A stretch of DNA of 64,000 bases from Streptomyces atriruber (GTDB lineage: Bacteria > Actinomycetota > Actinomycetes > Streptomycetales > Streptomycetaceae), in the NCBI RefSeq assembly GCF_001418325.1, contig NZ_LIPN01000060.1, positions 1-64,000 of the forward strand. Reading direction: 5' to 3'. Made by a program: the position numbers and the translations under genes. Below the pieces are notes generated by a model. That model saw only the letters and a list, made by a program, of their open reading frames with translations, did no database searches and was not told where the DNA came from. Shown here piece after piece: positions 1 to 64,000 of the stretch (position 1 is the first letter of the stretch; each line of letters opens with the position of its first letter).

Positions 1-1
1 C

Positions 2-967
2 CGCTCCCCCGCGCCACCGCCCCGCACCGTCTCCGCCTGGCTCCCGTACTGGGACCAGGAAGCCGCGTACAAGAACGCCCTGCGCCACGCCGACCAGCTG
101 CACACCGTCAGCCCGTTCTGGTACCGGACGCGGTCGGCCGGGCGTGTCGACCCGCACACCGGCGCGGGGGAGCGGCGGATCGTCGACGGGCTGCACCGGG
201 CGGGCATCAAGGTCGTGCCGACCGTCATGGAGACCCTGCCGCGCGGCGAGCTCGCCGCCGTGGTGACCGACCCCGGCCGCCGCGCCACACACATCGAGGC
301 CCTGCTCCGCACCGCCCGCAGCCGCGCCTACGACGGCCTCGACCTCGACTACGAAACGATCGCGCCGACCGGCGACGCCGCCTACGAGAAGGTCCGGGAC
401 GGCTACGCCACGCTGGTCACCGACCTCTGCCGTCGGCTCCACGCCCTGCGCAAGCAATGCGTCGTCACCGTCTCCCCGAAGACTGCGGGCACCGGACGCG
501 TCTGGGACTACGAGCGGCTCGGCGCGGCCGTCGACCGGCTGCGCGTCATGGCCTACAACCTGCACTGGGCCGAGGGCACGCCCGGCCCGCTCTCCACCCC
601 GGCCTGGTACGACGAGATCCTGCGCCGCGCCACCGCCGAAGTGCCCAGGCACAAGCTGGAGACGGGACTGCCCGCCTACGGCTGGGACTGGGCCGTCGGC
701 AAGCGCGAAAGGGCCCGGCACGTGACCTCGCGGGAGGCCGAGGCGCTGCGCCGCAAGGTCGGCGCCCCCTACCGCATCGACCCCCGCTCCAGCACGCCCC
801 ACTTCACGTACAAGGACGGGCGGACGAGCCGGACCGTCTGGTACCAGGACGCCCGCGGAACCGCCGCGCACCTGCCCGTGCTGCGGCGGCACGGGGTGCG
901 CAACACCGTGCTGTGGGCGCTCGGTTTCGAGGACCCCGGTCTGTGGCGGGAGTTGGCACGCTCATGA
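2..967 (+). CDS. Glycoside hydrolase family 18 protein (5' partial)
   Basis: The frame is already open at base 2 and gives a GH18 beginning (VSAWLPYWDQEAA, then SPFWYRTR), so the true start lies before the window. The catalytic signature is visible as YDGLDLDYE (DxxDxDxE), with the last Glu as expected proton donor, followed by the MAYNLHWAEG strand and a C-terminal LWALGFEDP strand typical of the TIM barrel. These enzymes act on chitin or N-acetylglucosamine-containing glycans; the acetamido group of the substrate assists hydrolysis. The missing N-terminus probably carries the signal peptide, which cannot be checked here. The YDGLDLDYE, YNLHW and C-terminal LG(x)ED pattern resembles spore-cortex or SleL-like GH18 proteins more than secreted multidomain chitinases, but the exact substrate is unknown. 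Confidence 0.85.
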   Translation, partial: RSPAPPPRTVSAWLPYWDQEAAYKNALRHADQLHTVSPFWYRTRSAGRVDPHTGAGERRIVDGLHRAGIKVVPTVMETLPRGELAAVVTDPGRRATHIEALLRTARSRAYDGLDLDYETIAPTGDAAYEKVRDGYATLVTDLCRRLHALRKQCVVTVSPKTAGTGRVWDYERLGAAVDRLRVMAYNLHWAEGTPGPLSTPAWYDEILRRATAEVPRHKLETGLPAYGWDWAVGKRERARHVTSREAEALRRKVGAPYRIDPRSSTPHFTYKDGRTSRTVWYQDARGTAAHLPVLRRHGVRNTVLWALGFEDPGLWRELARS

Positions 968-1014
968 GCGAGCCGCAATCGTGCGCCCGCCATCGCCGCG
1001 AGCCCCCCCCGCGA

Positions 1015-2442
1015 TCACGAGACCGCCACGTCCGGCAGGGACGTCGGCCACCGCTCGTACCACCGCTGGTCCGCCTCCAACTGCGCCGCCAGGGACACCA
1101 GGAGCGGCTCGCTTCCCGCGGGCCCGAGCAACTGCGCGCCGACGGGCAGCCCACCCGGTGTGCGCCCCGCGGGCACGTTGACGCCCGGCCAGCCGAGGAC
1201 GTTCCAGGGCCACGCGTAGGGGCAGGCGGCGATCATCGCCCGGTCGGTCCGCCAGCCGCTCATCGCGGCGAGCGTGCCGACGCGCGGCGGCGGTGCGGCC
1301 GTCGTCGGGGCGATCACCACGTCGTACGTCGAGAAGACCGCCCCGACCCTGCGGTGCAGCGCGGCCTCCGCGCGGCGCGCCAGCCGCAGCGGCGCGCCGC
1401 CCAACAGCCGCCCCATGCGCGCCGCTTCCCGCGTCCGCCGGTCCAGGAGCGAGAAGTCGGGCACCTGCCGGGTCCACTCGGCGATACCGGCCGTCGCGCG
1501 CGGCACGAACGCAAGGCCGATCTGGCCGTAGCGCGGGTCGGCCTCCTCGACGTCGTGGCCGAGCGCGGCGAGCCGGTCGGCGAGCGCCACCACCCGGTCC
1601 CGCACCACGGGATGCAGCTGCTTGGGCGTCGCCGTGAACGGCATCCGCAAGGACAGGGCGATGCGCAGCCGCCCGGGATCACGGGTCGCGGCCCGCGCCG
1701 CCCGCACGGGTACCGGCCGGTGCAGGTCACCCTCGTGGCCGCCGCTCGCCGCGTCGAGGAGCAGCGCCGCGTCCGCGACCGTCCTCGCGAGCGGGCCGTT
1801 GACGGTGATGCCTTGGAAGGCCTCGGGCCACGGCCACGTCGATATCCGCCCGCGCTGCGGCTTGATCCCGACGAGATGGGTCCAGGCGGCGGGGATCCGC
1901 ACCGAGCCCGCGCCGTCCGACCCCAGCGCCGCGGGGACGAGACCCGCCGCGACTGCGGCCGCCGAACCGCCCGACGACCCGCCGGGCGTGTGCCCCGGGT
2001 TCCACGGGTTGCGGGTGTCGCCGAAGCCCGGCCCCTCCGTGAACGGCCACTGCCCCAGCTCGCACGTGTTGGTCTTGCCGACGATCACGGCCCCGGCCGC
2101 CCGGAGCCGACGGACGGCCTCGGAGTCCGCCGTCTTCGGCGGGAAGTCGCCCCGGCACCCGAACGCGGTCGGCTCACCCGCCACGTCCATGTCGTCCTTC
2201 ACCGCGAGCGGCACCCCGAGCAGCGGCCGCCCGGAGCCGGCCGCGCCCGCCGCGAGCTCCCGGTCGGCGGCGTCCGCCTCGGCGAGCGCGGCCTCGGCCC
2301 GCACCAGCTTGAAGGCGTTGAGCACGGGCTGTGCGGCCTCGATCCTGGCCAGCGTCCGCTCGGTCAGCGCACGCGAGGTCACCTCTCCCTCGGCGAGCGC
2401 GCGGGCGGTGCGCGCCAGGCCTTCGGCACGGTCGGCAGTCAT
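1015..2442 (-). CDS. Amidase signature family hydrolase
   Basis: This 475-aa protein has the full amidase signature: Lys82 in GVPLAVKDD, Ser156 in TPGGSSGGS and nucleophile Ser180 in GSDGAGSVRIPA, forming the Ser-cisSer-Lys triad. The usual sequence at the nucleophile is DTGGS; here it is DGAGS, a conservative change that keeps the serine. Such enzymes hydrolyse small amides; the substrate cannot be read from sequence. No signal peptide is seen, so it should be cytoplasmic. The ATG at 2442 is preceded by only a weak AAGG about 10 nt away. It is divergent from the LacI regulator at 2614, which is the natural candidate for its regulator, by position only. Confidence 0.9.
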   Translation of the reverse strand: MTADRAEGLARTARALAEGEVTSRALTERTLARIEAAQPVLNAFKLVRAEAALAEADAADRELAAGAAGSGRPLLGVPLAVKDDMDVAGEPTAFGCRGDFPPKTADSEAVRRLRAAGAVIVGKTNTCELGQWPFTEGPGFGDTRNPWNPGHTPGGSSGGSAAAVAAGLVPAALGSDGAGSVRIPAAWTHLVGIKPQRGRISTWPWPEAFQGITVNGPLARTVADAALLLDAASGGHEGDLHRPVPVRAARAATRDPGRLRIALSLRMPFTATPKQLHPVVRDRVVALADRLAALGHDVEEADPRYGQIGLAFVPRATAGIAEWTRQVPDFSLLDRRTREAARMGRLLGGAPLRLARRAEAALHRRVGAVFSTYDVVIAPTTAAPPPRVGTLAAMSGWRTDRAMIAACPYAWPWNVLGWPGVNVPAGRTPGGLPVGAQLLGPAGSEPLLVSLAAQLEADQRWYERWPTSLPDVAVS

Positions 2443-2447
2443 GTGGG

Positions 2448-2475
2448 GGACACCTTCGCTCGACGACGGGTGTCC
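2448..2475. promoter_or_regulatory. Inverted repeat in the amidase/LacI intergenic region
   Basis: GGACACC (2448-2454) and GGTGTCC (2469-2475) form a 7-bp perfect inverted repeat with a 14-nt spacer, just upstream of the amidase start codon. It could be an operator for the adjacent LacI-type regulator or a leader hairpin near the ribosome-binding region. The spacing is wider than a classical compact LacI operator, so the assignment is weak. Confidence 0.3.
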
Positions 2476-2613
2476 GAACGTTAACCGGCGAGTAGCTCGG
2501 CACGGAACGGCACCAACGCCGAACGACGGCAGGGAAGTTCACGCCACGGGCACGGCCCGGCTCCACCGCCCGCCTCCGGCCCCTCCGCCGCCGTCTGCAA
2601 AGATGCCCCTGTC

Positions 2614-3648
2614 ATGGTGCAGATACCGAAGCAGCAGCCCACGCAGCGCTCCGTGCCGACGAGCGCCGACGTCGCCCGCCTGGCGGGGGTCTCCCGCGCG
2701 ACCGTCTCGTACGTCCTCAACAACACCAGCGCCGTCCGGATCAGCGAACCCACCCGCCGCCGCGTCCACGAAGCGGCCAGGGAGCTCGGCTACGTCCCGC
2801 ACGCAGCCGCCCGCAGCCTCCGCGCCGGGCACAGCCGCATGGTCCTCATGCCCACGTCGGAGATCCCGATGGGCCCGCTCTTCAGCCGGTTCTTCAACGA
2901 ACTGCAGTGGGCACTCAGCAGCTTCGACTACACCGTCGTCCAGTACGCCAGCCTCGGCCTGACCGGCGAGGACGCGGCCCGCGCCTGGGCCGAACTGCGC
3001 CCCGTGGCGGTCCTGGCGCCCGACGCGTCCGCGCTCAACCCGCGCGGGGTGACGGTCCTGAAGCGGTCCGGCGCCAAAGCCGTCTTCACGCTCGGACCGC
3101 ACCGCGTCGAGGGTGCGCACGCCCTGCTCATGGACGGCCGCAGGGTCGGCGAGGCCGCGGCCCTGCACTTCCTCGCCCGCGGCCGACGCGCCATCGGCGT
3201 CGTCGTGCCCGAGGAGGGCGGCCTTGAGCACTTCTCGCAGCCACGCCTCGAAGGGGTCCACCAAGCGGTGGAGAGGGCGCGGACCACCGGCGCGTCGGTC
3301 ACCGAGCTGCCCCTCGCCTACGACGAGGAATCCGCCGCCCGGCTCGCCGCACGCTGCCGCGCCGAGGGCATCGACGCCGTCTTCGCCTACAACGACGAGT
3401 ACGCGATGCTCCTGATGCGCGCCCTGCAGGACGAGGGCATCGACGTCCCCGGGGACACCGCCGTGATCGGCTCGGACGACCTGATGCTGGGCAGGCTGCT
3501 GCGCCCCCGCCTCAGCACCGTCCGCATCGAGCTGCCGTCCGGCCGCGGCCTCGCCGAGCTGGTCGACCGCGTGGTCCGGGACCCGGGCGCGGAACCCGAG
3601 GTGCACGACGTGCTCGGTGCGGACGTCGTGCACCGCGAGTCCAGCTAG
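2614..3648 (+). CDS. LacI family transcriptional regulator
   Basis: This is a 344-aa protein with an N-terminal LacI helix-turn-helix (about residues 16-37, TSADVARLAGVSRATVSYVL) and hinge helix region (EAARELGYVPHAAARSLRAG), followed by a periplasmic-binding-protein-like effector domain ending with an IGSDDLMLGRLLRPRLSTV segment. It should bind a palindromic operator as a dimer and respond to a small-molecule ligand. The ATG at 2614 has no clear Shine-Dalgarno; an AAAGAT box lies about 9 nt upstream, so transcription may be leaderless or nearly so. It is divergent from the amidase gene and converges on the thioredoxin gene with a 10-nt gap. The ligand is unknown. Confidence 0.92.
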   Translation: MVQIPKQQPTQRSVPTSADVARLAGVSRATVSYVLNNTSAVRISEPTRRRVHEAARELGYVPHAAARSLRAGHSRMVLMPTSEIPMGPLFSRFFNELQWALSSFDYTVVQYASLGLTGEDAARAWAELRPVAVLAPDASALNPRGVTVLKRSGAKAVFTLGPHRVEGAHALLMDGRRVGEAAALHFLARGRRAIGVVVPEEGGLEHFSQPRLEGVHQAVERARTTGASVTELPLAYDEESAARLAARCRAEGIDAVFAYNDEYAMLLMRALQDEGIDVPGDTAVIGSDDLMLGRLLRPRLSTVRIELPSGRGLAELVDRVVRDPGAEPEVHDVLGADVVHRESS

Positions 3649-3658
3649 GGTCCGTCTC

Positions 3659-4042
3659 CTACTGCCCCTGCTGCTTGGCCTGCTCCTCGGCGACCTGCCG
3701 ACGGACCTCGTCCATGTCCAGGTTCCTGGCCTGACCGATGACGTCCGTGAGCGCGGCCTCGGGCAGCGCACCCGGCTGGGAGAACACCGCCACCTGGTCG
3801 CGGACGATCATCAGCGTCGGGATGGACTGGATGTTGAAGGCCTGGGCCAGCTCGGGCTGGGCCTCCGTGTCGACCTTGGCGAACACCAGGTCGGGGTTGG
3901 CCTCGGCCGCCTTCTCGTAGACGGGGGCGAACTGCTTGCAGGGCCCGCACCACTCCGCCCAGAAGTCGATCAGGACGAATCCGTTGTCCGTGACCGTCTG
4001 GTCGAAGTTCTCCTTGGTGAGCTCCACGGTGGCGCTGCTCAT
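3659..4042 (-). CDS. trxA: Thioredoxin
   Basis: This 127-aa thioredoxin has the canonical redox motif WCGPC at residues 31-35 in FWAEWCGPCK, the cis-Pro segment SIPTLMI, and a normal thioredoxin length plus a charged Gln/Glu/Lys-rich C-terminal tail (about 20 residues). It reduces protein disulfides in the cytoplasm, with electrons from a thioredoxin reductase encoded elsewhere. The gene is monocistronic, convergent with the LacI gene and divergent from the FAD oxidoreductase at 4208, which belongs to the disulfide reductase superfamily, although no direct partnership can be claimed. Streptomyces carries several thioredoxins, so the number of this paralogue is not assignable. Confidence 0.93.
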   Translation of the reverse strand: MSSATVELTKENFDQTVTDNGFVLIDFWAEWCGPCKQFAPVYEKAAEANPDLVFAKVDTEAQPELAQAFNIQSIPTLMIVRDQVAVFSQPGALPEAALTDVIGQARNLDMDEVRRQVAEEQAKQQGQ

Positions 4043-4207
4043 GGTGTGTCCCTACTTCCATGTATGGGGCGTGGCCGCTGTGCACAACGGCCGATCGTGC
4101 GGACGTATTCCGCCTGGTCGCACGCGCGGACGGGCCGCGCGTGCAGCGGCGTGTCTCGCGCGCGTACCCGTGTGGCCACGGCGCACACCTACCGACACAC
4201 TGTCCTC

Positions 4208-5632
4208 ATGACGGATGCCATCACGTACGACGTTGTAGTCATCGGAGCGGGCCCCGTGGGGGAGAACGTGGCGGACCGCGCCCGCGCCGCGGGACTGAGT
4301 GCCGCGATCGTGGAGAGCGAGCTCGTCGGGGGCGAGTGCTCCTACTGGGCCTGCATGCCCAGCAAGGCCCTCCTGCGCCCCGTCATCGCCCGCGCCGACG
4401 CCCGCCACGTCCCGGGCCTGCGCGACTCCGTGCAGGGCCCACTGGACGTCTCCGCGGTCCTCGCGCACCGCGACGACTACACCTCGCACTGGAAGGACGA
4501 CGGCCAGGTCGGCTGGCTGGAGGGGGTCGGCGTCGACCTGTACCGGGGCCACGGCCGCATCGCGGGCCCCCGCGAGGTCACGGTCACCGGCACGGACGGC
4601 ACCGGGCACACGCTCCGCGCCCGCCACGCGGTCGCCGTCTGCACCGGCACCCGCGCGGCCCTGCCCGACCTGCCGGGCCTCGCCGACGTCAAGCCGTGGA
4701 CCAGCCGCGAGGCCACCAGTGCCGACCACGCCCCCGGCCGCCTCCTCGTCGTGGGCGGCGGCGTCGTCGCCGTCGAGATGGCGACCGCCTGGCAGGCGCT
4801 GGGGTCGCAGGTCACGGTCCTCGTGCGCGGCGGGGGCCTGCTGCCCCGCATGGAGCCGTTCGCCGGGGAGCTGGTGCGGGAGGCGCTCACCGAGGCGGGC
4901 GCCGAGATCCGCTCGGGCGTCTCGGTCACCGCGGTGCGCCGCGAGAACGGCACCGTGACGGCGACCCTGGACGACGGCTCCACGCTGGAGGCCGACGAGA
5001 TCCTCTTCGCCACCGGCCGCGCCCCGCGCACCGACGACATCGGCCTGGAGACCGTCGGCCTGCGGCCCGGCTCGTACCTCCAGGTCGACGACAGCCTCCG
5101 CGTCGAGGGCAGCGACTGGCTCTACGCGGTCGGCGACGCGAACCGCCGCGCGCTCCTCACCCATCAGGGCAAGTACCAGGCCCGCATCGCGGGCGCCGCC
5201 ATCGCCGCCCGCGCCCAGGGCGTCCCGATCCTGGAGACCGACCGCTGGGGCGCCCACGCCGCCACCGCCGACCACGCCGCGGTCCCGCAGGTCGTCTTCA
5301 CCGACCCCGAGGCCGCCTCCGCGGGCCTGACCCTCGCGGAGGCGGAAGCGGCGGGCCACCGCGTCCGCGCCGTCGACTACGACATGTCCGGAGTCGCCGG
5401 AGCGGGCCTCTACGCCGACGGCTACCGCGGCCGCGCCCGCATGATCGTGGACCTGGACCGCGAGATCCTCCTCGGCGTCACGTTCGTCGGCCCCGGAGTG
5501 GGCGAACTCATCCACTCGGCGACGATGGCGATCGCGGGCGAGATCCCCCTGAGCCGCCTGTGGCACGCGGTCCCCGCGTATCCGACGATCAGCGAGGTGT
5601 GGTTGCGGCTGCTGGAGACGTACAGGGGCTGA
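4208..5632 (+). CDS. NAD(P)/FAD-dependent disulfide reductase family oxidoreductase, active-site variant
   Basis: This 474-aa protein has the class I pyridine nucleotide-disulfide oxidoreductase layout. The FAD-binding motif VVIGAGPVGENVA is at residues 10-22, a redox cysteine pair C44 and C49 lies in GGECSYWACMPSK, the NAD(P) motif is VVGGGVVAVEMA, and a second FAD motif reads YAVGDANRRALLTHQGKYQ. It resembles dihydrolipoamide or mercuric reductases. However, the C-terminal His-Glu dyad region, HAHPTLSE in Lpd, reads VPAYPTISE, so the catalytic His is replaced by Tyr while the Glu is kept. That argues against simple dihydrolipoyl dehydrogenase activity. The ATG at 4208 was chosen because homology begins right after it; the longer upstream open frame has no coding character. 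The substrate is unknown. Confidence 0.85.
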   Translation: MTDAITYDVVVIGAGPVGENVADRARAAGLSAAIVESELVGGECSYWACMPSKALLRPVIARADARHVPGLRDSVQGPLDVSAVLAHRDDYTSHWKDDGQVGWLEGVGVDLYRGHGRIAGPREVTVTGTDGTGHTLRARHAVAVCTGTRAALPDLPGLADVKPWTSREATSADHAPGRLLVVGGGVVAVEMATAWQALGSQVTVLVRGGGLLPRMEPFAGELVREALTEAGAEIRSGVSVTAVRRENGTVTATLDDGSTLEADEILFATGRAPRTDDIGLETVGLRPGSYLQVDDSLRVEGSDWLYAVGDANRRALLTHQGKYQARIAGAAIAARAQGVPILETDRWGAHAATADHAAVPQVVFTDPEAASAGLTLAEAEAAGHRVRAVDYDMSGVAGAGLYADGYRGRARMIVDLDREILLGVTFVGPGVGELIHSATMAIAGEIPLSRLWHAVPAYPTISEVWLRLLETYRG

Positions 5633-5679
5633 CCGCGCCCGCGCACATCGAGCCGTCGCCCGGATCGCCAGTCGCACGG

Positions 5680-8313
5680 TCAGTCGAGGATCTCCACGTA
5701 CCCGTCGATCCCGTGCACCCGGATCCGCTGGCCGTCCCGGATGCGGCGCGTGGCGCCGTCCACGCCCACGACGGCCGGGAGGCCGTACTCGCGGGCGATC
5801 ACCGCGCCGTGGGTCATCAGGCCGCCCGCCTCCGTCACCAGCCCCGCGACCGCCACGAACAGGGGCGACCAGCTGGGGTCGGTGAAGGCGGTGACCAGGA
5901 TGTCGCCCGCCTCCAGGTCGGCCTCCGCGATGTCGTGGATGACACGGGCCCTGCCCTCGACCGTCCCCGCGGAGACGGGCAGGCCCACCAGGGCGCCGTC
6001 CGGCACGCCGTCGCGGCGGTACGCCCCGGTGATGGCCTCGCCGTCCGAGGTGAGCACCCGGGGCGGGGTGAGCGCCTCGTAGGAACGGAAGTCGTCCTTG
6101 CGCCGCCGGATGAGCCCCTCGTCCACCTGCTGCGAGACCGCGACCTGGTGGACCTCCTGGAAGGTGAGGTAGTAGATGTCCTCCCGCTCGGCGAGCACGC
6201 CCGCCCGCACGAGGCGGTCGGCCTCCTTCAACAGCGCCTGCTTGTAGACGAAGTAGCGGCTGACGATGTTGTACTTCGGGTACTCCCGGTAGCCGACGAA
6301 GGTGCGGACCCGGTCGATCATCCGCTTGGTCTCGTCGGCCTTCCGCTCCCCGTCCGGCAGCAGCCGCAGGCGGGCCAGCACGTCCTGTTCCTTCTTGTAC
6401 GCCTCCTGCCGCCCCTGCTCGAAGCGGCGCTCGGCGGCACCGGGCCCGAAGTTCCTGACGTTGTCGAGGATGACGGGCACGAGCGCGGCGGGCCGCTCGC
6501 TCCAGCGCGGCCTCGTGATGTCGATCTCGCCGACGCAGCGCATGCCGTAGTGGTCGAGGTACGACTCGATGGCGTCGCGCGCCGCCGTCCCGCCCGGCAG
6601 TCCCGCCATGCGCTCCAGGAAGCCGATGCCCTCGGCGTCCCCGACGTTCCGCAGGAACGCGACCACCTCCGGGTGCGGGCGGACGGCGTCGGCGACGTCC
6701 AGCAGCGCGAGGCCCATCTCCGACGTGATGTTGTCGGGGGCCGAGAGCGTCAGCGTGTCAGCCGCGTTCTTCTCGCCCAGCCACTCCTGCAGGTTGTCGT
6801 TGAGCCACCACGTGGCCTCCATCCCCGCCATGATCGCCTGCATGCTCAGCGGATCGCCCAGCACCCGCTTGTGCTCATCGAAGGCCTCCAGCAGGTACGC
6901 GAACAGCGCGGGCCCGGACTTCGACCGGATGTCGCGCCGCAGGGCGTCGAGGGACGTCCGGCTGCGTTCGATCAGTTCGGTGACGACGGCGGAATCGGTG
7001 GGAATGGGGGCGGGTGCGCCACCGGGCCGCGGGCCGCCGGAGCCTTCGTCCGGGAGCGAGGGGACGAAGTCGCCGCGGTCGAGGACGGTTTCCAGCGCGT
7101 CCCGGATCAGCGGATCCCCCTTCCCGATGAGATCCAGGAGACCGGCACGGCTCGCGGGCGAGCCCAGGCGCCGGATGACGTCGACGAACAGCCGTCCGCC
7201 CGCGTGGTGCATCGGCACCATGGCCGTCAGCTGCCACATGGAGAGCCCCAACGGCTTCATGGCGTCGGTCATCATCTGCTGGTGGCCGGTGGAGACGTAC
7301 AGGTGGTTGTCCTGGTCGTCGGTCTCGGGCACGGGGAACAGCGTCGTGATCGGCCGGCTCTGCACGATCCGGAACCCGGCGTCGGCACCGTCGCCGTCAC
7401 CGTCGTCCCCATCGACCAGGCACCATTCGATGTCCTGCGGCCGCCCGAAGTGCGCCTCGATCCGCCGCCCGAGCCGCACGAGCTCCACGACCTGCGCGTC
7501 GGTGAGCGCAGGCTTCTCCTGCTGCTCCGCGTCGACGGCCGCTTCCCGCGTTCCCCCGGCCGGCAGGGCGTACAGGGCGCGCTCCTTCGCGGCGATCGTC
7601 CGCTCGACGATCTCACCGTCGCGCACCCGGTGGACGTCCGGGTTCACCAGGCCGGAGACCAGGGCCTCACCGAGACCGAATCCGGCGTCCACGGTGGCGA
7701 CCTTCCGGTTGCCCGAGACGGGGTCGGCGGTGAACAGGATGCCGGAGGCGTACGGGGTGACCATGCGCTGCACGACCACGGCCATGTGGACCGCGTGGTG
7801 GTCGATGCCGTTGCGCCGGCGGTAGGTCACGGCCCGCTCGGTGAACAGCGAGGCCCAACACCGGCTGATGTGCCGGAGGATCGCCTCGGGTCCGATGACG
7901 TTCAGGTAGGTGTCCTGCTGACCGGCGAAGGAGGCCGTCGGCAGGTCCTCGGCCGTCGCACTGGAACGGACGGCGTAGGCGCCCCGCTCGCCGAGGCGGG
8001 TGATCTCGGCGGTGATCACTGCCGCGAGATCCTGCGGGACCGCGACCGCCTCGATGATCCGGCGGATCTCCGCGCTGAGCGTGCGGATCCCCTCCCGGTC
8101 GTCCGGGTCCAGCCGCGCCAGCCGGTCGAGGTGGTCGTCGAGGCGGGCCTGCGCCATGATCCGCCGGAAGGCGTCCGTCGTCACGCAGAAGGCGTCCGGC
8201 ACCCGGATGCCCTCGATGCGCGACAGCCCGCCCAGGTTCGCGCCTTTTCCGCCGACTACCGCGAGCCGCGTCTCGTCGATGTCCTGCAGACCCACCACGT
8301 ACCGCTCGGTCAC
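5680..8313 (-). CDS. rph: Rifamycin phosphotransferase (rifampin inactivation)
   Basis: This protein of about 877 aa has the three-part RPH layout: an N-terminal ATP-binding domain (VGGKGANLGGLSRIEG near the start, then AYAVRSSATAEDLPTASFAGQ), a central helical rifamycin-binding domain, and a C-terminal phosphohistidine swivel domain with MTHGAVIAREYGLPAVV, whose His is about residue 835. The enzyme uses ATP to phosphorylate the ansa-chain C21 hydroxyl of rifamycins, releasing AMP and phosphate, and so gives resistance. It is related to PEP synthase, but PEP synthase lacks this length and context. I chose the GTG at 8313 because GGGGAG sits 7 nt upstream; the ATG at 8328 overlaps that ribosome site, and the ATG at 8385 would precede the likely transcription start. 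The rifamycin-associated element lies upstream. Confidence 0.93.
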   Translation of the reverse strand: MTERYVVGLQDIDETRLAVVGGKGANLGGLSRIEGIRVPDAFCVTTDAFRRIMAQARLDDHLDRLARLDPDDREGIRTLSAEIRRIIEAVAVPQDLAAVITAEITRLGERGAYAVRSSATAEDLPTASFAGQQDTYLNVIGPEAILRHISRCWASLFTERAVTYRRRNGIDHHAVHMAVVVQRMVTPYASGILFTADPVSGNRKVATVDAGFGLGEALVSGLVNPDVHRVRDGEIVERTIAAKERALYALPAGGTREAAVDAEQQEKPALTDAQVVELVRLGRRIEAHFGRPQDIEWCLVDGDDGDGDGADAGFRIVQSRPITTLFPVPETDDQDNHLYVSTGHQQMMTDAMKPLGLSMWQLTAMVPMHHAGGRLFVDVIRRLGSPASRAGLLDLIGKGDPLIRDALETVLDRGDFVPSLPDEGSGGPRPGGAPAPIPTDSAVVTELIERSRTSLDALRRDIRSKSGPALFAYLLEAFDEHKRVLGDPLSMQAIMAGMEATWWLNDNLQEWLGEKNAADTLTLSAPDNITSEMGLALLDVADAVRPHPEVVAFLRNVGDAEGIGFLERMAGLPGGTAARDAIESYLDHYGMRCVGEIDITRPRWSERPAALVPVILDNVRNFGPGAAERRFEQGRQEAYKKEQDVLARLRLLPDGERKADETKRMIDRVRTFVGYREYPKYNIVSRYFVYKQALLKEADRLVRAGVLAEREDIYYLTFQEVHQVAVSQQVDEGLIRRRKDDFRSYEALTPPRVLTSDGEAITGAYRRDGVPDGALVGLPVSAGTVEGRARVIHDIAEADLEAGDILVTAFTDPSWSPLFVAVAGLVTEAGGLMTHGAVIAREYGLPAVVGVDGATRRIRDGQRIRVHGIDGYVEILD

Positions 8314-8373
8314 TGAGCAACTCCCCATGCGTTCTTTTTGCACCACACTCACCGGTTGTGGCCTCGGCCGAGG

Positions 8374-8404
8374 ATTGTGCGTCACGACCGGGGCCTTGCC
8401 GCAA
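8374..8404 (-). promoter_or_regulatory. Candidate rph promoter
   Basis: On the minus strand a TTGCGG hexamer (8399-8404, inside the RAE palindrome) is followed by 19 nt and CACAAT (8374-8379; GCACAA with 18 nt is the alternative). This places the RAE over the -35 box and predicts a transcript beginning near 8367, upstream of the GTG start at 8313. The boxes are weak matches and were found by eye. Confidence 0.45.
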
Positions 8405-8410
8405 GGCCCC
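8390..8410. promoter_or_regulatory. Rifamycin-associated element (RAE)
   Basis: The arms GGGGCCTTGC (8390-8399) and GCAAGGCCCC (8401-8410) are a perfect 10-bp inverted repeat around one central base. Its position upstream of rph and its G-run, CTTGC/GCAAG, C-run pattern match the RAE described upstream of rifamycin-inducible resistance genes in actinobacteria. The match is from memory of the published motif. Confidence 0.8.
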
Positions 8411-8424
8411 CACCGCGCTATAAG
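8396..8424 (+). promoter_or_regulatory. Candidate divergent promoter for the split membrane gene
   Basis: On the plus strand TTGCCG (8396-8401, inside the RAE) and TATAAG (8419-8424) are separated by 17 nt, a good sigma-70-type arrangement. The same RAE therefore covers the -35 regions of both divergent promoters, which suggests the plus-strand gene at 8453 is or was co-regulated with rph. Confidence 0.5.
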
Positions 8425-8432
8425 TTAAGAGT

Positions 8433-8457
8433 GGCAAGGAGAGCAATTCTCCTTGCC
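8433..8457 (+). terminator. Hairpin at the 5' end of the predicted plus transcript
   Basis: The arms GGCAAGGAGA (8433-8442) and TCTCCTTGCC (8448-8457) are perfectly complementary with a 5-nt loop and are followed by a T-rich stretch (TTCGTTGTTTT). The shape is that of an intrinsic terminator or attenuator. It lies right after the predicted plus-strand start site, and it includes the GGAG that would serve as ribosome site for the TTG at 8453. Confidence 0.45.
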
Positions 8458-9037
8458 TTCGTTGTTTTGCGGCCCGATCCGCCCGACCGGCCGTCACTGG
8501 TACGTCACCGTGGCCGTGACCGCCGTCCCGCTGATCGTGCTGGGCGTGGTCATCGCGGTGCAGCGGCTCGACAGCGCGATCGACGCGGTGGACACCGGCC
8601 ACCCGTTCGCCGACGGTGACACCGTGACCCTGCGGCTGGAGCCGGAGAGCGAAAAGGCGATCTGGATCAAGGACCGGGGCCCGTCCGCCACCCAGGACTG
8701 CAAGATCACCGGCTCGGGCGCCCCCGCTCTCACCGATCCGGGAATCGACGTGTTTCTCACCCGCGACGAGACCTGGAACCCGCTCCGCACCATCTAGGTG
8801 TCACGGGCGGGCGAGTACGAGATCACCTGCTCGTCCCAGGGCCCGTCGCGGTACGCCATCGGGCATCCCGAAGGTCACGTCACCTTTGCGGGCGGGGTGG
8901 TGCTGGCCGTGCTTCTCTCGATCCCGGGGATCGCCGTCGGCACGGCCATCGTTCTGGTCACTGCCGTTCGCCGCCACGGTCATCGCAAGCGGCTGCTCGC
9001 GGACCGGTCACGCTCCTACCACTTCTCGCACCAGTAG
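8453..9037 (+). pseudogene. Small membrane-anchored protein interrupted by an in-frame TAG
   Basis: Two consecutive open frames in the same phase are separated only by a TAG at 8795-8797. The first part has a membrane segment (VTVAVTAVPLIVLGVVIA) and an extracytoplasmic stretch with one Cys (QDCKITGSG). The second part continues without a gap in the logic of the fold (GEYEITCSSQG, a second Cys) and ends in a second membrane segment (VVLAVLLSIPGIAVGTAIVLV) with a basic tail. Together they make one ordinary two-TM protein of about 194 codons with an external beta domain. I therefore read it as a nonsense-interrupted gene; a GTG directly after the TAG could restart translation. The start, TTG at 8453 or 8462, is uncertain. 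It is divergent from rph and shares the RAE. Function unknown. Confidence 0.65.
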
Positions 9038-9936
9038 AGGGCGTTCATCGCGACGCGGGCGGGAGCCGCGCCGGTCCGGTCGTGTCCGGGCCGTTCGGGC
9101 ACGTTCTGGTACCACTGCGGATAGACCCCGGTGGTTATCTCGTTGAGATTCTCGTGGGTCCAGCCGTCGGTGGCGTCGGTTTCGGGATACCAGACCCGAT
9201 GGTCCGCCGACATCGCCAGGGCGGACCATTTGATCTTCCAGTCTGATTCCGCTCCGATGAGGGTCCAGTCGGTTCCCTGAGCGGACTGCGGGTTGTCGTT
9301 CGTCCAGTCGAGGAAGCCGGAGCCCGGCCTCATCTCACGGCACTGGGTGGTCGGCTCGAACGGGTCGCAGGCGTAGGCGAACGTGGTTCCGCCGTGCGGC
9401 CCGGCGACGCTGGCCACGTCCTCGACGTAGATGTAGGGCGGCCATCCGGTCTCGTGACGCTCGACCCCGGTGATGGCCGCCTGCGCGATCAGCCCGCCCA
9501 TGGAGTGGGAGACGATGTCCACGGACTGACCGACCTGGGAGTACGAGCGATAGATCTCCCAGGCGAGCGCCTTGCCCAGTTCCTTGAGGGAGGTGTTCTT
9601 GGTGCCTCCGTCGAGAAGCGGGGTATTGCAATTCTTGTCGCCGGCGTAATACCCGACGAAGTGGCGCGGACCGGTCCAGTCCGCCTCGTCGAAGAGTTTG
9701 TCGGCGGGGCCCCAGGCATCCATGCAATCGCTGCCCGTCGCATCCGACGACGCGCCGAGGTAACCCTTGAGGAAGTAGACCGGCTCATCGGACGTGTCGT
9801 TCCGAGGCGGCACCGCGGCCGCCTTCCCCGGGGCGTTGCCGGACAACGCGGTCGCTGCCGTCGCCCCGCCGATGGCCAGTGCTGTCAGCACGGCCAACAG
9901 CACGGATATCAGGCGCGGTAATCTGTGAGCTCTCAC
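9016..9936 (-). CDS. Secreted alpha/beta hydrolase, lipase-like
   Basis: This 306-aa protein has an N-terminal signal peptide (basic MRAHRLPR, hydrophobic LISVLLAVLTALAIGGATAATA, cleavage probably near residue 30-40). The mature part has the alpha/beta-hydrolase nucleophile elbow IVSHSMGGLIAQAA, with Ser145 as likely nucleophile, and several cysteines (DSC-type pairs CMD, CNT, CDP, CRE, CEK) suited to an exported, disulfide-bonded enzyme. Likely substrates are lipids or esters. The GTG at 9936 follows GGGGGA by 5 nt. The 3' end overlaps the convergent split membrane gene by 22 nt. It lies downstream of the P450 gene on the same strand, but a 156-nt gap separates them, so an operon is not implied. 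Confidence 0.8.
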   Translation of the reverse strand: MRAHRLPRLISVLLAVLTALAIGGATAATALSGNAPGKAAAVPPRNDTSDEPVYFLKGYLGASSDATGSDCMDAWGPADKLFDEADWTGPRHFVGYYAGDKNCNTPLLDGGTKNTSLKELGKALAWEIYRSYSQVGQSVDIVSHSMGGLIAQAAITGVERHETGWPPYIYVEDVASVAGPHGGTTFAYACDPFEPTTQCREMRPGSGFLDWTNDNPQSAQGTDWTLIGAESDWKIKWSALAMSADHRVWYPETDATDGWTHENLNEITTGVYPQWYQNVPERPGHDRTGAAPARVAMNALYWCEKW

Positions 9937-10092
9937 TGAATTCCCCCTGTGCTTGTGACGGACACGGTCGCCGCCGACGGTATTGCGGCGAGTAACAAGG
10001 CCGCATCCAACGGGCGTTTGAGCCCGGAGCCAACCCAGCGCGGTAGCGGGTAAACCAGCGTGGTATTCGGGGGATCTTCTGTACCGTCGCGG

Positions 10093-13000
10093 TCAGGCGC
10101 TCACGTAGACGTCCTCCACGTACCTCCCCTCGGCGACGAGCCCCTGCCACCAGGCCTCGGCCCGTTCAGGCGAGTCATCGCCCGAGTGCTTCACGTGGAG
10201 CTGCCGGAAGGCCTCGCGGACGCCGGGGGCCATGCGGGCGCCGTCGCCGCAGACGTAGACCCGGGCTCCGGACTCCAGGAGGTGCCAGATCTCCTGGGCC
10301 TCGGCCGCGATGCGGTGCTGGACGAAGAGGAGTTCGCCCTCGGGGGCCCGGGAGTACGTCGGGCGCATCGACACCGCTCCCGCACGCTCCGCCGCTTCGA
10401 GTTCCGCGCGGTGGAGGTAGTCGACGTCGGGGTGGTCGCAGCCGAAATAGCAGAGGGCGGGGGCGAGCGGGGTGCCGTTGCGGAGGAGTGCCACGCGGTC
10501 GGCGACGGCGCCGCGGAAGGGGGCGAGACCCGTGCCCGCGCCGATCATGATGACGGGGGTCCGTGCGTCCGCGGGGATCCGGAAGACGTCACGGCAGGGC
10601 TGTACGCGCGCGTGGAGCGTGTCGCCGGGCCGCAGGCGGTGGAGGTGCGAGGAACCGGTGCCGCGGTACGTGCCGCGGCCCGAGCGGTCCGGTGCCGAGA
10701 GGAGCGACACCATCAGGTCGGCACGGCCCGGCGCGGCGGCGGGCGACGACGAGATCGAGTAGTGGCGGGCGCGGATCGGCGGCAGCAGTTCGAGCAGGAC
10801 GGGCCAGGGGAGTTGCCCGCGCAGGGCCGGATGGTCCTCGACCAGGTCGAGGAGGTTCCCGGGCCGCGCGCCCAAGGCCCCTGGGTCGGCTGCCAGTTGC
10901 TCCAGGGCGGCGCGCTCGGGCGGGCACGGGTTGTGCTCGGCGAGCAGGGCGACCTGGGCGGCTGTCGGGGCGTCCCGCAACTCGACGTAGCGGCCGAGGA
11001 GTTCACGGACGGCCACGGGCCGGTCCAGCGGCAGGGTGGTGCGGCCGGGCCGGTGCGCCCGGATGTTGAGCACCGCGTCCGGGTCGACGCCGAACAGCGA
11101 CGCCGCGCGCTCGACCGACTCTGGGGCGTTGACCGGCAGTACCGCGAGGTGGTCGGCGGTGCGATAGGTGACGCCGTCGGGGAGCGCCACCCGCAGGAAC
11201 CGCTTGGCGCGGGCGAGCGGATGGGTGAGGTCGACGAGGTCGGACGCCTCCGTGACCGTCATCGGCACCGTGCCGTGCCGGGCGTCCAGCGCGTCCAGCG
11301 GCCCGCCGGAGACCTCCACGACGTCGTAGCCCCTGGTGGCCGGTGCGGGGGCGGTGGTCCCGGCGCTCTCCGGGTCGCCGTACTGCCGCAGCAGCGTGTG
11401 CCGCAGCGTTGCGGTGAAGCGCTCCACCGACCCTGCGAGGTCCCCGGAGGCGTCGGCCTCGGCGCGCTCCAGGAGGCGGATCGCGCCTGCGGCGGCGAGC
11501 CCGTCGTCGATGAGCGTGGGCACCCGCTGATAGGTCGCCGCCCAGTTGCGGTCGCCGACGCCGAGGACCGCGTACCGCACACCGGCGGCCGCGTCCGGCG
11601 CGGCCCGGGTCAGCCAGGAGACGAACTCGCCCGCGTCGTCGGTGGGCCTGCCGTTGTAGGACGCGGTGACGATCACGACGGGGGAGTCGGCGGGCAGTGC
11701 GCGCAGCGCACCGGCGGCGTCGTCGAGCGGGGCGACGCGTGCGTCGAAGCCGAGGTCGGCAGCGAGGTCCGCGAGCTGCTCGGCGTATCCCCGGCAGGTC
11801 CCGAAGTTGGAACCGTGGAGCAGCGTGAGGGCGGTGCCCGGCATCGCGCGGGTGGGGAGGCCGTCCTCAGGCCGACCGGCATCCGGGCGTGACGTCCGGG
11901 AGAGCTGTGCGGTGCCGCCGAACGCGCCCCCGGCACCGGCCCTGCCGCGCGCACGGTCCGCGGCGGTCCGCGCCGCCAGCGTCATCGTGAAGCCCTCGGG
12001 CTTGAGGGTGAGGGTCTCCTTGACCTTCAGGCGGTAGTCGGCGCGGTCGATGAACCGGTAGCGGTGCACCAGCATGCCGAGCAGCATCGTGGCCTCGTGC
12101 AGCGCGAACTGCCGCCCGATGCAGGCGCGTTCACCGGTTCCGAACGGCTTGTACGCGTGCGCGGAGCGGGCCGCCTCCGTCTCCGGGGCGAAGCGGTCGG
12201 GGTCGAACTCCTCGACGTTGTCGCCCCAGACCGGGTCCCGGTGCAGCATCGGGGTCAGCACCACCACGTACTGTCCCGCCTCGATCGGATGCCCGCCGAG
12301 AGTCGTGTCGGCGCGGGCCCTGCGCTGGAACGCGGGCGCGGTGGGCCACAGCCGCAGCGCCTCGTTGAGCACCTGGCGCACGTAACGCAGCTTGCCCACG
12401 TCTTCGTACGTCGGTTCGGGGTCGGGATCGTCGCCCCACAGGGCGTCGACCTCGGCCTGGGCGAGGTGCAGGACCGCCGGGTTCTTCATCAGGTGGTGGA
12501 GGGCGAAGGCGAGCGTGCCGGACGTCGTCTCGTGCCCGGCGATGAGGAACGTGATGACCTGGTTGCGGATGTTCGCCTCGTCCAGGGTCTCTCCGCTGCC
12601 GGGGTGCGGGGAGTTGAGCATCAGGCCGAGCAGGTCGTCGGCGGTCGTGTCGCCCGATGCCTTGCGGGTCTCGATGACCTCGTCGACGACCCGGGCGAGG
12701 AAGGCGGCGTCGGCCTCGAACGCCGCGTCGTCGGCGGCGTAGTCCCCGGCGGGATCCCGGGCCAGCTTCGCCTGACTGTGTGCCAGGCCCCGTACGAGAG
12801 CCTGTACGAAGGGGTGCGGATCGGTGCGGCCGAACGACTCGAAGTCGTAGCCGAAGCCGGACAGGCCGATGGTGTCCAGCGTCATCCTGGTCATGTCCTC
12901 GGAGACCTCCACCGGCGCGGACTCGGCCGCGCCCGGCGCGAACCGGCCGTCCCAGGAGGCGATGAGGCGCCGGGCCACGCGCAGCATGTGCGGGTGGTAC

Positions 13001-13368
13001 GTCCGCATCGAGTTCATGGCGAACGCGGGGAGCAGGATGTCGTGCGCCTTGGCCCAGTTGGGCTCGTCGTCGTACGCCGTGAACAGGCCGTCGCCCGCGA
13101 TGCCGCGGACGTTCTGCAGCGCGGGGCCGACCCCCTTGGCGAACCGCGTCTCGTCCGACAGCTCCTCGACCAGTTCCAGGGAACCGGCCCAGACGGTCTC
13201 GCGCCCGTGGTACCTGCGGACGTACAAGGGCCCGTGCACCCGCGCGAGCTCCACGGCCTGCTGGATCGGAGTGGCGGTCGGCCCGGCCGCCGTCACGTCG
13301 ACGGTGGGCAGTACGAGGTCCGGGTGGTCCTGGAGACCACAGACCTCGACGGTGTGTTCTTCGCTCAT
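10093..13368 (-). CDS. Self-sufficient cytochrome P450/NADPH-P450 reductase (CYP102 type)
   Basis: This natural fusion is 1091 aa from the ATG at 13368. The P450 domain occupies about residues 1-470: I-helix AGHETT near 277-282, ExxR motif EALR at 336-339, and heme loop FGTGERACIGRQF with ligand Cys416. A linker of about 40 residues leads to the FMN flavodoxin domain (LTLLHGSNFGTCRGYAEQ onward, from about 510), then the FAD/NADPH reductase domain (RHYSISSSP, GAGTGLAPFRG, YVCGDG). The layout and length are those of P450 BM3 relatives, which hydroxylate fatty acids near the omega end using NADPH and O2. A GTG at 13395 would add 9 residues, but GGGAAGGGG sits before the ATG. The gene is divergent from a PAS-LuxR regulator, with a palindrome between them. 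Confidence 0.93.
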   Translation of the reverse strand: MSEEHTVEVCGLQDHPDLVLPTVDVTAAGPTATPIQQAVELARVHGPLYVRRYHGRETVWAGSLELVEELSDETRFAKGVGPALQNVRGIAGDGLFTAYDDEPNWAKAHDILLPAFAMNSMRTYHPHMLRVARRLIASWDGRFAPGAAESAPVEVSEDMTRMTLDTIGLSGFGYDFESFGRTDPHPFVQALVRGLAHSQAKLARDPAGDYAADDAAFEADAAFLARVVDEVIETRKASGDTTADDLLGLMLNSPHPGSGETLDEANIRNQVITFLIAGHETTSGTLAFALHHLMKNPAVLHLAQAEVDALWGDDPDPEPTYEDVGKLRYVRQVLNEALRLWPTAPAFQRRARADTTLGGHPIEAGQYVVVLTPMLHRDPVWGDNVEEFDPDRFAPETEAARSAHAYKPFGTGERACIGRQFALHEATMLLGMLVHRYRFIDRADYRLKVKETLTLKPEGFTMTLAARTAADRARGRAGAGGAFGGTAQLSRTSRPDAGRPEDGLPTRAMPGTALTLLHGSNFGTCRGYAEQLADLAADLGFDARVAPLDDAAGALRALPADSPVVIVTASYNGRPTDDAGEFVSWLTRAAPDAAAGVRYAVLGVGDRNWAATYQRVPTLIDDGLAAAGAIRLLERAEADASGDLAGSVERFTATLRHTLLRQYGDPESAGTTAPAPATRGYDVVEVSGGPLDALDARHGTVPMTVTEASDLVDLTHPLARAKRFLRVALPDGVTYRTADHLAVLPVNAPESVERAASLFGVDPDAVLNIRAHRPGRTTLPLDRPVAVRELLGRYVELRDAPTAAQVALLAEHNPCPPERAALEQLAADPGALGARPGNLLDLVEDHPALRGQLPWPVLLELLPPIRARHYSISSSPAAAPGRADLMVSLLSAPDRSGRGTYRGTGSSHLHRLRPGDTLHARVQPCRDVFRIPADARTPVIMIGAGTGLAPFRGAVADRVALLRNGTPLAPALCYFGCDHPDVDYLHRAELEAAERAGAVSMRPTYSRAPEGELLFVQHRIAAEAQEIWHLLESGARVYVCGDGARMAPGVREAFRQLHVKHSGDDSPERAEAWWQGLVAEGRYVEDVYVSA

Positions 13369-13470
13369 GGCGGCAGTGCCCCTTCCCTTGGACACGAGGG
13401 AGTCGAGCGCCCGGCAGGTGGGGCGCGGTATCCACGGTGGCCTTCGTCGAGGGGCCGCTTCGGGCGAGAA

Positions 13471-13486
13471 CTACATAATCTTGTAG
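13471..13486. promoter_or_regulatory. Inverted repeat between the P450 and PAS-LuxR genes
   Basis: CTACA (13471-13475), a 6-nt AT-rich spacer, then TGTAG (13482-13486). This AT-rich island stands out in a GC-rich divergent intergenic region and is a plausible operator or -10 region for the P450 promoter. Which regulator binds is not known. Confidence 0.4.
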
Positions 13487-13574
13487 GGGGCTTTTCCGCC
13501 CCGGCGCTTGCGCGGTGGGCACGAGTGCTGTGGGTGCGACGGACGAGGGCGCGAACGTGAAGGGAGCGAGGTGC

Positions 13575-14384
13575 GTGGGCGGGGAAATGGAGCGCGGCGG
13601 TGAAGAAGTCGGGGACGAGGCGGGGAAGGCGAGAGAGGCGGACGCGGCGGGCAAGGCGAAGGAGGCGGACGCCGCCGTGTGGCGCGGCCGTTTCCTCACC
13701 CTGCTGGACCGCTCCCCGACGCCGACCGCGATCGCCGGTACGAACGGCCTCGTCTCCGTCGCCAACCCGGCCTTCGCCAGTGCGCTGGGGCTCCAGCCGG
13801 GCCGGGTGGCGAACCGGCTCCTGCTCGACCTGCTCACCCCCACCAACAGCGATCAACTCCGCAAACTCGACGAGGCCATGCGCTCCGGCCGCCGGTCCCG
13901 CTACCCGGTCGAGGCGTGCTGGGCGGCAGGCGGCACGACCCGCCACGGACAGGTCACCGTCGAGCCCGTCACCGACCCGTTGGAGGACACCCCGCCCCTG
14001 ATGGTGACCCTGCGCGTGGCGGAGGAGCGCGATGGGCCCACGAGGAACGGAGCCGCCGCCCGCACCGGCGGCCCGCGAGCGGTGGACGCGGGGGAGGAGC
14101 TCGCCCACCCCGCCCTGAACGCCCAGGAGGCCCGCATCCTGCGGCTGGTCGCGGGCGGCGCCACGACGTCGGTCGTCGCGCGCACCGTCGGCATCGGCGT
14201 GGACGGGGTCAACTACCACCTCACGCGGCTCTGCCGCCGCCTGCACGTCCCCAACCGGACGGCGCTGGTGGCTCGGGCCTACGTACTCGGACTGCTGGAC
14301 GCGCAGGCGTGGCCGCCGCAGGTGTCGGGCCCGGCCGGGCGCCGCGGAGGTCCCGCCAGGGGCGGTTCCGGAGCGCGCACGTAA
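13575..14384 (+). CDS. PAS domain-containing LuxR-type regulator
   Basis: This 269-aa protein begins at GTG 13575, chosen because AAGGGAG lies 8 nt upstream; an upstream GTG at 13515 in the same frame lacks a ribosome site. An acidic, Ala-rich N-terminus is followed by a PAS domain (RFLTLLDRSPTPTAIAGTNGLVSVANPAFASALG, to about residue 160) and a C-terminal LuxR-type helix-turn-helix (LNAQEARILRLVAGGATTSVVARTVGIGVDGVNYHL). The PAS domain should sense a ligand or redox signal. Divergent orientation from the CYP102 gene suggests control of that gene, by position only. The downstream M20 peptidase starts 10 nt after its stop, but a TAACCT box there suggests its own promoter. Confidence 0.85.
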   Translation: MGGEMERGGEEVGDEAGKAREADAAGKAKEADAAVWRGRFLTLLDRSPTPTAIAGTNGLVSVANPAFASALGLQPGRVANRLLLDLLTPTNSDQLRKLDEAMRSGRRSRYPVEACWAAGGTTRHGQVTVEPVTDPLEDTPPLMVTLRVAEERDGPTRNGAAARTGGPRAVDAGEELAHPALNAQEARILRLVAGGATTSVVARTVGIGVDGVNYHLTRLCRRLHVPNRTALVARAYVLGLLDAQAWPPQVSGPAGRRGGPARGGSGART

Positions 14385-14394
14385 CCTTGCGGGC

Positions 14395-15507
14395 GTGACG
14401 AAGCGCGAGCCGGTCGACGTGAGTGTCGACGCGATGGTCGAGGACCTCAGGACACTGGTCGAGGTGGAGTCGCCGTCGCGCGATCTCGACGCCCTCACGG
14501 AGTCGGCGAAAACCGTCGCCGGGGTCGTCGAGAACCGGCTCGGCGGACACGCCGTGCTCGTCGCGAGCGAGGCGGGCCCGCACGTCCACTGGTCGGCCGG
14601 CGGCGACCCCCGCGTACTGATCCTCGGCCACCACGACACGGTGTTCCCGCTCGGCACCCTCGCCCGCCGCCCCTTCGCGGTCGCGGACGGGCGTGCGACC
14701 GGCCCCGGCGTCTTCGACATGCTGGGCGGTCTGGTGCAGGCCGTGCACGGTCTGGCGGCGCTCGACGACCTGTCGGGCGTCGAGATCCTGGTGACCGCGG
14801 ACGAAGAGGTCGGCTCCCGCTCCTCCCGCGCCCTCATCGAGGAGCGCGCCCGTGCCTGCGGCGCGGTCCTGGTGTTCGAGGGCGCCGCAGACGGCGGGGG
14901 AGTGAAGACCGCCCGAAAGGGCTGCGGCACGTTCGAGGTCGCCATCACGGGCCGCGCCTCGCACGCGGGCCTCGAACCGGAGGCCGGGATCAACGCCCTG
15001 GTCGAAGCGGCGCACCAGGTCCTGGCCATCGCCGCGCTCGGCCGCCCCGACATCGGCACGACCGTCACCCCGACCGTCGCGTCCGCGGGCACCCTGGACA
15101 ACGTCGTCCCCGCGGAGGCGACCGTCGTCGTCGACGTCCGGGTCGAGTTGCCCGAGGAGAAGGAACGCGTCGAATCCGCGTTCGCCGCGCTCCGCCCCCG
15201 CCTCGCGGGGGCGGAGATCACCGTCCGGGGTGGCGTCGGGCGCCCGCCGATGCCCGAGTCGGCGGCGGCCGGGCTCTTCGCGATGGCCCAGCAGCTCATC
15301 CCCGGCCTGGAGGGCAAGGCGGTCGGCGGGGGCAGCGACGGCAACTTCACGGCCGCGCTCGGCGTGCCGACGCTCGACGGCCTAGGGGCGGTCGGGGGCG
15401 GCGCGCACGCCGATCACGAGTACGTGGTGGTCGAGGCGATGGCCGAGCGCGCGCGCCTGGTGACCGGCCTGGTGCGCGCGATCCGGAACGCCGGGGTCGC
15501 GTCCTAG
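14395..15507 (+). CDS. M20 family metallopeptidase (glutamate carboxypeptidase-like)
   Basis: This 370-aa protein has the M20 metal-binding pattern: His79 in LGHHDTV, bridging Asp108 in GPGVFDM, general base and ligand Glu137-Glu138 in TADEEVG, and a C-terminal His in GGGAHADHEYV, with a dimerisation domain inserted (KGCGTFEVAITGRASHAG). The family removes C-terminal residues or hydrolyses N-acyl amino acids with two zinc ions. The segment after the bridging Asp, usually FDMKGG, is FDMLGG, which does not touch a known ligand. No signal peptide is present, so it is cytoplasmic. The GTG start has no Shine-Dalgarno; a TAACCT -10-like box ends about 7 nt upstream, which suits leaderless transcription. 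Confidence 0.9.
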   Translation: MTKREPVDVSVDAMVEDLRTLVEVESPSRDLDALTESAKTVAGVVENRLGGHAVLVASEAGPHVHWSAGGDPRVLILGHHDTVFPLGTLARRPFAVADGRATGPGVFDMLGGLVQAVHGLAALDDLSGVEILVTADEEVGSRSSRALIEERARACGAVLVFEGAADGGGVKTARKGCGTFEVAITGRASHAGLEPEAGINALVEAAHQVLAIAALGRPDIGTTVTPTVASAGTLDNVVPAEATVVVDVRVELPEEKERVESAFAALRPRLAGAEITVRGGVGRPPMPESAAAGLFAMAQQLIPGLEGKAVGGGSDGNFTAALGVPTLDGLGAVGGGAHADHEYVVVEAMAERARLVTGLVRAIRNAGVAS

Positions 15508-15582
15508 CCGGTCGGCCCGGATCTTCGGCCGTTTCGTGCGGCCCGGCGGAGCCGTGCCGCCCACCGTGAGAAGCTCGCGTCC

Positions 15583-16695
15583 ATGACGGGTGAGCGGCGG
15601 CTGTCCGTAGGGGTGGAGGAGGAGTACCTCGTCGTCGATCCCGTGTCGCGGACGGTGCGCCCGTACGGCGAGCAGGTGGCCGCGGCGGCCGCCGAGCGGC
15701 TCGGCAAGGAGCGGGTGGGCGATGAGATCACCCGATTGCAGGTCGAGGCGAGAACGGAGCCGCACACCTGTCTCGGCGAACTCGCCGACGACATCGCCGC
15801 GATGCGTGGCGCGGTCGCGGACGCGGCCGGGCGCCAAGGGCTCGCGGTCGTCTCGTCCGGGTCGCCGGTGCTCGGGGAGGTGTCGCCGTTCCCCCTCACC
15901 CCCGGCCCGCGCTACGCCGCCAGTCTGGCGGCGTTCCGTGCCCTGGACGACGAGCAGTGCACGGCCGCCTGCCACGTCCACCTGGGCATCGCGGACCGGG
16001 CGCTGGCCCTGAAGGTGAGCAACCGGTTGCGCCCGTGGCTGCCGGTGCTGGTGTCGCTCACCGTGAACTCCCCCTACTGGGCCGGTCGGTGGACGGGGTA
16101 CGCGAGCTGGCGGACCCTGTCCTGGGCGCGCTGGCCGGTGGCCGGACCACCGCCGTACTTCGAGTCCGTGGCGCACTTCGAGGAACTGGTGGGCCACCTG
16201 CACACGGCCGGGGCGGTCATGGACCCGGGCGGCCTGTACTGGGACGTACGCCCCTCGTCCCATGTGCCGACGCTGGAGATCCGCGTGGCCGACGCACAGA
16301 TGACCGCCGGGGAGACGGTCCTGCACGCGGCGCTCGTGCGCGCGTTGGCGCAGACGGAGCTGCGCGCCGTCCGGGCCGGTGAGCCGGTCGTGAACCCCGC
16401 GCCGGAGGTGCTGCGGGCCGCGTACTGGCGGGCGGCCCGTGACGGCCTGCGCGGCCACGGCCTCGATGCGCACACCCAGCGGCTCCGACCGGCTCCGGTC
16501 CTGGCCGAGCGGCTCTATGCGCACGTCAGCGCGGCCCTGGAGGACAACGGCGACGGGGCGCGGGTCCGGGCGGCCTGGGCGCGGCTCCTGGCCCGCGGCA
16601 CGGGCGCCGAGCGGCAGCGGGCCGCCCACCACAAGGACAACCGCCTGGCGGACACGGTGGACGCTCTGACCGGCTGTTTCGACGGCGTGGGGTGA
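15583..16695 (+). CDS. YbdK family carboxylate-amine ligase (GCS2 type)
   Basis: This 370-aa protein starts with [13 protein letters not shown], the hallmark ATP-grasp-like GCS2 opening with Mg-binding glutamates, and contains [27 protein letters not shown] and LEIRVADAQ, all typical of YbdK-type glutamate-cysteine ligase relatives. E. coli YbdK has weak gamma-glutamylcysteine ligase activity. Actinobacteria make mycothiol rather than glutathione, so the physiological substrate here is open. The length is normal for the family. The ATG at 15583 directly precedes the conserved N-terminus. It is co-oriented with the M20 peptidase, 75 nt downstream, and followed by the crcB pair. Confidence 0.9.
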
Positions 16696-16912
16696 TCCGC
16701 GGCGGCGCCCGCACCGGCTTGGCACCAGGCAGACGACGCGGCGACCGGCCGCGCCGGTTAACCTGGGGGCAGCGGTGATCTTCCGGGCGGCCCCGGACGC
16801 GCCGCACGGCGGTGGGGCTCGCCGTACCCGAACCGCGGCGACGGACGCCGCCAACGGTCCCTACTTGCGATCGAGTGCGCCCTGCGACGGGCGACGGCGA
16901 GTAGGAGGAACG

Positions 16913-17332
16913 TTGACGCGGGACGAAGGCAAGACCGTCGCTGTGGTGGCCGCGGGCGGCGGCATCGGCGCGGTGGCCCGGTACGCGGCAGCCGTGGAGT
17001 GGCCGGCCGCCTCCGACGGATTCCCCTGGACGACCCTCGTGGTGAACGCCGCGGGCTGCGCCGCGATCGGCGTCCTCATGGTGCTGGTCACGGAGGTCGG
17101 GACGGCCCACCCCCTGGTGCGGCCCTTTCTCGGCACGGGCGTCCTCGGCGGCTTCACCACGTTCTCGACCTACGCGGTGGACATCGAACGCCTCGTGCGC
17201 GGCGGCCACGCCCGCACGGGCCTGGCCTACCTGGCCCTGACCCTGGTCGCGGCGCTCGCCGCGGTGTGGGCCGCGGCATGGACGACGCGCCGGGTGGCGG
17301 CCGCCCGCACGGCCACCGGGAGGCGGGCATGA
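16913..17332 (+). CDS. crcB: Fluoride channel CrcB/Fluc, first subunit
   Basis: This 139-aa membrane protein with four predicted TM segments carries the Fluc motifs [10 protein letters not shown], the TLVVNAAGC pore helix (with Asn) and [16 protein letters not shown] (the Phe-rich track and Na+ site region). It exports F- passively across the membrane. TTG 16913 was chosen for the strong AGGAGG 4 nt upstream; an in-frame GTG at 16775 would add 46 residues of poor quality, although a TAACCT box sits just before that GTG. The gene overlaps the second crcB by ATGA. Tandem crcB genes usually encode oppositely oriented subunits of one heterodimeric channel. Confidence 0.93.
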
Positions 17333-17703
17333 ACTGGCTGCTCGTGGTCGTCGGCGGCATGATCGGCGCCCCGCTGCGCCACCTGACCGACCAGACCCTG
17401 CGGAAGCGGTACGGAACCGACTTCCCCTGGGGCATCCTCACCGTCAACGTCGTGGGCTGTCTGATCCTCGGCGCGCTGACCGGAGCGGTCACGGCGGGCG
17501 CCGCGTCGTCGCACACCCAGCTGTTCCTCGGCACGGGCCTGTGCGGGGCTCTGACGACGTACTCGACCTTCTCGTACGAGACACTGCGGCTCGCCGAGGG
17601 CGGCATGCGGTTCCACGCGGTGGCCAACGCGCTGGGGAGCGTCGTCGCGGGCCTCGGCGCGGCCTTTGTGGGGGTGGCCGTCGCCGAGGCCCTGTGGCTG
17701 TGA
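17329..17703 (+). CDS. crcB: Fluoride channel CrcB/Fluc, second subunit
   Basis: This 124-aa, four-TM protein has the Fluc signatures [24 protein letters not shown] and [19 protein letters not shown]. Its ATG overlaps the stop of the first crcB (ATGA), so the two are translated together, as expected for a heterodimeric fluoride channel pair. Its stop converges on the GH18 gene with a gap of about 30 nt. No fluoride riboswitch was recognisable upstream of the pair. Confidence 0.93.
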
Positions 17704-17733
17704 CGTCTCCGGGGCGGTCGCTTGGGCGCGGCG

Positions 17734-18663
17734 TCAGCGCTTGAGCGCCGCCGACACCTCGGCCGCCCACTTCCAGGGCGCGGACGTGCCGCTGGGCTCG
17801 GAGTTGAAGTACTCCCAGCCGGCGACACCCCCGAACCCGGGGTGCTTCGAGGCGAGCGCGCCCAGCGTCGACTTGAGGGTCGCCATGTCGACGAATCCAC
17901 TGCCGCCGTTGGCCGGGGAGGTCAGCGCGCCCGCGACCACCTTGTCCGCGGGAATGAGCCCCCGGGCGATGATGGCGTCGTAGTCGGTCGTCGCGTTCAT
18001 CTCGCCCCAGCCGTTGTAGAACTGGGCGTTGAACCACGAGATGTCACCGCCCCGGCTCCGGTAAAGGGCGTCGTAGTCGAAACCGGAGAGATTTCCGCCG
18101 CCGCTGAGCGCGCTGCCCACCGGCGCGAGCGTAATGAGGAAATCGGCGCCGAAATCGGCGCGCAGCGCGCTGATGACACGCTCGATTCCCGCGAGCGACA
18201 TGCTCTCCTCGACGTCCAGGTCGACGCCGTCGAGTTCGTGGTCGCGGATGAAGTCCCGCAACAGCGGGTAATACGTGTCGAATTCGGTGTCGAGCCGTGT
18301 GAAGCTGCCGGGTGCCGCGCCGCCGACCATCGCCAGCACGTGCACGCCCTGGCCGCGCAGGGTCTTGAGGTCGCGCCACAGCTGCTCGTACTTGGCCGCG
18401 TTCGGCGGGTCGTCGTTCAAGTGGATCGGGGCGTGCGGGCCGTTGAGGTCGTTGATGTGCACGGCGGCCACCAGCACGTCCGTCACGCCGGTCCGGTTCT
18501 CGGTGAGCGCCAGCGGCGACACGTATGCGTCGTTCGCGTACTGCGTCTGGTAATAGACGACCACGCGCTTTCCTGCCGCCGCCGATTTCCGTGCCGCCAT
18601 GGCCGGACCGCCCGACGCGGCGGTGAGCGCCAGTGCCGCGAGCAGGACGCTGCGCCTCTTCAT
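17734..18663 (-). CDS. Secreted GH18 glycosidase (chitinase/endo-N-acetylglucosaminidase type)
   Basis: This protein of about 309 aa has a signal peptide MKRRSVLLAALALTAASGG ending in AMA-A, then a single GH18 barrel. The active-site motif is LDGVDLDVEES (DxxDxDxE, the last Glu catalytic), with WFNAQFYNGWGEMN downstream and a C-terminal GVAGWEYFNSEP strand. The single-domain form with VDLDVEE resembles secreted fungal-type and Endo T-like GH18 enzymes that cut chitin or N-glycans. I chose the ATG at 18663 because GGGGAG lies 6 nt upstream; the in-frame ATG at 18669 overlaps that site. A perfect 16-bp palindrome lies 75-90 nt upstream and may be an operator. Confidence 0.87.
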   Translation of the reverse strand: MKRRSVLLAALALTAASGGPAMAARKSAAAGKRVVVYYQTQYANDAYVSPLALTENRTGVTDVLVAAVHINDLNGPHAPIHLNDDPPNAAKYEQLWRDLKTLRGQGVHVLAMVGGAAPGSFTRLDTEFDTYYPLLRDFIRDHELDGVDLDVEESMSLAGIERVISALRADFGADFLITLAPVGSALSGGGNLSGFDYDALYRSRGGDISWFNAQFYNGWGEMNATTDYDAIIARGLIPADKVVAGALTSPANGGSGFVDMATLKSTLGALASKHPGFGGVAGWEYFNSEPSGTSAPWKWAAEVSAALKR

Positions 18664-18737
18664 GCTCATCTCTCCCCTGGATCGAAGTCGCCGCAATTCT
18701 TACGGGGGGCGACCGGGAATGGCTAGGGAGAGTCGGC

Positions 18738-18753
18738 ACTAATGCGCATTAGT
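18738..18753. promoter_or_regulatory. 16-bp perfect palindrome upstream of the GH18 gene
   Basis: ACTAATGCGCATTAGT reads identically on both strands, 75 nt before the GH18 start codon. It also covers the TAA stop of the DHFR-like gene. It is AT-rich for this genome. It does not match the DasR dre consensus (TGGTCTAGACCA core), so if it is an operator the regulator is another protein; a terminator role is less likely because there is no loop. Confidence 0.45.
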
Positions 18754-19312
18754 TCGTGAGCTCGTAGCGGAGCAGGACGACGCCGTTGCCGAACGTCCGG
18801 GTCGCGGCGAGCCTGAGGTCGGCGGTGACGTCCGACGCCTGGAACATGGCCTTGCCCCGGCCGATCACGACCGGATGGACGTAGACGTGGATCTCGTCGA
18901 TGAGGCCGAGCCGCAGGAAGGTCGCCGCGAGATCGGCGCCGCCGACGCCGAGGTCCCCGTTCGCCGCCTCCTTGAGTGCCCGGATCTCCTCGGGCACCAC
19001 GTCGCGCAGGATGGTGGTGTTCCAGCCGGCCTGCTCCAGCGTCCGCGAGAACACGTACTTGGGCATGGACCGCCAGATCCCGGCGAACTCCCGCACCGGC
19101 CCGGGGCTCGACGGATCGGCGTCGGCATCCGGCCAGAACGACGCCATGAGCTCCCAGCTGACCCGCCCGTCCAGGAACGCGCCCATGGCGGCCGCCTGCT
19201 CATTGAAGTGACGGTGCAGCTCGTCGTCGACCAGATGCCAGCCGATCTCGCGACGCGGCCCCTCCATGTAGCCGTCCAGGGACATGGACATCGCCCAGAT
19301 GATCTTCCGCAT
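18749..19312 (-). CDS. Dihydrofolate reductase-like/RibD C-terminal domain protein
   Basis: This 187-aa protein belongs to the RibD C-terminal (DHFR-like) family: N-terminal strand MRKIIWAMSMSLDGYMEGP, middle SMPKYVFSRTLE, and a dinucleotide-binding GDLGVGGADLAATFLRLGLIDEIHVYVHPVVIG segment. Such stand-alone proteins are found in many actinobacteria and are thought to be NADPH-dependent reductases of unknown substrate. I chose ATG 19312, with GAGG 6 nt upstream, over the ATG at 19330, which has none. The gene lies upstream of the GH18 gene on the same strand, but the palindrome between suggests separate control. Confidence 0.85.
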   Translation of the reverse strand: MRKIIWAMSMSLDGYMEGPRREIGWHLVDDELHRHFNEQAAAMGAFLDGRVSWELMASFWPDADADPSSPGPVREFAGIWRSMPKYVFSRTLEQAGWNTTILRDVVPEEIRALKEAANGDLGVGGADLAATFLRLGLIDEIHVYVHPVVIGRGKAMFQASDVTADLRLAATRTFGNGVVLLRYELTN

Positions 19313-19410
19313 CGCGATCCTCGCCGTCATGGGGGTGGCTTGAGTGGCTTGAGGCAGGGGGCACCCCTACGACGGGGTGCCCCCTTCTCTGCCTACCACC
19401 GATCGCGCGC

Positions 19411-19803
19411 TCAAAGCTGCGCGAACTCCCCGTTCAGCGCGGCGGCCATGCGCAGATGGGGCGCCGCGTCGTCGGCGCGGTTCTGCCGCTGGAGCGTGCG
19501 CCCGAGCATGAGCCGGGCGTAGCTCTCGACCGGGTCGAGCTCGATCACCCTGCGCAACGCGCTCTCGGCGCGCAGCAGTTGGGCCGAGTGGTAGTAGGCG
19601 CGGGCGAGCAGCAGGCGCGGGGCGACCTGCTCGGGCACCTCGTCGGCCAGGGCGTCGAGGATGCGCGCCGCCGTGGCGTACTCCTTGGCCTCGAAGAACA
19701 GCCGCGCGCGCTCCCAGCGCTCCGCCACCGTCCCGTGGTCGAAGTAGACCGTGTCCACGTTCTGCGCCACGTCGTTCTGCTGCTCCACCTTGTTCTGCTC
19801 CAC
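19411..19803 (-). CDS. Tetratricopeptide repeat protein
   Basis: This 130-aa protein has a short Gln/Asn/Val-rich N-terminus and about three TPR-like helical hairpins (AERWERARLFFEAKEYATAARILDAL; PRLLLARAYYHSAQLLRAESALRRVIELDP; ESYARLMLGRTLQRQNRADDAAPHLRMAAAL). TPRs mediate protein contacts, so it is probably an adaptor. It is divergent from the pirin gene at 19964 and no operon partner is evident. It is similar to small TPR proteins commonly annotated in Streptomyces without assigned function. Confidence 0.8.
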   Translation of the reverse strand: MEQNKVEQQNDVAQNVDTVYFDHGTVAERWERARLFFEAKEYATAARILDALADEVPEQVAPRLLLARAYYHSAQLLRAESALRRVIELDPVESYARLMLGRTLQRQNRADDAAPHLRMAAALNGEFAQL

Positions 19804-19963
19804 TGTCTGCCTCCTTCGGGGCCTGTAACGAGGTCATGTAGTTGAATATTCCACGACTGGGATTTCGTGACTCTCGTACGGGGCACGTCCGGCCGGTGGC
19901 GAATGGGCCGGTGGCGGATAGCCGACTGCCCTCCGAAGGGTCCACAGGGCTAGGTTGTGCGGC

Positions 19964-20929
19964 ATGAGCAATCTTGATCGCGAAGCGGTTCCCTCCCTGT
20001 GCGGTGGCCGGGGCTTCGTCGTCGCGGAACCGGTACGGGAACTCCTCAGCCCGCGGCGGGTGAAACTCGGCGAGTCCACCGAGGTCCGCCGTCTGCTCCC
20101 GAACCTCGGACGCCGCATGGTCGGCGCCTGGTGCTTCGTCGATCACTACGGTCCCGACGACATCGCCGACGAGCCCGGCATGCAGGTCCCGCCCCACCCG
20201 CACATGGGTCTGCAGACCGTCAGCTGGCTGCACGACGGCGAGGTGCTGCACCGCGACTCCACCGGCAGCCTGCAGACGATCCGCCCGCGCGAGCTGGGCC
20301 TGATGACATCGGGCCGCGCGATCTCCCACTCCGAGGAGAGCCCGCGGTCGCACGCCCGCTTCCTGCACGGCGCGCAGCTGTGGGTGGCCCTGCCCGACAG
20401 CGACCGGCACACGGCCCCGCACTTCGAGCACCACGCGGACCTGCCCCAGGTCACGGCACCGGGCCTGACCGCGACGCTCCTCCTGGGCGACCTGGACGGC
20501 TCGACCTCGCCCGGCACGACGTACACGCCCATCGTCGGCGCGGACCTCGCACTCGCCCGCGGCGCGGACCTGCGCCTCCCGCTGGTGCCGGACTTCGAGT
20601 ACGCGGTCCTGTCCATGTCCGGCGAGGCGCACGTCGACGGCGTGCCCGTGCTGCCCGGCTCGATGCTCTACCTCGGCTGCGGCCGCACGGAGCTCGCGCT
20701 GCGCGCGGAGTCGGATGCGGGCCTGATGCTCCTGGGCGGCGAGCCGTTCGAGGAGGAGCTGGTGATGTGGTGGAACTTCGTGGGCCGCACGCACGACGAG
20801 ATCGCGACGGCCCGCCGCGACTGGGCGGAGAGCACCCGCTTCGGCGAGGTGAAGGGCTACGACGGAGCGCCGCTGCGGGCCCCTGAGCTGCCGCCGGGGG
20901 CGTTGAAGGCGCGGGGGAGGGTGCGCTGA
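19964..20929 (+). CDS. Pirin family protein
   Basis: This 321-aa bicupin has the pirin signatures: SPRRVKLGESTEVRRLLPNLGRRMVGAWCFVDHYGPDD and the metal-binding PPHPHMGLQTVSWLHDGEVLHRDSTG, which holds the His-x-His and downstream residues that ligate Fe in pirins. Members act as iron-dependent regulators or quercetin 2,3-dioxygenases; which applies here is unknown. ATG 19964 was chosen over the TTG at 19955. A TAGGTT box lies about 7 nt before the ATG and no Shine-Dalgarno is seen, so the mRNA is probably leaderless. Confidence 0.88.
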   Translation: MSNLDREAVPSLCGGRGFVVAEPVRELLSPRRVKLGESTEVRRLLPNLGRRMVGAWCFVDHYGPDDIADEPGMQVPPHPHMGLQTVSWLHDGEVLHRDSTGSLQTIRPRELGLMTSGRAISHSEESPRSHARFLHGAQLWVALPDSDRHTAPHFEHHADLPQVTAPGLTATLLLGDLDGSTSPGTTYTPIVGADLALARGADLRLPLVPDFEYAVLSMSGEAHVDGVPVLPGSMLYLGCGRTELALRAESDAGLMLLGGEPFEEELVMWWNFVGRTHDEIATARRDWAESTRFGEVKGYDGAPLRAPELPPGALKARGRVR

Positions 20930-20963
20930 GCCGGGCGTCGCGGCCACGTGCCGCAGCGGCCGC

Positions 20964-21302
20964 TCAAAGGTGGTCGGCCAGGAGCTTCCGCACCTCGGCG
21001 GCGGTCACCGGCCCCGTGCCGTGGGCCACCGCCTCTCCCTCCTTCAGCAGGACGTAGGAGGGGGCTCCGGTGATCCCGTATCGCCCGGTCGCGGCCGGAC
21101 AGCGCGTGATGTCGGCGCGGACGGCCGTCAGGCGGCCCGTGTAGTCGTCGGCGATGCCGCCCACGACGAGGTCCATCACCCGGCAGGGCTCGATCGCCTT
21201 GGGCCATGTCCCGGTGAAGTAGGCGAGGACCGGCACCTGGCTCATCCCGAGGATGAAGTCGAACTCCGCGTCCTCACGGGGTCGGTGCACCCGCTTCGCC
21301 AT
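20964..21302 (-). CDS. Thioredoxin-like protein with incomplete active site
   Basis: This 112-aa protein has a thioredoxin-like fold pattern: PVLAYFTGTWPKAIEPCRVMDLVV (strand, active-site loop, helix), RADITRCPAATGRYGITGAPSYVLLKEGEAV (strand, cis-Pro region GAPSYVLL) and a C-terminal helix ending at LLADHL. In place of WCxxC there is TWPKAIEPC, so only the second cysteine remains and the loop is longer. It cannot run the normal dithiol cycle and may be a monothiol or structural variant. ATG 21302 follows AGGAG by 5 nt. It lies 38 nt downstream of the PucR regulator on the same strand and may be co-transcribed. Confidence 0.7.
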   Translation of the reverse strand: MAKRVHRPREDAEFDFILGMSQVPVLAYFTGTWPKAIEPCRVMDLVVGGIADDYTGRLTAVRADITRCPAATGRYGITGAPSYVLLKEGEAVAHGTGPVTAAEVRKLLADHL

Positions 21303-21340
21303 GGCAGCTCCTGCTCTCGCGGTCCGTCGTTCCGTCCCCA

Positions 21341-22504
21341 TCATCCCTCGTGCGGTGTGCCGGGCCGGCCGGTCCGGAGACCGAGCGCCAGCGTCAGTTC
21401 AAGGACCCGTTGCGGCGATGCGAGATCCGGAAAGAGGTCCCGCAGCTGCGACATCCGGTACCGGACCGTCTGGGGATGGACGAACAGCGCGGCCGCCGCC
21501 TCGTCGCGCCTGCCCTGGTGCAGGAGCCACGCCCGCAACGTCTCCTCCAGCCGCTGTGCGGTCGCGACGGGCAAGGCGCGCAACGGTGCGAGGGCCCGGG
21601 CGCGCAGGTCCGCGAACGCGTCCGCGTCGGCGCTCAGCACCAGCTCGGGCAGGTGGTCCTCGGTGTCGCGGATGTCGGCGGAGAGGGAGCGCGCGCGTAC
21701 GGCTCGTGCGTACGAGGCGGACGCGCGAGCCCATGGCCGGGCCGGGCCGACCACGGCGGCACGGTCGGTCAGCTGCCGCAGGAGACGTGATCGGTCGGCA
21801 TCGGGGACGAGCAGCACGCCGGTGGCGTCCGGCAGATCGTCGAGGACGAGGGTGCTCGGGTCGAGCGCGCGGTAGGTGGGCCGGGCCTGGGCGGCGGGGA
21901 GCAGGACCGCGGTCAGCGAAACCGGAGGCTGCCACCCGGCGCGTTGCACAGAGGCCACCAGCACGTCCGGGCTCGCGCCGGCGAGGAGGTCGCGGGCCAG
22001 GTGTTCCAGATGGAGCTCGTGGGCCCTGCCCCGGGCGGCCAGCTCGTCGGCGTGGCCCGCGGCGCTCGCGGCGGAGAGCTCGTCGATGTAGGCGAAGGTC
22101 AGCTCGGCGAACTTGGCGACCTCGGCGGCGGGCAGACCTGCGGGCACGGCACCCGCCGCCAGGCATCGCCAGGCCACACGGGCGCCGACGCGGTAGGCGC
22201 TGAGCAGGGCGTCCATCGAACGGCCGTCGCGCACCTCGCCGCGGCCCAGCTCGTAGGCCGCGTCACCCGCGTCGCCGCCCGTGGCGTTCCCGCTCGCGAG
22301 GTCCAGGTAGTGCCCCAGGGCGGTGCGGACGGCTCGGCGGATGGTGCCGCCCATGCGGCCCGAAAGGGCGTTGGCGTAGGAAGGGACCTCGTCGATGATC
22401 GCCTGGACGATCTCGTCGGCGGTGGTCTTCAGCGCGGCCCGAAGCGCGGTGACCGTCGTCTCGTCCAGGGCCAGCTCGCTGACCCTCCGGATTGCATGAC
22501 TCAC
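21341..22504 (-). CDS. PucR family transcriptional regulator
   Basis: This 387-aa protein has an N-terminal helical sensor region (RsbRD-like) with a GRGEVRDGRSMDALLSAYRVGARVAWR segment and a C-terminal PucR-type helix-turn-helix (TLRAWLLHQGRRDEAAAALFVHPQTVRYRMSQLRDLFP). GTG 22504 was chosen since AGGGAA lies 7 nt upstream; a TTG at 22525 would add 7 residues. It is divergent from the ferredoxin reductase and desaturase genes, and similar regulator and desaturase pairs occur widely in actinobacteria, so control of membrane acyl desaturation is likely, though inferred. Direct repeats in the shared intergenic region may be its operators. Confidence 0.88.
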   Translation of the reverse strand: MSHAIRRVSELALDETTVTALRAALKTTADEIVQAIIDEVPSYANALSGRMGGTIRRAVRTALGHYLDLASGNATGGDAGDAAYELGRGEVRDGRSMDALLSAYRVGARVAWRCLAAGAVPAGLPAAEVAKFAELTFAYIDELSAASAAGHADELAARGRAHELHLEHLARDLLAGASPDVLVASVQRAGWQPPVSLTAVLLPAAQARPTYRALDPSTLVLDDLPDATGVLLVPDADRSRLLRQLTDRAAVVGPARPWARASASYARAVRARSLSADIRDTEDHLPELVLSADADAFADLRARALAPLRALPVATAQRLEETLRAWLLHQGRRDEAAAALFVHPQTVRYRMSQLRDLFPDLASPQRVLELTLALGLRTGRPGTPHEG

Positions 22505-22539
22505 GTTTTTGTTCCCTGCGAACAATTCAGTCGACCAGA

Positions 22540-22571
22540 TTTACGTCCTGCGGTCAGGACTTTACGCCCTG
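22540..22571. promoter_or_regulatory. Direct repeats in the PucR/desaturase intergenic region
   Basis: TTTACGTCCTG (22540-22550) recurs as TTTACGCCCTG (22561-22571), exactly 21 bp apart, two turns of DNA. The first copy also forms a hairpin-like GTCCTG-CGGT-CAGGAC (22545-22560). Both sit just before the reductase ATG at 22592 and are candidate PucR operators. Confidence 0.5.
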
Positions 22572-22591
22572 AGGCGCAGCAAGCTGGGGTC

Positions 22592-23647
22592 ATGACGAGT
22601 ACAGCCCTCCGCAGCAGGGCGTGGAAACTGCTGGAGATGGTCACGACGCCGCTGCTGCCGTCGGACTACCTCGACCTGGTCAGCCCGCTGCGTGCGGGCG
22701 CCGACCTGCGTGGGCGCATCGAGGCCGTGCACCCCGAGACGGGCGACGCCGCGACCGTCGTGATCAGGCCGGGACGGGGCTGGCGCGGCCACACGGCCGG
22801 TCAGTACGTGCGGATCGGGGTCGACGTCGACGGGGTGCGCCTGTGGCGTGCCTACTCCCTCACCTCGCCGACGGACCGCCGGGACGGCCGCGTCACGATC
22901 ACCGTGAAGGCGATCCCGGACGGCAAGGTCAGCAACCATCTGGTCCGCAGGGCGCAACCGGGCACGCTGATCCAGCTCGACCACCCGACCGGTGACTTCG
23001 TGCTGCCGCGGGCCAAGCCCGCCAAGGTGCTCTACCTGACGGCCGGCAGCGGCATCACTCCCGTGATGGGCATGCTGCGCGACACCGAGTTCGACGACGT
23101 CGTCATGGTCCACAGCGCGCCACGGCCGCAAGACGTGATCTTCCGCGACGAACTGCACGACCTGGTCGCGGACAAGAAGCTGCGGCTCACCGAGGTGCAC
23201 ACCGACACGGACGGCATGCTCGACGTCGCCCGTCTCGACGAACTCGTGCCCGACTGGGCCGAGCGCGAGACGTGGGCCTGCGGACCCGCGGGCCTGCTCG
23301 ACGCCGCCGAAGAGCACTGGACAGGGCACGGCGTACCAGAGCGCCTGCACACCGAACGCTTCCGCCCCGCCATCGTCGTCACCGGCGACGGCGGCGAGGT
23401 CACGTTCAGCGCCACCGGCAAGGCCGTCGACGCGGACGGCGCCACGCCGCTGCTGGACGTCGGCGAGGAAGCCGGCGTGCTCATGCCCTCCGGGTGCCGC
23501 ATGGGCATCTGCTTCGGCTGCGTCACGCCGCTCAAGGCGGGCGCCGTCCGCGACCTGCGCACCGGCGAGATCACCGAGGCCGAGCCGGGCGTCCTCATCC
23601 AGACCTGCGTGTCCGCCGCGGCGGGCCCCTGCGACATCGAACGGTAG
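22592..23647 (+). CDS. Ferredoxin reductase (FAD/NAD plus 2Fe-2S), desaturase electron donor
   Basis: This 351-aa protein has an FNR-type FAD domain (LWRAYSLTSP, RxYS motif), an NAD(P) domain (LTAGSGITPVMGML; WACGPAGLLD) and a C-terminal plant-type 2Fe-2S domain with cysteines in SGCRMGICFGCVTPL and a fourth in IQTCVS. It transfers electrons from NAD(P)H to the adjacent desaturase. The order reductase then desaturase, 7 nt apart, matches the mycobacterial Rv3230c and DesA3 pair, in which this type of reductase drives stearoyl-CoA delta-9 desaturation. The ATG at 22592 directly precedes the conserved N-terminus; the longer upstream open frame is antisense to pucR. Confidence 0.92.
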   Translation: MTSTALRSRAWKLLEMVTTPLLPSDYLDLVSPLRAGADLRGRIEAVHPETGDAATVVIRPGRGWRGHTAGQYVRIGVDVDGVRLWRAYSLTSPTDRRDGRVTITVKAIPDGKVSNHLVRRAQPGTLIQLDHPTGDFVLPRAKPAKVLYLTAGSGITPVMGMLRDTEFDDVVMVHSAPRPQDVIFRDELHDLVADKKLRLTEVHTDTDGMLDVARLDELVPDWAERETWACGPAGLLDAAEEHWTGHGVPERLHTERFRPAIVVTGDGGEVTFSATGKAVDADGATPLLDVGEEAGVLMPSGCRMGICFGCVTPLKAGAVRDLRTGEITEAEPGVLIQTCVSAAAGPCDIER

Positions 23648-23654
23648 GAGCACC

Positions 23655-24773
23655 TTGACCGCCATCGACCCCACCGCCCACCTGACCGCGGAGCAGATCG
23701 AGGAGCTCGGCCGCGAGCTGGACGCGATCCGCGACGAGGTGATCGCCGGCCGCGGCGAGAAGGACGCCGCGTACATCCGCAAGGTCATCTCGGCGCAGCG
23801 CAAGCTCGAGCTGGTCAGCAGGGGCGTGCTGCTGTTCTCGATCTTCCCGCCCGCCTGGCTGATCGGCACCGCCGGGCTGTCCGTGGCGAAGATCATGGAC
23901 AACATGGAGATCGGTCACAACATCCTGCACGGCCAGTGGGACTGGATGCGGGACCCGAAGATCCACTCCACCACCTGGGAGTGGGACCACGTCTCGCCCT
24001 CCGACCAGTGGAAGCACTCGCACAACGAGCTGCATCACACGTACACCAACGTGATCGGCAAGGACAACGACCTCGGCTACGGCATCATGCGCGTCGACGA
24101 GGACCAGAAGTGGCACCCGTTCCACCTCGGCCAGCCGCTGTGGAACTTCATCAACGCCTGCTTCTTCGAGTACGGCATCGCGGCGTACGACCTGGAGCTC
24201 GGCAAGAACCTCAGCAAGCGCCGCCGCAAGAACCCGGAGTTCCGCGCGCGGGCCAAGGCCGTGGGCCGCAAGATCCGCAAGCAGGTGCTCAAGGACTACG
24301 TGGTCCACCCGCTGCTGTCGGGCCCGTCCTTCCTCCCCACGCTCGCCGCCACGTTCACCGCGAACCTGGTCCGCAACATCTGGTCCCACTCGGTGATCAT
24401 GTGCGGGCACTTCCCCGAGGGCGTGCAGGTCTTCGAGCGCCGGTCGATCAAGGGCGAGACGCGCGGTCAGTGGTACCTGCGCCAGATGATGGGCTCGGCG
24501 AACATCAGCGGCAGCAAGGCCATGCACTTCATGACCGGCAACCTGTCGCACCAGATCGAGCACCATCTGTTCCCGGACCTGCCGAGCAACCGGTACGCCG
24601 AGGTCGCGGTGAAGGTGCGCGCGCTGTTCGAGAAGTACGAGCTGGACTACGTCACCGGGCCGCTGCCCAAGCAGGTGTTCTCCGCGTGGCACAAGGTCTT
24701 CCGGCTCTCGCTGCCGAACAAGAAGCCGAAGTTCAAGACGCCGGACCGCGAGCGGGAGCTCGTCGCGGCCTGA
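23655..24773 (+). CDS. Membrane fatty acyl desaturase (DesA3-like)
   Basis: This 372-aa protein contains the three histidine boxes of membrane desaturases: GHNILHGQ (HxxxH), HSHNELHHTYTN (HxxxHH) and HQIEHHLFPDLP (QxxHH), which bind the di-iron centre. There are hydrophobic segments (LLFSIFPPAWLIGTAGLSVA; SFLPTLAATFTANLVRNIW) and basic loops. It should introduce a double bond, probably delta-9, into acyl-CoA or lipid chains, drawing electrons from the reductase encoded 7 nt upstream. The TTG start at 23655 has AGGAG 4 nt upstream. The 3' end converges on prpR. Confidence 0.93.
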   Translation: MTAIDPTAHLTAEQIEELGRELDAIRDEVIAGRGEKDAAYIRKVISAQRKLELVSRGVLLFSIFPPAWLIGTAGLSVAKIMDNMEIGHNILHGQWDWMRDPKIHSTTWEWDHVSPSDQWKHSHNELHHTYTNVIGKDNDLGYGIMRVDEDQKWHPFHLGQPLWNFINACFFEYGIAAYDLELGKNLSKRRRKNPEFRARAKAVGRKIRKQVLKDYVVHPLLSGPSFLPTLAATFTANLVRNIWSHSVIMCGHFPEGVQVFERRSIKGETRGQWYLRQMMGSANISGSKAMHFMTGNLSHQIEHHLFPDLPSNRYAEVAVKVRALFEKYELDYVTGPLPKQVFSAWHKVFRLSLPNKKPKFKTPDRERELVAA

Positions 24774-24801
24774 TTCCCCGTTCGCGGTACGCCGTCATCT
24801 G

Positions 24802-26253
24802 CTAGCCGCCCGAAGCGTCCACCGGGTAGGGGACGTAGGTGCGTCGGTCGGGGTCGACGGCGAGTCGTCCGCCGGCCGGCGGACGGGCCCGCTGGGCGCA
24901 GTCGCGGCGCTCACAGATGCGGCAGCCCAGGCCGATCGGGGTCGCGGCCCGCGGGTCGTCCAGGGCGATGCCCTCCGCGTAGACCAGGCGGTGGGCGTGG
25001 CGCAGTTCGCACCCCAGGGCGACGGCGAATTCGGCGCGCGGCGCATGATGCCCGGCGCCGCCCCGGGTGACGGTGCGGGCCACCCAGAAGTACCGCTTGC
25101 CGTCGGGCATTTCGGCGACTTGGGTGAGGATGCGGCCGGGGGCGGAGAACGCCGCGTACACCGTCCACAGCGGGCAGCTGCCGCCGAGGCGGCTGAAGTG
25201 GAAGTCGGTGGCGGACTGCCGCTTGGAGACGTTGCCCGCGCGGTCCACGCGGAGGAAGGAGAAGGGCACTCCGCGCCGCCCCGAGCGCTGGAGCGTGCTG
25301 AGGCGGTGGCAGACCGTCTCGAAGCCGACGCCGAAGCGCGCCTGCAGCAGTTCGATGTCGTAGTGCAGCTCTTCGGCGGCGGACTGGAACGCCGTGTACG
25401 GCATCAGCAGGGCCCCGGCGAAGTAGTTCGCAAGCCCGATGCGGGCCAGGGCCGCGGCCTGCGCGGAGGTCAGACCGGCCGCTTCGACCAGCGTGTCGAG
25501 CAGCGGGCCGCACTCCAGGAGGGCGATCTGCGTGGCGAGTTGGAAGGCCCGCTGGCCCTCCGTCAGCCACGGGGACAAGAACAGCAGACGGCTCTTCGAG
25601 TCGAAGCGGCGGGCATCGGCCGAGCGCTCGGGCGCCGCCTGCACCACCGTGACCTTGTGGTGGTCGGCGAGCCTCTGCCGCAGGATGTCCGCCGTCGGGC
25701 GCGCCGAGCCGAGGCCCCAGTCCAGCGCGGCGTGCTCCGCCGCGCTGTCGAGCGGCTCGATGTGGTTGTGATGGGCGTAGAAGAAGTCGCGCACCTCGTC
25801 GTGCGGTTCAGCCGGCGGCAGGGTGGACGCCAGAGCTGCGGGAGTGTCGGCGGAGGCGGACGCCAGCGCGGCGACCTGCTCGGAAGCGTCCCGGTAGCGG
25901 TGGTGCAGGGCCACCAGGGCGCGGGCCACGTCGGGATGGTCGCGGGCCACCTCCACCGCCTCCGCCATCGAGGCGGACACGCCGGTGGCCTCGTCGCCGA
26001 GGGCCGCACGCAGGTCGGTCGCGAGACGCTCCTCGTCGGCCTCGGAGAAGAACTCCGGGTCCACGCCGAGGACTTCGGCGATGCGGAGCAGGACTGAGGC
26101 CGTCAGAGGGCGCTGGCTGTGCTCGATCTGGTTGAGGTAGCTCGTCGAGATGCCGAGCGAGCGCGCCAGCTCGACCTGGTTCAGGCCGTGTTCGGTGCGC
26201 AGCCTCCGCAGCTTGGCGTGTGCGTAGATCTTCCGCCCTGGAGACCGTGCCAT
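24802..26253 (-). CDS. prpR: PrpR/RamB-type regulator of propionate metabolism
   Basis: This 483-aa protein has an N-terminal XRE helix-turn-helix (KLRRLRTEHGLNQVELARSLGISTSYLNQIEHSQRPL), a central IrrE/ImmA-like domain (DSKSRLLFLSPWLTEGQRAFQLATQIALLE) and a C-terminal cysteine-containing region (LGCRICERRDCAQRARPP) as in mycobacterial PrpR, where it holds a 4Fe-4S cluster, and in RamB. PrpR senses short-chain acyl-CoA and activates the methylcitrate genes. Divergent placement directly beside prpDBC supports the assignment. ATG 26253 has GGAGGG about 10 nt upstream; the open frame continues further upstream, but that part has no homology to the family. The zincin HExxH is not seen, so the central domain is probably only sensory. 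Confidence 0.9.
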   Translation of the reverse strand: MARSPGRKIYAHAKLRRLRTEHGLNQVELARSLGISTSYLNQIEHSQRPLTASVLLRIAEVLGVDPEFFSEADEERLATDLRAALGDEATGVSASMAEAVEVARDHPDVARALVALHHRYRDASEQVAALASASADTPAALASTLPPAEPHDEVRDFFYAHHNHIEPLDSAAEHAALDWGLGSARPTADILRQRLADHHKVTVVQAAPERSADARRFDSKSRLLFLSPWLTEGQRAFQLATQIALLECGPLLDTLVEAAGLTSAQAAALARIGLANYFAGALLMPYTAFQSAAEELHYDIELLQARFGVGFETVCHRLSTLQRSGRRGVPFSFLRVDRAGNVSKRQSATDFHFSRLGGSCPLWTVYAAFSAPGRILTQVAEMPDGKRYFWVARTVTRGGAGHHAPRAEFAVALGCELRHAHRLVYAEGIALDDPRAATPIGLGCRICERRDCAQRARPPAGGRLAVDPDRRTYVPYPVDASGG

Positions 26254-26331
26254 GGGTACTGCGCCCTCCGTCCCGTTTCCGCTCTGTTCGGGTCCGCCCG
26301 GACCCGTGGCTGCGAAGTTACCATCCGCACA

Positions 26332-26380
26332 TTTTGCAGGTTTCGCAGTTTTACAGCTTCTGACGGTGCGGATTTCGCAG
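26332..26380. promoter_or_regulatory. prpR: Tandem 8-mers in the prpR-prpD intergenic region
   Basis: TTTTGCAG (26332-26339), TTTCGCAG (26341-26348) and TTTTACAG (26349-26356) follow each other almost head to tail, and a further TTTCGCAG lies at 26373-26380. They resemble the TTTGC-containing sites of PrpR and RamB in mycobacteria and corynebacteria and are AT-rich against the surroundings. They are likely PrpR operators controlling both divergent promoters. Confidence 0.6.
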
Positions 26381-26486
26381 ATTGGAGCCGTCGCCGACGG
26401 GCCCGGCGGTGGGAATGATCGATGCCGAAGGCGCGAGACCTCCGGCGAGGGAGGCCGTCGCTCGTCCGCACACCGCGAGGAGTCCC

Positions 26487-28007
26487 GTGATCGACCACCA
26501 ACTGCGCGTCCACCCCAGCACCGACCGGCTGCCCCGCGAGGAGCAGCTCGCCTGGAAACTCGCCACCGTGGCCACCGGCACCCAGGAAGCGGCCGAGCTG
26601 GACCCGGCGGCGGCCGCCATGGCAGCGAACCGGGTGATCGACAACGCCTCGGTCGCACTCGCCTCGCTGCGCCGCCGCCCGGTCGCGGTGGCCCGCGCGC
26701 AAGCCCTCGCGCACTCGACCGGGACCGGTGCCTCGGTCTTCGGCACGCGGCCGGGGCTGCGGGTGTCGCCCGAGTGGGCTGCCTGGGCCAACGGAACGGC
26801 GGTGCGCGAACTCGACTTCCACGACACCTACTTGGCGGCCGACTACTCCCACCCGGGCGACAACATCCCACCCCTGCTGGCCGTTGCCCAGCACACGGGA
26901 TGCTCCGGCGCCGACCTGCTGCGCGGCATCATCGCCGCCTACGAGATCCACGTCGCTCTCGTGAAGGGCATCTGCCTGCACGAGCACCGCATCGACCACG
27001 TGGCGCACCTGAGCGCTGCCACCGCCTGCGGGCTCGGCGCGATGCTGCGCCTGCCGACGGAGACGGTGCACCAGGCCGTCGGGCAGGCGGTGCACACCAC
27101 CACCGCGACCCGGCAGTCCCGCAAGGGCGAGATCTCCAGCTGGAAGGCGTTCGCCCCGGCCTTCGCGGGCAAGGCGGCGATCGAGGCCGTGGACCGGGCG
27201 ATGCGCGGCGAAGGCGCGCCGGCACCGATCTACGAGGGCGAGGACGGCTTCCTCGCCTGGCTGCTCGACGGCCCCCAGGCGTCGTACACCGTCTCGCTGC
27301 CGGAGCCGGGCGAGGTGCGCCGGGCGATCCTCGACACGTACACGAAGGAGCACTCCGCCGAGTACCAGGCCCAGGCGATCATCGACCTGGCGCGGGGGCT
27401 GCGCGACAAGACCGGCCCCTTGGACCGGGTGAGGTCCATCGTGCTCCACACCAGCCACCACACCCACCACGTCATCGGTTCCGGCGCGAACGACCCGCAG
27501 AAGTACGACCCCACCGCCAGCCGGGAAACCCTCGACCACTCCGTGCCGTACATCCTCGCCGTGGCCCTGGAGGACGGCACCTGGCACCACGAGCGTTCCT
27601 ACGTTCCCGAGCGCGCCGGGCGGCCAGGGACCGTGGCGCTGTGGCAGAAGATCTCCACGGTGGAGGACCCGGAGTGGACCCGCCGCTACCACGACCCCGA
27701 CCCCCGGCGCCGTGCCTTCGGGGGCCGGGCCGTGGTCACCCTCGACGACGGCACGGTCATCGAGGACGAGCTCGCCGTCGCCGACGCCCACCCGGCCGGT
27801 GCCCGCCCCTTCGGGCGCGACGGTTACACGGCCAAGTTCCGCACCCTCACCGAAGGCGTCGTCGCGCGGCCCGCGCAGGACGCCTTCCTGGACACGGCAG
27901 GCCGTCTGCCGGAGCTGGGCGTATCGGAGCTCACCGGCCTCTTTCCCGCCGTCGGCACCGACGCCATCGCCGCGTACGACGCGCGGCTCCCGAAGGGACT
28001 CTTCTGA
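26487..28007 (+). CDS. prpD: 2-methylcitrate dehydratase PrpD
   Basis: This 506-aa member of the MmgE/PrpD family shows [69 protein letters not shown] and [15 protein letters not shown]-like segments (here [13 protein letters not shown]). It dehydrates 2-methylcitrate to 2-methyl-cis-aconitate in the propionyl-CoA degrading methylcitrate cycle. GTG 26487 follows GAGGAG by 4 nt; the upstream in-frame ATG codons fall in the regulatory region. It is the first gene of prpDBC, with its stop overlapping the prpB start (TGATG). Confidence 0.93.
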
Positions 28008-28912
28008 TGCTGCACACCCGCACCACCCCCGCTGAACGCCGCCGGGCGCTGCGCGAACAGCTCGCCTCGGGGCGGCTGTTGCGGATGCCGGGCGCGGTCA
28101 ATCCGTACACGGCGAGGCTGATCGAGGAGCACGGCTTCGAGGCCGCCTACCTTTCCGGGGCGGTCCTGGCCGCCGAACTGTGTCTGCCCGACATCGGTCT
28201 CACCACATCGACCGAGGTCGCGGACCGCGCCCAGCAGGTCACCCGCGTCACCGACCTGCCGGTCCTCATCGACGCCGACACCGGATTCGGGGCGCCGGTC
28301 AACGCCGCCCGCACCGTGCAGCTCTTCGAGGACGCCGGCCTGGCCGGGATGCACCTGGAGGATCAGACCGGCGTCAAACGCTGCGGACACCTCGACGGCA
28401 AGACCCTCGTGACGCGTGACGAGATGGTGCGACGCGTCCGTGCCGCGGCCGACGCCCGACGCGACGACGGCTTCCTGCTGATGGCTCGTACCGATGCCCG
28501 TGGAGTCGAGGGCCTGGACGCCGCGATCGACCGGGCGAAGGCGTACGTCGATGCCGGTGCCGATGCCGTATTTCCCGAAGCCCTCGTCGACGAGACCGAG
28601 TTCGAGGCGTTCCGCAAGGCGCTGGACGTACCGCTCCTCGCCAACATGACCGAGTTCGGCAAGGGCCCGCTCCTGACGGCCGCTGCCCTGGAGAACCTCG
28701 GGTACAACATCGCCCTCTACCCGGTCACCCTGTTGCGCCTCGCCAACGGCGCCATCGAGGACGGGCTGCGGACACTGGCCGCCGAGGGCACACAGGAGTC
28801 CCTGCTGCCCCGCATGCAGACCCGCTCGCGGCTCTACGAAGTCCTTGGCTACGAGGACTACGCCGCCTACGACTCGGCCGTCTTCGACTTCACGCTGCCG
28901 CCCGGCGTCTGA
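28007..28912 (+). CDS. prpB: 2-methylisocitrate lyase PrpB
   Basis: This 301-aa lyase of the isocitrate lyase/PEP mutase superfamily has the catalytic loop VKRCGHLDGK with Cys126 and His128, Mg-binding DADTGFG (about 89-95) and HLEDQ (117-120), and ARTDARGVEGLDAAI. It splits 2-methylisocitrate into pyruvate and succinate, the last step of the methylcitrate cycle. The A of its ATG is the last base of the prpD TGA, so translation is coupled. The short length distinguishes it from isocitrate lyase of the glyoxylate shunt. Confidence 0.94.
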   Translation: MLHTRTTPAERRRALREQLASGRLLRMPGAVNPYTARLIEEHGFEAAYLSGAVLAAELCLPDIGLTTSTEVADRAQQVTRVTDLPVLIDADTGFGAPVNAARTVQLFEDAGLAGMHLEDQTGVKRCGHLDGKTLVTRDEMVRRVRAAADARRDDGFLLMARTDARGVEGLDAAIDRAKAYVDAGADAVFPEALVDETEFEAFRKALDVPLLANMTEFGKGPLLTAAALENLGYNIALYPVTLLRLANGAIEDGLRTLAAEGTQESLLPRMQTRSRLYEVLGYEDYAAYDSAVFDFTLPPGV

Positions 28913-28982
28913 TCCACCACCCATGTCCACCGCCCCGGCCCGTTCCCCGAGCCGGAGCGCGCCCTCGTCACTGGAGGACCGC

Positions 28983-30125
28983 ATGACCTCTGCCCCGCCC
29001 GTCGCACCGGCCGTCCACCGCGGTCTCGCCGGTGTGGTCGTCGACACCACCGAGATCTCCACTGTCATCCAGGAGACCAACTCCCTGACCTACCGCGGCT
29101 ATCCGGTCCAGGACCTCGCCGCCCGCTGCTCCTTCGAGGAGGTGGCCCACCTCCTCTGGCACGGAGAGCTTCCCGACGCCGGACAGCTCGGCGCATTCAC
29201 GGCCCGCGAGCGTGCCCTCCGCCCGCTGGACCGCACCACCGCGGAGCTCCTGGGACGCCTGCCCGGGACGTGCCACCCCATGGACGTCCTGCGTACCGCC
29301 GTCAGCCTCTTCGGCGCCGAGGACCCCACCGAGGACGACGACAGCGCGACAGCCAACCGGACCAAGTCCCTTGCCCTGCTGGCGAAACTGCCGACCGTGG
29401 TCGCCGCCGACCACCGCAGGCGACACGGACTCGCGCCCCTCCAGCCCGACCCGTCCCTCGGGTACGCCGAGAACTTCTTCCACATGTGCTTCGGGGAGAT
29501 CCCCGAGCCGGAAGTGGTCCGTTGCTTCGAGATCTCCTTGATCCTGTACGCCGAACACAGCTTCAACGCCTCGACGTTCACCGCCCGCGTCGTCACCTCG
29601 ACCCTCTCCGACCTCTACAGCGCCGTCACCGCGGCCATCGGCGCTTTGAAAGGCCCCCTGCACGGTGGCGCCAACGAGGCCGTGATGCACATGCTCAACG
29701 AGATCGGCGACCCGTGCCGGGCCGAGGGATGGCTCGACGAGGCGCTGGCCGCCAAGCGCAAGATCATGGGATTCGGCCACCGCGTCTACAAGCACGGCGA
29801 TTCACGTGTGCCGATCATGCAGGAGGCCACCGACCGTCTCGTCGCACGCGCGGGCGACCCCGAAGTCACCCGGCTGGCCACGCTGCACGCAGCCCTGCGA
29901 CACGCCATGGTCGGCCGCAAGGGCATCCACCCCAACCTCGACTACCCGGCCGGGCTCGCCTACCACCTCATGGGATTCGACATCCCCACCTTCACCCCGA
30001 TCTTCGTGATGAGCCGCATCACCGGGTGGACGGCCCACATCACCGAACAGCTGGACCACAACGCCCTGATCCGTCCCCTGGGCGCCTACACCGGACCTGA
30101 CCAGCGGACCGTCCCGGCCCTTTGA
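28983..30125 (+). CDS. prpC: 2-methylcitrate synthase PrpC (citrate synthase family)
   Basis: This 380-aa citrate synthase-fold enzyme has the catalytic residues His227 (PLHGGANEA), His266 (GFGHRVYK) and Asp320 (HPNLDYPAG). It condenses propionyl-CoA with oxaloacetate to 2-methylcitrate, the first step of the cycle; the short type II-like length and position after prpDB favour methylcitrate over citrate synthase. The ATG at 28983 has GGAGG 5 nt upstream. A 70-nt gap separates it from prpB. The stop codon lies within a strong bidirectional terminator. Confidence 0.93.
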   Translation: MTSAPPVAPAVHRGLAGVVVDTTEISTVIQETNSLTYRGYPVQDLAARCSFEEVAHLLWHGELPDAGQLGAFTARERALRPLDRTTAELLGRLPGTCHPMDVLRTAVSLFGAEDPTEDDDSATANRTKSLALLAKLPTVVAADHRRRHGLAPLQPDPSLGYAENFFHMCFGEIPEPEVVRCFEISLILYAEHSFNASTFTARVVTSTLSDLYSAVTAAIGALKGPLHGGANEAVMHMLNEIGDPCRAEGWLDEALAAKRKIMGFGHRVYKHGDSRVPIMQEATDRLVARAGDPEVTRLATLHAALRHAMVGRKGIHPNLDYPAGLAYHLMGFDIPTFTPIFVMSRITGWTAHITEQLDHNALIRPLGAYTGPDQRTVPAL

Positions 30126-30144
30126 CGAGTCCAGGGCCGGGACG
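30110..30144. terminator. Bidirectional terminator-like inverted repeat after prpC
   Basis: CGTCCCGGCCCT (30110-30121) and AGGGCCGGGACG (30133-30144) are a perfect 12-bp inverted repeat with an 11-nt loop that holds the prpC stop codon end. It separates the convergent prpC and TAP-type peptidase genes. There is no T-tract, which is usual for Streptomyces terminators. Confidence 0.7.
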
Positions 30145-30156
30145 CCTGCCAGGTCG

Positions 30157-31668
30157 TTACTTGTCCGGCTCCGCCGCGCAGGCGATGTCCTCGGCCGGAC
30201 GCCGTCCGTCGGCCAGGAAGGCCGTCACCGAGTTGTTCGCGCACATGTTGCGGCCGAACGGGTAGACACCGTGCCCGCCCTGATCGGCGGTCACCATCGT
30301 GGCCCGGTCGCCGAGTGCCCTCCGCAGCTTCATGGCGCCGACGAGGGGGGTTCCGGGGTCGCGCTCGTTCTGCACCATCAGTACGTTCGACGGGCCGCTG
30401 TCACCGATCCGCACCGGCGGCTCGACCCGGCTGTCCGGCCAGTACGCGCAGGGCTTGATGCTTCCGGTGCTCCCGCCCAGCTTCGGGTACTTCAGCCGGT
30501 CGATCGCGGCGTTGCGCTGGTAGTCCCGGACCTTGCCGGGCCAACGCGAGTCACCGCAGGTCACATAGAAGTGACTGGCCAGGAGGTTCTCCGAGAGCGG
30601 CGGCGGAGGCGGCAGCGGCTCGCCCTTGTCCAAGGCACGCCATTCCTCGGCCAGTTCGGGCATGAGGCCGTCGACGTAGAGACGATCGAACGTCACCCCG
30701 CGGAACAGCGTCCCGTCGATGCCGCCGACCGGTTTGGCGTCCAGCCGCTTCGCGAGTTCGAAGAACTTGGCGGTCACCTGCTTCGGTGTGCTGCCCAGCC
30801 CGTACTCGGGGTGCGCGGCCGCGTGCGCCGCGAAGTCCGGGAACCGGTCCTCCATGCCGCGGCCGAGCAGGCGGAAGTTCCCCAGGTCGTAGCCGCCGGG
30901 GCCCATGTTGCTGTCGAGCACGATCCGGTCGCTGCGCCCGGGGAACAGCGTCGTGTACACCGCGCCGAGGTAGCTGCCGTAGGAGGCACCGAGGTAGGAG
31001 GCCTTCGGCTCGCCCAGTGCCGCGCGGATCCGGTCCATGTCGCGTGCGGTGTTCGCGGTGGTGGTGTGGGGCAGCATCCACGCCGTCCGGGACGTGCCGC
31101 ACTGTTCGGCGATGGTCCGCGCGTAGGGCGCCTCCTTGGCGACGTCCGCCGCGGTGTGCGCGTACGGCGGGAAGTTGCCGCGCGCCTGCTGCCGCGGGGT
31201 CAGGTCGCAGGTGACCGGCGTGCTGCGGCCGACACCACGCGGGTCGAAGCCGATCACGTCGTAGGAGTCGAGGACGGCCTTCGGCAGCCCGGCACCGGCG
31301 AGCAGTGCCGGGTAGTCGAGCCCGGAGCCACCGGGGCCGCCCGGGTTGGTCAGCAGCACACCGCGGCGCTTCGAAGGGTCCCGGCTCGCCAGCCGGGAGA
31401 CGGCGATCTCGATCTGCCTGCCCTCGGGGGCGCGGTAGTCCAGCGGGACGTCGAGCGTCGCGCACTCGAGACGGGGCGCGGCGGCGTCCTGCGCTCCTGT
31501 CTTCTGCGCTCCTGTCTTCTGTGATCCTGCCTTCTGCGGACACGGGCCCCACTTCAGGGAGTCCGTCGTGGCCGTCGGTGTGTCCGGAGTTGCCGCTGCC
31601 GGGGCTCCCGACATCGCGGCCGCGGCGACTGCGGTGGCGGCGAGGGCGAGGGACAGGGTCTTGCGCAT
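30157..31668 (-). CDS. Secreted alpha/beta hydrolase peptidase, TAP (tripeptidyl aminopeptidase) type
   Basis: This 503-aa protein has a signal peptide (MRKTLSLALAATAVAAAAMS, cleavage around AAA-TP). The mature part has the TAP family layout: VLLTNPGGPGGSG oxyanion region, GFDPRGVGRS, nucleophile Ser229 in LGASYGSYLG, Asp in NERDPGTPL and His in QGGHGVYPFG. It would release short peptides from protein N-termini outside the cell. Start ATG 31668 has AGGAGG 7 nt upstream; the frame is open to 31740 but lacks signals there. Near the N-terminus is a five-residue tandem repeat (residues 45-60). It is divergent from a two-component system, which may control it. Confidence 0.9.
   Translation of the reverse strand: MRKTLSLALAATAVAAAAMSGAPAAATPDTPTATTDSLKWGPCPQKAGSQKTGAQKTGAQDAAAPRLECATLDVPLDYRAPEGRQIEIAVSRLASRDPSKRRGVLLTNPGGPGGSGLDYPALLAGAGLPKAVLDSYDVIGFDPRGVGRSTPVTCDLTPRQQARGNFPPYAHTAADVAKEAPYARTIAEQCGTSRTAWMLPHTTTANTARDMDRIRAALGEPKASYLGASYGSYLGAVYTTLFPGRSDRIVLDSNMGPGGYDLGNFRLLGRGMEDRFPDFAAHAAAHPEYGLGSTPKQVTAKFFELAKRLDAKPVGGIDGTLFRGVTFDRLYVDGLMPELAEEWRALDKGEPLPPPPPLSENLLASHFYVTCGDSRWPGKVRDYQRNAAIDRLKYPKLGGSTGSIKPCAYWPDSRVEPPVRIGDSGPSNVLMVQNERDPGTPLVGAMKLRRALGDRATMVTADQGGHGVYPFGRNMCANNSVTAFLADGRRPAEDIACAAEPDK
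31491..31535. repeat. 15-bp tandem repeat inside the TAP peptidase gene
   Basis: Two identical 15-bp units GCGCTCCTGTCTTCT (31491-31505, 31506-31520) and a third diverged unit (31521-31535) encode the peptide repeat QKAGS-QKTGA-QKTGA in the linker after the signal peptide. The length could vary between strains by slippage. Confidence 0.85.
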
Positions 31669-31775
31669 CTGGTGTCCTCCTGGGGCGACGCACGCGGTCG
31701 TGCGCCGGAACGAGCGGGTGACGGAGGTGAGTCTGTTCATCCGGCGTCACCGGCGCATCGGCCCTACGGGTCGAG

Positions 31776-31803
31776 TCACCTTCGACCGAAGTCGAAGTGG
31801 TGA
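31776..31803. promoter_or_regulatory. Inverted repeat between the peptidase and histidine kinase genes
   Basis: TCACC-TTCGAC (31776-31786), a CGAA spacer, then GTCGAA-gt-GGTGA (31791-31803) form an imperfect 11-bp inverted repeat with a 2-nt bulge. It lies in the divergent intergenic region about 100 nt from each gene and is a candidate site for the response regulator. Confidence 0.4.
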
Positions 31804-31876
31804 TCCGACTCCGGGAGGGGGCGGGACTGGCCCAGGGGCTGCTGCACCGGCCGCACAGCTTCGCGACAATGACCGG

Positions 31877-33064
31877 ATGAACACGGACGTCGCGCCACGG
31901 CTCGGGGGGTGGCAGCAGACAGGGCGGCTGGTCGCGGCCGCCGCCCTGGGCATCTTCTTCTGGCTCTCCACCGGCGCGGCGCTGCCGCGGGGGTGCGCGA
32001 CCGGCACGTGCTCCTGGTTCGTCACCGGTGATCCGCTGGTGGCACTCGGCTGCCTGACGGCGCTCCTGTGGCGCCGACGGTTCCCGCTCGCCGTCGCCAT
32101 GACGGTCGCTGTCGCCTCGGGTGCTTCGGTACTCGCCATCGGCGCCGCGCTGCTGGCTCTGTGCTCCATTTCCACGCATCGCCGTCCGGCGCGGATCGGA
32201 GTCGTCGCGCTCGGCTTCGTGGCCGCGTCGCAACTCACCCTCGTGTTCTACCCGGTCACGAGCCCGCCCGGCTCGGTATGGCTCCAACTCGCACCCACGG
32301 CACTGTGCGCGGGCATCGCGGTGGCCGTCGGCGTGGCCATCGGCGCACGGCGCGTCGAGATGCAGTCCTTGCGGGAGCGGGCGGAGAGCACGGAACGGGA
32401 ACAATCCGCGCGTGCGGCCCAGGCACGGGCCCTGGAACGGAACCGCATCGCCCGGGAGATGCACGACGTGCTCGCGCACCGGATCTCCCTGGTCGCCATG
32501 CAGGCCGGAGTGCTGGACCACCGCGGGAACCTCAGCGCCGAGGAGAACCGCATGCTGATCCGCGGCATCGCCGACGGCTCCCACCAAGCGCTGGAAGAAC
32601 TACGAGACGTCCTCGGCGTGCTCCGCGCCGTCCCGGGCCGCCCGGAGCCGCCGCAGCCCTCCCTGGACCGGATCCCGGAGCTGGTGGCCGACGCCCGCGC
32701 TTCCGGAGTGGACGTCACACTCACCACCACGGTGACGGGGAAACCGTCCGACGTCGTGGGACGAACCTGCTACCGGGTCATCCAGGAAGGACTGACCAAC
32801 GCGGCCAAACACGCCCCGGGCGCCCAAGTGCACGTCACCGTCGAGGGAACAGCCGGTGACGAACTGCTCGCGAGCATCCACAACTCCCCGGCCACCAGGA
32901 CGACGACCGCTCGACCGCCCGCATCAGGATTCGGCCTGCTCGGCCTCGCCGAACGCATCACCCTCGCCGACGGAGAACTGAGCCACCACCCGACACCCGA
33001 CGGCGGATACGTCCTCACCGCGCGGCTACCCTGGCCGCACCACGACCACGGAAAGAGAAGCTGA
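31877..33064 (+). CDS. Sensor histidine kinase (NarL-type, HisKA_3)
   Basis: This 395-aa kinase has several N-terminal membrane segments (residues 17-35, 53-65, 70-97, 105-125, 138-157), a short coiled coil (EMQSLRERAESTEREQSARAAQARALERNR) and a HisKA_3 dimerisation domain with phospho-acceptor His196 in REMHDVLAHRISL. The HATPase_c domain carries the N box NAAKHA and G box GFGLLGLAER. The signal is unknown; almost no extracytoplasmic loop is present, so it may sense membrane state. The ATG at 31877 is preceded by GACAAT 6 nt away and no ribosome site, suggesting a leaderless mRNA. Its TGA abuts the response regulator GTG with no gap. Confidence 0.93.
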   Translation: MNTDVAPRLGGWQQTGRLVAAAALGIFFWLSTGAALPRGCATGTCSWFVTGDPLVALGCLTALLWRRRFPLAVAMTVAVASGASVLAIGAALLALCSISTHRRPARIGVVALGFVAASQLTLVFYPVTSPPGSVWLQLAPTALCAGIAVAVGVAIGARRVEMQSLRERAESTEREQSARAAQARALERNRIAREMHDVLAHRISLVAMQAGVLDHRGNLSAEENRMLIRGIADGSHQALEELRDVLGVLRAVPGRPEPPQPSLDRIPELVADARASGVDVTLTTTVTGKPSDVVGRTCYRVIQEGLTNAAKHAPGAQVHVTVEGTAGDELLASIHNSPATRTTTARPPASGFGLLGLAERITLADGELSHHPTPDGGYVLTARLPWPHHDHGKRS

Positions 33065-33742
33065 GTGGAGAGCGAGCGGGAGCCGGTGCGTGTCGTCATC
33101 GTCGACGACGAACAACTGGTGCGCCTGGCGCTTCGCCTCGTCATCGACGGCGAACCGGACCTGACCGTCGTCGCGGAGGCGGCCGACGGGGACGCCGCGC
33201 TCACGGTGGTGGAAGAGCATCGGCCGGACGTCGTGCTGATGGACATCCGGATGCCCGGCCGTGACGGCCTCGACGCGACCCGGGAACTCCTCGCCCGGCC
33301 GACGCCGCCCGGGGTGCTCATGCTGACCACGTTCGACTCCGACGACCTGGTCCTCGGCGCGCTGCGCGCCGGAGCCCTCGGGTTCGTCCTGAAGGACACC
33401 CCGCCCGCACAGATCCTCGACGCGGTGCGCACGGTCGCGGGCGGGAACCCGGTGCTGTCCCCGGCGGCCACGGCACGGGTGATCGCCGCAGCCACCGGGC
33501 CGCAGTCCCCCGGGACCCGCCGCTCGTCCCGCCGAGCCGCGCGGAAACAGTTGTCCGCGCTGACCGAACGGGAACTCGACACCGCCCGGGCCATCGCGGA
33601 CGGTCTCGGCAACCCGGAGATCGCCGAGCGGCTGCACATCAGCGTCGGGACCGTCAAGGCACACACGGGCAGCCTGTTCGCCAAGCTGGCGGCCGAGAAC
33701 CGGGTGCAGATCGCGCTCCTGGTCCGCGACGCGGAGGAATGA
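33065..33742 (+). CDS. Response regulator, LuxR/NarL family
   Basis: This 225-aa regulator has a receiver domain with acidic pocket VDDE, phospho-acceptor Asp60 in VVLMDIRMPG, Thr in MLTTFDSD and Lys in FVLKDTPP, then a basic linker and LuxR-type helix-turn-helix (LTERELDTARAIADGLGNPEIAERLHISVGTVKAH). It is translated directly after the kinase gene and should be its partner. Possible target: the divergent secreted peptidase, via the inverted repeat at 31776-31803. It converges on the large operon of region 2 with an 18-nt gap. Confidence 0.94.
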   Translation: MESEREPVRVVIVDDEQLVRLALRLVIDGEPDLTVVAEAADGDAALTVVEEHRPDVVLMDIRMPGRDGLDATRELLARPTPPGVLMLTTFDSDDLVLGALRAGALGFVLKDTPPAQILDAVRTVAGGNPVLSPAATARVIAAATGPQSPGTRRSSRRAARKQLSALTERELDTARAIADGLGNPEIAERLHISVGTVKAHTGSLFAKLAAENRVQIALLVRDAEE

Positions 33743-33760
33743 CCGGCCGCGCGCGAAGTG

Positions 33761-35575
33761 TCAGACGACGGTATCGGTCAGAACGTCGAAGGTGAGGCCG
33801 CTGGAGCGCTCGCCGTGGCCGGTGGCGCGCTGCGCGGAGAGCCAGACGACGACGCGGCCGTCCCGCCACCGGGTCCTGTTGAAGGCGACGGTGATCCGGG
33901 TGCCGGTGCGCGCGACCTCCTCCTCGTTGATGAAGTACGGCCGCCCCGCGTCCAGTCCCTCGCGCAGCAGGGCCGTGCGTGGCCGGACGGGGGTGCCGTC
34001 CACCTCGCTGGGCATCGCGGCGCGCTGGAGTTGCACGCTCCGGGTGTCCCCGGGCACGTGTACGGGGATGAAAGGGATCCAGTTCTCGGGGACGGGGCTC
34101 GCGATCTTGTAGGCGACGTCGGCGTGCGGTTCGTCGACGGGCCCCGGTGGGTGCAGCCTGCGCCGCTGGGCCAGGTGTTCGGCGGCTGCCTCGTCGCCGC
34201 CCCGCGGTCCGCCGTCCGCCAGTTGGACCGTCTGCTCGATGCCCCAGACGAGGTTGGCGTTCTCGTCCCGTACGAGCGCCACGTCCTGCAGCGCCGGGCC
34301 CGTGGCGACCTTCGGGGTGCCGGGCGGCAGGAGCAGGCCGGTCCCGCCGTCGGCGCCGAGCGTGAACATCGACCAGCGCTGCCAGTCCTGCCGCTCGCCC
34401 GTGCCCGCCGGGGTGATCCATCGGCGCTGTCCGAAGACGTCGGTGACCGCCAGTCCCTGGACGGTGGCGAGCGTTCCGGCGGGTACGTCGCAGGGGAGCT
34501 GGTACCAGTCGTTGCTGAAGACGAGTGCGAACTCCAGGAAGACGAGCCGGGCGAGGTCGGTGCTGTCGGGGGTGACGGCGGCGAAGTTCGTGTTCCCGTC
34601 CTCCAGCGCCCACCAGCGCGGCAGGGGCATCCCGGCGTAGCCGACGGGTGCCGGGAATACGGTGCGTCCCGCCGGTACGGGCGTCGGGCCCGTCCCGCCG
34701 AGCGAGCCGCCGGGATCGGTGGAGAAGGCGTACCAGTCGAGCTCACCGCCCGGGTACTCGGCGGCCGTCAGGACCTGCTCGCCCCCGCCGGGGGCGGGAG
34801 CGGAGACGGCGAAGGAGTGCTCCAGGCGCCGGGCGTTCCAGGTGGCGTCGCCGTCGGGCCGCTCCGCGGTCACCCCGGTCGGCTGGTCGATCAACTGGTC
34901 GAACCAGGACGTCAGCCGGGGTGCGAGCGCGTCCAGGGCCGCGCGGTGCGGGCCGGGCAGATCGATGCCGTCCGAGGCCCGCCCGCCCGCCTTGAGGTGC
35001 TGGTAGAGCAGGTAGCCGTCCATGCGGCGCCCGGCGAGCGCCTGCATGGTCGCCCAGACCTCCGGGTGCGCGACCAGTGCGCTGTCGGCCTCGTCGGCGG
35101 GGTCGGGCAGCGCCACCGGGTAGCGCGCGGTGAACTGCTCCGGTACGTCGTGCGCGCGGAAGACCGGCGGGTCGGACACCAGCTTGCGCCAGCGGCGGCC
35201 CAGCGCGAGGCGCAGATCGAAGGAGGTCCGCTCGGAACCGGACACGAAGGGCAGCGGACGGCGTTCGGCGACCGTCTCCAGGGGCCGGTCGGCGGGCAGC
35301 GGCTCGGCCGGCCCGCCCTCCGGACGGAACCGGCCCGGCGTGCTGGTCGTGATGGCGTACCGCGCGGTCACCGGCGAGCCCGCGTCGGCGCCCTGGAACT
35401 CGCCGAGCTGCCACTGGCGGGTCAGCAGCCACAGCGCGTCCCGTACCTCCGCCCGCAGCGCGCGGTCGAAGTCGGTGGTGCGCGGCCTGCCTTCGAGCCG
35501 GTTCCAGACGCCGACGGCGGGGTGCGCACGGTCCCGGAGCGCGCCGGCCAGATCCGTGATGCGTGGCTCAGTCAT
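33761..35575 (-). CDS. Large conserved protein of unknown function (604 aa), last gene of the 19-kb operon
   Basis: I do not assign a function. The protein begins with an alpha-helical stretch (DFDRALRAEVRDALWLLTRQWQLGEFQGADAGSP) and has tryptophan- and proline-rich beta-like segments, notably LPRWWALEDGNTNFA, LVFLEFALVFSNDWYQLPC and, near the C-terminus, PYFINEEEVARTGTRITVAFNRTRWRDGRVVVWL. I recall similar unannotated proteins in cyanobacteria and other bacteria. There is no signal peptide or membrane segment. Its ATG lies 8 nt inside the end of the 1753-aa gene, so it is translated together with it. It is the terminal gene of the operon and converges on the response regulator. Confidence 0.75.
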   Translation of the reverse strand: MTEPRITDLAGALRDRAHPAVGVWNRLEGRPRTTDFDRALRAEVRDALWLLTRQWQLGEFQGADAGSPVTARYAITTSTPGRFRPEGGPAEPLPADRPLETVAERRPLPFVSGSERTSFDLRLALGRRWRKLVSDPPVFRAHDVPEQFTARYPVALPDPADEADSALVAHPEVWATMQALAGRRMDGYLLYQHLKAGGRASDGIDLPGPHRAALDALAPRLTSWFDQLIDQPTGVTAERPDGDATWNARRLEHSFAVSAPAPGGGEQVLTAAEYPGGELDWYAFSTDPGGSLGGTGPTPVPAGRTVFPAPVGYAGMPLPRWWALEDGNTNFAAVTPDSTDLARLVFLEFALVFSNDWYQLPCDVPAGTLATVQGLAVTDVFGQRRWITPAGTGERQDWQRWSMFTLGADGGTGLLLPPGTPKVATGPALQDVALVRDENANLVWGIEQTVQLADGGPRGGDEAAAEHLAQRRRLHPPGPVDEPHADVAYKIASPVPENWIPFIPVHVPGDTRSVQLQRAAMPSEVDGTPVRPRTALLREGLDAGRPYFINEEEVARTGTRITVAFNRTRWRDGRVVVWLSAQRATGHGERSSGLTFDVLTDTVV

Positions 35576-38500
35576 GGTCGGCCTTCCAGCGCACGTTGGC
35601 GATCGAGAGATCGGTGCTGATGGTGATCGGCTGCGTGGTCGCGGACATGAGCGTGGCGGGCAGCAGGTGCCCGTACGCGCTGTCCTCCAGGTGTACGGGC
35701 TCCACGGCGCGGGCCCTCGCCATGTCGAAGGTCTCGTGGACCGCCGCCACCAGGTCGGAGGTGTCCCAGGTGCCGGTCCGTACGGGCGGTACGACGAGCA
35801 GCATCGCCTGGGGCGGTTCGGAGTCGGGACGGTCCACGTCTGCGGTGATCGCGGTGGTCTCCAGATCGGCGGGAATCACCTCGGTCCACTCGTCGAGCAG
35901 CAGTCCGCAGTGCGGCTCGTCCTCGTCCGCGCCGTCGGCGTAGTGCGCCGTGAACAGCAGCCTGTCCTCGGTGATCGCGGCACCGGGGGCGAACTCCATG
36001 CCGAGCCAGTGGTCGTTCTGGCGGAACGGGAGCTGGACGGGCGTCAGCCCGGGCTCCTCCTCGTCGTCCCGCAGCGCGGAGCCGAGCAGCACCGCACGCT
36101 CCCACAGCCGGGGCATCTCGCGGACCCGGGCGAGCCCGTGGATCCAGTCGTCCAGCGGGAAGTCCCGCTTCACGGGCGCCCGGGTCAGGTGCTCCACGAG
36201 CTTGTCGCTGTCCCTGCGCGCCTTGGCCCACTCGGCGGTGAGCGCGTCGGGCGGCGCGAACTCGGGAACGGCGAGGACTTCGGGGCCGAGCATCGCCCGG
36301 AGCGCCTCGGTGGCCGCCGCGACGCGGTCGGGGCCGGTGATCGCCCGGTCGTACTCGGCGAGCGCGGCATCGGCCGCGGCGAGCCGGACGGCGATGTCGG
36401 CACGCAACGCGCTTGCCCGGTCGAGCAGTTGCCTGCCGAAGGCGACGACCCGGTTCTCGACGGGCGTCAGGTCGAGCCCGGCGGGGTCGAAGCCGGTGAG
36501 CGGCAGCAGGTCGGTGACGTCGTCGAGCAGTGCGCCGAGCGTGCTCCGCGTCGTCCGTGCCTGCTGGTTCAGTGCCTGGAGGCGGTTGCGGAAGCTGGTG
36601 CGGCGGTTGCCGACGATGCCGCGCAACTGTCCGGGGCTGCTGGGGAGGGTGGCGGTCGGTGTGGTGGTGAGGAGCCGTTCGGCCTGCTGGAGCACACGGA
36701 AGCGTTCGCTGACGGGGGTGTTGGACGGCAGCGTGTCGTACTGGGCGAGGAGTGCGTCGGCGTCGGCCAGCGCCCTTGTCATGCGTGACGCGGTGGTGGC
36801 GACGGCGGCGAGCACATCGGCGTACGCGCTGCCGCGCCACTGGACGAGTTCGCCCCAGCCGCTGCGCACCATCCCGAACCCGGCCGCCGTGGTAGCGAGT
36901 TCGGCGTAACGGGTGAGGAAGCCGTCGATGGCGGCGAGCACCGCGGCCCGTGACGGCTGCGCGGGCGGGTCCGGGTAGAGGGGGGAGAGGTCGTGGACGA
37001 AGTCGGCGGCCTCTTCGTCGAGGTCGGCGAGGGAGCCGCGGACGGCGGCGGGCCGTGCGCGGGACAGCGACACCGCGTCGTCGGCGGCGCGGTCCACGGT
37101 CGCGGTGCCCGCGGCGGGCACGAGGTCGCTGGTGCGCAAGGGGCGTGAGGTGGTCAGCAGGGTGCGCAACGCGGCGATGAGCGGGGAGAGTTCGAAGAAG
37201 GTGACCTTGCCGGGGACGCGGACGGTGTGGCCGATGGTGAGGGCGGCATCGGGGCGCGGATGGTCCTTGTCGACCACGGTGCCGATGATCCGGTCCTCCA
37301 GGTCGGTCATCGCCTCGGCGCCCACTGAACGGACCGTCCACAGCAGGTCGATCGGGTCGAGCCCGAGGTCGTCGAGGGCGACGACGCGGCCCCGGGCCTG
37401 CCCGCTCACCGGGTCGGTCCAGGTGACGCGCGCGACGACGTCGTCGGCGTCGGGCAGCATCCCCGCCAGCCAGTCGTCGACTGCGGGTTCGGCCTGCGCC
37501 CTGGGGGTGGCGCGGCTCTCCGGGCGCAGCCCGGGCCGCAGCCGCAGTCCGAAGCGGTGGGTGAGGGTGGTGCCGCTGCGCGGGGTCTCGACCACGGAGG
37601 GCTGGGGCGGGAACCCGGCCTTGGCGTAGGCGTCGAGAGTCGCGGAGGCGCGCTCGGTGTTCCCGGCCAGCGCCTGATGGGCACTCTCGGCCACGGCGAG
37701 GTCGGCGAGGGCGTCGTGCACGTCCAGGAGCGCGTGGACCTCGGCGGTGACGGCCGCGGCCTGGCCGGCAGTGGCGGGCGGCAGTACGTCGCCGAGGCCG
37801 AACGGGTAGCTGTCCGGCACCCCGGTGCGGGTCACGTGCCGGACCAGGGCGAGGCCGTCGACGACGTTGCGTGCCTCGACCTGCTCGATCGGCACGGCAT
37901 CGGAGGGATCGATCGCCGTCTGGGGGATCTTCCCCGCGCGCAGGGGGAACCGTTCGCGCAGCGCGGTGATGAAGCGGTCGACCTCCGCCTCGACGTGCCG
38001 GTCGTGCAGGCCGCGCTCGAGGCGGTAGCCGAGGAGCGCGCCGAGCGGCTGGCCCTGTCGCAGCCCGTCGAGCAGGCTCAGCGCGATCCGTACCCGCCGC
38101 GAGCCGAGGTCCACGGCGAAGGTGCTGGGGTTGTCGGGGCCCGCGTTGGCCGTGTACCCGGCGCGCAGGACGGCGGCGGTCCTGGCGTGGCCGGGCGAGG
38201 GGGCGTGGACGAAGCCCGCGTTGTCCGGGTCGTGCAGGAGCGGCGCGCCACCGCTGAAGATCTCCGCGAGCTTGCCGGTCAGCTCCACCGGGGTGAGCTG
38301 CGCCGCGCCGGGCCGGACATCCTCCAGCCAGCCGTAGGCGCCGAGGTGCAGGCCCGGACGGGGCACCGTGGAGCCGGTGGCGCCGAACCGCAGTTCCTCC
38401 AGGCGCGCGGTGGCCAGGCCGGTGCGCCAGGCGTCGAGCCGGTAGGTGGCCAGGTCGAGGTGTTCGGCGAGCAGCCGCTCCAGGCGGGCTGTGGGCAGGT

Positions 38501-40829
38501 CGGCGAGGATGCCGAGTGCCGTGATCTGTTCGGCCAGTTCGGCGGTGGCGGGGGTGCTGCCGAGCACGCCCGGGATGAAGTCGGCGAGGAGCTGGTCGGG
38601 GCTGCCCGTCACGGCGGGCTCCGGCGAGTACAGCCTGCGGAAGCGGCTTTCGCTGGGCAGCGTCTGGCCGGGATCCGGTATCCGTACATGCACGAACGGC
38701 GGGTCGGCCGTGAGTTCGTCGGGGGCGGCCGCACCGGCGGCGACGGCGAGGTTGCGGGCGGCGTCGGCCCAGCCGACGAGCACCGCGTGCCGCAGCAGCA
38801 GGTACAGCAGCGCGGAGGGCGGGGCGTCGTCGGTGAAGCCGAGTTCGAGGCGGACCGTGTCCAGGCCGTGGGCCGCTTCCTGAGCGAGCCAGCGCAGGTA
38901 GTTGCGGCCGTCGGGGGTGCAGGCGTGCACCGGGTCGGTCTCCGACAGGGGCCGGTCGTCGATCAGCGGTGCCAGCAGCGGCTGTTGGAAGTCGGTGAAC
39001 AGTTTGCGCAGCAGGTCGGGGTCGTGATCCGGGCTGCCGTTGTGGTGCCCGAGCCTGGCGAGGAGCGCGCGCAGCGGTCCCGGCATGTTCAGCCGGTCCA
39101 GGGCGGGGAGTACGGCGGAGCCCCGGCCGCCCAGGTTCTCGCGGTTGAAGATGTCCTCGACGCTCTGCGCGTACCGCTGGTGGTACTCGGCCGAGGTGGG
39201 GTGCAGGGCGAGGATGTCCAGGAGGAGCTGGTGCGGGTCCTTGGCATCCTCACCGGGTTGCGGGGGCCTGCCGAGACGGGCGACCTTGTCGGACGCCGCC
39301 CGCCAGTCCTGTGCCGCCTCACCGAGCAGCCGGTCCAGGCCGCGTATATGGACCGCCGATTCGGGCCAGGTGAGGCGGGAGAACGCGGTGGTGGGCAGGA
39401 TGCCGTAGGGCTGGCCGCCGACCCGGACGGCCGGGACGGGGCCCCGCCCGGAGACGTAGCGCAGGAAGAAGTCCCTGGTCTCGCGGACGGTCTCGGCGTC
39501 GAGGACGGGGTGCAGGGCGGTCCGGAGGAAGGAGCCCCACGTCACCGGCCACAGCGCGGTGTTGGCGGCACGCGCCTCGCGCTGGTCGGTGCCGTCCGCG
39601 TGCGGCATCCCCTCGACGACGGCGGGCGGCAGGCCGAGCAGGTCGGTGAAGCGCCGCCCGTCGGTCCCGGTGGTCCAGTCGGCGGGCCGTGCGGCCTGTG
39701 CCGCCCCGGGACGCAGGGCCGATTCCGCCTCGTCGGCGTCGCTCTGTCCCGCCGGCATCCGTTCGGTGTTGTTGGTCGGGGTGCCCTGCGGCAGCAGCGC
39801 GTAGCCGTCGGGGCCGCGCAGTTGCTGCGTGATCAGGCCGGAGAGCTGCTGCGCGGACTTGACCGGGTCGGGCTGTGCGCGCAGGCCGAGGACGAGCAGC
39901 CGGTCGAGGCCGCCGCGCGTGCGGTCGTCCAGCGGAACGCGCAGTCCCATGCCGACGGCGACGGCGCGCTCGAAGTCCGTGAGCCAGCGCAGTTCGTCGG
40001 GGACGTGCAGCGCCCCGGTGACCGGATCCACGGAGACCTGGTCGGTGGCGGCGGGGTCGGGGCTCACGGGCAGCGTCTCGGGCACGGCCGCGCCGGTCGC
40101 GGACAGCACCTGAGCTCCGCCGACGTAGCCCAGTACCTGGAAGCGGTCGGGCAGCAGACGGGCACGCGCGGCGCGGGTCCAGGAATCGGGATCCGTGGCA
40201 CCGGCCGCGGGCGGCGGCAGGACCAGGAAGGCCACTTGTACGGCGTCGCCCGTACCGACGGGTGCTCCCTCGACGCCCGAAGGGCGCAGGGCCCGGATGG
40301 CGGCGGCCCGGGTGGCGCCGACCGCGGTCTGCAGCGCGGCGTCGGCCTGCCGAAGGAGGCGGCGGTCACCGTGCGCGCGCCAGACGGCGGTCCAGTACGC
40401 CACCGTCGGCCGCCGGTCCGCGGCGGCCACCGGCTTGGGGCCGACGACCACGAGCACCGTCGTGCCCGCGGGGACGGCGTCCGGCTCCTCGGCGGGGTTG
40501 GCCGGAACCCGCTGACCAAGGAGCCAGGCGGCGCGCCCCGGGGCGATCCGTCCCGCCAGTTCCTGCCGGGCGGCGCGGAGTGCCGCCGGGTCGCGCGCCG
40601 CGGCCCAGCGCGCCGTCCAGTAGGCGTCGAGGGCCGCGATCTCGGCCGGGGTGGGCCGGGATTCGAACTTGTCGACGGCCCATTCGTCGGGGAACACCCG
40701 GATCAGGAGCTCGGTCGGGGTGAACCGGGTCTCGATCCGTACGGGCGCGAGGAGGACGGGAAAGTCGTCGCTGAGCTGCGTCGTGGTCTGCTTAGGCGAC
40801 GTGGCCGGGGGCGTTGTCGAGTGCGTCAT
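35568..40829 (-). CDS. Giant conserved protein of unknown function (1753 aa)
   Basis: I do not assign a function. The N-terminal part (residues 23-53) reads FPVLLAPVRIETRF and then LIRVFPDEWAVDKFE, a recognisable opening of a poorly described family. Mid-protein blocks include VGGQPYGILPTTAF, LHLGAYGWLEDVRPG and LGALLGYRLERGLHD after VDLGSRRVRIALSLLDG. The C-terminal third is helical, with probable coiled coil (residues about 1430-1600), and then returns to beta segments. There is no signal peptide, membrane span or enzyme motif that I recognise. ATG 40829 overlaps the stop of the upstream 1068-aa gene by ATGA; the open frame extends to 41075, but that part is antisense-like. The size and tight coupling suggest a structural component of a complex. 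Confidence 0.75.
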   Translation of the reverse strand: MTHSTTPPATSPKQTTTQLSDDFPVLLAPVRIETRFTPTELLIRVFPDEWAVDKFESRPTPAEIAALDAYWTARWAAARDPAALRAARQELAGRIAPGRAAWLLGQRVPANPAEEPDAVPAGTTVLVVVGPKPVAAADRRPTVAYWTAVWRAHGDRRLLRQADAALQTAVGATRAAAIRALRPSGVEGAPVGTGDAVQVAFLVLPPPAAGATDPDSWTRAARARLLPDRFQVLGYVGGAQVLSATGAAVPETLPVSPDPAATDQVSVDPVTGALHVPDELRWLTDFERAVAVGMGLRVPLDDRTRGGLDRLLVLGLRAQPDPVKSAQQLSGLITQQLRGPDGYALLPQGTPTNNTERMPAGQSDADEAESALRPGAAQAARPADWTTGTDGRRFTDLLGLPPAVVEGMPHADGTDQREARAANTALWPVTWGSFLRTALHPVLDAETVRETRDFFLRYVSGRGPVPAVRVGGQPYGILPTTAFSRLTWPESAVHIRGLDRLLGEAAQDWRAASDKVARLGRPPQPGEDAKDPHQLLLDILALHPTSAEYHQRYAQSVEDIFNRENLGGRGSAVLPALDRLNMPGPLRALLARLGHHNGSPDHDPDLLRKLFTDFQQPLLAPLIDDRPLSETDPVHACTPDGRNYLRWLAQEAAHGLDTVRLELGFTDDAPPSALLYLLLRHAVLVGWADAARNLAVAAGAAAPDELTADPPFVHVRIPDPGQTLPSESRFRRLYSPEPAVTGSPDQLLADFIPGVLGSTPATAELAEQITALGILADLPTARLERLLAEHLDLATYRLDAWRTGLATARLEELRFGATGSTVPRPGLHLGAYGWLEDVRPGAAQLTPVELTGKLAEIFSGGAPLLHDPDNAGFVHAPSPGHARTAAVLRAGYTANAGPDNPSTFAVDLGSRRVRIALSLLDGLRQGQPLGALLGYRLERGLHDRHVEAEVDRFITALRERFPLRAGKIPQTAIDPSDAVPIEQVEARNVVDGLALVRHVTRTGVPDSYPFGLGDVLPPATAGQAAAVTAEVHALLDVHDALADLAVAESAHQALAGNTERASATLDAYAKAGFPPQPSVVETPRSGTTLTHRFGLRLRPGLRPESRATPRAQAEPAVDDWLAGMLPDADDVVARVTWTDPVSGQARGRVVALDDLGLDPIDLLWTVRSVGAEAMTDLEDRIIGTVVDKDHPRPDAALTIGHTVRVPGKVTFFELSPLIAALRTLLTTSRPLRTSDLVPAAGTATVDRAADDAVSLSRARPAAVRGSLADLDEEAADFVHDLSPLYPDPPAQPSRAAVLAAIDGFLTRYAELATTAAGFGMVRSGWGELVQWRGSAYADVLAAVATTASRMTRALADADALLAQYDTLPSNTPVSERFRVLQQAERLLTTTPTATLPSSPGQLRGIVGNRRTSFRNRLQALNQQARTTRSTLGALLDDVTDLLPLTGFDPAGLDLTPVENRVVAFGRQLLDRASALRADIAVRLAAADAALAEYDRAITGPDRVAAATEALRAMLGPEVLAVPEFAPPDALTAEWAKARRDSDKLVEHLTRAPVKRDFPLDDWIHGLARVREMPRLWERAVLLGSALRDDEEEPGLTPVQLPFRQNDHWLGMEFAPGAAITEDRLLFTAHYADGADEDEPHCGLLLDEWTEVIPADLETTAITADVDRPDSEPPQAMLLVVPPVRTGTWDTSDLVAAVHETFDMARARAVEPVHLEDSAYGHLLPATLMSATTQPITISTDLSIANVRWKADHD

Positions 40830-43800
40830 CGCGGCAGCATTTCCTGTGCGTGGGCGGCCACCAGGACCGGAACCTGGAAGAGGATGTAGGCGAGGTCGGC
40901 GGAGCTGAGCCCCGCGTGCCAGAGCGGCAGGTTCTCGTCCTCGGCGCGCTGTTCCCGCTTCTCCTGGTCGTCCTCGGAGCCGTCGAAGCCGACCAGGGGA
41001 ACGGTGACTCGGGGATCGAGTTCCAGGAACCCGCGTGCGTGCGGATCCACGTCGGTCCACGACAGGTCGTTCCACACCTCCACCGGGGTGGGCGCCGCGT
41101 CGTCGACCCCGAACCTCGGATCTCCGGGGCGCTCCTTGAGGATGAAGAACCAGCCCGCGTCGGCGGGCGGATCACCGCGCGCCTCGTCCGCGTCGAGGTC
41201 GAACCCCAGGAGCGTGATGTCGGGGTCGATCTTCGCCTCGTACAGCGGAAGACGTACCAGCGAGTGCGGTGGCCTGTCCTCGCCGGGAAGGGTGACGGGC
41301 ACCCGCTCCTGGGTGCGGTCGGGCAGGCCGTCGGCGCCGGTCGGCCACTCGGCCCGCTGCGCGTAGACGGCGGCCGTCGGATACCGCTTGAGCAGTTCGC
41401 CCCGCACGACCAGGACCAGGTCCTCCTTCTGAGGACCCGAGCCGACGGGTCGGTTGGCGTTCTGGCCGAGCCGTGCGGTGGTCGGCCAGGTGTGCAGCGG
41501 CGGGATGTCGTAGCACCGCTCGCGTCGGCGTTCGGCGCTCTCTCCCGGCCTGAGCTGCGCGGTCCGGGGGTCCCAGAACTGCCGGAAGGGACTGCCCCGC
41601 TGGTCGGTGGGGTACTCCCGCCAGAGCAGTTCGCGGGCCATCTCGTGGTTCAGGCCCGCGAGGTAGGCCTCGATGAACTCGCGGTTGTTGGCGAGCAGCG
41701 TGATCGAGTTCTGCGGAAGGAGGCCGAGGTTCGGGACGAACGCGTCCACCGACTGGTCGAGGATCGCCTGATAGGTGGGCAGGTCGAAGACCGGGTACGC
41801 CATCGCCTCGATGAAGTCGTCGGCGAACGGACGCAGCCGCTCGGGCAGTCCGACCGAGCCCAGCAGCGTCCTGGGCACCGTCGTGTCGGCGCGCAGCGCG
41901 GACAGCACCGAACCGGTGGCCAGGGCGACTTCGAGCCGCGCGCGTGGCGGGGTCTTTCCCACGGCGGTGGCGACGTTCAGGCCCTGGTACAGCTCGCGCA
42001 GCGCACCCTTGAAGCGGGCCGCCTCGGGGCTGTCGGTGGCGCCCTGTCCCGGCACCACCGGGTCGTTCAACTCGCGCAGCCGGAAGTCGGGGCTGTGCGG
42101 CAGGCCGTCGACCGGGTCCGTCGCGGGAGCCCCGGGGTGCAGCTCCTCGGCGAGCCGTTCCGCCGTGACGATTCCGGCCGGGGCGGTCTTGGCAGGTGCG
42201 GCCGTCACCGCCGCCGCAGGGTCGTCCATCCGGGGCACGAGCGCGTCCGGCGGGCGCTCCGGGGTGAAGGGCAGCGTCCGCATCAGCCGCGATCCGGGCC
42301 GGGTGATCCGCCGCATCGCCGGGGAGAGCGGCGCGCCCGCCACCTTGCTGGCGGCCACCCGGAACCCGATCGCGACCTTCTCCGCCTGCCCGTTGAGCGC
42401 CGCGGCCGCCGCGGCCGGGGCCACGGCGGCCGTCACCCGCGAGTGCGCGGGCGCCGTCAGCCGGAGCGAGCGCCCCGACGGGGCGGCGGCCGGCTGCGCC
42501 ACGGAGGTGCCGCCCGCCGGGTCCAGGTGTTTGGTCTGGAGTACGTGTCCGACTTCCCGCGCCAGTTGCGCGGCGCGGATCCGCGCGTTGGCGGCCAGCA
42601 CATCGCCGACCTGCGCCCAGGCCGCGGCCATCAGCTCTTCCTGGCGTGCCCGGACGGCCTGCGTGCCCAGCTGTGCGGCGACACGGAAGCGCGGGTCGAG
42701 GTTGAGCCTGTGGACCCAGTTGCGGTTCTCCGGCGAGGGGACGGGTGTGCCGTCCTGACGGGTCAGCAGCCTCGGGGTGAGCGCGTGCCACCTGCCGTAC
42801 AGCGAGGGCGTGAGGAGAGGGTCGGACGCCGCTGCGAGCGGCGGGGCGGTGATCGGCGGCGCCTCGAGCGCGGCGTGCGCCGCGGCCGGGGTGTGGCGCT
42901 GATAGTCGTCCGCCAGGTTGACCAACGCGGCCAGGGCGCTCTGGAAGGGGTGCGGGTACGGGGCCGCGGGCGGTGGCCGGTCGTGGAAGTTGTCCCAGTT
43001 CTCCGCGTCGTCGGGCGGCGCGCCCGGCGGCTGCGGCACCTTGAGGGCGCCGCCCATCGGCAGCACGCCGCCGAGTGCGGCCGGTGTCAGGATCCCGGGC
43101 AGGCCGAGGCCGGGCGAGCGGTGGACGTCGATGTCCCTGCGCCCCACCCGCGGGTCGGGCCGCTGGGGCCGCAGCAGGCGTACGAGGGCCTCGAAGTCGC
43201 CGGTGCTGCCCGTGGTGAACTGCCAGCGGTGGTAGTACGGCAGGCGCCCCGAGGCCGGTCGGCCCGGGTAGGGCGGGCCCCACGCCAGGTACACGGCGCC
43301 GGGTGAGCCCGTCGGATCGAGGCCGAGCCCGGCCAGCCGGCCGGTCTCGAACGCCGGTACGAGGAAGGCCTCGTACGCGGTGTCCGGGCGGAGCCTGCGC
43401 GGACACATCAGCCGCGAGCAGGCGTTGTCCGCGTCGGCGCGGAGCACCTCGGCGAGCGCGGCAAGGGCGTGTGGCGTGCTGTCGGAGGCGACCGGACCCG
43501 TCAGTGAGCCGTTGACGTGCACATGCGCCCAGGCGCCGAGCTGCTCGGGCCGGGGCAGGGTGGTGGCGGTGTCCCGTACGGCGATCACGGGAAGCGGCCC
43601 GTTCCCCTGCGGGCTCTCGGTGAACTCCGGGGCCGCGCCGTCCGCTCCGGTCCCGGCGGTGAGTACGACGAGGGCGAGCCAGGGGGCGAGCCGCTTGGTG
43701 ACGTCGTCGGGCGGGGCCGGGCTGTAGCGCCAGGGGAAGTCCTCGTCGCAGAACTCGATGTGGGCGAGGTAGTTCGGCTCGTAGTTGGTGGTGGAGGGCC

Positions 43801-44032
43801 GCGGTTCCGTACGGGAGATCGCGCGCGGGTCGATGCCGATGACGTCCCCGGGGCCGTAGAGCTGCACGTTCCGTTCGATCTCCTGCACCAGCGGTCCGCC
43901 CTTGAGGGGCTCGCCCGAGACGCGGAGCCGGACCGGGACGGCGGCGCGCGCCGAGGTGCCTGGGTCACCCGTGATGCGGGTGGCGATCCCGGCACGCAGC
44001 CAGGGCAGGAACGAGTAGGCGTTCGCGGTCAT
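40826..44032 (-). CDS. Large conserved protein of unknown function (1068 aa)
   Basis: I do not assign a function. It begins YSFLPWLRAGIATRI, then blocks typical of its uncharacterised family: YLAHIEFCDEDFPWRYSPA, LAPWLALVVLTAG, AWGPPYPGRPASGRLPYYHRWQF, and FEALVRLLRP. An Ala-rich central stretch (about residues 520-620) looks like a flexible linker, and the C-terminal part carries LLRRDEY-type charged helices and PHSLVRLPLYEAKIDPDITLLGFDLD. There is no signal peptide or TM segment. ATG 44032 overlaps the stop of the kelch gene (ATGA) and its own stop overlaps the start of the 1753-aa gene (ATGA), so all three are coupled. Confidence 0.75.
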   Translation of the reverse strand: MTANAYSFLPWLRAGIATRITGDPGTSARAAVPVRLRVSGEPLKGGPLVQEIERNVQLYGPGDVIGIDPRAISRTEPRPSTTNYEPNYLAHIEFCDEDFPWRYSPAPPDDVTKRLAPWLALVVLTAGTGADGAAPEFTESPQGNGPLPVIAVRDTATTLPRPEQLGAWAHVHVNGSLTGPVASDSTPHALAALAEVLRADADNACSRLMCPRRLRPDTAYEAFLVPAFETGRLAGLGLDPTGSPGAVYLAWGPPYPGRPASGRLPYYHRWQFTTGSTGDFEALVRLLRPQRPDPRVGRRDIDVHRSPGLGLPGILTPAALGGVLPMGGALKVPQPPGAPPDDAENWDNFHDRPPPAAPYPHPFQSALAALVNLADDYQRHTPAAAHAALEAPPITAPPLAAASDPLLTPSLYGRWHALTPRLLTRQDGTPVPSPENRNWVHRLNLDPRFRVAAQLGTQAVRARQEELMAAAWAQVGDVLAANARIRAAQLAREVGHVLQTKHLDPAGGTSVAQPAAAPSGRSLRLTAPAHSRVTAAVAPAAAAAALNGQAEKVAIGFRVAASKVAGAPLSPAMRRITRPGSRLMRTLPFTPERPPDALVPRMDDPAAAVTAAPAKTAPAGIVTAERLAEELHPGAPATDPVDGLPHSPDFRLRELNDPVVPGQGATDSPEAARFKGALRELYQGLNVATAVGKTPPRARLEVALATGSVLSALRADTTVPRTLLGSVGLPERLRPFADDFIEAMAYPVFDLPTYQAILDQSVDAFVPNLGLLPQNSITLLANNREFIEAYLAGLNHEMARELLWREYPTDQRGSPFRQFWDPRTAQLRPGESAERRRERCYDIPPLHTWPTTARLGQNANRPVGSGPQKEDLVLVVRGELLKRYPTAAVYAQRAEWPTGADGLPDRTQERVPVTLPGEDRPPHSLVRLPLYEAKIDPDITLLGFDLDADEARGDPPADAGWFFILKERPGDPRFGVDDAAPTPVEVWNDLSWTDVDPHARGFLELDPRVTVPLVGFDGSEDDQEKREQRAEDENLPLWHAGLSSADLAYILFQVPVLVAAHAQEMLPR

Positions 44033-45198
44033 GAGGCGCCGCCCGCGGTGAAGATCTCCGTGCTCGCCGTCAGCTCGGGCACGTCGGGGTCGGCGGCGGC
44101 CGTCCCGGTGCGGGCCGTGCCGCCCGTGACGAGGACCTTCCCACCGGGCAGCGGAGCGGCGGCGAAGGCCCACCGGCCCTCGGCAAGGCCCGCGACAGGG
44201 GACCAGGCGTCCGCGTCGGCGTCGTAGAGGACCGCGCTGCGGTAACCGGCCTCGTCCTTGTCGTCGGCGGCGCCCCCGATGACGAGGACCCCGTGCTCAC
44301 CGAACGGGAGCGCGCGGTGCAGGGCCCGCCCCGACGGCATGTCGGTTGCCGGACTCCACGTCCCGGAGGTGAGGTCGTACAGCTCGGCGGTGCGCTGACT
44401 GAACGGGTCGAACGGGCCGCCGCCCGGTGCTCCGAGCGCGGTGCCGCCGGTGACCAGGACCTCGGTGTCCGAGAGCTTCGTGGCCTGATGGTGACTGCGG
44501 GGCGCGCGCAGGCTGCCGGTCGGTGCCCACTTCTTCGTGCCGGAGTCGTACAGCTCGCAGAAGGCGAGGGACGGGTCGTCGGCGCTGCCGACCGGGGCGG
44601 TCCCGCCACAGACCAGCACGGCACCGCCCGCGAGGGGCACGGCGGTGTGTCCCGTACGGGCCTCCGTCATGGCGCCCGCCGCCGACCACGTGCCCGCCAC
44701 CGGGTCGTACAACTCGGCCGTGTGCAGGGCCCTGGTGGTCTGCGCCGACCGGACGGTGGTGCCACCGGCGACGAGCACCTTGCCGTCGGCGAGCAGGACC
44801 GCGCTGTGGCCCGCGCGGGGCCCCGCCATGCTGCCGCCGAGGGTCCAGGCGCGTGTCGCCGGGTCGTACAGCTCGGTCGTCGCGAGCGCGGGCGCGCCCC
44901 GCGAGGCACCGCTGGTACCACCGGTGGCGAGGATCTTCCCGTCGGCGAGAAGGGTCAGGGTGTGCAGCCGCCGGGGGGTGTTCAGGGCGCCGACCGGGAC
45001 CCACGTCCCGGCGGTGGCGTCGCGGACGGCGGCCTGGCTGACGGCTGCACCGGCGCTGTCGGCACCCCCGGCGACCAGCAGGGCGCCGGTGTTGGAGAGG
45101 GGGACGGCGTTGTCGTGCTGCCCGTACCAGGTGACGGCCTCGGGCAGGGCCGACGCGGACGTCCAGGACCCGGCGGCCCGGGTGGAGATGGTGGTCAT
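44029..45198 (-). CDS. Kelch-repeat beta-propeller protein (389 aa)
   Basis: It is composed almost wholly of kelch repeats, each with a run like HTAELYDPVAGTWSAAGAM followed by RTGHTAVPLAGGAVLVCGG, about seven in total, enough for one complete propeller. There is no signal peptide and no catalytic domain such as the galactose oxidase Cys-Tyr core. It should act by binding a partner protein or glycan. It is collinear with the C-terminal kelch array of the 1590-aa protein encoded upstream, down to shared CELYDSG, TGSLRAPRSHHQAT and RALHRAL segments, so one derives from the other. ATG 45198 has GAGGAG 5 nt upstream and overlaps the stop of the micro-ORF by ATGA. Confidence 0.85.
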   Translation of the reverse strand: MTTISTRAAGSWTSASALPEAVTWYGQHDNAVPLSNTGALLVAGGADSAGAAVSQAAVRDATAGTWVPVGALNTPRRLHTLTLLADGKILATGGTSGASRGAPALATTELYDPATRAWTLGGSMAGPRAGHSAVLLADGKVLVAGGTTVRSAQTTRALHTAELYDPVAGTWSAAGAMTEARTGHTAVPLAGGAVLVCGGTAPVGSADDPSLAFCELYDSGTKKWAPTGSLRAPRSHHQATKLSDTEVLVTGGTALGAPGGGPFDPFSQRTAELYDLTSGTWSPATDMPSGRALHRALPFGEHGVLVIGGAADDKDEAGYRSAVLYDADADAWSPVAGLAEGRWAFAAAPLPGGKVLVTGGTARTGTAAADPDVPELTASTEIFTAGGAS

Positions 45199-45284
45199 CG
45201 AAGCTCCTCGGGTACGCCGTCCGTCGTACGGATGGTGGTGCCTGCCGGATCGGGGGGCTCCCCGTGCCGGGTCCGGGCAGTCAT
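45195..45284 (-). CDS. 29-residue micro-ORF linking two kelch genes
   Basis: This 90-nt frame starts at ATG 45284, whose ATGA overlaps the stop of the 1590-aa gene, and ends at a TGA (45197-45195) that overlaps the ATG of the kelch gene, again ATGA. The peptide begins MTARTRHGEPPDPAG and ends VPEELR; it is hydrophilic with no recognisable domain. The double ATGA join is exactly what a translated gene or a coupling relay would need, and it fills what would otherwise be the only large gap in the operon. Whether the peptide itself is functional is unknown. Confidence 0.5.
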   Translation of the reverse strand: MTARTRHGEPPDPAGTTIRTTDGVPEELR

Positions 45285-48200
45285 GGGATCAGCGCCTCCC
45301 CGGTGGCCGCGAGCTGGAGCGGCCCGGGGCCGGGCGCCGCAGCGCCCGCCGCCGCGATGCCTCCGGTCACCAGCACACGGTCGTCGCCGAGTTCGGCCAC
45401 CGCGGTGGACCACCGCCCCTGGGAGAGGCCCGCGATCCTGGTCCAGGCGCCCGCGGCCGGGTCGTACGCGAGCACGCTCCGGAAGCCCGCCGTGCGGCCG
45501 GGGCCCGTGGTACCGCCGATGACCAGGACGTCCCCCGCGCGCGTGAGCAGCGCGCGGTGCCGGGCGCGGCCACCGGGCATGGGGACCGCGGGAGTCCAGG
45601 TGCCGGAGAGGGGGTCGTACGACTCGGCGGAGGCCAGGGCGCGGGGATCGAACGTACCGTCCGCCGCGACGACCGCCTCGCCGCCCGTGACCAGCACCCG
45701 GCCGTCGGGCAGCAGCGTCGCCTGGTGACTCGTGCGGGCCGTGTGCAGGCTTCCGGTGGGGCTCCAGGTGCCACTGGCCGGGTCATAGAGCTCGCAGTGC
45801 GCGAGCGCCGCGTCACCCGGGCCGCCCGTGGGCAGCGCTCCGCCCACGACCAAGACCCGGCCGTCGCGAAGGAGAACGGCCTGATGGCCGGTACGGGCGT
45901 CGTTCATCGGCGCCGTGGCCGTCCAGGCGCCGGTCGCGGGGTCGAACAGCTCGGCGGAGCGGAGCGCGCCGAAGCCCTGCCCGCCGCCCCGGGCGGCACT
46001 GCCACCGGCCGCGAGCACCCGGCCGCCGGACAGCCGCGTCGCGGAGTGCGCGAACCTGGCCGCGCCCATCGGCCCCGACCGCGTCCATGCCACGGCGGGC
46101 GGGTCGAACACCTCGGCGGAGGCCAGGGGAGTGCCGTCCGCGCCCCGCCCTCCGGCCGCGAGCACCCGGCCGTCGGAGAGCCGCGTGACGGTGTGCAGAC
46201 GGCGGGCGGCCGCCATCGCGACCGACGCGGTCCACACACCGGCCGTGGGGTCGAAGAGCGCCGTCGCGGCAACGGCCGTACCCGCGGCGCCGGTTCCCCC
46301 GGCGAGCAGCGCCTTGCCCGTGGCGAGGAGCACCGAATCCACCTGCGCCACCGGGGTGGGCAGCGTCCCCGTGTCCGCCCAGGTGCCGGGGACGAAGGGC
46401 GCGACCGCCGCCTCGGAGGCGGGGATGACGTGCAGCAGCCCGTCCAGCGCCGGGTCGGCGGCGACGAAGTCGGCGAGGGCGTCGGCCGCCGTGGCCTGGT
46501 TCCGGAAGTCCACCGGGGCGCCCGCGGCTCCGCGGCCGAGCGTGCGCGGCGGCAGCGCGGGCACGTTGCTGCGTACGTACGCGACGACGAACCGCTGGTC
46601 GGCGACGCGCACGGTGTCGGCCGTCGCGAACGGCTGGCGCAGCAGCGCCTCCCGCCTCGACAGCGGTGACCTGCTCGTGCTGCTTCCCTGGAGCAGCCCG
46701 TCGAAGACGGCGGGGCTGACGCTGTGGAACCGCTTGGTGCGCCCGGCGGAGAGCCGCGCGGGCGGTTCGGTCCCCGGGCCGTCGGCGTCGGCCGCTCCGC
46801 GCGCACCGTTCGCGGCGGGCGCGCTGTCGAGGATGTGCAGCTCGTAGCGGGCACTGCGGCGCACCACGCGTGCGGACGCCAACGTGCCCGCGGCGGCGGT
46901 GAGTTCGAGACCGGTGTCCTGTGTCTCGTACGCGGGACTCGACAGTTTCGCCGCGTCGCTCATGTCCTGATACTGGGCCATGGCGAACTTGTCGCCGGTG
47001 TCGGAGACGCGTACGAGCCCGCTGCCGGGCGCGGGCGCGACGGTGAACCGCTTGCCGTCGGCCGTGCGCCGCGGGCCGACCCTGTCGAGGCGGACGTTGA
47101 GCGGCAGCGCCCGTTGCTGGACGGACAGCGTGCCCAGCGGATGCAGCACGAGGTCGTCGGACGGGGGCAGTTGGCGGAGGCTGACCAGGGGCTTGCCGCT
47201 GCCGGTGGGCAGGCGGGTCTGCCAGCCCTCGGTCTTGCGCAGTTCGGCGGCGAGCAGCGGCAGTACCAGGACGGGCGGAAGCGTGGTGGTCAGGCTCTCG
47301 CCCCAGGTGATGTCGAAGTTGGCGGAGATGGAGAAGAACAGGAACCCGATGGATCCCCTGCCGTGCGCCCGCCAGGGCGCCGGGCCTTCGAGCCGGAACC
47401 GCAGGTCGATGCTGAACACGCCGACCCCGAACGCCTTGAGCGAGACCGAGGCGCTGATGGCGATGTCGAACCGGAACGGGTTGAACTGGAACAGCGCGTC
47501 GAAGCTGAGGTGCCCCTCGATGCCGAAGCTGCCGAAGCCCAGCCGGAGTTCCGCCTTCGAGCCGAACTGCACGGTGTTGCTGGTGATGGCGAAGTAGCCC
47601 GAGATCCTTATCAGTTGCCTGTCGCGGTGCAGGATGTCGAGGGACACCCGCTCGGGCACGGGGAAGGGCAGCGGCGGCGCCTTGTACGAGGGGTGGAAGC
47701 CGCCGACCGTGAGCACCAGGTCAGGATTGTCGCCCCAGGCCACCAGGATGCCCATGCCGCCGTCGAGAGGCATGGTCAGCACGTGCGAGTCCACGAGCCG
47801 GGCCTCGAACCAGAGCCGGTTCTTGCCCGGTTCGAGGGCGCCGAAGAAGTCGACGCGCAGATCGAGGAGGGGCAGCTTCAGGTTCGGCAGGGTGGCGCGC
47901 AGGGTGCCGAGGACGGCGATGTCGCCGGGGATCTCGATGATCAGCCCGAGGGAGATGCTCACCAGCGTCGGAGTGGCCCAGCCGATCTTGGCCATGGGGC
48001 CGATGAGGAACGTGCCCTGCTCGGGCGGGAAGAACGCGTTGAGGTCCGACAGGACGCGGGGCGCGTTGGCGATCACGTCGCGCGGGAACATCACGGACTC
48101 GATCGAGCCCGTCCGGATGCCCTCCGCGAGCGCCTGGAGGTTCATGCCCCGGTTCAGTCCGATCAGGCCGCCGACCGCGAGCAAGGTGAAGCCGTAGCCG

Positions 48201-50053
48201 AGCTGGATGCCCTCGCCGAAGTCGGCGGTGAGCACGACGAGGAGCGAGAACCCCTTCGAGCCGTCCGGCATCCTGGTGCTCACCAGGCCGATCGCCTTCA
48301 GCGCCAGGAAGTCGGCGAACTCCAGCTCCATCGCGCCCGCGTACTCGCCGCGCGCGGCGTCGAAGGCGAGGAAGCCGCCACCCCGCACCACGCTCGTGTC
48401 GATCGAGAGGCCCGCGCCGCCGGGCGGTTTGAAGCCGAGCGACACGTCGAGCGGGCCGAGGTTCCCGTCCAGCCCCGGGCGTCCCTCGAACAGGGCGGTG
48501 AGGCCGACCTTGTCCACCACGGCCGTGACGGGCCCGAGTTGCGCCTTGAACGTCGCGCCGAGACCGACCGGCACGGCACCGCCCGAGGGCGACACGGAGA
48601 TGCTCAGGCTCTGCACCTCGACCGGACCGATCCGTCGGCCCACCGGGATCTGGAGCTCCAGATTCGAGGTGCCGCGGAAGTACAGGCCGTCGCGGTGCGA
48701 GACGCCGAGGGTCAGGTCGCCGCCGATGCGGAACCCGTCGGCGGGCAGGACGGCGGCGAGGAATCCGTCCGCGTCCTCACCCGCCTTGAACACGAACTCA
48801 AGCCCTTGGAGGTCGAACTCGGCGAAGACGTCCACCGGGTCGTCCTGGCCGCCGTCGATCCGGACGCCGCCCGTGCCCGAGAGCGCGCGGAACTGGAGCC
48901 GCGTACCGTCCGGGGTGCCCAGGAGCAGCACGGGCTGCCCGTCGGCGGCCATGCTCTCGGCCGTGACCTCGATCGCACCCTTCGCGTGCCCGGGTGCGCC
49001 GCCCGACTCGAAGCCGGTGATCACGTCCACGCCCTCGCCGGGCCTGGCGAGGAGCGCCACTCCGCCCTGGAGGTCCAGCGCGCTGCGGACCGTGACGGCG
49101 ATGCCGCACGCCAGCTCGAACCGGAGGCCGAGCGAGCCGGTCAGCGAGGGGAGCAGCGCGAGCCCCGGCGCCCCGCCGGTCACGGCCGGAGGCACCCGTA
49201 CGAGCCGGACCGCGCCGCGCGCCCGCCCCTCGCCCTCGTCGCCGCCCACGGACTGGTCGAAGGCGGCGAAGGTGAGCGCGGTCGCCGTGGGGCCCAGCGG
49301 GTCCTGGCGCGGACCCTGCACCGCGGTCTGCGCGCCGTCGGACAGCGCCGCGATGCGCACGTCGAAGCCCATGGCCAGGAAGAGGTTGTCGAGCTGGGAG
49401 GCCAGCTCGTCGAAGTCGAGGTCGGGGCCGCCCCAGCCGTAGGCGTTCTGCAGCACGAGCGACGGATCGTCGAGCACCTTGGGCACGTCGGCCACATCGA
49501 GCGTCATCCGGGTGTGGGACGGACGGCTGCCCGTGGGCGGCACGTAGGCCGTCTTGATGATCCCGAACGCGCGCAGCCCGAAGCCCACGGAGGGGTGGAA
49601 GCGCTGGAGGTAGGTGATGACCAGATGGTCGAGGAGCTGCCGCGGGAACCGTTCGCGGAACCCGTCGGCCCGCAGATGCGCCGGGATGGCCGAGTCGGGA
49701 GCGTCGGCGATGGCGCGGATGGCGGTCACCAGGCCCTGGACGGCGGCGAGTACGCGGGCCGCGTCGTCGGCGGAGACGTCGGCGGCGCTCTCCGACTTGG
49801 CGGGCACCGAGGCGCGGAGTCCGGGCGCGCCCTCGTTGAGCCCGCCGTCGCCGAGGAGTCGGCGCAGGCTGTCGAAGAGCGTGTCCACGGCGGTGCCGAG
49901 CGCGCGCAGCGGGGCCGGGGGTTCGGCTGCCGTCCAGCCGAGTTCGTTCAGGAGGCCGACGAAGGCCTCGGGGGAGGCGACCGCCTCGCGCAGGGGCAGC
50001 AGCGCCTGCCCGATCTCGGCGACGAGCTTGTCGAAGGTGCCCTGTTCAGCCAT
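45281..50053 (-). CDS. 1590-aa beta-rich protein with C-terminal kelch array (DUF6603-like)
   Basis: Three parts are visible. Residues 1-150 are helical (FDKLVAEIGQALLPLREAV). Residues about 470-920 are long amphipathic beta strands with GGFLAFDAARGEYAGAMELEF, LLVVLTADFGEGIQLGYGF, GGLIGLNRGMNLQAL, FGPMAKIGW-like LIGPMAKIGWATPTLVSI and LTVGGFHPSYKAP, which match my memory of the DUF6603 family. Residues about 1220-1580 are kelch repeats (HTVTRLSDGRVLAAGG, ELYDPASGTWSPTGSL and so on), about six blades. There is no signal peptide; the alternating hydrophobic strands could suit a large beta-solenoid or barrel-like assembly, an inference only. It starts 1 nt after the stop of the M64-like gene, with its own stop overlapping the micro-ORF. 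Confidence 0.8.
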   Translation of the reverse strand: MAEQGTFDKLVAEIGQALLPLREAVASPEAFVGLLNELGWTAAEPPAPLRALGTAVDTLFDSLRRLLGDGGLNEGAPGLRASVPAKSESAADVSADDAARVLAAVQGLVTAIRAIADAPDSAIPAHLRADGFRERFPRQLLDHLVITYLQRFHPSVGFGLRAFGIIKTAYVPPTGSRPSHTRMTLDVADVPKVLDDPSLVLQNAYGWGGPDLDFDELASQLDNLFLAMGFDVRIAALSDGAQTAVQGPRQDPLGPTATALTFAAFDQSVGGDEGEGRARGAVRLVRVPPAVTGGAPGLALLPSLTGSLGLRFELACGIAVTVRSALDLQGGVALLARPGEGVDVITGFESGGAPGHAKGAIEVTAESMAADGQPVLLLGTPDGTRLQFRALSGTGGVRIDGGQDDPVDVFAEFDLQGLEFVFKAGEDADGFLAAVLPADGFRIGGDLTLGVSHRDGLYFRGTSNLELQIPVGRRIGPVEVQSLSISVSPSGGAVPVGLGATFKAQLGPVTAVVDKVGLTALFEGRPGLDGNLGPLDVSLGFKPPGGAGLSIDTSVVRGGGFLAFDAARGEYAGAMELEFADFLALKAIGLVSTRMPDGSKGFSLLVVLTADFGEGIQLGYGFTLLAVGGLIGLNRGMNLQALAEGIRTGSIESVMFPRDVIANAPRVLSDLNAFFPPEQGTFLIGPMAKIGWATPTLVSISLGLIIEIPGDIAVLGTLRATLPNLKLPLLDLRVDFFGALEPGKNRLWFEARLVDSHVLTMPLDGGMGILVAWGDNPDLVLTVGGFHPSYKAPPLPFPVPERVSLDILHRDRQLIRISGYFAITSNTVQFGSKAELRLGFGSFGIEGHLSFDALFQFNPFRFDIAISASVSLKAFGVGVFSIDLRFRLEGPAPWRAHGRGSIGFLFFSISANFDITWGESLTTTLPPVLVLPLLAAELRKTEGWQTRLPTGSGKPLVSLRQLPPSDDLVLHPLGTLSVQQRALPLNVRLDRVGPRRTADGKRFTVAPAPGSGLVRVSDTGDKFAMAQYQDMSDAAKLSSPAYETQDTGLELTAAAGTLASARVVRRSARYELHILDSAPAANGARGAADADGPGTEPPARLSAGRTKRFHSVSPAVFDGLLQGSSTSRSPLSRREALLRQPFATADTVRVADQRFVVAYVRSNVPALPPRTLGRGAAGAPVDFRNQATAADALADFVAADPALDGLLHVIPASEAAVAPFVPGTWADTGTLPTPVAQVDSVLLATGKALLAGGTGAAGTAVAATALFDPTAGVWTASVAMAAARRLHTVTRLSDGRVLAAGGRGADGTPLASAEVFDPPAVAWTRSGPMGAARFAHSATRLSGGRVLAAGGSAARGGGQGFGALRSAELFDPATGAWTATAPMNDARTGHQAVLLRDGRVLVVGGALPTGGPGDAALAHCELYDPASGTWSPTGSLHTARTSHQATLLPDGRVLVTGGEAVVAADGTFDPRALASAESYDPLSGTWTPAVPMPGGRARHRALLTRAGDVLVIGGTTGPGRTAGFRSVLAYDPAAGAWTRIAGLSQGRWSTAVAELGDDRVLVTGGIAAAGAAAPGPGPLQLAATGEALIP

Positions 50054-50054
50054 G

Positions 50055-52685
50055 TCATGCCCTCGGGTACTGGTGCGCGTCGAGCGGGGCGTGCTGGGCG
50101 GGATCGATGAGGTTGACGATCAGCCACTTGCAGAGGAAGCAGAACATGCCCCGCAGGTCCGCGTCGTTGGTCGTGCCCTTGTCCTGGCCGCGCATCTTGC
50201 ACTCGCCCGACGCCCGGTAGAAGCCGCCGGCGAAGTGGTTGCCGCCTTCGAAGATCCCCACCATCTGGTACGCGAACTTCGGTGGCACGAAGCCCGGTAT
50301 GCCGATGGGCAGATCCGTCTCCTCCTCCCGCTTCCCGAACGGCTTCGTGGTGTCCCGGTTCCTGTTCAGCGGGCCGTGGCTGCGCTGGTTCGCGGGGGCG
50401 GGGTCGGCGACGAAGTCCCGTACCTTCTTGTCCACCACGAAGACCGGAAGCCCCGAGAGGTCGGTCCGCTGGACGAAGACCGCCGAGCCCTTCTTGAAGA
50501 CCGGCAGCTGAGCGACGGGTCCCGGGGTCTGGAGGAAGAGGGTGCCCTGCTTCTCGTCGGGCCTGGTGGCGATGGTCAGGTTGGCCAGCACGTCACTGGG
50601 CGTCGCCTTCAGCGGAAGCTGCCGGTTGTCGGCACCCGTCGAGAAGTCGTGCACGGTCACCTTGGCGTTGTCCTGCCACGCCTGGACCCATTTCGCGATG
50701 TCGGCGGTGCCGACCGTGACTTCGAAGATGTCGGACACCAACGGCACCGAGGGCACCAGGAGTTTCCCGGATACGCGCATCCGCGGCACGGCGAACCATT
50801 TGATCTTGTCGGGGTTGAGCTTGCGGTCCTGCGGGGGCGCTCCCTGGTGCAGGAAGGTGAGCTTTGCCAGATTGTCGAACGGCAGGTCGCGGGTGGGGTC
50901 GTTGTCCCCCTGCTGGTCGCCCCCGAAGTCCTCGTACTCGTCTCCCAGGTTGAAGGAGTGGGCGAACTCGTGGGCCACCTTGTTGACGAGGTGGTCGATC
51001 TCGGTGATGCCCAGGGGATTCGTCGGCAGGACGGGCGGCGGTGTCCTTGTCCGCACCGGCCTGGCCCCCGGCACGGCGGAGAACTCGACTTTCCCCTGCC
51101 GGCCCACTGTCGAGGCCGTCAGAGTGCCCCGGTTGAAGGCCGTGCCGCCGAGGAGCGGGTCGTACGCGATGATCGCGACCATCCCCCGGCTCTTGCGGAA
51201 TTTGGTGTCGTCGGGCACCCAGTTCTTCCCGATGGGAGGGTTCGGCGGCTCGGAAAGACGGAGCCCCTCCAGATATCCGAGAACGAAGTCTCCCGGATTC
51301 GTCGCGTTGCTGTTCGCGTACACCTCGGGAGCGTGCCTGCGCGGATCGAGTTCCAGCGTCTGATGCCCGTCGACCCGGTAGAACTCATAGACCCGGTCGA
51401 TGAATTCCTTCAGATTCGGCGCGTTCGGCGTATCGCTCGCAGGAGGCTGGACCGCGGGCTCCCCCTGGCCGTTGAACCTGCTCCGGTCGGCCCGGCGGCG
51501 TCCCAGATACAGTCCGTAGAAGGTGTCCGACGCCTCGATGAATCCCTCCGCCTGGTGCTCCTTCCAGGTCGCGATCACCAGATCGGTCGCCTTGCCCTCG
51601 ACGAAGTCGGTCAGGCCCTGGCCCTTCCAGAGGTCCCTCAACTGCTGTGGACTCCGGCTCTCCCCACGTTGGGGAAGGCCCACGCGCTCGACCAGTTGCT
51701 GGACGCTGTAGCTGTTCTCCGGAAAGCCGCTCTGATCCGACTCGGGAATGCGCCGGCCGATGAAGTCGCGTCCCGCCTGTCCGGCCCTGTCCACGACGCG
51801 GGGACCGCAGGTGACGAGCTGCTGCTCGGACGGCTCGAACACGGAGAAGACGTTGAAGCTCTTGCTCAGCAGTCCGTACGGCTGATGCCGCGGCTTCTCG
51901 AACATGTCGCGCACGGTGCGCTGGACGATTCTGTCGAACAGCTGGGCGTCCTTGGCCTCGAATCCCTCCGCTACGAAGACCATGTTGACCTGGTCCTCGT
52001 GGTTCACCACGTCCGTGGCCCTGACCCGCTTCAGCGTGGTCCGCGGCTTCGCGTGGTCGACCACGCGCACCGGCAGGGTGTTGCTGATGGCCGTGCCCTT
52101 GAGCGTTCCCGAGACGGTCACCGGAGCCGTCGTCTCCGCCGTTCCCCGCAGCCTTCCCCGCGGAGCGATCACGACGTTCGGACTCGGCGACGTCAGATCG
52201 ATGTAATCGTGGCCCGTGATGTCGCCGACCGCGTCGGTGCCTGCCGCCGGGTGTTCGCTGAACCGGGCGTACAGCGAAGGCTGTGCGTGTGCGAAATTGC
52301 TGTCCTTCGTCGTCGTGATGGATTTGTTTCCGAACCACCAGTCCTCGATCTTCTCGTGCACCTGGAGCCTGCCCACGACCACCCCGAAGCCGCCGTTGAC
52401 GGTGATCTGGAAGAGATAGACACCCGGCTCGGTGGCCGTGACGATTCCGGAATTGCTGACCGAAGGAAGATTCGTGAGCCGACTTCCCGTCGGGTGATAC
52501 GGCGCGAAGAAGTGGAAAACGCTGCCGTTCGTCCGGTCCGTCAGCACGAACGGCTTGGGCGCGGCCTCGGAGAAAGTACGGCTGAAAACCTGAATCTTGA
52601 GCGGGAGATTTCCGGTGAGCACGAGGTGCAGATCAAGGTGCGGAAACACCGGAAGATCCGCAGTGATGGGAACCGTACTCGACAT
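50055..52685 (-). CDS. M64-like zinc metallopeptidase (876 aa), first gene of the 19-kb operon
   Basis: The N-terminal 220 residues are beta-rich (VYLFQITVNGGFGVVVGRL). A peptidase domain follows, opening NMVFVAEGFEAKDAQLFDRIV (about 234-254), which matches the M64 IgA-peptidase opening. The zinc site is at residues 572-576, HEFAHSF, followed by NLGDEYED, the family's extended HExxH plus DEY motif. All catalytic residues appear intact. M64 enzymes are usually exported, but no signal peptide is evident here. ATG 52685 has GGGAG 5 nt upstream. The gene body and the 236 nt before it contain more A/T than the neighbours. It heads the operon of large unknown proteins, so it may process one of them or an outside target. 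Confidence 0.82.
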   Translation of the reverse strand: MSSTVPITADLPVFPHLDLHLVLTGNLPLKIQVFSRTFSEAAPKPFVLTDRTNGSVFHFFAPYHPTGSRLTNLPSVSNSGIVTATEPGVYLFQITVNGGFGVVVGRLQVHEKIEDWWFGNKSITTTKDSNFAHAQPSLYARFSEHPAAGTDAVGDITGHDYIDLTSPSPNVVIAPRGRLRGTAETTAPVTVSGTLKGTAISNTLPVRVVDHAKPRTTLKRVRATDVVNHEDQVNMVFVAEGFEAKDAQLFDRIVQRTVRDMFEKPRHQPYGLLSKSFNVFSVFEPSEQQLVTCGPRVVDRAGQAGRDFIGRRIPESDQSGFPENSYSVQQLVERVGLPQRGESRSPQQLRDLWKGQGLTDFVEGKATDLVIATWKEHQAEGFIEASDTFYGLYLGRRRADRSRFNGQGEPAVQPPASDTPNAPNLKEFIDRVYEFYRVDGHQTLELDPRRHAPEVYANSNATNPGDFVLGYLEGLRLSEPPNPPIGKNWVPDDTKFRKSRGMVAIIAYDPLLGGTAFNRGTLTASTVGRQGKVEFSAVPGARPVRTRTPPPVLPTNPLGITEIDHLVNKVAHEFAHSFNLGDEYEDFGGDQQGDNDPTRDLPFDNLAKLTFLHQGAPPQDRKLNPDKIKWFAVPRMRVSGKLLVPSVPLVSDIFEVTVGTADIAKWVQAWQDNAKVTVHDFSTGADNRQLPLKATPSDVLANLTIATRPDEKQGTLFLQTPGPVAQLPVFKKGSAVFVQRTDLSGLPVFVVDKKVRDFVADPAPANQRSHGPLNRNRDTTKPFGKREEETDLPIGIPGFVPPKFAYQMVGIFEGGNHFAGGFYRASGECKMRGQDKGTTNDADLRGMFCFLCKWLIVNLIDPAQHAPLDAHQYPRA

Positions 52686-52921
52686 GATCGCTCCCGGCGG
52701 TCGATCTTACGGACGGCGAAGGGTTCCGATCCTCCCACCGCCCTCAGATCAACAGAAGAGCTAATGCGGCGTTGTTTGAATATTCGGCAAGGCCGGGAAA
52801 CGTCTTTGCCTGGAATTTATCGCTCCAGTCGGAACAGAACACTCATTCAACAGCGCTATGAGCTGCCTGCCTCGTGCACGGCGCCCCTCCCGGCAGGGCT
52901 GGGCGAGGCCCACCACTTCTG
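52686..52921. promoter_or_regulatory. AT-rich intergenic leader of the 19-kb operon
   Basis: The gap between the LysR stop and the M64-like gene is clearly richer in A/T than the rest of the window (especially 52750-52860). It should hold the operon promoter on the minus strand. A TTGCCG with CATTAG 18 nt further on is possible, but no pair stands out, and I see no gene or clear palindrome in it. Confidence 0.4.
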
Positions 52922-53770
52922 TCAGGAGCCCTGAGGCTTCGACCCCACCGCCGCGGCCACGAACGCCGCGACCAGAGGCCGACGGTCCCGCTCGTTCCAG
53001 GCGAGCACCAGGCGGCTGGGCGGCGCGTCGGTCACCGGCACGCAGGCCAGGCCCTGCGGGACCGGCTCGACCAGGGAGCGGGGCAGCACGCCGACCATCC
53101 GGCTCACGGTGATCATGTGGAGCATCTGGGTCACGTCCGCGACCTCGGGCCCGGTGCCGTCGCCCCCGGGCACCCCTTTCCAGCGGGGCAGCGCCTCACC
53201 CGCCAGATCGGACATCCGCACGGAGGCGTGCCCGGCCAGCCGGTGCCCGCAGGGGACGATCGCCACGCGGTCCTCGGCGTGCAGCGTCTCGTGGGCCAGG
53301 CCGTCGAGGTCGTCGAACGGCGCGTAGAGCAGGCCGACATCGGCCCGGCCGTCGTGGAGGAAGTCGGCGCGGTCGGCCGGACCGCTGAACAGGATGTCCA
53401 CCCGGCGGGCGTCGGGCCGACGGGCGTACTCGGCCAGGATCCCGGACAGCAGCCCGGCGTCGCCGCCCGGCTTGAGCACCAGCCGCAGATGGTCGTGCGC
53501 CTCGCCGGCGCGCCTGGCGTGCCGGACGGCGGCGCTGACGGCGTTGAGCGCGTGCCGTCCGTGTTCCCGCAAGGCCTCCCCGGCGGGGGTGAGCTCTACG
53601 TGCCTGCTGGACCGGATGAACAGGGGCACACCGAGTCGGCTCTCGATGCGCCGGATCGCCTTCGAGAGCGCCGGCTGGGCGATCGAGAGCCGGACCGCGG
53701 CCCGGCCGAAGTGCAGCTCGTCGGCGAGCGCGACGAAGTACTCGAGCTCGCGCGTCTCCAGTTCAACCAT
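52922..53770 (-). CDS. LysR family transcriptional regulator
   Basis: This 282-aa regulator has an N-terminal LysR winged helix (LEYFVALADELHFGRAAVRLSIAQPALSKAIRRIESRLGVPLF) and a substrate-binding domain with LLYAPFDDLDGLAHETLHAEDRVAIVPCGHRLA. ATG 53770 directly precedes the conserved helix. It is divergent from the small gene at 53840 (69-nt gap), its most likely target. It lies upstream of the 19-kb operon on the same strand, but a 236-nt AT-rich gap separates them; control of that operon by this regulator is possible, though unproven. The inducer is unknown. Confidence 0.9.
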   Translation of the reverse strand: MVELETRELEYFVALADELHFGRAAVRLSIAQPALSKAIRRIESRLGVPLFIRSSRHVELTPAGEALREHGRHALNAVSAAVRHARRAGEAHDHLRLVLKPGGDAGLLSGILAEYARRPDARRVDILFSGPADRADFLHDGRADVGLLYAPFDDLDGLAHETLHAEDRVAIVPCGHRLAGHASVRMSDLAGEALPRWKGVPGGDGTGPEVADVTQMLHMITVSRMVGVLPRSLVEPVPQGLACVPVTDAPPSRLVLAWNERDRRPLVAAFVAAAVGSKPQGS

Positions 53771-53839
53771 GCCGTGAGGTTATCGCCGAATGCCGAACGG
53801 ATCTTGGACGCGAAGGCGGACGCCCTTGAGAATTGCCCC

Positions 53840-54157
53840 ATGATTCACCACACGATGATCGTCTCCTTCGACCGGTCCCTGCCCGCCGAGGAGCTCGACC
53901 AATACCTGACAGACATCGAACAGGCCATGCTCGACTCCGACACCGTGCTGTCGGTCGCGGTACGCCGTCACATCCCCGTCCCCGGCGAGGAAGCCATCCC
54001 GGCGCTCGTCGCGACCGCCATCGTGCAGGTCGCCGTGGCCGACACCGACGCGCTGGCGAAGGCGTTCGCCGCACCCGGCCTGCACGAGGTCATCGACCAC
54101 TGGCAGTCGCGGCACCCGTACAAGGTCGCCTGGGCGAACCACGAGCCGCTGACGTGA
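53840..54157 (+). CDS. Small protein of unknown function divergent from LysR (105 aa)
   Basis: This 105-aa protein has alternating strands and helices (HHTMIVSFDRSLPAEELDQYLTDIEQAML, AIVQVAVADTDALAKAFAAPGLHEVIDHWQSRHPYKVAWANHEPL), a pattern like small dimeric alpha-beta barrel proteins such as EthD-like or monooxygenase-like folds, although I do not recognise the family. The ATG at 53840 has no strong ribosome site. It is the natural regulatory target of the divergent LysR gene. The stop is followed by two copies of a 10-bp TGAAGCGGC unit. Confidence 0.6.
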   Translation: MIHHTMIVSFDRSLPAEELDQYLTDIEQAMLDSDTVLSVAVRRHIPVPGEEAIPALVATAIVQVAVADTDALAKAFAAPGLHEVIDHWQSRHPYKVAWANHEPLT

Positions 54158-54203
54158 AGCGGCCTGAAGCGGCGTGAAACCGTGTGATCCGGCATGAACG
54201 CCG

Positions 54204-54232
54204 TTGGCCCGACCGGGAGCACTGACTAAGAT
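54204..54232 (+). promoter_or_regulatory. Promoter of the small membrane protein gene
   Basis: TTGGCC (54204-54209) and TAAGAT (54227-54232) with a 17-nt spacer form a good housekeeping-type promoter about 30 nt before the ATG at 54264, which has a G-rich ribosome site. Confidence 0.6.
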
Positions 54233-54263
54233 CCCCAGAAGGCCAGTTGTCACGGGGGGACAC

Positions 54264-54680
54264 ATGTCGGCGGGGCTGGACGAGGGCCGGATGCGGCATC
54301 TGGAGCTGATCCAGACGATCGTGACCCGGATGGGCAACAACTCCTTCCTCATAAAGGGGTGGTCGCTGACGGTGACGGGCGCCCTGCTCGCCTACGCCGT
54401 CGGGAACGACAAGAGCGCCATCGCACTGGTGGGGTTCGTACCGGTGCTGGCCTTCTGGGCCCTGGACGGCTACTTCCTCTATCAGGAGCGGCTGTTCCGT
54501 CGCCTCTACGACCGGGTGCGCAAAGCCACTCCCGCCGACGCGATCGAACCGTTCGCCATGGACGTGAGGCCGGGCAGGGAGAAGGCAGGTGTCCTGAAAG
54601 CCGCAGCCTCCTTCACCCTGTCCGGCTTCTACGGAGGCCTCGTCCTGGCCCAGGCGTTCGCACTCATCTTCGTGCTGTGA
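54264..54680 (+). CDS. Small three-TM membrane protein (SLATT-like)
   Basis: This 138-aa protein opens with a helical stretch (RMRHLELIQTIVTRMGNNSFLIKGW), then two close membrane segments (GWSLTVTGALLAYAVG; AIALVGFVPVLAFWALDGYFLYQ), a charged region (RLFRRLYDRVRKATP) and a third near the C-terminus (SGFYGGLVLAQAFALIFVL). The N-terminal helix, two-TM and charged helix layout resembles the SLATT-type and RipA-type small membrane effectors seen beside nucleotide-signalling and TIR systems. The neighbourhood (HIT protein, TIR proteins) fits, but the assignment is by pattern only. ATG 54264 follows GGGGGG. It converges on the HIT gene with an 8-nt gap. Confidence 0.6.
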   Translation: MSAGLDEGRMRHLELIQTIVTRMGNNSFLIKGWSLTVTGALLAYAVGNDKSAIALVGFVPVLAFWALDGYFLYQERLFRRLYDRVRKATPADAIEPFAMDVRPGREKAGVLKAAASFTLSGFYGGLVLAQAFALIFVL

Positions 54681-54688
54681 GCGCTCCG

Positions 54689-55135
54689 CTATTCGTACTT
54701 CGAGTCCAGTGCCGCACGCAGGCGACGCACCGAGTCGTCGAGCAGATCCGCGTCCGTCTCGGCCGCCTCGGGCCACAGCCGCGGCATCCTGTCGCCCGTG
54801 AAGCGCGGCACGACATGGACGTGGAGGTGGAACACGGACTGGGTGGCGACCGCGCCGGACGACTGGATGACGTTCAGTCCCTCGGGGCGGTGAGCCGCCC
54901 GGACCGCGTGGGCGGCCCTGAGCACCGCCGTCCCGACGGCCGCCGCCGTCGCCTCGTCCAGTCCCCAGATGTCCGCGACATGACGCCGGGGCACGACGAG
55001 GACGTGCCCGGGGTGGACCGGGTTGAGGGGAAGAAGGGTGAGGGTCTCCGCGGCCCGGGCGACGATACGGGCCGGTCGGGTCCCTGCGTCGACCCCGCAG
55101 AAGACGCAGTCGGGGTCGTGGTGTTCGGCGCTCAT
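54689..55135 (-). CDS. HIT family nucleotide hydrolase or transferase
   Basis: This 148-aa protein has the histidine triad HLHVHVVP and the opening zinc-like CVFC (DCVFCGVDAG) typical of Hint-branch HIT proteins, with LLPLNPVHPGHVLVVPRRHV in between. It hydrolyses or transfers nucleotidyl groups from small substrates such as AMP-linked compounds. ATG 55135 precedes the conserved DPDCVFC. It is on the same strand as, and 35 nt downstream of, the STAND-TIR gene, so it may be co-transcribed with the TIR pair; if those TIRs degrade NAD, a nucleotide-processing enzyme would be a sensible companion, an inference. Confidence 0.88.
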   Translation of the reverse strand: MSAEHHDPDCVFCGVDAGTRPARIVARAAETLTLLPLNPVHPGHVLVVPRRHVADIWGLDEATAAAVGTAVLRAAHAVRAAHRPEGLNVIQSSGAVATQSVFHLHVHVVPRFTGDRMPRLWPEAAETDADLLDDSVRRLRAALDSKYE

Positions 55136-55170
55136 GGGGCGAACGATAGGCGCGAGGAGCGGTCTGGCCC

Positions 55171-56865
55171 TCAGACGGCGCGGTCGTTGACGTCGCGGAA
55201 TGCCAGCGGGAGCTTCTTCACGAGGTCCCTGTCGAGGTGGGGCAGGCGTGTCCTGGACAGGGCGACCATGGACTGGGCGAGCGTGGAAACGTAGTTGTTG
55301 AGCTCCTCCTTGTCGTCCGCCACCAGGTCGTACACGTCCCCGTCGTACTCCGGCCTGCCTCCCGAGTGCACCGAGTGCTGGTACGGCCCGAAGTCGGCCG
55401 GCATGTCCCAGCCGTCGAGGGGCCTGACCCAGAACACGGGAAGGATGGCTATGGGCTCCTGGCCCGGGTCCGCGTTGAGGTTCGCCATGCGCTGCACCAT
55501 GACGGCCCACTCGCGCCTGCACCACTCCCGCTGGAAGTACCCCTCCGTGATCAGCGGGACCATCAGTCGCGTGGTGCGGATCGCCTCGATCAGCTTGGGC
55601 TCCCACGTCGCCCCGTGCTGCATCATCTTGTCGAAGAAGCCGGACCGCGTCACCCGCCCACCGAGCTTGGCGGTCACCCGCTTCTCCAGCAGGTTGTGGA
55701 ACTTGAGCGCCTCGTCGAAGTCGACGTCCCGGTTGTGCCAGCTGGTGAAGAAGAAGCAGGAGGGCACCTCGGCCGGTTCCGCCGGGGACGCCTGGCGGGA
55801 TCCCTGCCAACGCGCGGCCAGTTCCTCGGCGATCGCTCGTACGCTGTCGGCCATCTGACGGCCGGTGCCCGCCGCATCGGTCTCCGCCGCCACTGTGTCG
55901 GCCAGCGCCAGCACGAATTCGGGGTCCTCTTGCTCGAACACCGTGTCGAGCAGCAGGTCGACGCGTTCCGCCATGGACAGGTTCACGGTCACGGCTTCGG
56001 GCAGCACGGTCGCCGTCGGCCGCAACCGCAGCGCCGCCATCCAGCGCCGGTAACTGCCGGAGTCCCTGCACACCGTCGAACGCAGCAGGCTGGACCGCAG
56101 ACTCGTGCGTGCCCGGTCGGGCACGTCGGCCCGGTACTGAGCGGGGAGTGCGGGCGACGGTGTGTGCCGGTCGGGAGGTGGGGGCGCCATGCGGGCTATC
56201 TCCGTGACGGTGGTGACCTGTTCCACGGTGACCTTGCCCGCCAGAACGGCTTCTCCGGCGCGCACGATCTGATGCGGATGCCCGTCGAAGGTGTCCGCGA
56301 GCCGTGCGGCCTGTCGCTGATCGAGGCCCATGTTCTCCATGAGGAGCCTGACCGCGTCAGGGCGGGCCAACGGGCCCACGAGCAGCCGGGCGTTCGGCTC
56401 CCACTCACCGGTCTTGCGCGAGGTGACCAGAATGCGCGCGTTGCCCTCCGGGAAGTGCGGCCGGAGGCCGCCCGGGTCCTCCGCATTGTCGAAGATGTAG
56501 AGCCAGTCGGCCGCCGTGGGACCGTCCAGCGGTCGTCCCAGGTCCTTCTCGAACGCCTCGTGCAGCCGCTCCGTCTCCTCCGCCAGACGGTCCGCCAGGC
56601 GGACCGGGTCCGGGTCCCTGGCGCAGTCGAAGACCCACATCAGTTCGTAGTGCTGGGTGTAGAGGTGGCCGTAGGAGATGGCCAACTGCGATGTTCCGTA
56701 CCCGTACTGGCGGTCCTCCGGGTCGTGTACGAGCACGGCGCGGTGGTCCATGAGCAGCCGGTGCGCGTCCGCGATCTCCTCGTCCCTGCCGACGAACGGG
56801 GCCGGCAGCGGCGGGAGGTTGTTCATCTGGGGCAGCTGCCGGGGCGGGCGCCGTGACGGACTCAC
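55171..56865 (-). CDS. STAND-like NTPase fused to a C-terminal TIR domain
   Basis: This is a 564-aa protein. Residues 20-180 look like an NB-ARC/STAND module (FVGRDEEIADAHRLL; Walker B-like WLYIFDNAED 121-130; ARILVTSRK sensor), but the P-loop position reads VLVHDPEDRQYGYGTSQLA, with no GK[ST], so nucleotide binding is doubtful. A helical middle follows (residues 230-350), then a TIR-like domain (368-560): PSCFFFTSWHNRD, GATWEPKLIEAIRTTRLMVPLIT and YFQREWCRREWAVM. Glu422 aligns with the catalytic Glu of NAD-cleaving TIRs such as SARM1. The GTG at 56865 (GGGAG 6 nt upstream) overlaps the stop of the upstream TIR-TIR gene, so the two are coupled. Confidence 0.8.
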   Translation of the reverse strand: MSPSRRPPRQLPQMNNLPPLPAPFVGRDEEIADAHRLLMDHRAVLVHDPEDRQYGYGTSQLAISYGHLYTQHYELMWVFDCARDPDPVRLADRLAEETERLHEAFEKDLGRPLDGPTAADWLYIFDNAEDPGGLRPHFPEGNARILVTSRKTGEWEPNARLLVGPLARPDAVRLLMENMGLDQRQAARLADTFDGHPHQIVRAGEAVLAGKVTVEQVTTVTEIARMAPPPPDRHTPSPALPAQYRADVPDRARTSLRSSLLRSTVCRDSGSYRRWMAALRLRPTATVLPEAVTVNLSMAERVDLLLDTVFEQEDPEFVLALADTVAAETDAAGTGRQMADSVRAIAEELAARWQGSRQASPAEPAEVPSCFFFTSWHNRDVDFDEALKFHNLLEKRVTAKLGGRVTRSGFFDKMMQHGATWEPKLIEAIRTTRLMVPLITEGYFQREWCRREWAVMVQRMANLNADPGQEPIAILPVFWVRPLDGWDMPADFGPYQHSVHSGGRPEYDGDVYDLVADDKEELNNYVSTLAQSMVALSRTRLPHLDRDLVKKLPLAFRDVNDRAV

Positions 56866-57950
56866 CGGCCGCTCCCACGTTCCGCCGACTGCTGAGGGGT
56901 CTCGGGCAGCACCTGTTCGATCAACTGCTCGGCCTCCGCCGGGTCCGCCCCGGCCAGGACGACGACTTGCGCGTCACGGACGAGCAGCGGCCGGGGTGCC
57001 GCGTCGATCTGCACCAGGACGGCTTGGGACGGCCGGCCGGGGGAGCCGACGAAGGTGTCCGCCCACTCGGTGGGGTCGGTGTTCCCGGCGGCGAAGTAGT
57101 TGCGCGAGAAGATGACCAGCATGCGCTCCGCCGCGGCCCGCGCCTGGGCGACCGCGTCCTTGAGGCTCTCCTGGCTGGCCCGCCAGCGGCGCTGCACGAC
57201 GCCGTGCCCCCGTTGCACCAGCACCTCGGACATCCAGTCGGCCCAGGGCTGGTCGGCGCCGACGTAACTGATGGCGACCGAGCCCGGCTCGCGCTGCAGC
57301 GTCCCGGTGTCCAGGATCTCGCGCAGGTGTGACCACCCCTCCACGCGGGTCTCGGCCAATTGTCCGGCTTGCACCGCGCTCTCGCTGCCGAACGCAGGAT
57401 CCAGGTCATGGGCGTCGGCCAGGTCCAGTGGTTCCAGCTCCGTACGCCCCGCCTCGGCAATGGTTTTGGCCAATTGTTCGAGCAGCGCGTAATACCGTAC
57501 TTCGTCCTCCGCACGCGGTGAGGCGGCCAGGGACTCCAGTCCGTACTGCCGCAGCCAGTCGAAGGCTCCGGGCCCCTCCACCGATGTGCGTACGTTGTCC
57601 GGCACCTGTTCGTCGGCCACGGGCTTCCAGCACAGCGGGACGAGACAGCCACGCGCGGAGACTCCCCGGATGCCCTCGTGGTGCCGCATACGGGCGTCGA
57701 AGACCGCCCATTCGAGTCCCGCGCCGCGGTCGGTGAAGTACCGGGAGGAGTACAGCACGATCATGACTCCGGCCCTGGTCACGCCGCCTTCGCGTGCCGA
57801 CTCGGGCTCTTCGACGGCACCGAGCAGGCCGCTGACGCCGAACCCCTCCTGGATCCGCAGTTGGTACTCCAGGTCGGTGTGGAAACGCGTCAGCGCACGC
57901 CAGCCATCAGCACGTACACAACTCGTATAGAAGAAAGCGGCTGGATCCAC
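56862..57950 (-). CDS. Protein with two TIR-like domains
   Basis: This protein of about 362 aa carries two separate TIR-like domains. The first (about residues 3-110) reads AAFFYTSCVRADGW, VMIVLYSSRYFTDRGAGLEWAVF and resembles the TIR-like domain of FxsC. The second (about 223-345) reads VAISYVGADQPWADWMSEVLVQRGHGVVQRRW and MLVIFSRNYF. The linker is acidic and helical. GTG 57950 was chosen because GAGG lies 5 nt upstream; a GTG at 57974 lacks one. The gene is translated together with the STAND-TIR gene and is divergent from the Fxs cluster. Proteins of this type usually act in protein-protein signalling or NAD-based defence; neither is proven here. Confidence 0.78.
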   Translation of the reverse strand: MDPAAFFYTSCVRADGWRALTRFHTDLEYQLRIQEGFGVSGLLGAVEEPESAREGGVTRAGVMIVLYSSRYFTDRGAGLEWAVFDARMRHHEGIRGVSARGCLVPLCWKPVADEQVPDNVRTSVEGPGAFDWLRQYGLESLAASPRAEDEVRYYALLEQLAKTIAEAGRTELEPLDLADAHDLDPAFGSESAVQAGQLAETRVEGWSHLREILDTGTLQREPGSVAISYVGADQPWADWMSEVLVQRGHGVVQRRWRASQESLKDAVAQARAAAERMLVIFSRNYFAAGNTDPTEWADTFVGSPGRPSQAVLVQIDAAPRPLLVRDAQVVVLAGADPAEAEQLIEQVLPETPQQSAERGSGR

Positions 57951-58307
57951 GCGCCCCTCACAAACTTCCGCCACGGTCCGGCGTGATGGACATTCGCGCA
58001 GACTCGGTGAGAACGGATGGCCGGTCGGTCAGCGGCGGCTCCTCCGAGGCCGGTTCATACTCCCTCAATACCCCAGAGGATAGGCTTACTTGGCCCCGGT
58101 CGATATACTCACAGGCATCTGGTGGGAGCGCTCGGTGAGCGCACCGACGCATTCACGCGCGGGGGGACGACCGGTCCGAGGATGCACGAGCCCCGGACTG
58201 TAGCAGGAGCCACACCATCCCCCTCAGCACCACATTCGTTCGACCGTGGAATGTTGGTCGGCCTCCGCTCGTCGCGGAGCCGGAGCAGTCGGGGGGGAGC
58301 CTGCGTT
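57951..58307. promoter_or_regulatory. Divergent intergenic region with a candidate fxsA promoter
   Basis: The 357-nt gap between the TIR pair and fxsA contains TATACT at 58104-58109, the best -10 on the plus strand, preceded by a weak -35 at about 58081-58087. A transcript from it would have about 190 nt of leader before the fxsA ATG. A GCGCTC-GGT-GAGCGC hairpin lies at 58129-58143. No gene is recognised inside. Confidence 0.45.
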
Positions 58308-58493
58308 ATGGGACGTGACGCGGCACAGCACACGGCACACGGAGTCGCGTTGTCCGCGGACAACGCGCCCCACGGCCCACCCGACTCCCTCGCCCTGAGC
58401 CGACTACCGCGCAGTGCGCTCGTCGAGGCCCTGCTGCGCAACGCCGGCCGAGCCGCCGGCCCCGTGCGGCCGAGGTGGGAAAGTGCGGTGTGA
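58308..58493 (+). CDS. fxsA: FxsA-type RiPP precursor ending in WESAV
   Basis: This 61-aa peptide has a hydrophilic N-terminus, a helical leader (SLALSRLPRSALVEALLRN) and a C-terminus RPRWESAV. Fxs precursors end in FxSxx-COOH; here the same five positions read W57-E58-S59-A60-V61, with Trp in place of Phe. Triceptide-forming radical SAM enzymes accept aromatic residues in the first position of a three-residue ring, so a Trp-Ser cyclophane across WES is the natural prediction. ATG 58308 follows GGGGGAG by 8 nt. The FxsB start lies inside its last codons. A perfect 22-bp palindrome falls inside the coding region. This is a bona fide precursor candidate by position and motif. Confidence 0.8.
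   Translation: MGRDAAQHTAHGVALSADNAPHGPPDSLALSRLPRSALVEALLRNAGRAAGPVRPRWESAV
58346..58367. repeat. 22-bp perfect palindrome inside fxsA
   Basis: The arm CGCGTTGTCCG (58346-58356) is followed directly by its reverse complement (58357-58367), with no spacer. It falls in codons 13-20 of the precursor. It could be a protein-binding site within the gene or form a cruciform or mRNA stem; coding constraint does not require it. Confidence 0.85.
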
Positions 58494-59694
58494 GACCGCA
58501 CCCCGCGCCGCATCGCCACCCGACGAACCCGCGCCGACGTTCACGCAGTTCGTCGTAAAGCTGTACAGCCGCTGCAACTTCGGGTGCCCGGACTGCTACG
58601 TCTACGAGCACCGCGACCGCGGCTGGACCGAGCAACCCCTGGTCATGGGCCCCGCGGTGATGAGACGACTGTGCGGCAGAATCGCCGAACACCTGAGCCG
58701 CCATCGCCCGGTACGGGCCCAGGTCGTCCTGCACGGGGGCGAACCCCTGCTGGCCGGCCCCGCGATCCTGGAGCGCTTCGCCCGCCGCCTGCGCGCCGAC
58801 TGCAAGGACCTCGCCACCCAGGTCGAACTGCTCGTCCAGACGAACGCCTCCCGGCTCGACCGGACCTTCCTGGAGATCTTCCGCCGCTACGGCGTCACGG
58901 TCGGCGTCAGCGTCGACGGCACCGCCGCGTCGCACGACCGGCGGCGCCCCGACCGGGCCGGCCGGGGCACGTACACCGAGGTGGCCCGCGCGCTGTCCCT
59001 GCTGCGCACGCCGCGCTACCGGTCCTTGTACGGCGGGCTGTTGTGCGTCGTGGACATCGACGCCGACCCCGTGGAGACGTACGAGGCGTTACTGGAACAC
59101 GAGCCTCCGTGCGTCGACCTGCTGCTGCCGCACGCCACCTGGCAGTTCCCGCCGCCCCGGCCCCCAGGTGCGGACGAGGCGCCGTACGGCCGCTGGCTGG
59201 CCGCCGTGTTCGACCGCTGGTTCGACGCCCCCCGGCGGGAGACCTCGTTACGGCTGTTCGATTCGCTGCTCGACCTGCAGCTGGGCGGTACCAGCACCAG
59301 CGAGATGTGGGGTCCCTACGGCTCGGACGTCGTGGTGATCCAGCCGTCCGGGCTCATCGAGTACAACGACATCCTCAAGACGGTGAGTGCACGGGCCGCC
59401 CGGTCCGTACTGCACATCGGGGCCCATGACTTCGACCGTGCGGCCGCCGACCCGGGGTTCGCCGCCGAGCGTGCCGGGCTGAGCGGGCTCTGCGCGCAGT
59501 GCCGGTCCTGTCCGGTCGTCGACATCTGCGGTGGCGGTCTGCGTGCCCACCGCCACCGCCCGGACAACGGCTTCGACAATCCGTCGTGCTTCTGTGCGGA
59601 TCTGAGGTTCCTCATCGACCATGTACGGGAGCGGCTGGCGCACGGGGTCAGCACGCTGCGCACGCGCCTTGACCGAGAGGGGTGGAGCGCATGA
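58483..59694 (+). CDS. fxsB: FxsB family radical SAM/SPASM cyclophane-forming enzyme
   Basis: This 403-aa enzyme has the radical SAM motif CNFGCPDC (Cys31, 35, 38 from GTG 58483), VVLHGGEPLLAGP and VGVSVDGT, then a C-terminal Cys-rich SPASM-like part (LCAQCRSCPVVDICGGG and CFCAD). It belongs to the FxsB/triceptide family that cuts a C-H bond to join an aromatic ring to the beta carbon of a nearby residue. GTG 58483 has GAGG 7 nt upstream and overlaps the fxsA stop by 11 nt, so precursor and enzyme are coupled. Its stop overlaps the fxsC ATG. The fused HExxH domain found in some FxsB proteins is absent. Confidence 0.9.
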   Translation: MRCETAPRAASPPDEPAPTFTQFVVKLYSRCNFGCPDCYVYEHRDRGWTEQPLVMGPAVMRRLCGRIAEHLSRHRPVRAQVVLHGGEPLLAGPAILERFARRLRADCKDLATQVELLVQTNASRLDRTFLEIFRRYGVTVGVSVDGTAASHDRRRPDRAGRGTYTEVARALSLLRTPRYRSLYGGLLCVVDIDADPVETYEALLEHEPPCVDLLLPHATWQFPPPRPPGADEAPYGRWLAAVFDRWFDAPRRETSLRLFDSLLDLQLGGTSTSEMWGPYGSDVVVIQPSGLIEYNDILKTVSARAARSVLHIGAHDFDRAAADPGFAAERAGLSGLCAQCRSCPVVDICGGGLRAHRHRPDNGFDNPSCFCADLRFLIDHVRERLAHGVSTLRTRLDREGWSA

Positions 59695-60470
59695 CCGCGC
59701 ACCGCAGTCCAGACGCTCCCTACTACTACATCAGCCACGCCCTGCCGACGCCGTCGGACCCCTGGCTGCGGGCGTTCCACAGCGACGTCCAGGCCGAGAT
59801 GCACCGCCGCCTGGGACCCGGCACCGGTCACACGGGCCTGCTGTCGGACCCCTCCCGAGAACCCGTGGAGGCGGACGGCGCGGAGCTGACGCCCGCCATG
59901 CGCTGCCGAACGCTGCTCGTCCTGCTCACCGAGCGCTACTACAAGGAGCCGCGCAGCCTGCGCGATCTGGAGGTGTTCCGCCGACGGCTGCTGTGGGGAC
60001 AGCACCAGACCGGGGAGCGGTCACCCGCCCTGGTGCTGGTGCCGTGGAACACCCAGGGGCTGCCGCGGCGCCGGGAACCCGACACCCTGGCCGTGCCTGT
60101 CGGCGACTACACGAGGTCCGGCCTCGGCGGACTCGTAGGGGCCCCGCACGCCCGAGGCGGCTATCTGAAGGTGCTGCGGGCGGTGGTCGAACGAATCCTC
60201 ACCGGTGCCCGTCACTCGCCCCCCGTGATGATGCCCGAAGACCTGTACTTCACTGTTTCCCCAGGCGTTCCTGGAATGCCGAGAATTCCGCTCTCAGCCA
60301 GGAAATTCCTAGATAGGAAGTTCGCTCCGGTGCGGGTACCGTGGCAGCCAACGCACGCTGCACCACCGTCCCGCCCTGCCGAAGCATGGTGGGAGGCAGC
60401 CCCTCACCGTTCCTGGTTCTCCACTCCGGAGAGCGACGAACGGCCCATCCTCCGGGGGCCTCACAGCTGA
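59691..60470 (+). CDS. fxsC: FxsC-like protein with TIR-like domain
   Basis: This 259-aa protein starts with APYYYISHALPTPSDPWLRAFHSDVQAEMHRR and continues CRTLLVLLTERYYKEPRSLRDLEVFRRRL, the pattern of the TIR-like N-terminal domain of FxsC. The C-terminal half is Pro- and Arg-rich and less conserved. The ATG at 59691 overlaps the fxsB stop (ATGA). The order fxsA, fxsB, fxsC, fxsT matches the known Streptomyces arrangement. The residue set expected for NAD cleavage is not clear in this copy. Its role in the pathway has not been established in what I know of the family. Confidence 0.75.
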   Translation: MTAHRSPDAPYYYISHALPTPSDPWLRAFHSDVQAEMHRRLGPGTGHTGLLSDPSREPVEADGAELTPAMRCRTLLVLLTERYYKEPRSLRDLEVFRRRLLWGQHQTGERSPALVLVPWNTQGLPRRREPDTLAVPVGDYTRSGLGGLVGAPHARGGYLKVLRAVVERILTGARHSPPVMMPEDLYFTVSPGVPGMPRIPLSARKFLDRKFAPVRVPWQPTHAAPPSRPAEAWWEAAPHRSWFSTPESDERPILRGPHS

Positions 60471-60494
60471 CGCACCCACGCTGGAGCGACATCG

Positions 60495-63400
60495 ATGAGC
60501 AGTGCCGAGCCGTCCGGTTCCGTACGTGGTGAGAACCAGGCGACCGTCGTCACCTTCTACTCGTACAAGGGCGGAGTCGGCCGGACCATGGCGATGGCCA
60601 ACGTCGCCTGGCTGCTGGCCGACGCGGGACACCGTGTCCTCGTCATCGACTGGGACCTGGAGTCACCCGGGCTGCACCGGTACCTGCGCCCCTTCCTGCG
60701 CGACCCCGAACTGACCGACTCCACCGGTGTGGTGGAGATGGTCCAGGACTACGGCCGCGCCGTCGAGGCCCTGGCGGCCGAGGACCTCCCCGACACCGAG
60801 AAGGAGGCCAGGCTGGCGGAGTTGCTCGTGCGGCACACGCAGGTGGGCATGCACACCGACCCGCTCGCCTACCGCTTCACGAGCCCCGCGGGCAGGATCG
60901 ACTTCCTCGGCCCGGGCTGCCAGGACGGTCTCTACGGCCGGCGAGTCGCGACCTTCGACTGGGCCCGGTTCTACCTGGAGCAGAGCGGACGGCTCTTCGC
61001 GGAGGCGCTGCGGGAGAGCCTGCGCGCCGATGGCTACGACTACGTGCTCATCGACAGCCGCACCGGTCACTCGGACAACGCGAGCCTGTGCACGCTCCTC
61101 CTGCCCGACGTGGTCGTCGTCGGCTTCAACTCCAGCAACCAGTCCATCGAGGGATCCGCCGCCGTCGCCCGTCAGGTGCGGGAGCAGTCCGGGGGCCGGA
61201 TCAGGGTCCTGCCGGTCCCGATGCGCGTGGACCGCTCCCATCCGGAGCAGGCCGAACGCCGCCTGTCCCGCGCGAGGGATCAGTTCGCCGGCGTTGCCAG
61301 TCCGATCCTGCTCACCAATGAGGAGCAGTACTGGCGCGAGGTCGAGGTGGCCCACGTGCCGAGCGTCGCGTACGAGGAAGTCCTCATCCCCTTCGTGCTG
61401 CAGAACTACGAACCCTCGCTCCAGAAGCAGGCCTACGAGCGTCTCGGCCAGGAGATCAGCGGCGACGCCGAGCTGCGCTTCGCCCCCATCGCGGCCCACG
61501 TCCGCGAGAACTACGCCGAGGCGTTCGCCGAGGTGCCGGCGGCCGCACGTGCCGTACTCCTCGTTTTCGAGCCGCAGGAGCGCCGGTGGGCGGACTGGAT
61601 CCGTGCCGAGCTCTTCGCGAACGGGGTGATGTGCGAGTTCGACCGCGGATCCGGTGAGCGGGCCGCCCGGGGCGACACGATGGTCACCTACCTGGTCCTG
61701 ATGTCCTCCGTCATGGTCGGCTCCTCCCGCCTCACCGGTCTGACGGCACACCTGAATCCGGACGGGCTCATCGGCCGGCGGAAGGTCGACGTGGCCTGGC
61801 TCGAGGACGTCGAGGTGCATCCGCCGTTCCGGGGCAGGCCGGGCCCCAAGCTGTACACGCTCGAGGAGGAACCGGCGCGCAACGCCCTCCTGACGCACTT
61901 CCTCCCCGGCGACCGTCGCGGTGTCCCGTGGGCGGACCGGTCCGGACACGGGCCGCGGTTCCCCGGCCGGCACCCCCAGGTCTCGCACGTCCCGCCCCTC
62001 CGCCGGGGGGAGTTCCTGGGCCGGGAGGACTGTCTGCAACAGGTGCGGAACGCGCTGCCCCCCGGCCAGGCTGCGAGGAGGCCGGTCGTGCTGCACGGCC
62101 CGCCCGGGGTGGGCAAGCGGACGTACGCCCTGGAGTACCTGAACCGGTTCCGGGCCGACTACGACATCGTTTGGTGGATGCCGGCCGACAGCTCCGAGAA
62201 CGTCGTGCGGGAACTGGTGCTGCTGAGCGAGCAAGTGGGTGCCTCCCGGCGCGCGTCGCCCCGGGCCGTGGACGCGCTGCGCGAGCTCCTGGAGGGCAGG
62301 CACGGCGGACCCGAGCGGCTGCTCCTCGTCTACGAGGACGCCCGGCACCCCGATGAGATCGAGAGCCTGCTCTTCACCAGCAACCGGGTGCACACGCTGA
62401 TCACGTCCGAGAACCCGGACTGGGGCACGCTGGCCCACCCGATCTGCATCGAGCCGCCCTCCGCCGAGGAGGCCGTACGGTACCTGCGGCGCAAGGCGCC
62501 CCAGCTGACCCGCGAACTCGCCGGGCAGTTGGTGGACCTGGGAGAGCCGCTGCCGCAGCTCCTCGACCAGATGGCCGCGTACCTGCAGAACACCGCGCGC
62601 CCGCCGGAGGCGGCGGTGGCCGAGTTCGTGCAGGAAGTCGGCAACCGGCAGGCCCTGGGCCTGGAGCTCCCCTCGGCGGTGTGGCAGAGCGTCGTCGAGG
62701 ACCTGGGCAAGGAGCGCCCGGCCTCGCTCGACCTGCTGAGGATGCTGACGGCCCTGTCGCCGGAAGGCGCGGGCTGGGATCTGCTGGAGTCGCAGGCCTC
62801 CCTGGAGTTCCTCGGGCTGCCCGCGGGCGTGGAGGGCCGACGACAGCTCGGCTATGCGGCCCGCGGACTGCTCAGCAGGTCCCAGGCGCGTCGCGGCCAG
62901 GACGGCAGACAGCTGACGGCGTCCCGGATGATCCTCGCGGCGCAGCTCAGGGAGCTGGAGCCGACGGAGGCGGCGGAGATCGCCGCCGGTGTCCGTCGCG
63001 TTCTGGCCGCCTACGCGCCCCCGGACGACCGGGTCGACGACCAGGACATGTACCCGCGCTACGCGGAGCTCGACCTCCACGTCGAGCCGTCGGGAGCGAT
63101 GCGGGACGACAGCCCGGAGGTGCGCCGCTGGCTGGTCAACCAGGTGCGCTACCGGCGCCGCACCCAGTGCCTGGACGCCGCGTTCACCCTGGCCCAGCGG
63201 CTGGAGGAGGCGTGGACCGCCGAGGCGGCCCTCGATGACGAGCGGCGGCTCCTCCTGCTGCGCCTGCGGGTGGAACTGGCCAACATCCACACCGATGCCG
63301 GACGGTATCCGGAGGCCAACCGGGTCAACGGCGCGGCGCTGGGGGAGCTGCGCAGGCTGCAGGATCTGGACGGCGAGTTCGCGTTGCGCAGCGCGCTCGG

Positions 63401-64000
63401 CCGGGGCGGTGAGCTGCGGGCCCTGGGCCGCCCGCAGGACGCGCTCGCCGAGGACCTGTCCGTGGAGGACATCCTGCGCTCCAAGTACGGCCCGGAGAAT
63501 CACTTCACCCTCATGGCGGGCAGCAACCTCGGGCTCTCGCTGGACATGGTCGGCCTGCCGAACGACTCCCTGGAGCAGCACAAGGAGGTTCACGAGCGGC
63601 GGGTGCGGGTGCTCAGCGAACAGCACGAGCTGACCCTGCGCAGCTCCGTGCACGTGGCCAGCAGGCTGCGCGAGATCGGTCGATACGACGACTCGCTGAC
63701 CCGGCTGCAGGAGATCTACCGGCACACCCAGGAGAACGACGGGCTCGGCTGGGCCCATATGACGACGCTCCTCACGGCCTGCTCGCTGGCCTCGACGCTG
63801 CGCCACATCGCCACGTTGTCCCCGGGGCTGTCCTCGCGGACCCGGCGGGAGAACGCGGACTCCGCCCGCATGCTGAACACACGGGCGCGGGACGCCTTCG
63901 TGGTCTACGGCGGCTCGCGACACCCCGAGGCCCTGGTCTCGGGCGTGGGACTCGCGGCCGACCTGCGGTTCCTTGGCCGGATCGACGGGGCCCACGGGGC
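60495..64000 (+). CDS. fxsT: FxsT: MinD-like, TIR-like, NTPase and TPR fusion (3' partial)
   Basis: The frame is open from ATG 60495 to the window end, at least 1168 aa. Residues 17-330 are MinD/ParA-like (TFYSYKGGVGRTMAMANVAWLL, VIDWDLESPG), with GRT in place of GKT. A TIR-like segment follows (AVLLVFEPQERRWADWIRAELFANGVMCEFDRG). An NB-ARC-like module comes next, with FLGREDCLQQV and Walker A HGPPGVGKRTYALEY (GKR instead of GKT), then TPR-like helices to the edge. This matches the FxsT description (FxSxx-COOH system TPR protein). GGAG lies 8 nt before the ATG. The FxsC stop is 24 nt upstream. The end of the protein is outside the window. Confidence 0.85.
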   Translation, partial: MSSAEPSGSVRGENQATVVTFYSYKGGVGRTMAMANVAWLLADAGHRVLVIDWDLESPGLHRYLRPFLRDPELTDSTGVVEMVQDYGRAVEALAAEDLPDTEKEARLAELLVRHTQVGMHTDPLAYRFTSPAGRIDFLGPGCQDGLYGRRVATFDWARFYLEQSGRLFAEALRESLRADGYDYVLIDSRTGHSDNASLCTLLLPDVVVVGFNSSNQSIEGSAAVARQVREQSGGRIRVLPVPMRVDRSHPEQAERRLSRARDQFAGVASPILLTNEEQYWREVEVAHVPSVAYEEVLIPFVLQNYEPSLQKQAYERLGQEISGDAELRFAPIAAHVRENYAEAFAEVPAAARAVLLVFEPQERRWADWIRAELFANGVMCEFDRGSGERAARGDTMVTYLVLMSSVMVGSSRLTGLTAHLNPDGLIGRRKVDVAWLEDVEVHPPFRGRPGPKLYTLEEEPARNALLTHFLPGDRRGVPWADRSGHGPRFPGRHPQVSHVPPLRRGEFLGREDCLQQVRNALPPGQAARRPVVLHGPPGVGKRTYALEYLNRFRADYDIVWWMPADSSENVVRELVLLSEQVGASRRASPRAVDALRELLEGRHGGPERLLLVYEDARHPDEIESLLFTSNRVHTLITSENPDWGTLAHPICIEPPSAEEAVRYLRRKAPQLTRELAGQLVDLGEPLPQLLDQMAAYLQNTARPPEAAVAEFVQEVGNRQALGLELPSAVWQSVVEDLGKERPASLDLLRMLTALSPEGAGWDLLESQASLEFLGLPAGVEGRRQLGYAARGLLSRSQARRGQDGRQLTASRMILAAQLRELEPTEAAEIAAGVRRVLAAYAPPDDRVDDQDMYPRYAELDLHVEPSGAMRDDSPEVRRWLVNQVRYRRRTQCLDAAFTLAQRLEEAWTAEAALDDERRLLLLRLRVELANIHTDAGRYPEANRVNGAALGELRRLQDLDGEFALRSALGRGGELRALGRPQDALAEDLSVEDILRSKYGPENHFTLMAGSNLGLSLDMVGLPNDSLEQHKEVHERRVRVLSEQHELTLRSSVHVASRLREIGRYDDSLTRLQEIYRHTQENDGLGWAHMTTLLTACSLASTLRHIATLSPGLSSRTRRENADSARMLNTRARDAFVVYGGSRHPEALVSGVGLAADLRFLGRIDGAHG

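What the first reader, a model, noticed from the sequence alone, without database searches (positions are those of the whole stretch)
33761..52685. 19-kb co-oriented operon of giant proteins with an M64-like peptidase: candidate undescribed system
Six large genes and one micro-ORF run on one strand with joins of 1-nt gap, ATGA, ATGA, ATGA, ATGA and 8-nt overlap. This tight translational coupling over 19 kb implies a single multi-protein complex. The content is an M64-like zinc peptidase, a DUF6603-like protein with kelch array, a kelch propeller and three large proteins without known function. None has an evident signal peptide or membrane span. I know of no described system with this set.
Basis: partly seen in the sequence, partly recalled or inferred. 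Interest (0 to 1): 0.87.

Follow-up and report, generated by a model that had tools for sequence, protein, structure and literature searches.

The report
Widespread four-protein chassis with swappable enzymes
This Streptomyces operon is one copy of a widespread, apparently undescribed bacterial and archaeal gene system in which four large conserved proteins stay together while the enzyme encoded in front of them is repeatedly exchanged.

Summary
The operon is real: six large genes plus a 29-codon micro-ORF on the minus strand, with the reported joins. It is not a Streptomyces oddity. Its core is four genes, B (DUF6603), D, E and F, in that order on one strand in 75 of 91 related loci; 12 of the other 16 begin at a contig end. 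F relatives lie in ten bacterial phyla (full set seen in eight) and on haloarchaeal plasmids. D, E and F match no known family or solved structure convincingly. The M64 peptidase is not core: it fills a slot that elsewhere holds subtilases, trypsin-like proteases, M14, PhoD, PLD, tyrosinase or galactose oxidase. On the tree of F the slot's enzyme type changes at least 19 times over 48 loci. Subtilase and trypsin-like occupants share a C-terminal domain of about 120 residues; in 32 system-bearing genomes 16 of 17 copies lie beside this locus and one near a contig start: a likely docking domain. Against S. flavofungini, similarity stops at the operon's edges. Best reading: a transferable chassis carrying exchangeable hydrolytic enzymes, probably acting outside the producer. 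Chassis plus exchangeable enzyme is well supported; complex, export and target are inferred.

The parts
50055..52685 (-). A: M64-like zinc metallopeptidase, 876 aa; occupant of the variable enzyme slot
   Evidence: PF09471 E 2.8e-10; 3p1v metallo-endopeptidase E 3.6e-6; HExxHxxxLxDEYE motif in 11 of 11 M64 slot proteins
50958..50972 (-). codons of the HEFAH zinc motif of A (residues 572-576)
45281..50053 (-). B: DUF6603 protein, 1590 aa, core gene 1
   Evidence: PF20248 E 2.9e-124
46952..48640 (-). DUF6603 domain of B
45353..46336 (-). kelch array at the C-terminus of B (about residues 1240-1567); seen only in actinobacterial loci
   Evidence: Kelch_4 E 2.5e-34
45195..45284 (-). micro-ORF of 29 codons plus stop between B and C; length and sequence vary and it is absent in two of the relatives examined (L025, L039), so probably a coupling spacer
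44029..45198 (-). C: stand-alone kelch protein, 389 aa; seen only in actinobacterial loci
40826..44032 (-). D: core gene 2, 1068 aa, no known family; distant relative in type II loci
35568..40829 (-). E: core gene 3, 1753 aa, no known family
33761..35575 (-). F: core gene 4, 604 aa, no known family
33770..52742 (-). block shared with Streptomyces flavofungini (86% identity over 19,054 aligned columns); no blastn match on either strand in window 20000-33760 and 52760-64000
   Evidence: same edges in S. aurantiacus (33771, 52743)

Best explanation
B, D, E and F are the subunits of a large, conserved, previously undescribed protein assembly (a chassis), inherited and transferred as one translationally coupled unit. 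The first gene of the operon encodes an exchangeable enzyme that the chassis carries; here it is an M64-like zinc peptidase. Different copies carry enzymes of unrelated folds, most of them peptidases. At least two classes (subtilases and trypsin-like proteases) share a C-terminal domain that I take to dock them to the chassis. The enzymes come from classes that bacteria usually secrete but mostly lack an evident signal peptide, so I infer that the loaded assembly is built in the cytoplasm and that the enzyme acts outside the producing cell, after release or export by the chassis, on proteins, lipids or phosphate esters of other cells or of the matrix. Shown here: conservation of order, the exchangeable slot, a shared C-terminal domain found beside this locus, transfer as a block. 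Inferred: the physical complex, docking, export and target.
For: Order BDEF on one strand in 75 of 91 loci; 12 of the other 16 begin at a contig end. 4-nt stop-start overlaps: B-D 54 of 75, D-E 34 of 79, E-F 37 of 88. E and F lie in one open frame of 2118 aa in a Streptomyces (L004). Genomes with F also hold DUF6603: 31 of 32 and 29 of 30. Of 68 slot proteins from 58 loci: 21 trypsin-like, 14 with a Pfam subtilase match (13 by my own profile), 11 M64, 2 tyrosinases, 2 PhoD, 2 PLD, 1 M14, 1 galactose oxidase, 1 SCO1. Enzyme type changes at least 19 times over 48 rows of the F tree, with supported sister pairs that carry unrelated enzymes. The C-terminal domain is on 20 of 21 trypsin-like and 8 of 13 subtilase occupants; of 17 copies in 32 system genomes, 16 lie within about 3 kb upstream of a DUF6603 domain and 1 near a contig start. 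A is 65-77% identical to S. flavofungini where most of B-F is about 90%; dS 0.74 against 0.21-0.28. N-terminal signal-like segments in 0 of 64 D, 0 of 63 E and 0 of 76 F homologues.
Against: No experiment or complex prediction shows that the proteins touch. Export is inference; and hydrophobic 19-residue stretches above 1.6 occur in 42 of 64 D, 26 of 63 E, 3 of 76 F and 24 of 32 partial B homologues, with 4 of 32 B having a signal-like N-terminus, so membrane contact is not excluded. The slot signal scan covered 31 proteins, one of which (PhoD) passed the cut, and start codons came from a script, so a hidden signal is possible. The shared domain was not found on M64, M14, PhoD, PLD or tyrosinase occupants, nor on five of 13 subtilases, so docking through it is not general and the window's own A lacks it. 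Slot type is still clustered on the tree (19 changes against a shuffled mean of 26.9, 0 of 300 as low), so much of it is inherited. Four loci (L011, L059, L083, L086) lack the full set without an evident cut. The searches for the shared domain scored only part of their candidates: at most 139 per genome in the 32 and at most 15 in the listed ones of the 296 actinomycete genomes, where it found none, so specificity is not settled.
Confidence: 0.5

Rival explanations
1. An intracellular defence or cell-death system: the slot protease is activated by infection or stress and cleaves or releases one of B-F, as bacterial gasdermins are activated by neighbouring proteases.
For: 46 of 68 slot proteins are trypsin-like, subtilase or M64 peptidases; low prevalence and block transfer; a TIR-domain gene lies nearby at 55171-56865.
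Against: The same slot holds tyrosinase, PhoD phosphatase, phospholipase D and galactose oxidase, which do not fit proteolytic activation; no PADLOC family matches any of the six proteins; no pore-like protein was recognised, though B was not modelled.
Confidence: 0.2
2. A cytoplasmic processing or storage complex: B-F scaffold a housekeeping or developmental enzyme inside the cell, with no delivery.
For: No signal-like N-terminus in D, E or F homologues; genes translationally coupled.
Against: Exchange of chemically unrelated enzymes on one scaffold and low prevalence, for example DUF6603 in 9 of 296 actinomycete genomes, do not suit housekeeping; slot enzymes are of classes usually secreted (recalled).
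Confidence: 0.15
3. An envelope or lipid-handling machine: DUF6603 is a strand-rich protein that might form a lipid groove or barrel, and the slot enzymes modify the producer's own envelope.
For: One B (L191) carries long strand-rich repeats as read by eye; hydrophobic stretches in 24 of 32 partial B, 42 of 64 D and 26 of 63 E proteins; PhoD and PLD occupants act on phosphate esters.
Against: No fold was predicted for B; the system occurs in Gram-negatives, Gram-positives and archaea with unlike envelopes.
Confidence: 0.1
4. Chance juxtaposition of unrelated large genes in a Streptomyces chromosome.
For: None found.
Against: Order and overlaps conserved in eight bacterial phyla and haloarchaea; shared block edges.
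Confidence: 0.01

Closest known systems
DUF6603 (PF20248)
   Same: B contains the full Pfam domain (E 2.9e-124).
   Different: Pfam calls it a family of unknown function; no paper in the searched library mentions it. D, E and F matched no Pfam family convincingly.
Peptidase M64 (IgA peptidase family; structures 3p1v, 4df9)
   Same: A has the M64 match and an intact HExxHxxxLxDEYE motif.
   Different: Two of the eight papers listed for M64 are on gut-bacterial IgA-cleaving metallopeptidases (listing and abstract starts only). Here the protein is 876 aa, without an evident signal peptide, and coupled to B-F; the best Pfam stretch covers only residues 225-307.
Extracellular contractile injection systems (eCIS)
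   Same: Works-like comparison: large gene block, conserved chassis plus varying cargo, present in bacteria and archaea (partly recalled; papers seen as listing and abstract starts only).
   Different: No sheath, tube or baseplate family matched the proteins tested; the only PHROGs match of D, E or F is one chance-level match of E (E 0.02).
Bacterial gasdermin operons
   Same: A varying protease beside a conserved partner (recalled; listing and abstract starts only).
   Different: The slot also holds non-proteases; four large partners instead of one small pore protein (recalled).
Polymorphic toxin or effector systems with shared delivery domains (recalled)
   Same: Unrelated catalytic domains share one trafficking-type domain.
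   Different: The shared domain here is C-terminal, gave no common Pfam match in the slot proteins scanned, and lies beside DUF6603 in 16 of 17 cases in 32 genomes.

Membership tests
DUF6603 (PF20248) | match above the Pfam gathering score (27 bits) | tested here: met
   415.9 bits
Peptidase M64 | match above the Pfam gathering score (26 bits) | tested here: met
   40.3 bits
Peptidase M64 | zinc-binding HExxH motif present | tested here: met
   HEFAH at residue 572
Peptidase M64 | peptidase activity | not testable with these tools
   needs an enzyme assay
Extracellular contractile injection system | sheath, tube and baseplate proteins of phage-tail origin | tested here: inconclusive
   no such match in the six window proteins (Pfam; PHROGs), in 26 D/E/F homologues (Pfam) or in 67 slot proteins (Pfam); flanking genes were not all scanned
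Bacterial gasdermin system | gasdermin pore protein beside the protease | tested here: inconclusive
   no gasdermin match in the six window proteins; B, E and the complex were not modelled
Known anti-phage defence systems in PADLOC-DB 2.0.0 | match to a PADLOC model | tested here: not met
   0 families for 6 of 6 proteins at E 0.1
Any fold in the PDB for D and F | significant structural match of the AlphaFold2 model | tested here: inconclusive
   no Foldseek match at E <= 0.001; best VIA Z 2.6 (F, 58 residues) and 4.7 (D, 94 residues)

The most novel reading that the evidence does not exclude
DUF6603 loci encode a new class of enzyme-carrying nanomachine, ancient enough to exist in two lineages (type I B-D-E-F; type II B'-D'-E'-F' with fibre-like proteins that carry an endosialidase chaperone domain). 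It is loaded through a dedicated C-terminal docking domain in some enzyme classes, exchanges its enzyme between strains, moves between genomes as a block, and delivers or displays hydrolases outside the cell without a signal peptide.
Probability: 0.3. Interest if true: 0.93.

Novelty: categorically new. Interest (0 to 1): 0.8.

Why it matters
Three large protein families (D, E, F) that occur together in many bacterial phyla and in haloarchaea matched no Pfam or NCBIfam family and no solved structure convincingly, so a widespread machine appears to have gone unnoticed. If it is a chassis that takes unrelated enzymes, some through a docking domain, it offers a testable question (what is delivered, where, to whom) and perhaps a programmable protein carrier. 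Even if delivery is wrong, a shared C-terminal domain on two unrelated protease folds, found beside this locus, calls for an explanation.

Tried and rejected
Tried and dropped. (1) Prophage or viral origin: viral-contig scans with F, B, D and E alignments gave 0 relatives among 20, 11, 29 and 66 candidate stretches; one 'Bacteriophage sp.' record holds D, E, F and a DUF6603 fragment but is an unverified faecal scaffold, so it does not make the system viral. (2) A subtilase-B gene fusion suspected in L217 from an open frame of 2162 aa: the two genes are in different frames. (3) An enzyme fused to the N-terminus of the 2203-aa B of L191: no slot-enzyme match. (4) Homology of type I E and F with type II E' and F': not detectable (hhalign probability 0.2 or less). 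(5) Structure leads: the AlphaFold2 models of F (pLDDT 80.7) and D (82.4) gave no Foldseek match at E <= 0.001; a weak PcoC-like match of D (Z 4.7, 94 residues, rmsd 2.9) and a three-helix bundle match for E (E 0.0098) are not used as evidence. The shared C-terminal domain matched a chain named THR2 (8g9k, E 0.0003, no stretch passing on its own); not used. (6) Literature: 'DUF6603' and 'PF20248' 0 papers; combined searches for M64 with kelch and Streptomyces, for lamin tail with haloarchaea, and for slot-enzyme sets gave 0. (7) The first two gene-calling scripts mis-called antisense frames and were replaced.

Limits of the counts. In 'B' means a match to a profile of the window's B, whose kelch part also matches C, so in the actinobacterial clade 'B' and the 'B-D' join can be C and C-D; DUF6603 itself was tested separately. 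Gene starts come from a simple script. Slot labels rest on Pfam, motifs and BLAST clusters and two seed profiles; Pfam counts 14 subtilases, my profile finds 13, and which protein is the fourteenth is not known; about 13 slot proteins stayed without a firm class. Readings by eye only: alpha/beta hydrolase in L136, caspase-like motifs in L153, L163 and L164, a beta-lactamase-like motif in L151, a metallo-beta-lactamase fold in L193. For the tree I labelled 48 of 77 rows and left out rows with unassigned or unseen slots; L029 was labelled subtilase from a reading frame and L097 tyrosinase from a BLAST cluster and by eye. The tree is a quick one with SH-aLRT support only. The hydropathy scan is crude and is no signal-peptide predictor.

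Full report
What is there. I call them A (M64-like peptidase), B (DUF6603 with a kelch tail), C (kelch), D, E and F. A, B and C have Pfam matches; D, E and F match nothing in Pfam, NCBIfam or PADLOC, and in PHROGs only one chance-level match for E. Nine D, eight E and nine F homologues, 26 proteins from outside the window's nearest relatives, also gave no family beyond isolated weak matches: one in Pfam (E 0.0035) and two in NCBIfam (best E 0.0005, a xenorhabdolysin subunit model, one member).

The core is four genes and is widespread. F finds relatives on plasmids of haloarchaea, Rhizobium, Paraburkholderia, Gemmatirosa, Nocardia and Streptomyces (15 records). The 80 loci kept, those nearest the window, fall in ten phyla: Actinomycetota 42, Pseudomonadota 11, Bacteroidota 9, Chloroflexota 8, Cyanobacteriota 4, Acidobacteriota 2, and one each of Myxococcota, Gemmatimonadota, Vulcanimicrobiota and Bacillota. 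In 91 loci (10 from annotated records, 80 from the scan and the window) the order is BDEF on one strand in 75. Of the other 16, 12 start at a contig end, among them the single Myxococcota and Vulcanimicrobiota loci, so the full set is seen in eight of the ten phyla and in two haloarchaeal plasmids; L011, L059, L083 and L086 are exceptions without an evident cut. Stop-start overlaps of 4 nt recur: B-D 54 of 75, D-E 34 of 79, E-F 37 of 88 (in the actinobacterial clade the 'B' of these counts can be the kelch gene C). DUF6603 itself is present in 31 of 32 and 29 of 30 genomes chosen for having F. In one Streptomyces genome E and F are one open frame; in Rhizobium D and E are each split into two coupled genes. 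In an even draw of 296 actinomycete genomes DUF6603 occurs in 9, D in 7 and F in 8; three of those F matches are weak or short, and two of the three (G061, G269) are in genomes without DUF6603. All seven D genomes have DUF6603, and in the window's genome and four others B, D and F lie within about 15 kb.

The first gene is an exchangeable enzyme. I fetched the DNA upstream of B in two batches and examined 68 proteins from 58 loci, the window included. By Pfam, motifs and profiles: 21 trypsin-like (all 21 with a GDSG-type serine motif), 14 with a Pfam subtilase match (13 by my own profile), 11 M64 (all 11 with HExxHxxxLxDEYE), 2 tyrosinases, 2 PhoD phosphatases, 2 phospholipase D, 1 M14 carboxypeptidase, 1 galactose-oxidase-like and 1 SCO1-like; about 13 have no firm class. 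The window's own A was found in 1 of 150 Streptomyces genomes, its own. A haloarchaeal plasmid copy carries a PhoD-like enzyme in the same place. On a quick tree of F the enzyme type needs at least 19 changes over 48 labelled rows with 8 types; the least possible would be 7, shuffled labels give a mean of 26.9, and 0 of 300 shuffles were as low as 19. The slot is therefore partly inherited and often swapped: supported sisters carry unrelated enzymes, such as trypsin-like against subtilase (L044, L048), trypsin-like against M64 (L051, L052) and PLD against trypsin-like (L035, L047).

A shared C-terminal domain. A profile of the trypsin-like occupants matches eight of 13 subtilase occupants, and the matched part is only the C-terminus, about 100-150 residues (i-E 9e-30 to 3e-20). 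Subtilases and trypsins have unrelated folds (recalled), so this is a separate shared domain of about 120 residues around an RRVTxAWHR consensus. It is on 28 of the 68 slot proteins (20 of 21 trypsin-like, 8 subtilases) and was not found on M64, M14, PhoD, PLD or tyrosinase occupants, nor on five subtilases. In 32 genomes that hold the system it was found 17 times in 13 genomes. Sixteen of the 17 lie within about 3 kb upstream of a DUF6603 domain, and the other lies near a contig start in the one genome where DUF6603 was not found (one search compared). That search scored at most 139 candidates a genome; the search of 296 actinomycete genomes found none but scored at most 15 in the genomes listed, so it says little. 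I read this as a docking or loading domain; binding was not tested.

Transfer as a block. Against S. flavofungini the similarity runs as one alignment from 33770 to 52742 (86%), and blastn on both strands finds nothing between the fetched 37-kb piece and the window's flanks 20000-33760 and 52760-64000. S. aurantiacus has the same edges, 33771 and 52743. Within the block most of B-F is about 90% identical, part of B falls to 76-79%, and A falls to 65-77%; synonymous divergence of A is 0.74 against 0.21-0.28 for B-F. The slot gene thus has a partly separate or faster history even between nearest relatives.

The micro-ORF. It has 29 codons here and 15 in S. flavofungini; L023 has an unrelated 50-codon GTG frame in that place, and L025 and L039 have none. 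I take it as a spacer that couples translation of B and C, not a conserved peptide.

Structure and localisation. AlphaFold2 models of F (pLDDT 80.7) and D (82.4) have no significant PDB match; this does not prove new folds. A crude scan found a signal-like N-terminus in 0 of 64 D, 0 of 63 E and 0 of 76 F homologues, and in 4 of 32 partial B; hydrophobic 19-residue stretches above 1.6 occur in 42 of 64 D, 26 of 63 E, 3 of 76 F and 24 of 32 B, so membrane contact is open. Of 31 slot proteins scanned, one (PhoD, L160) passed the signal cut and another (PhoD, L162) came close; starts were set by a script.

A second lineage. DUF6603 also occurs in loci built of B', D', E' and F'. D' is related to D (hhalign E 7e-7, probability 92) and B' to B (probability 99.8), while E' and F' show no detectable relation to E and F. 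In two such loci (L185, L187) a protein encoded just after an E'-type gene matches the endosialidase chaperone domain (L185 above its cut-off, L187 just under), a mark of trimeric phage fibres (recalled), and slots there include metallo-beta-lactamase-fold proteins. This hints at a fibrous, externally acting structure but is thin.

Mechanism. The best-supported reading is a conserved, transferable four-protein chassis with an exchangeable enzyme, loaded in at least two enzyme classes through a common C-terminal domain. That the loaded assembly acts outside the producer is an inference from enzyme classes, lack of evident signals and exchange. Rivals are a protease-triggered defence system, an intracellular scaffold and a lipid-handling machine. 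The first loses ground because the slot also takes tyrosinase, PhoD, PLD and galactose oxidase; none is excluded.

Novelty. No paper in the searched library mentions DUF6603 or PF20248, and combined searches found none describing the set; most subscription-journal papers and all bioRxiv preprints are missing from it. From the eCIS, gasdermin and M64 searches I saw only listings and abstract starts. I therefore call it categorically new as a gene system, with its function open.

Noticed in passing
L183-L188, L190, L193-L195, L197-L199: A second, divergent DUF6603 lineage (type II: B'-D'-E'-F') in Bacteroidota, Actinomycetota and Cyanobacteriota, with only B and D detectably related to the window's type, and giant B' proteins up to 3928 aa.
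   Followed up: partly
L185:4-2095, L187:16105-18888: Proteins encoded just after an E'-type gene in type II loci match the endosialidase-type (Peptidase_S74) chaperone domain, usual in trimeric phage tail spikes (recalled).
   Followed up: no
L015 (MT835531.1, unverified faecal 'Bacteriophage sp.' scaffold): Holds D, E, F and a DUF6603 fragment; may be a mislabelled bacterial or plasmid scaffold.
   Followed up: no
L011 (Streptomyces anthocyanicus plasmid): Carries only about the last 73 residues of E plus a full-length F, a remnant of the operon.
   Followed up: no
L013, L020 (haloarchaeal plasmids): F carries a C-terminal lamin tail domain and E is enlarged (2322 and 3225 aa); a PhoD-like enzyme sits in the slot of L013.
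   Followed up: partly
window 55171-56865: Gene with a TIR domain (PF13676 E 1.4e-6) near the operon but outside the shared block.
   Followed up: no
window 52922-53770: LysR-type regulator on the same strand, ending 236 nt upstream of A, outside the block shared with S. flavofungini.
   Followed up: no
L132, L140, L154, L155, L159: The slot holds two tandem trypsin-like proteases; 9 of these 10 proteins carry the shared C-terminal domain.
   Followed up: no
L191: A type I locus whose B has about 1000 extra N-terminal residues that read as strand-rich repeats.
   Followed up: no
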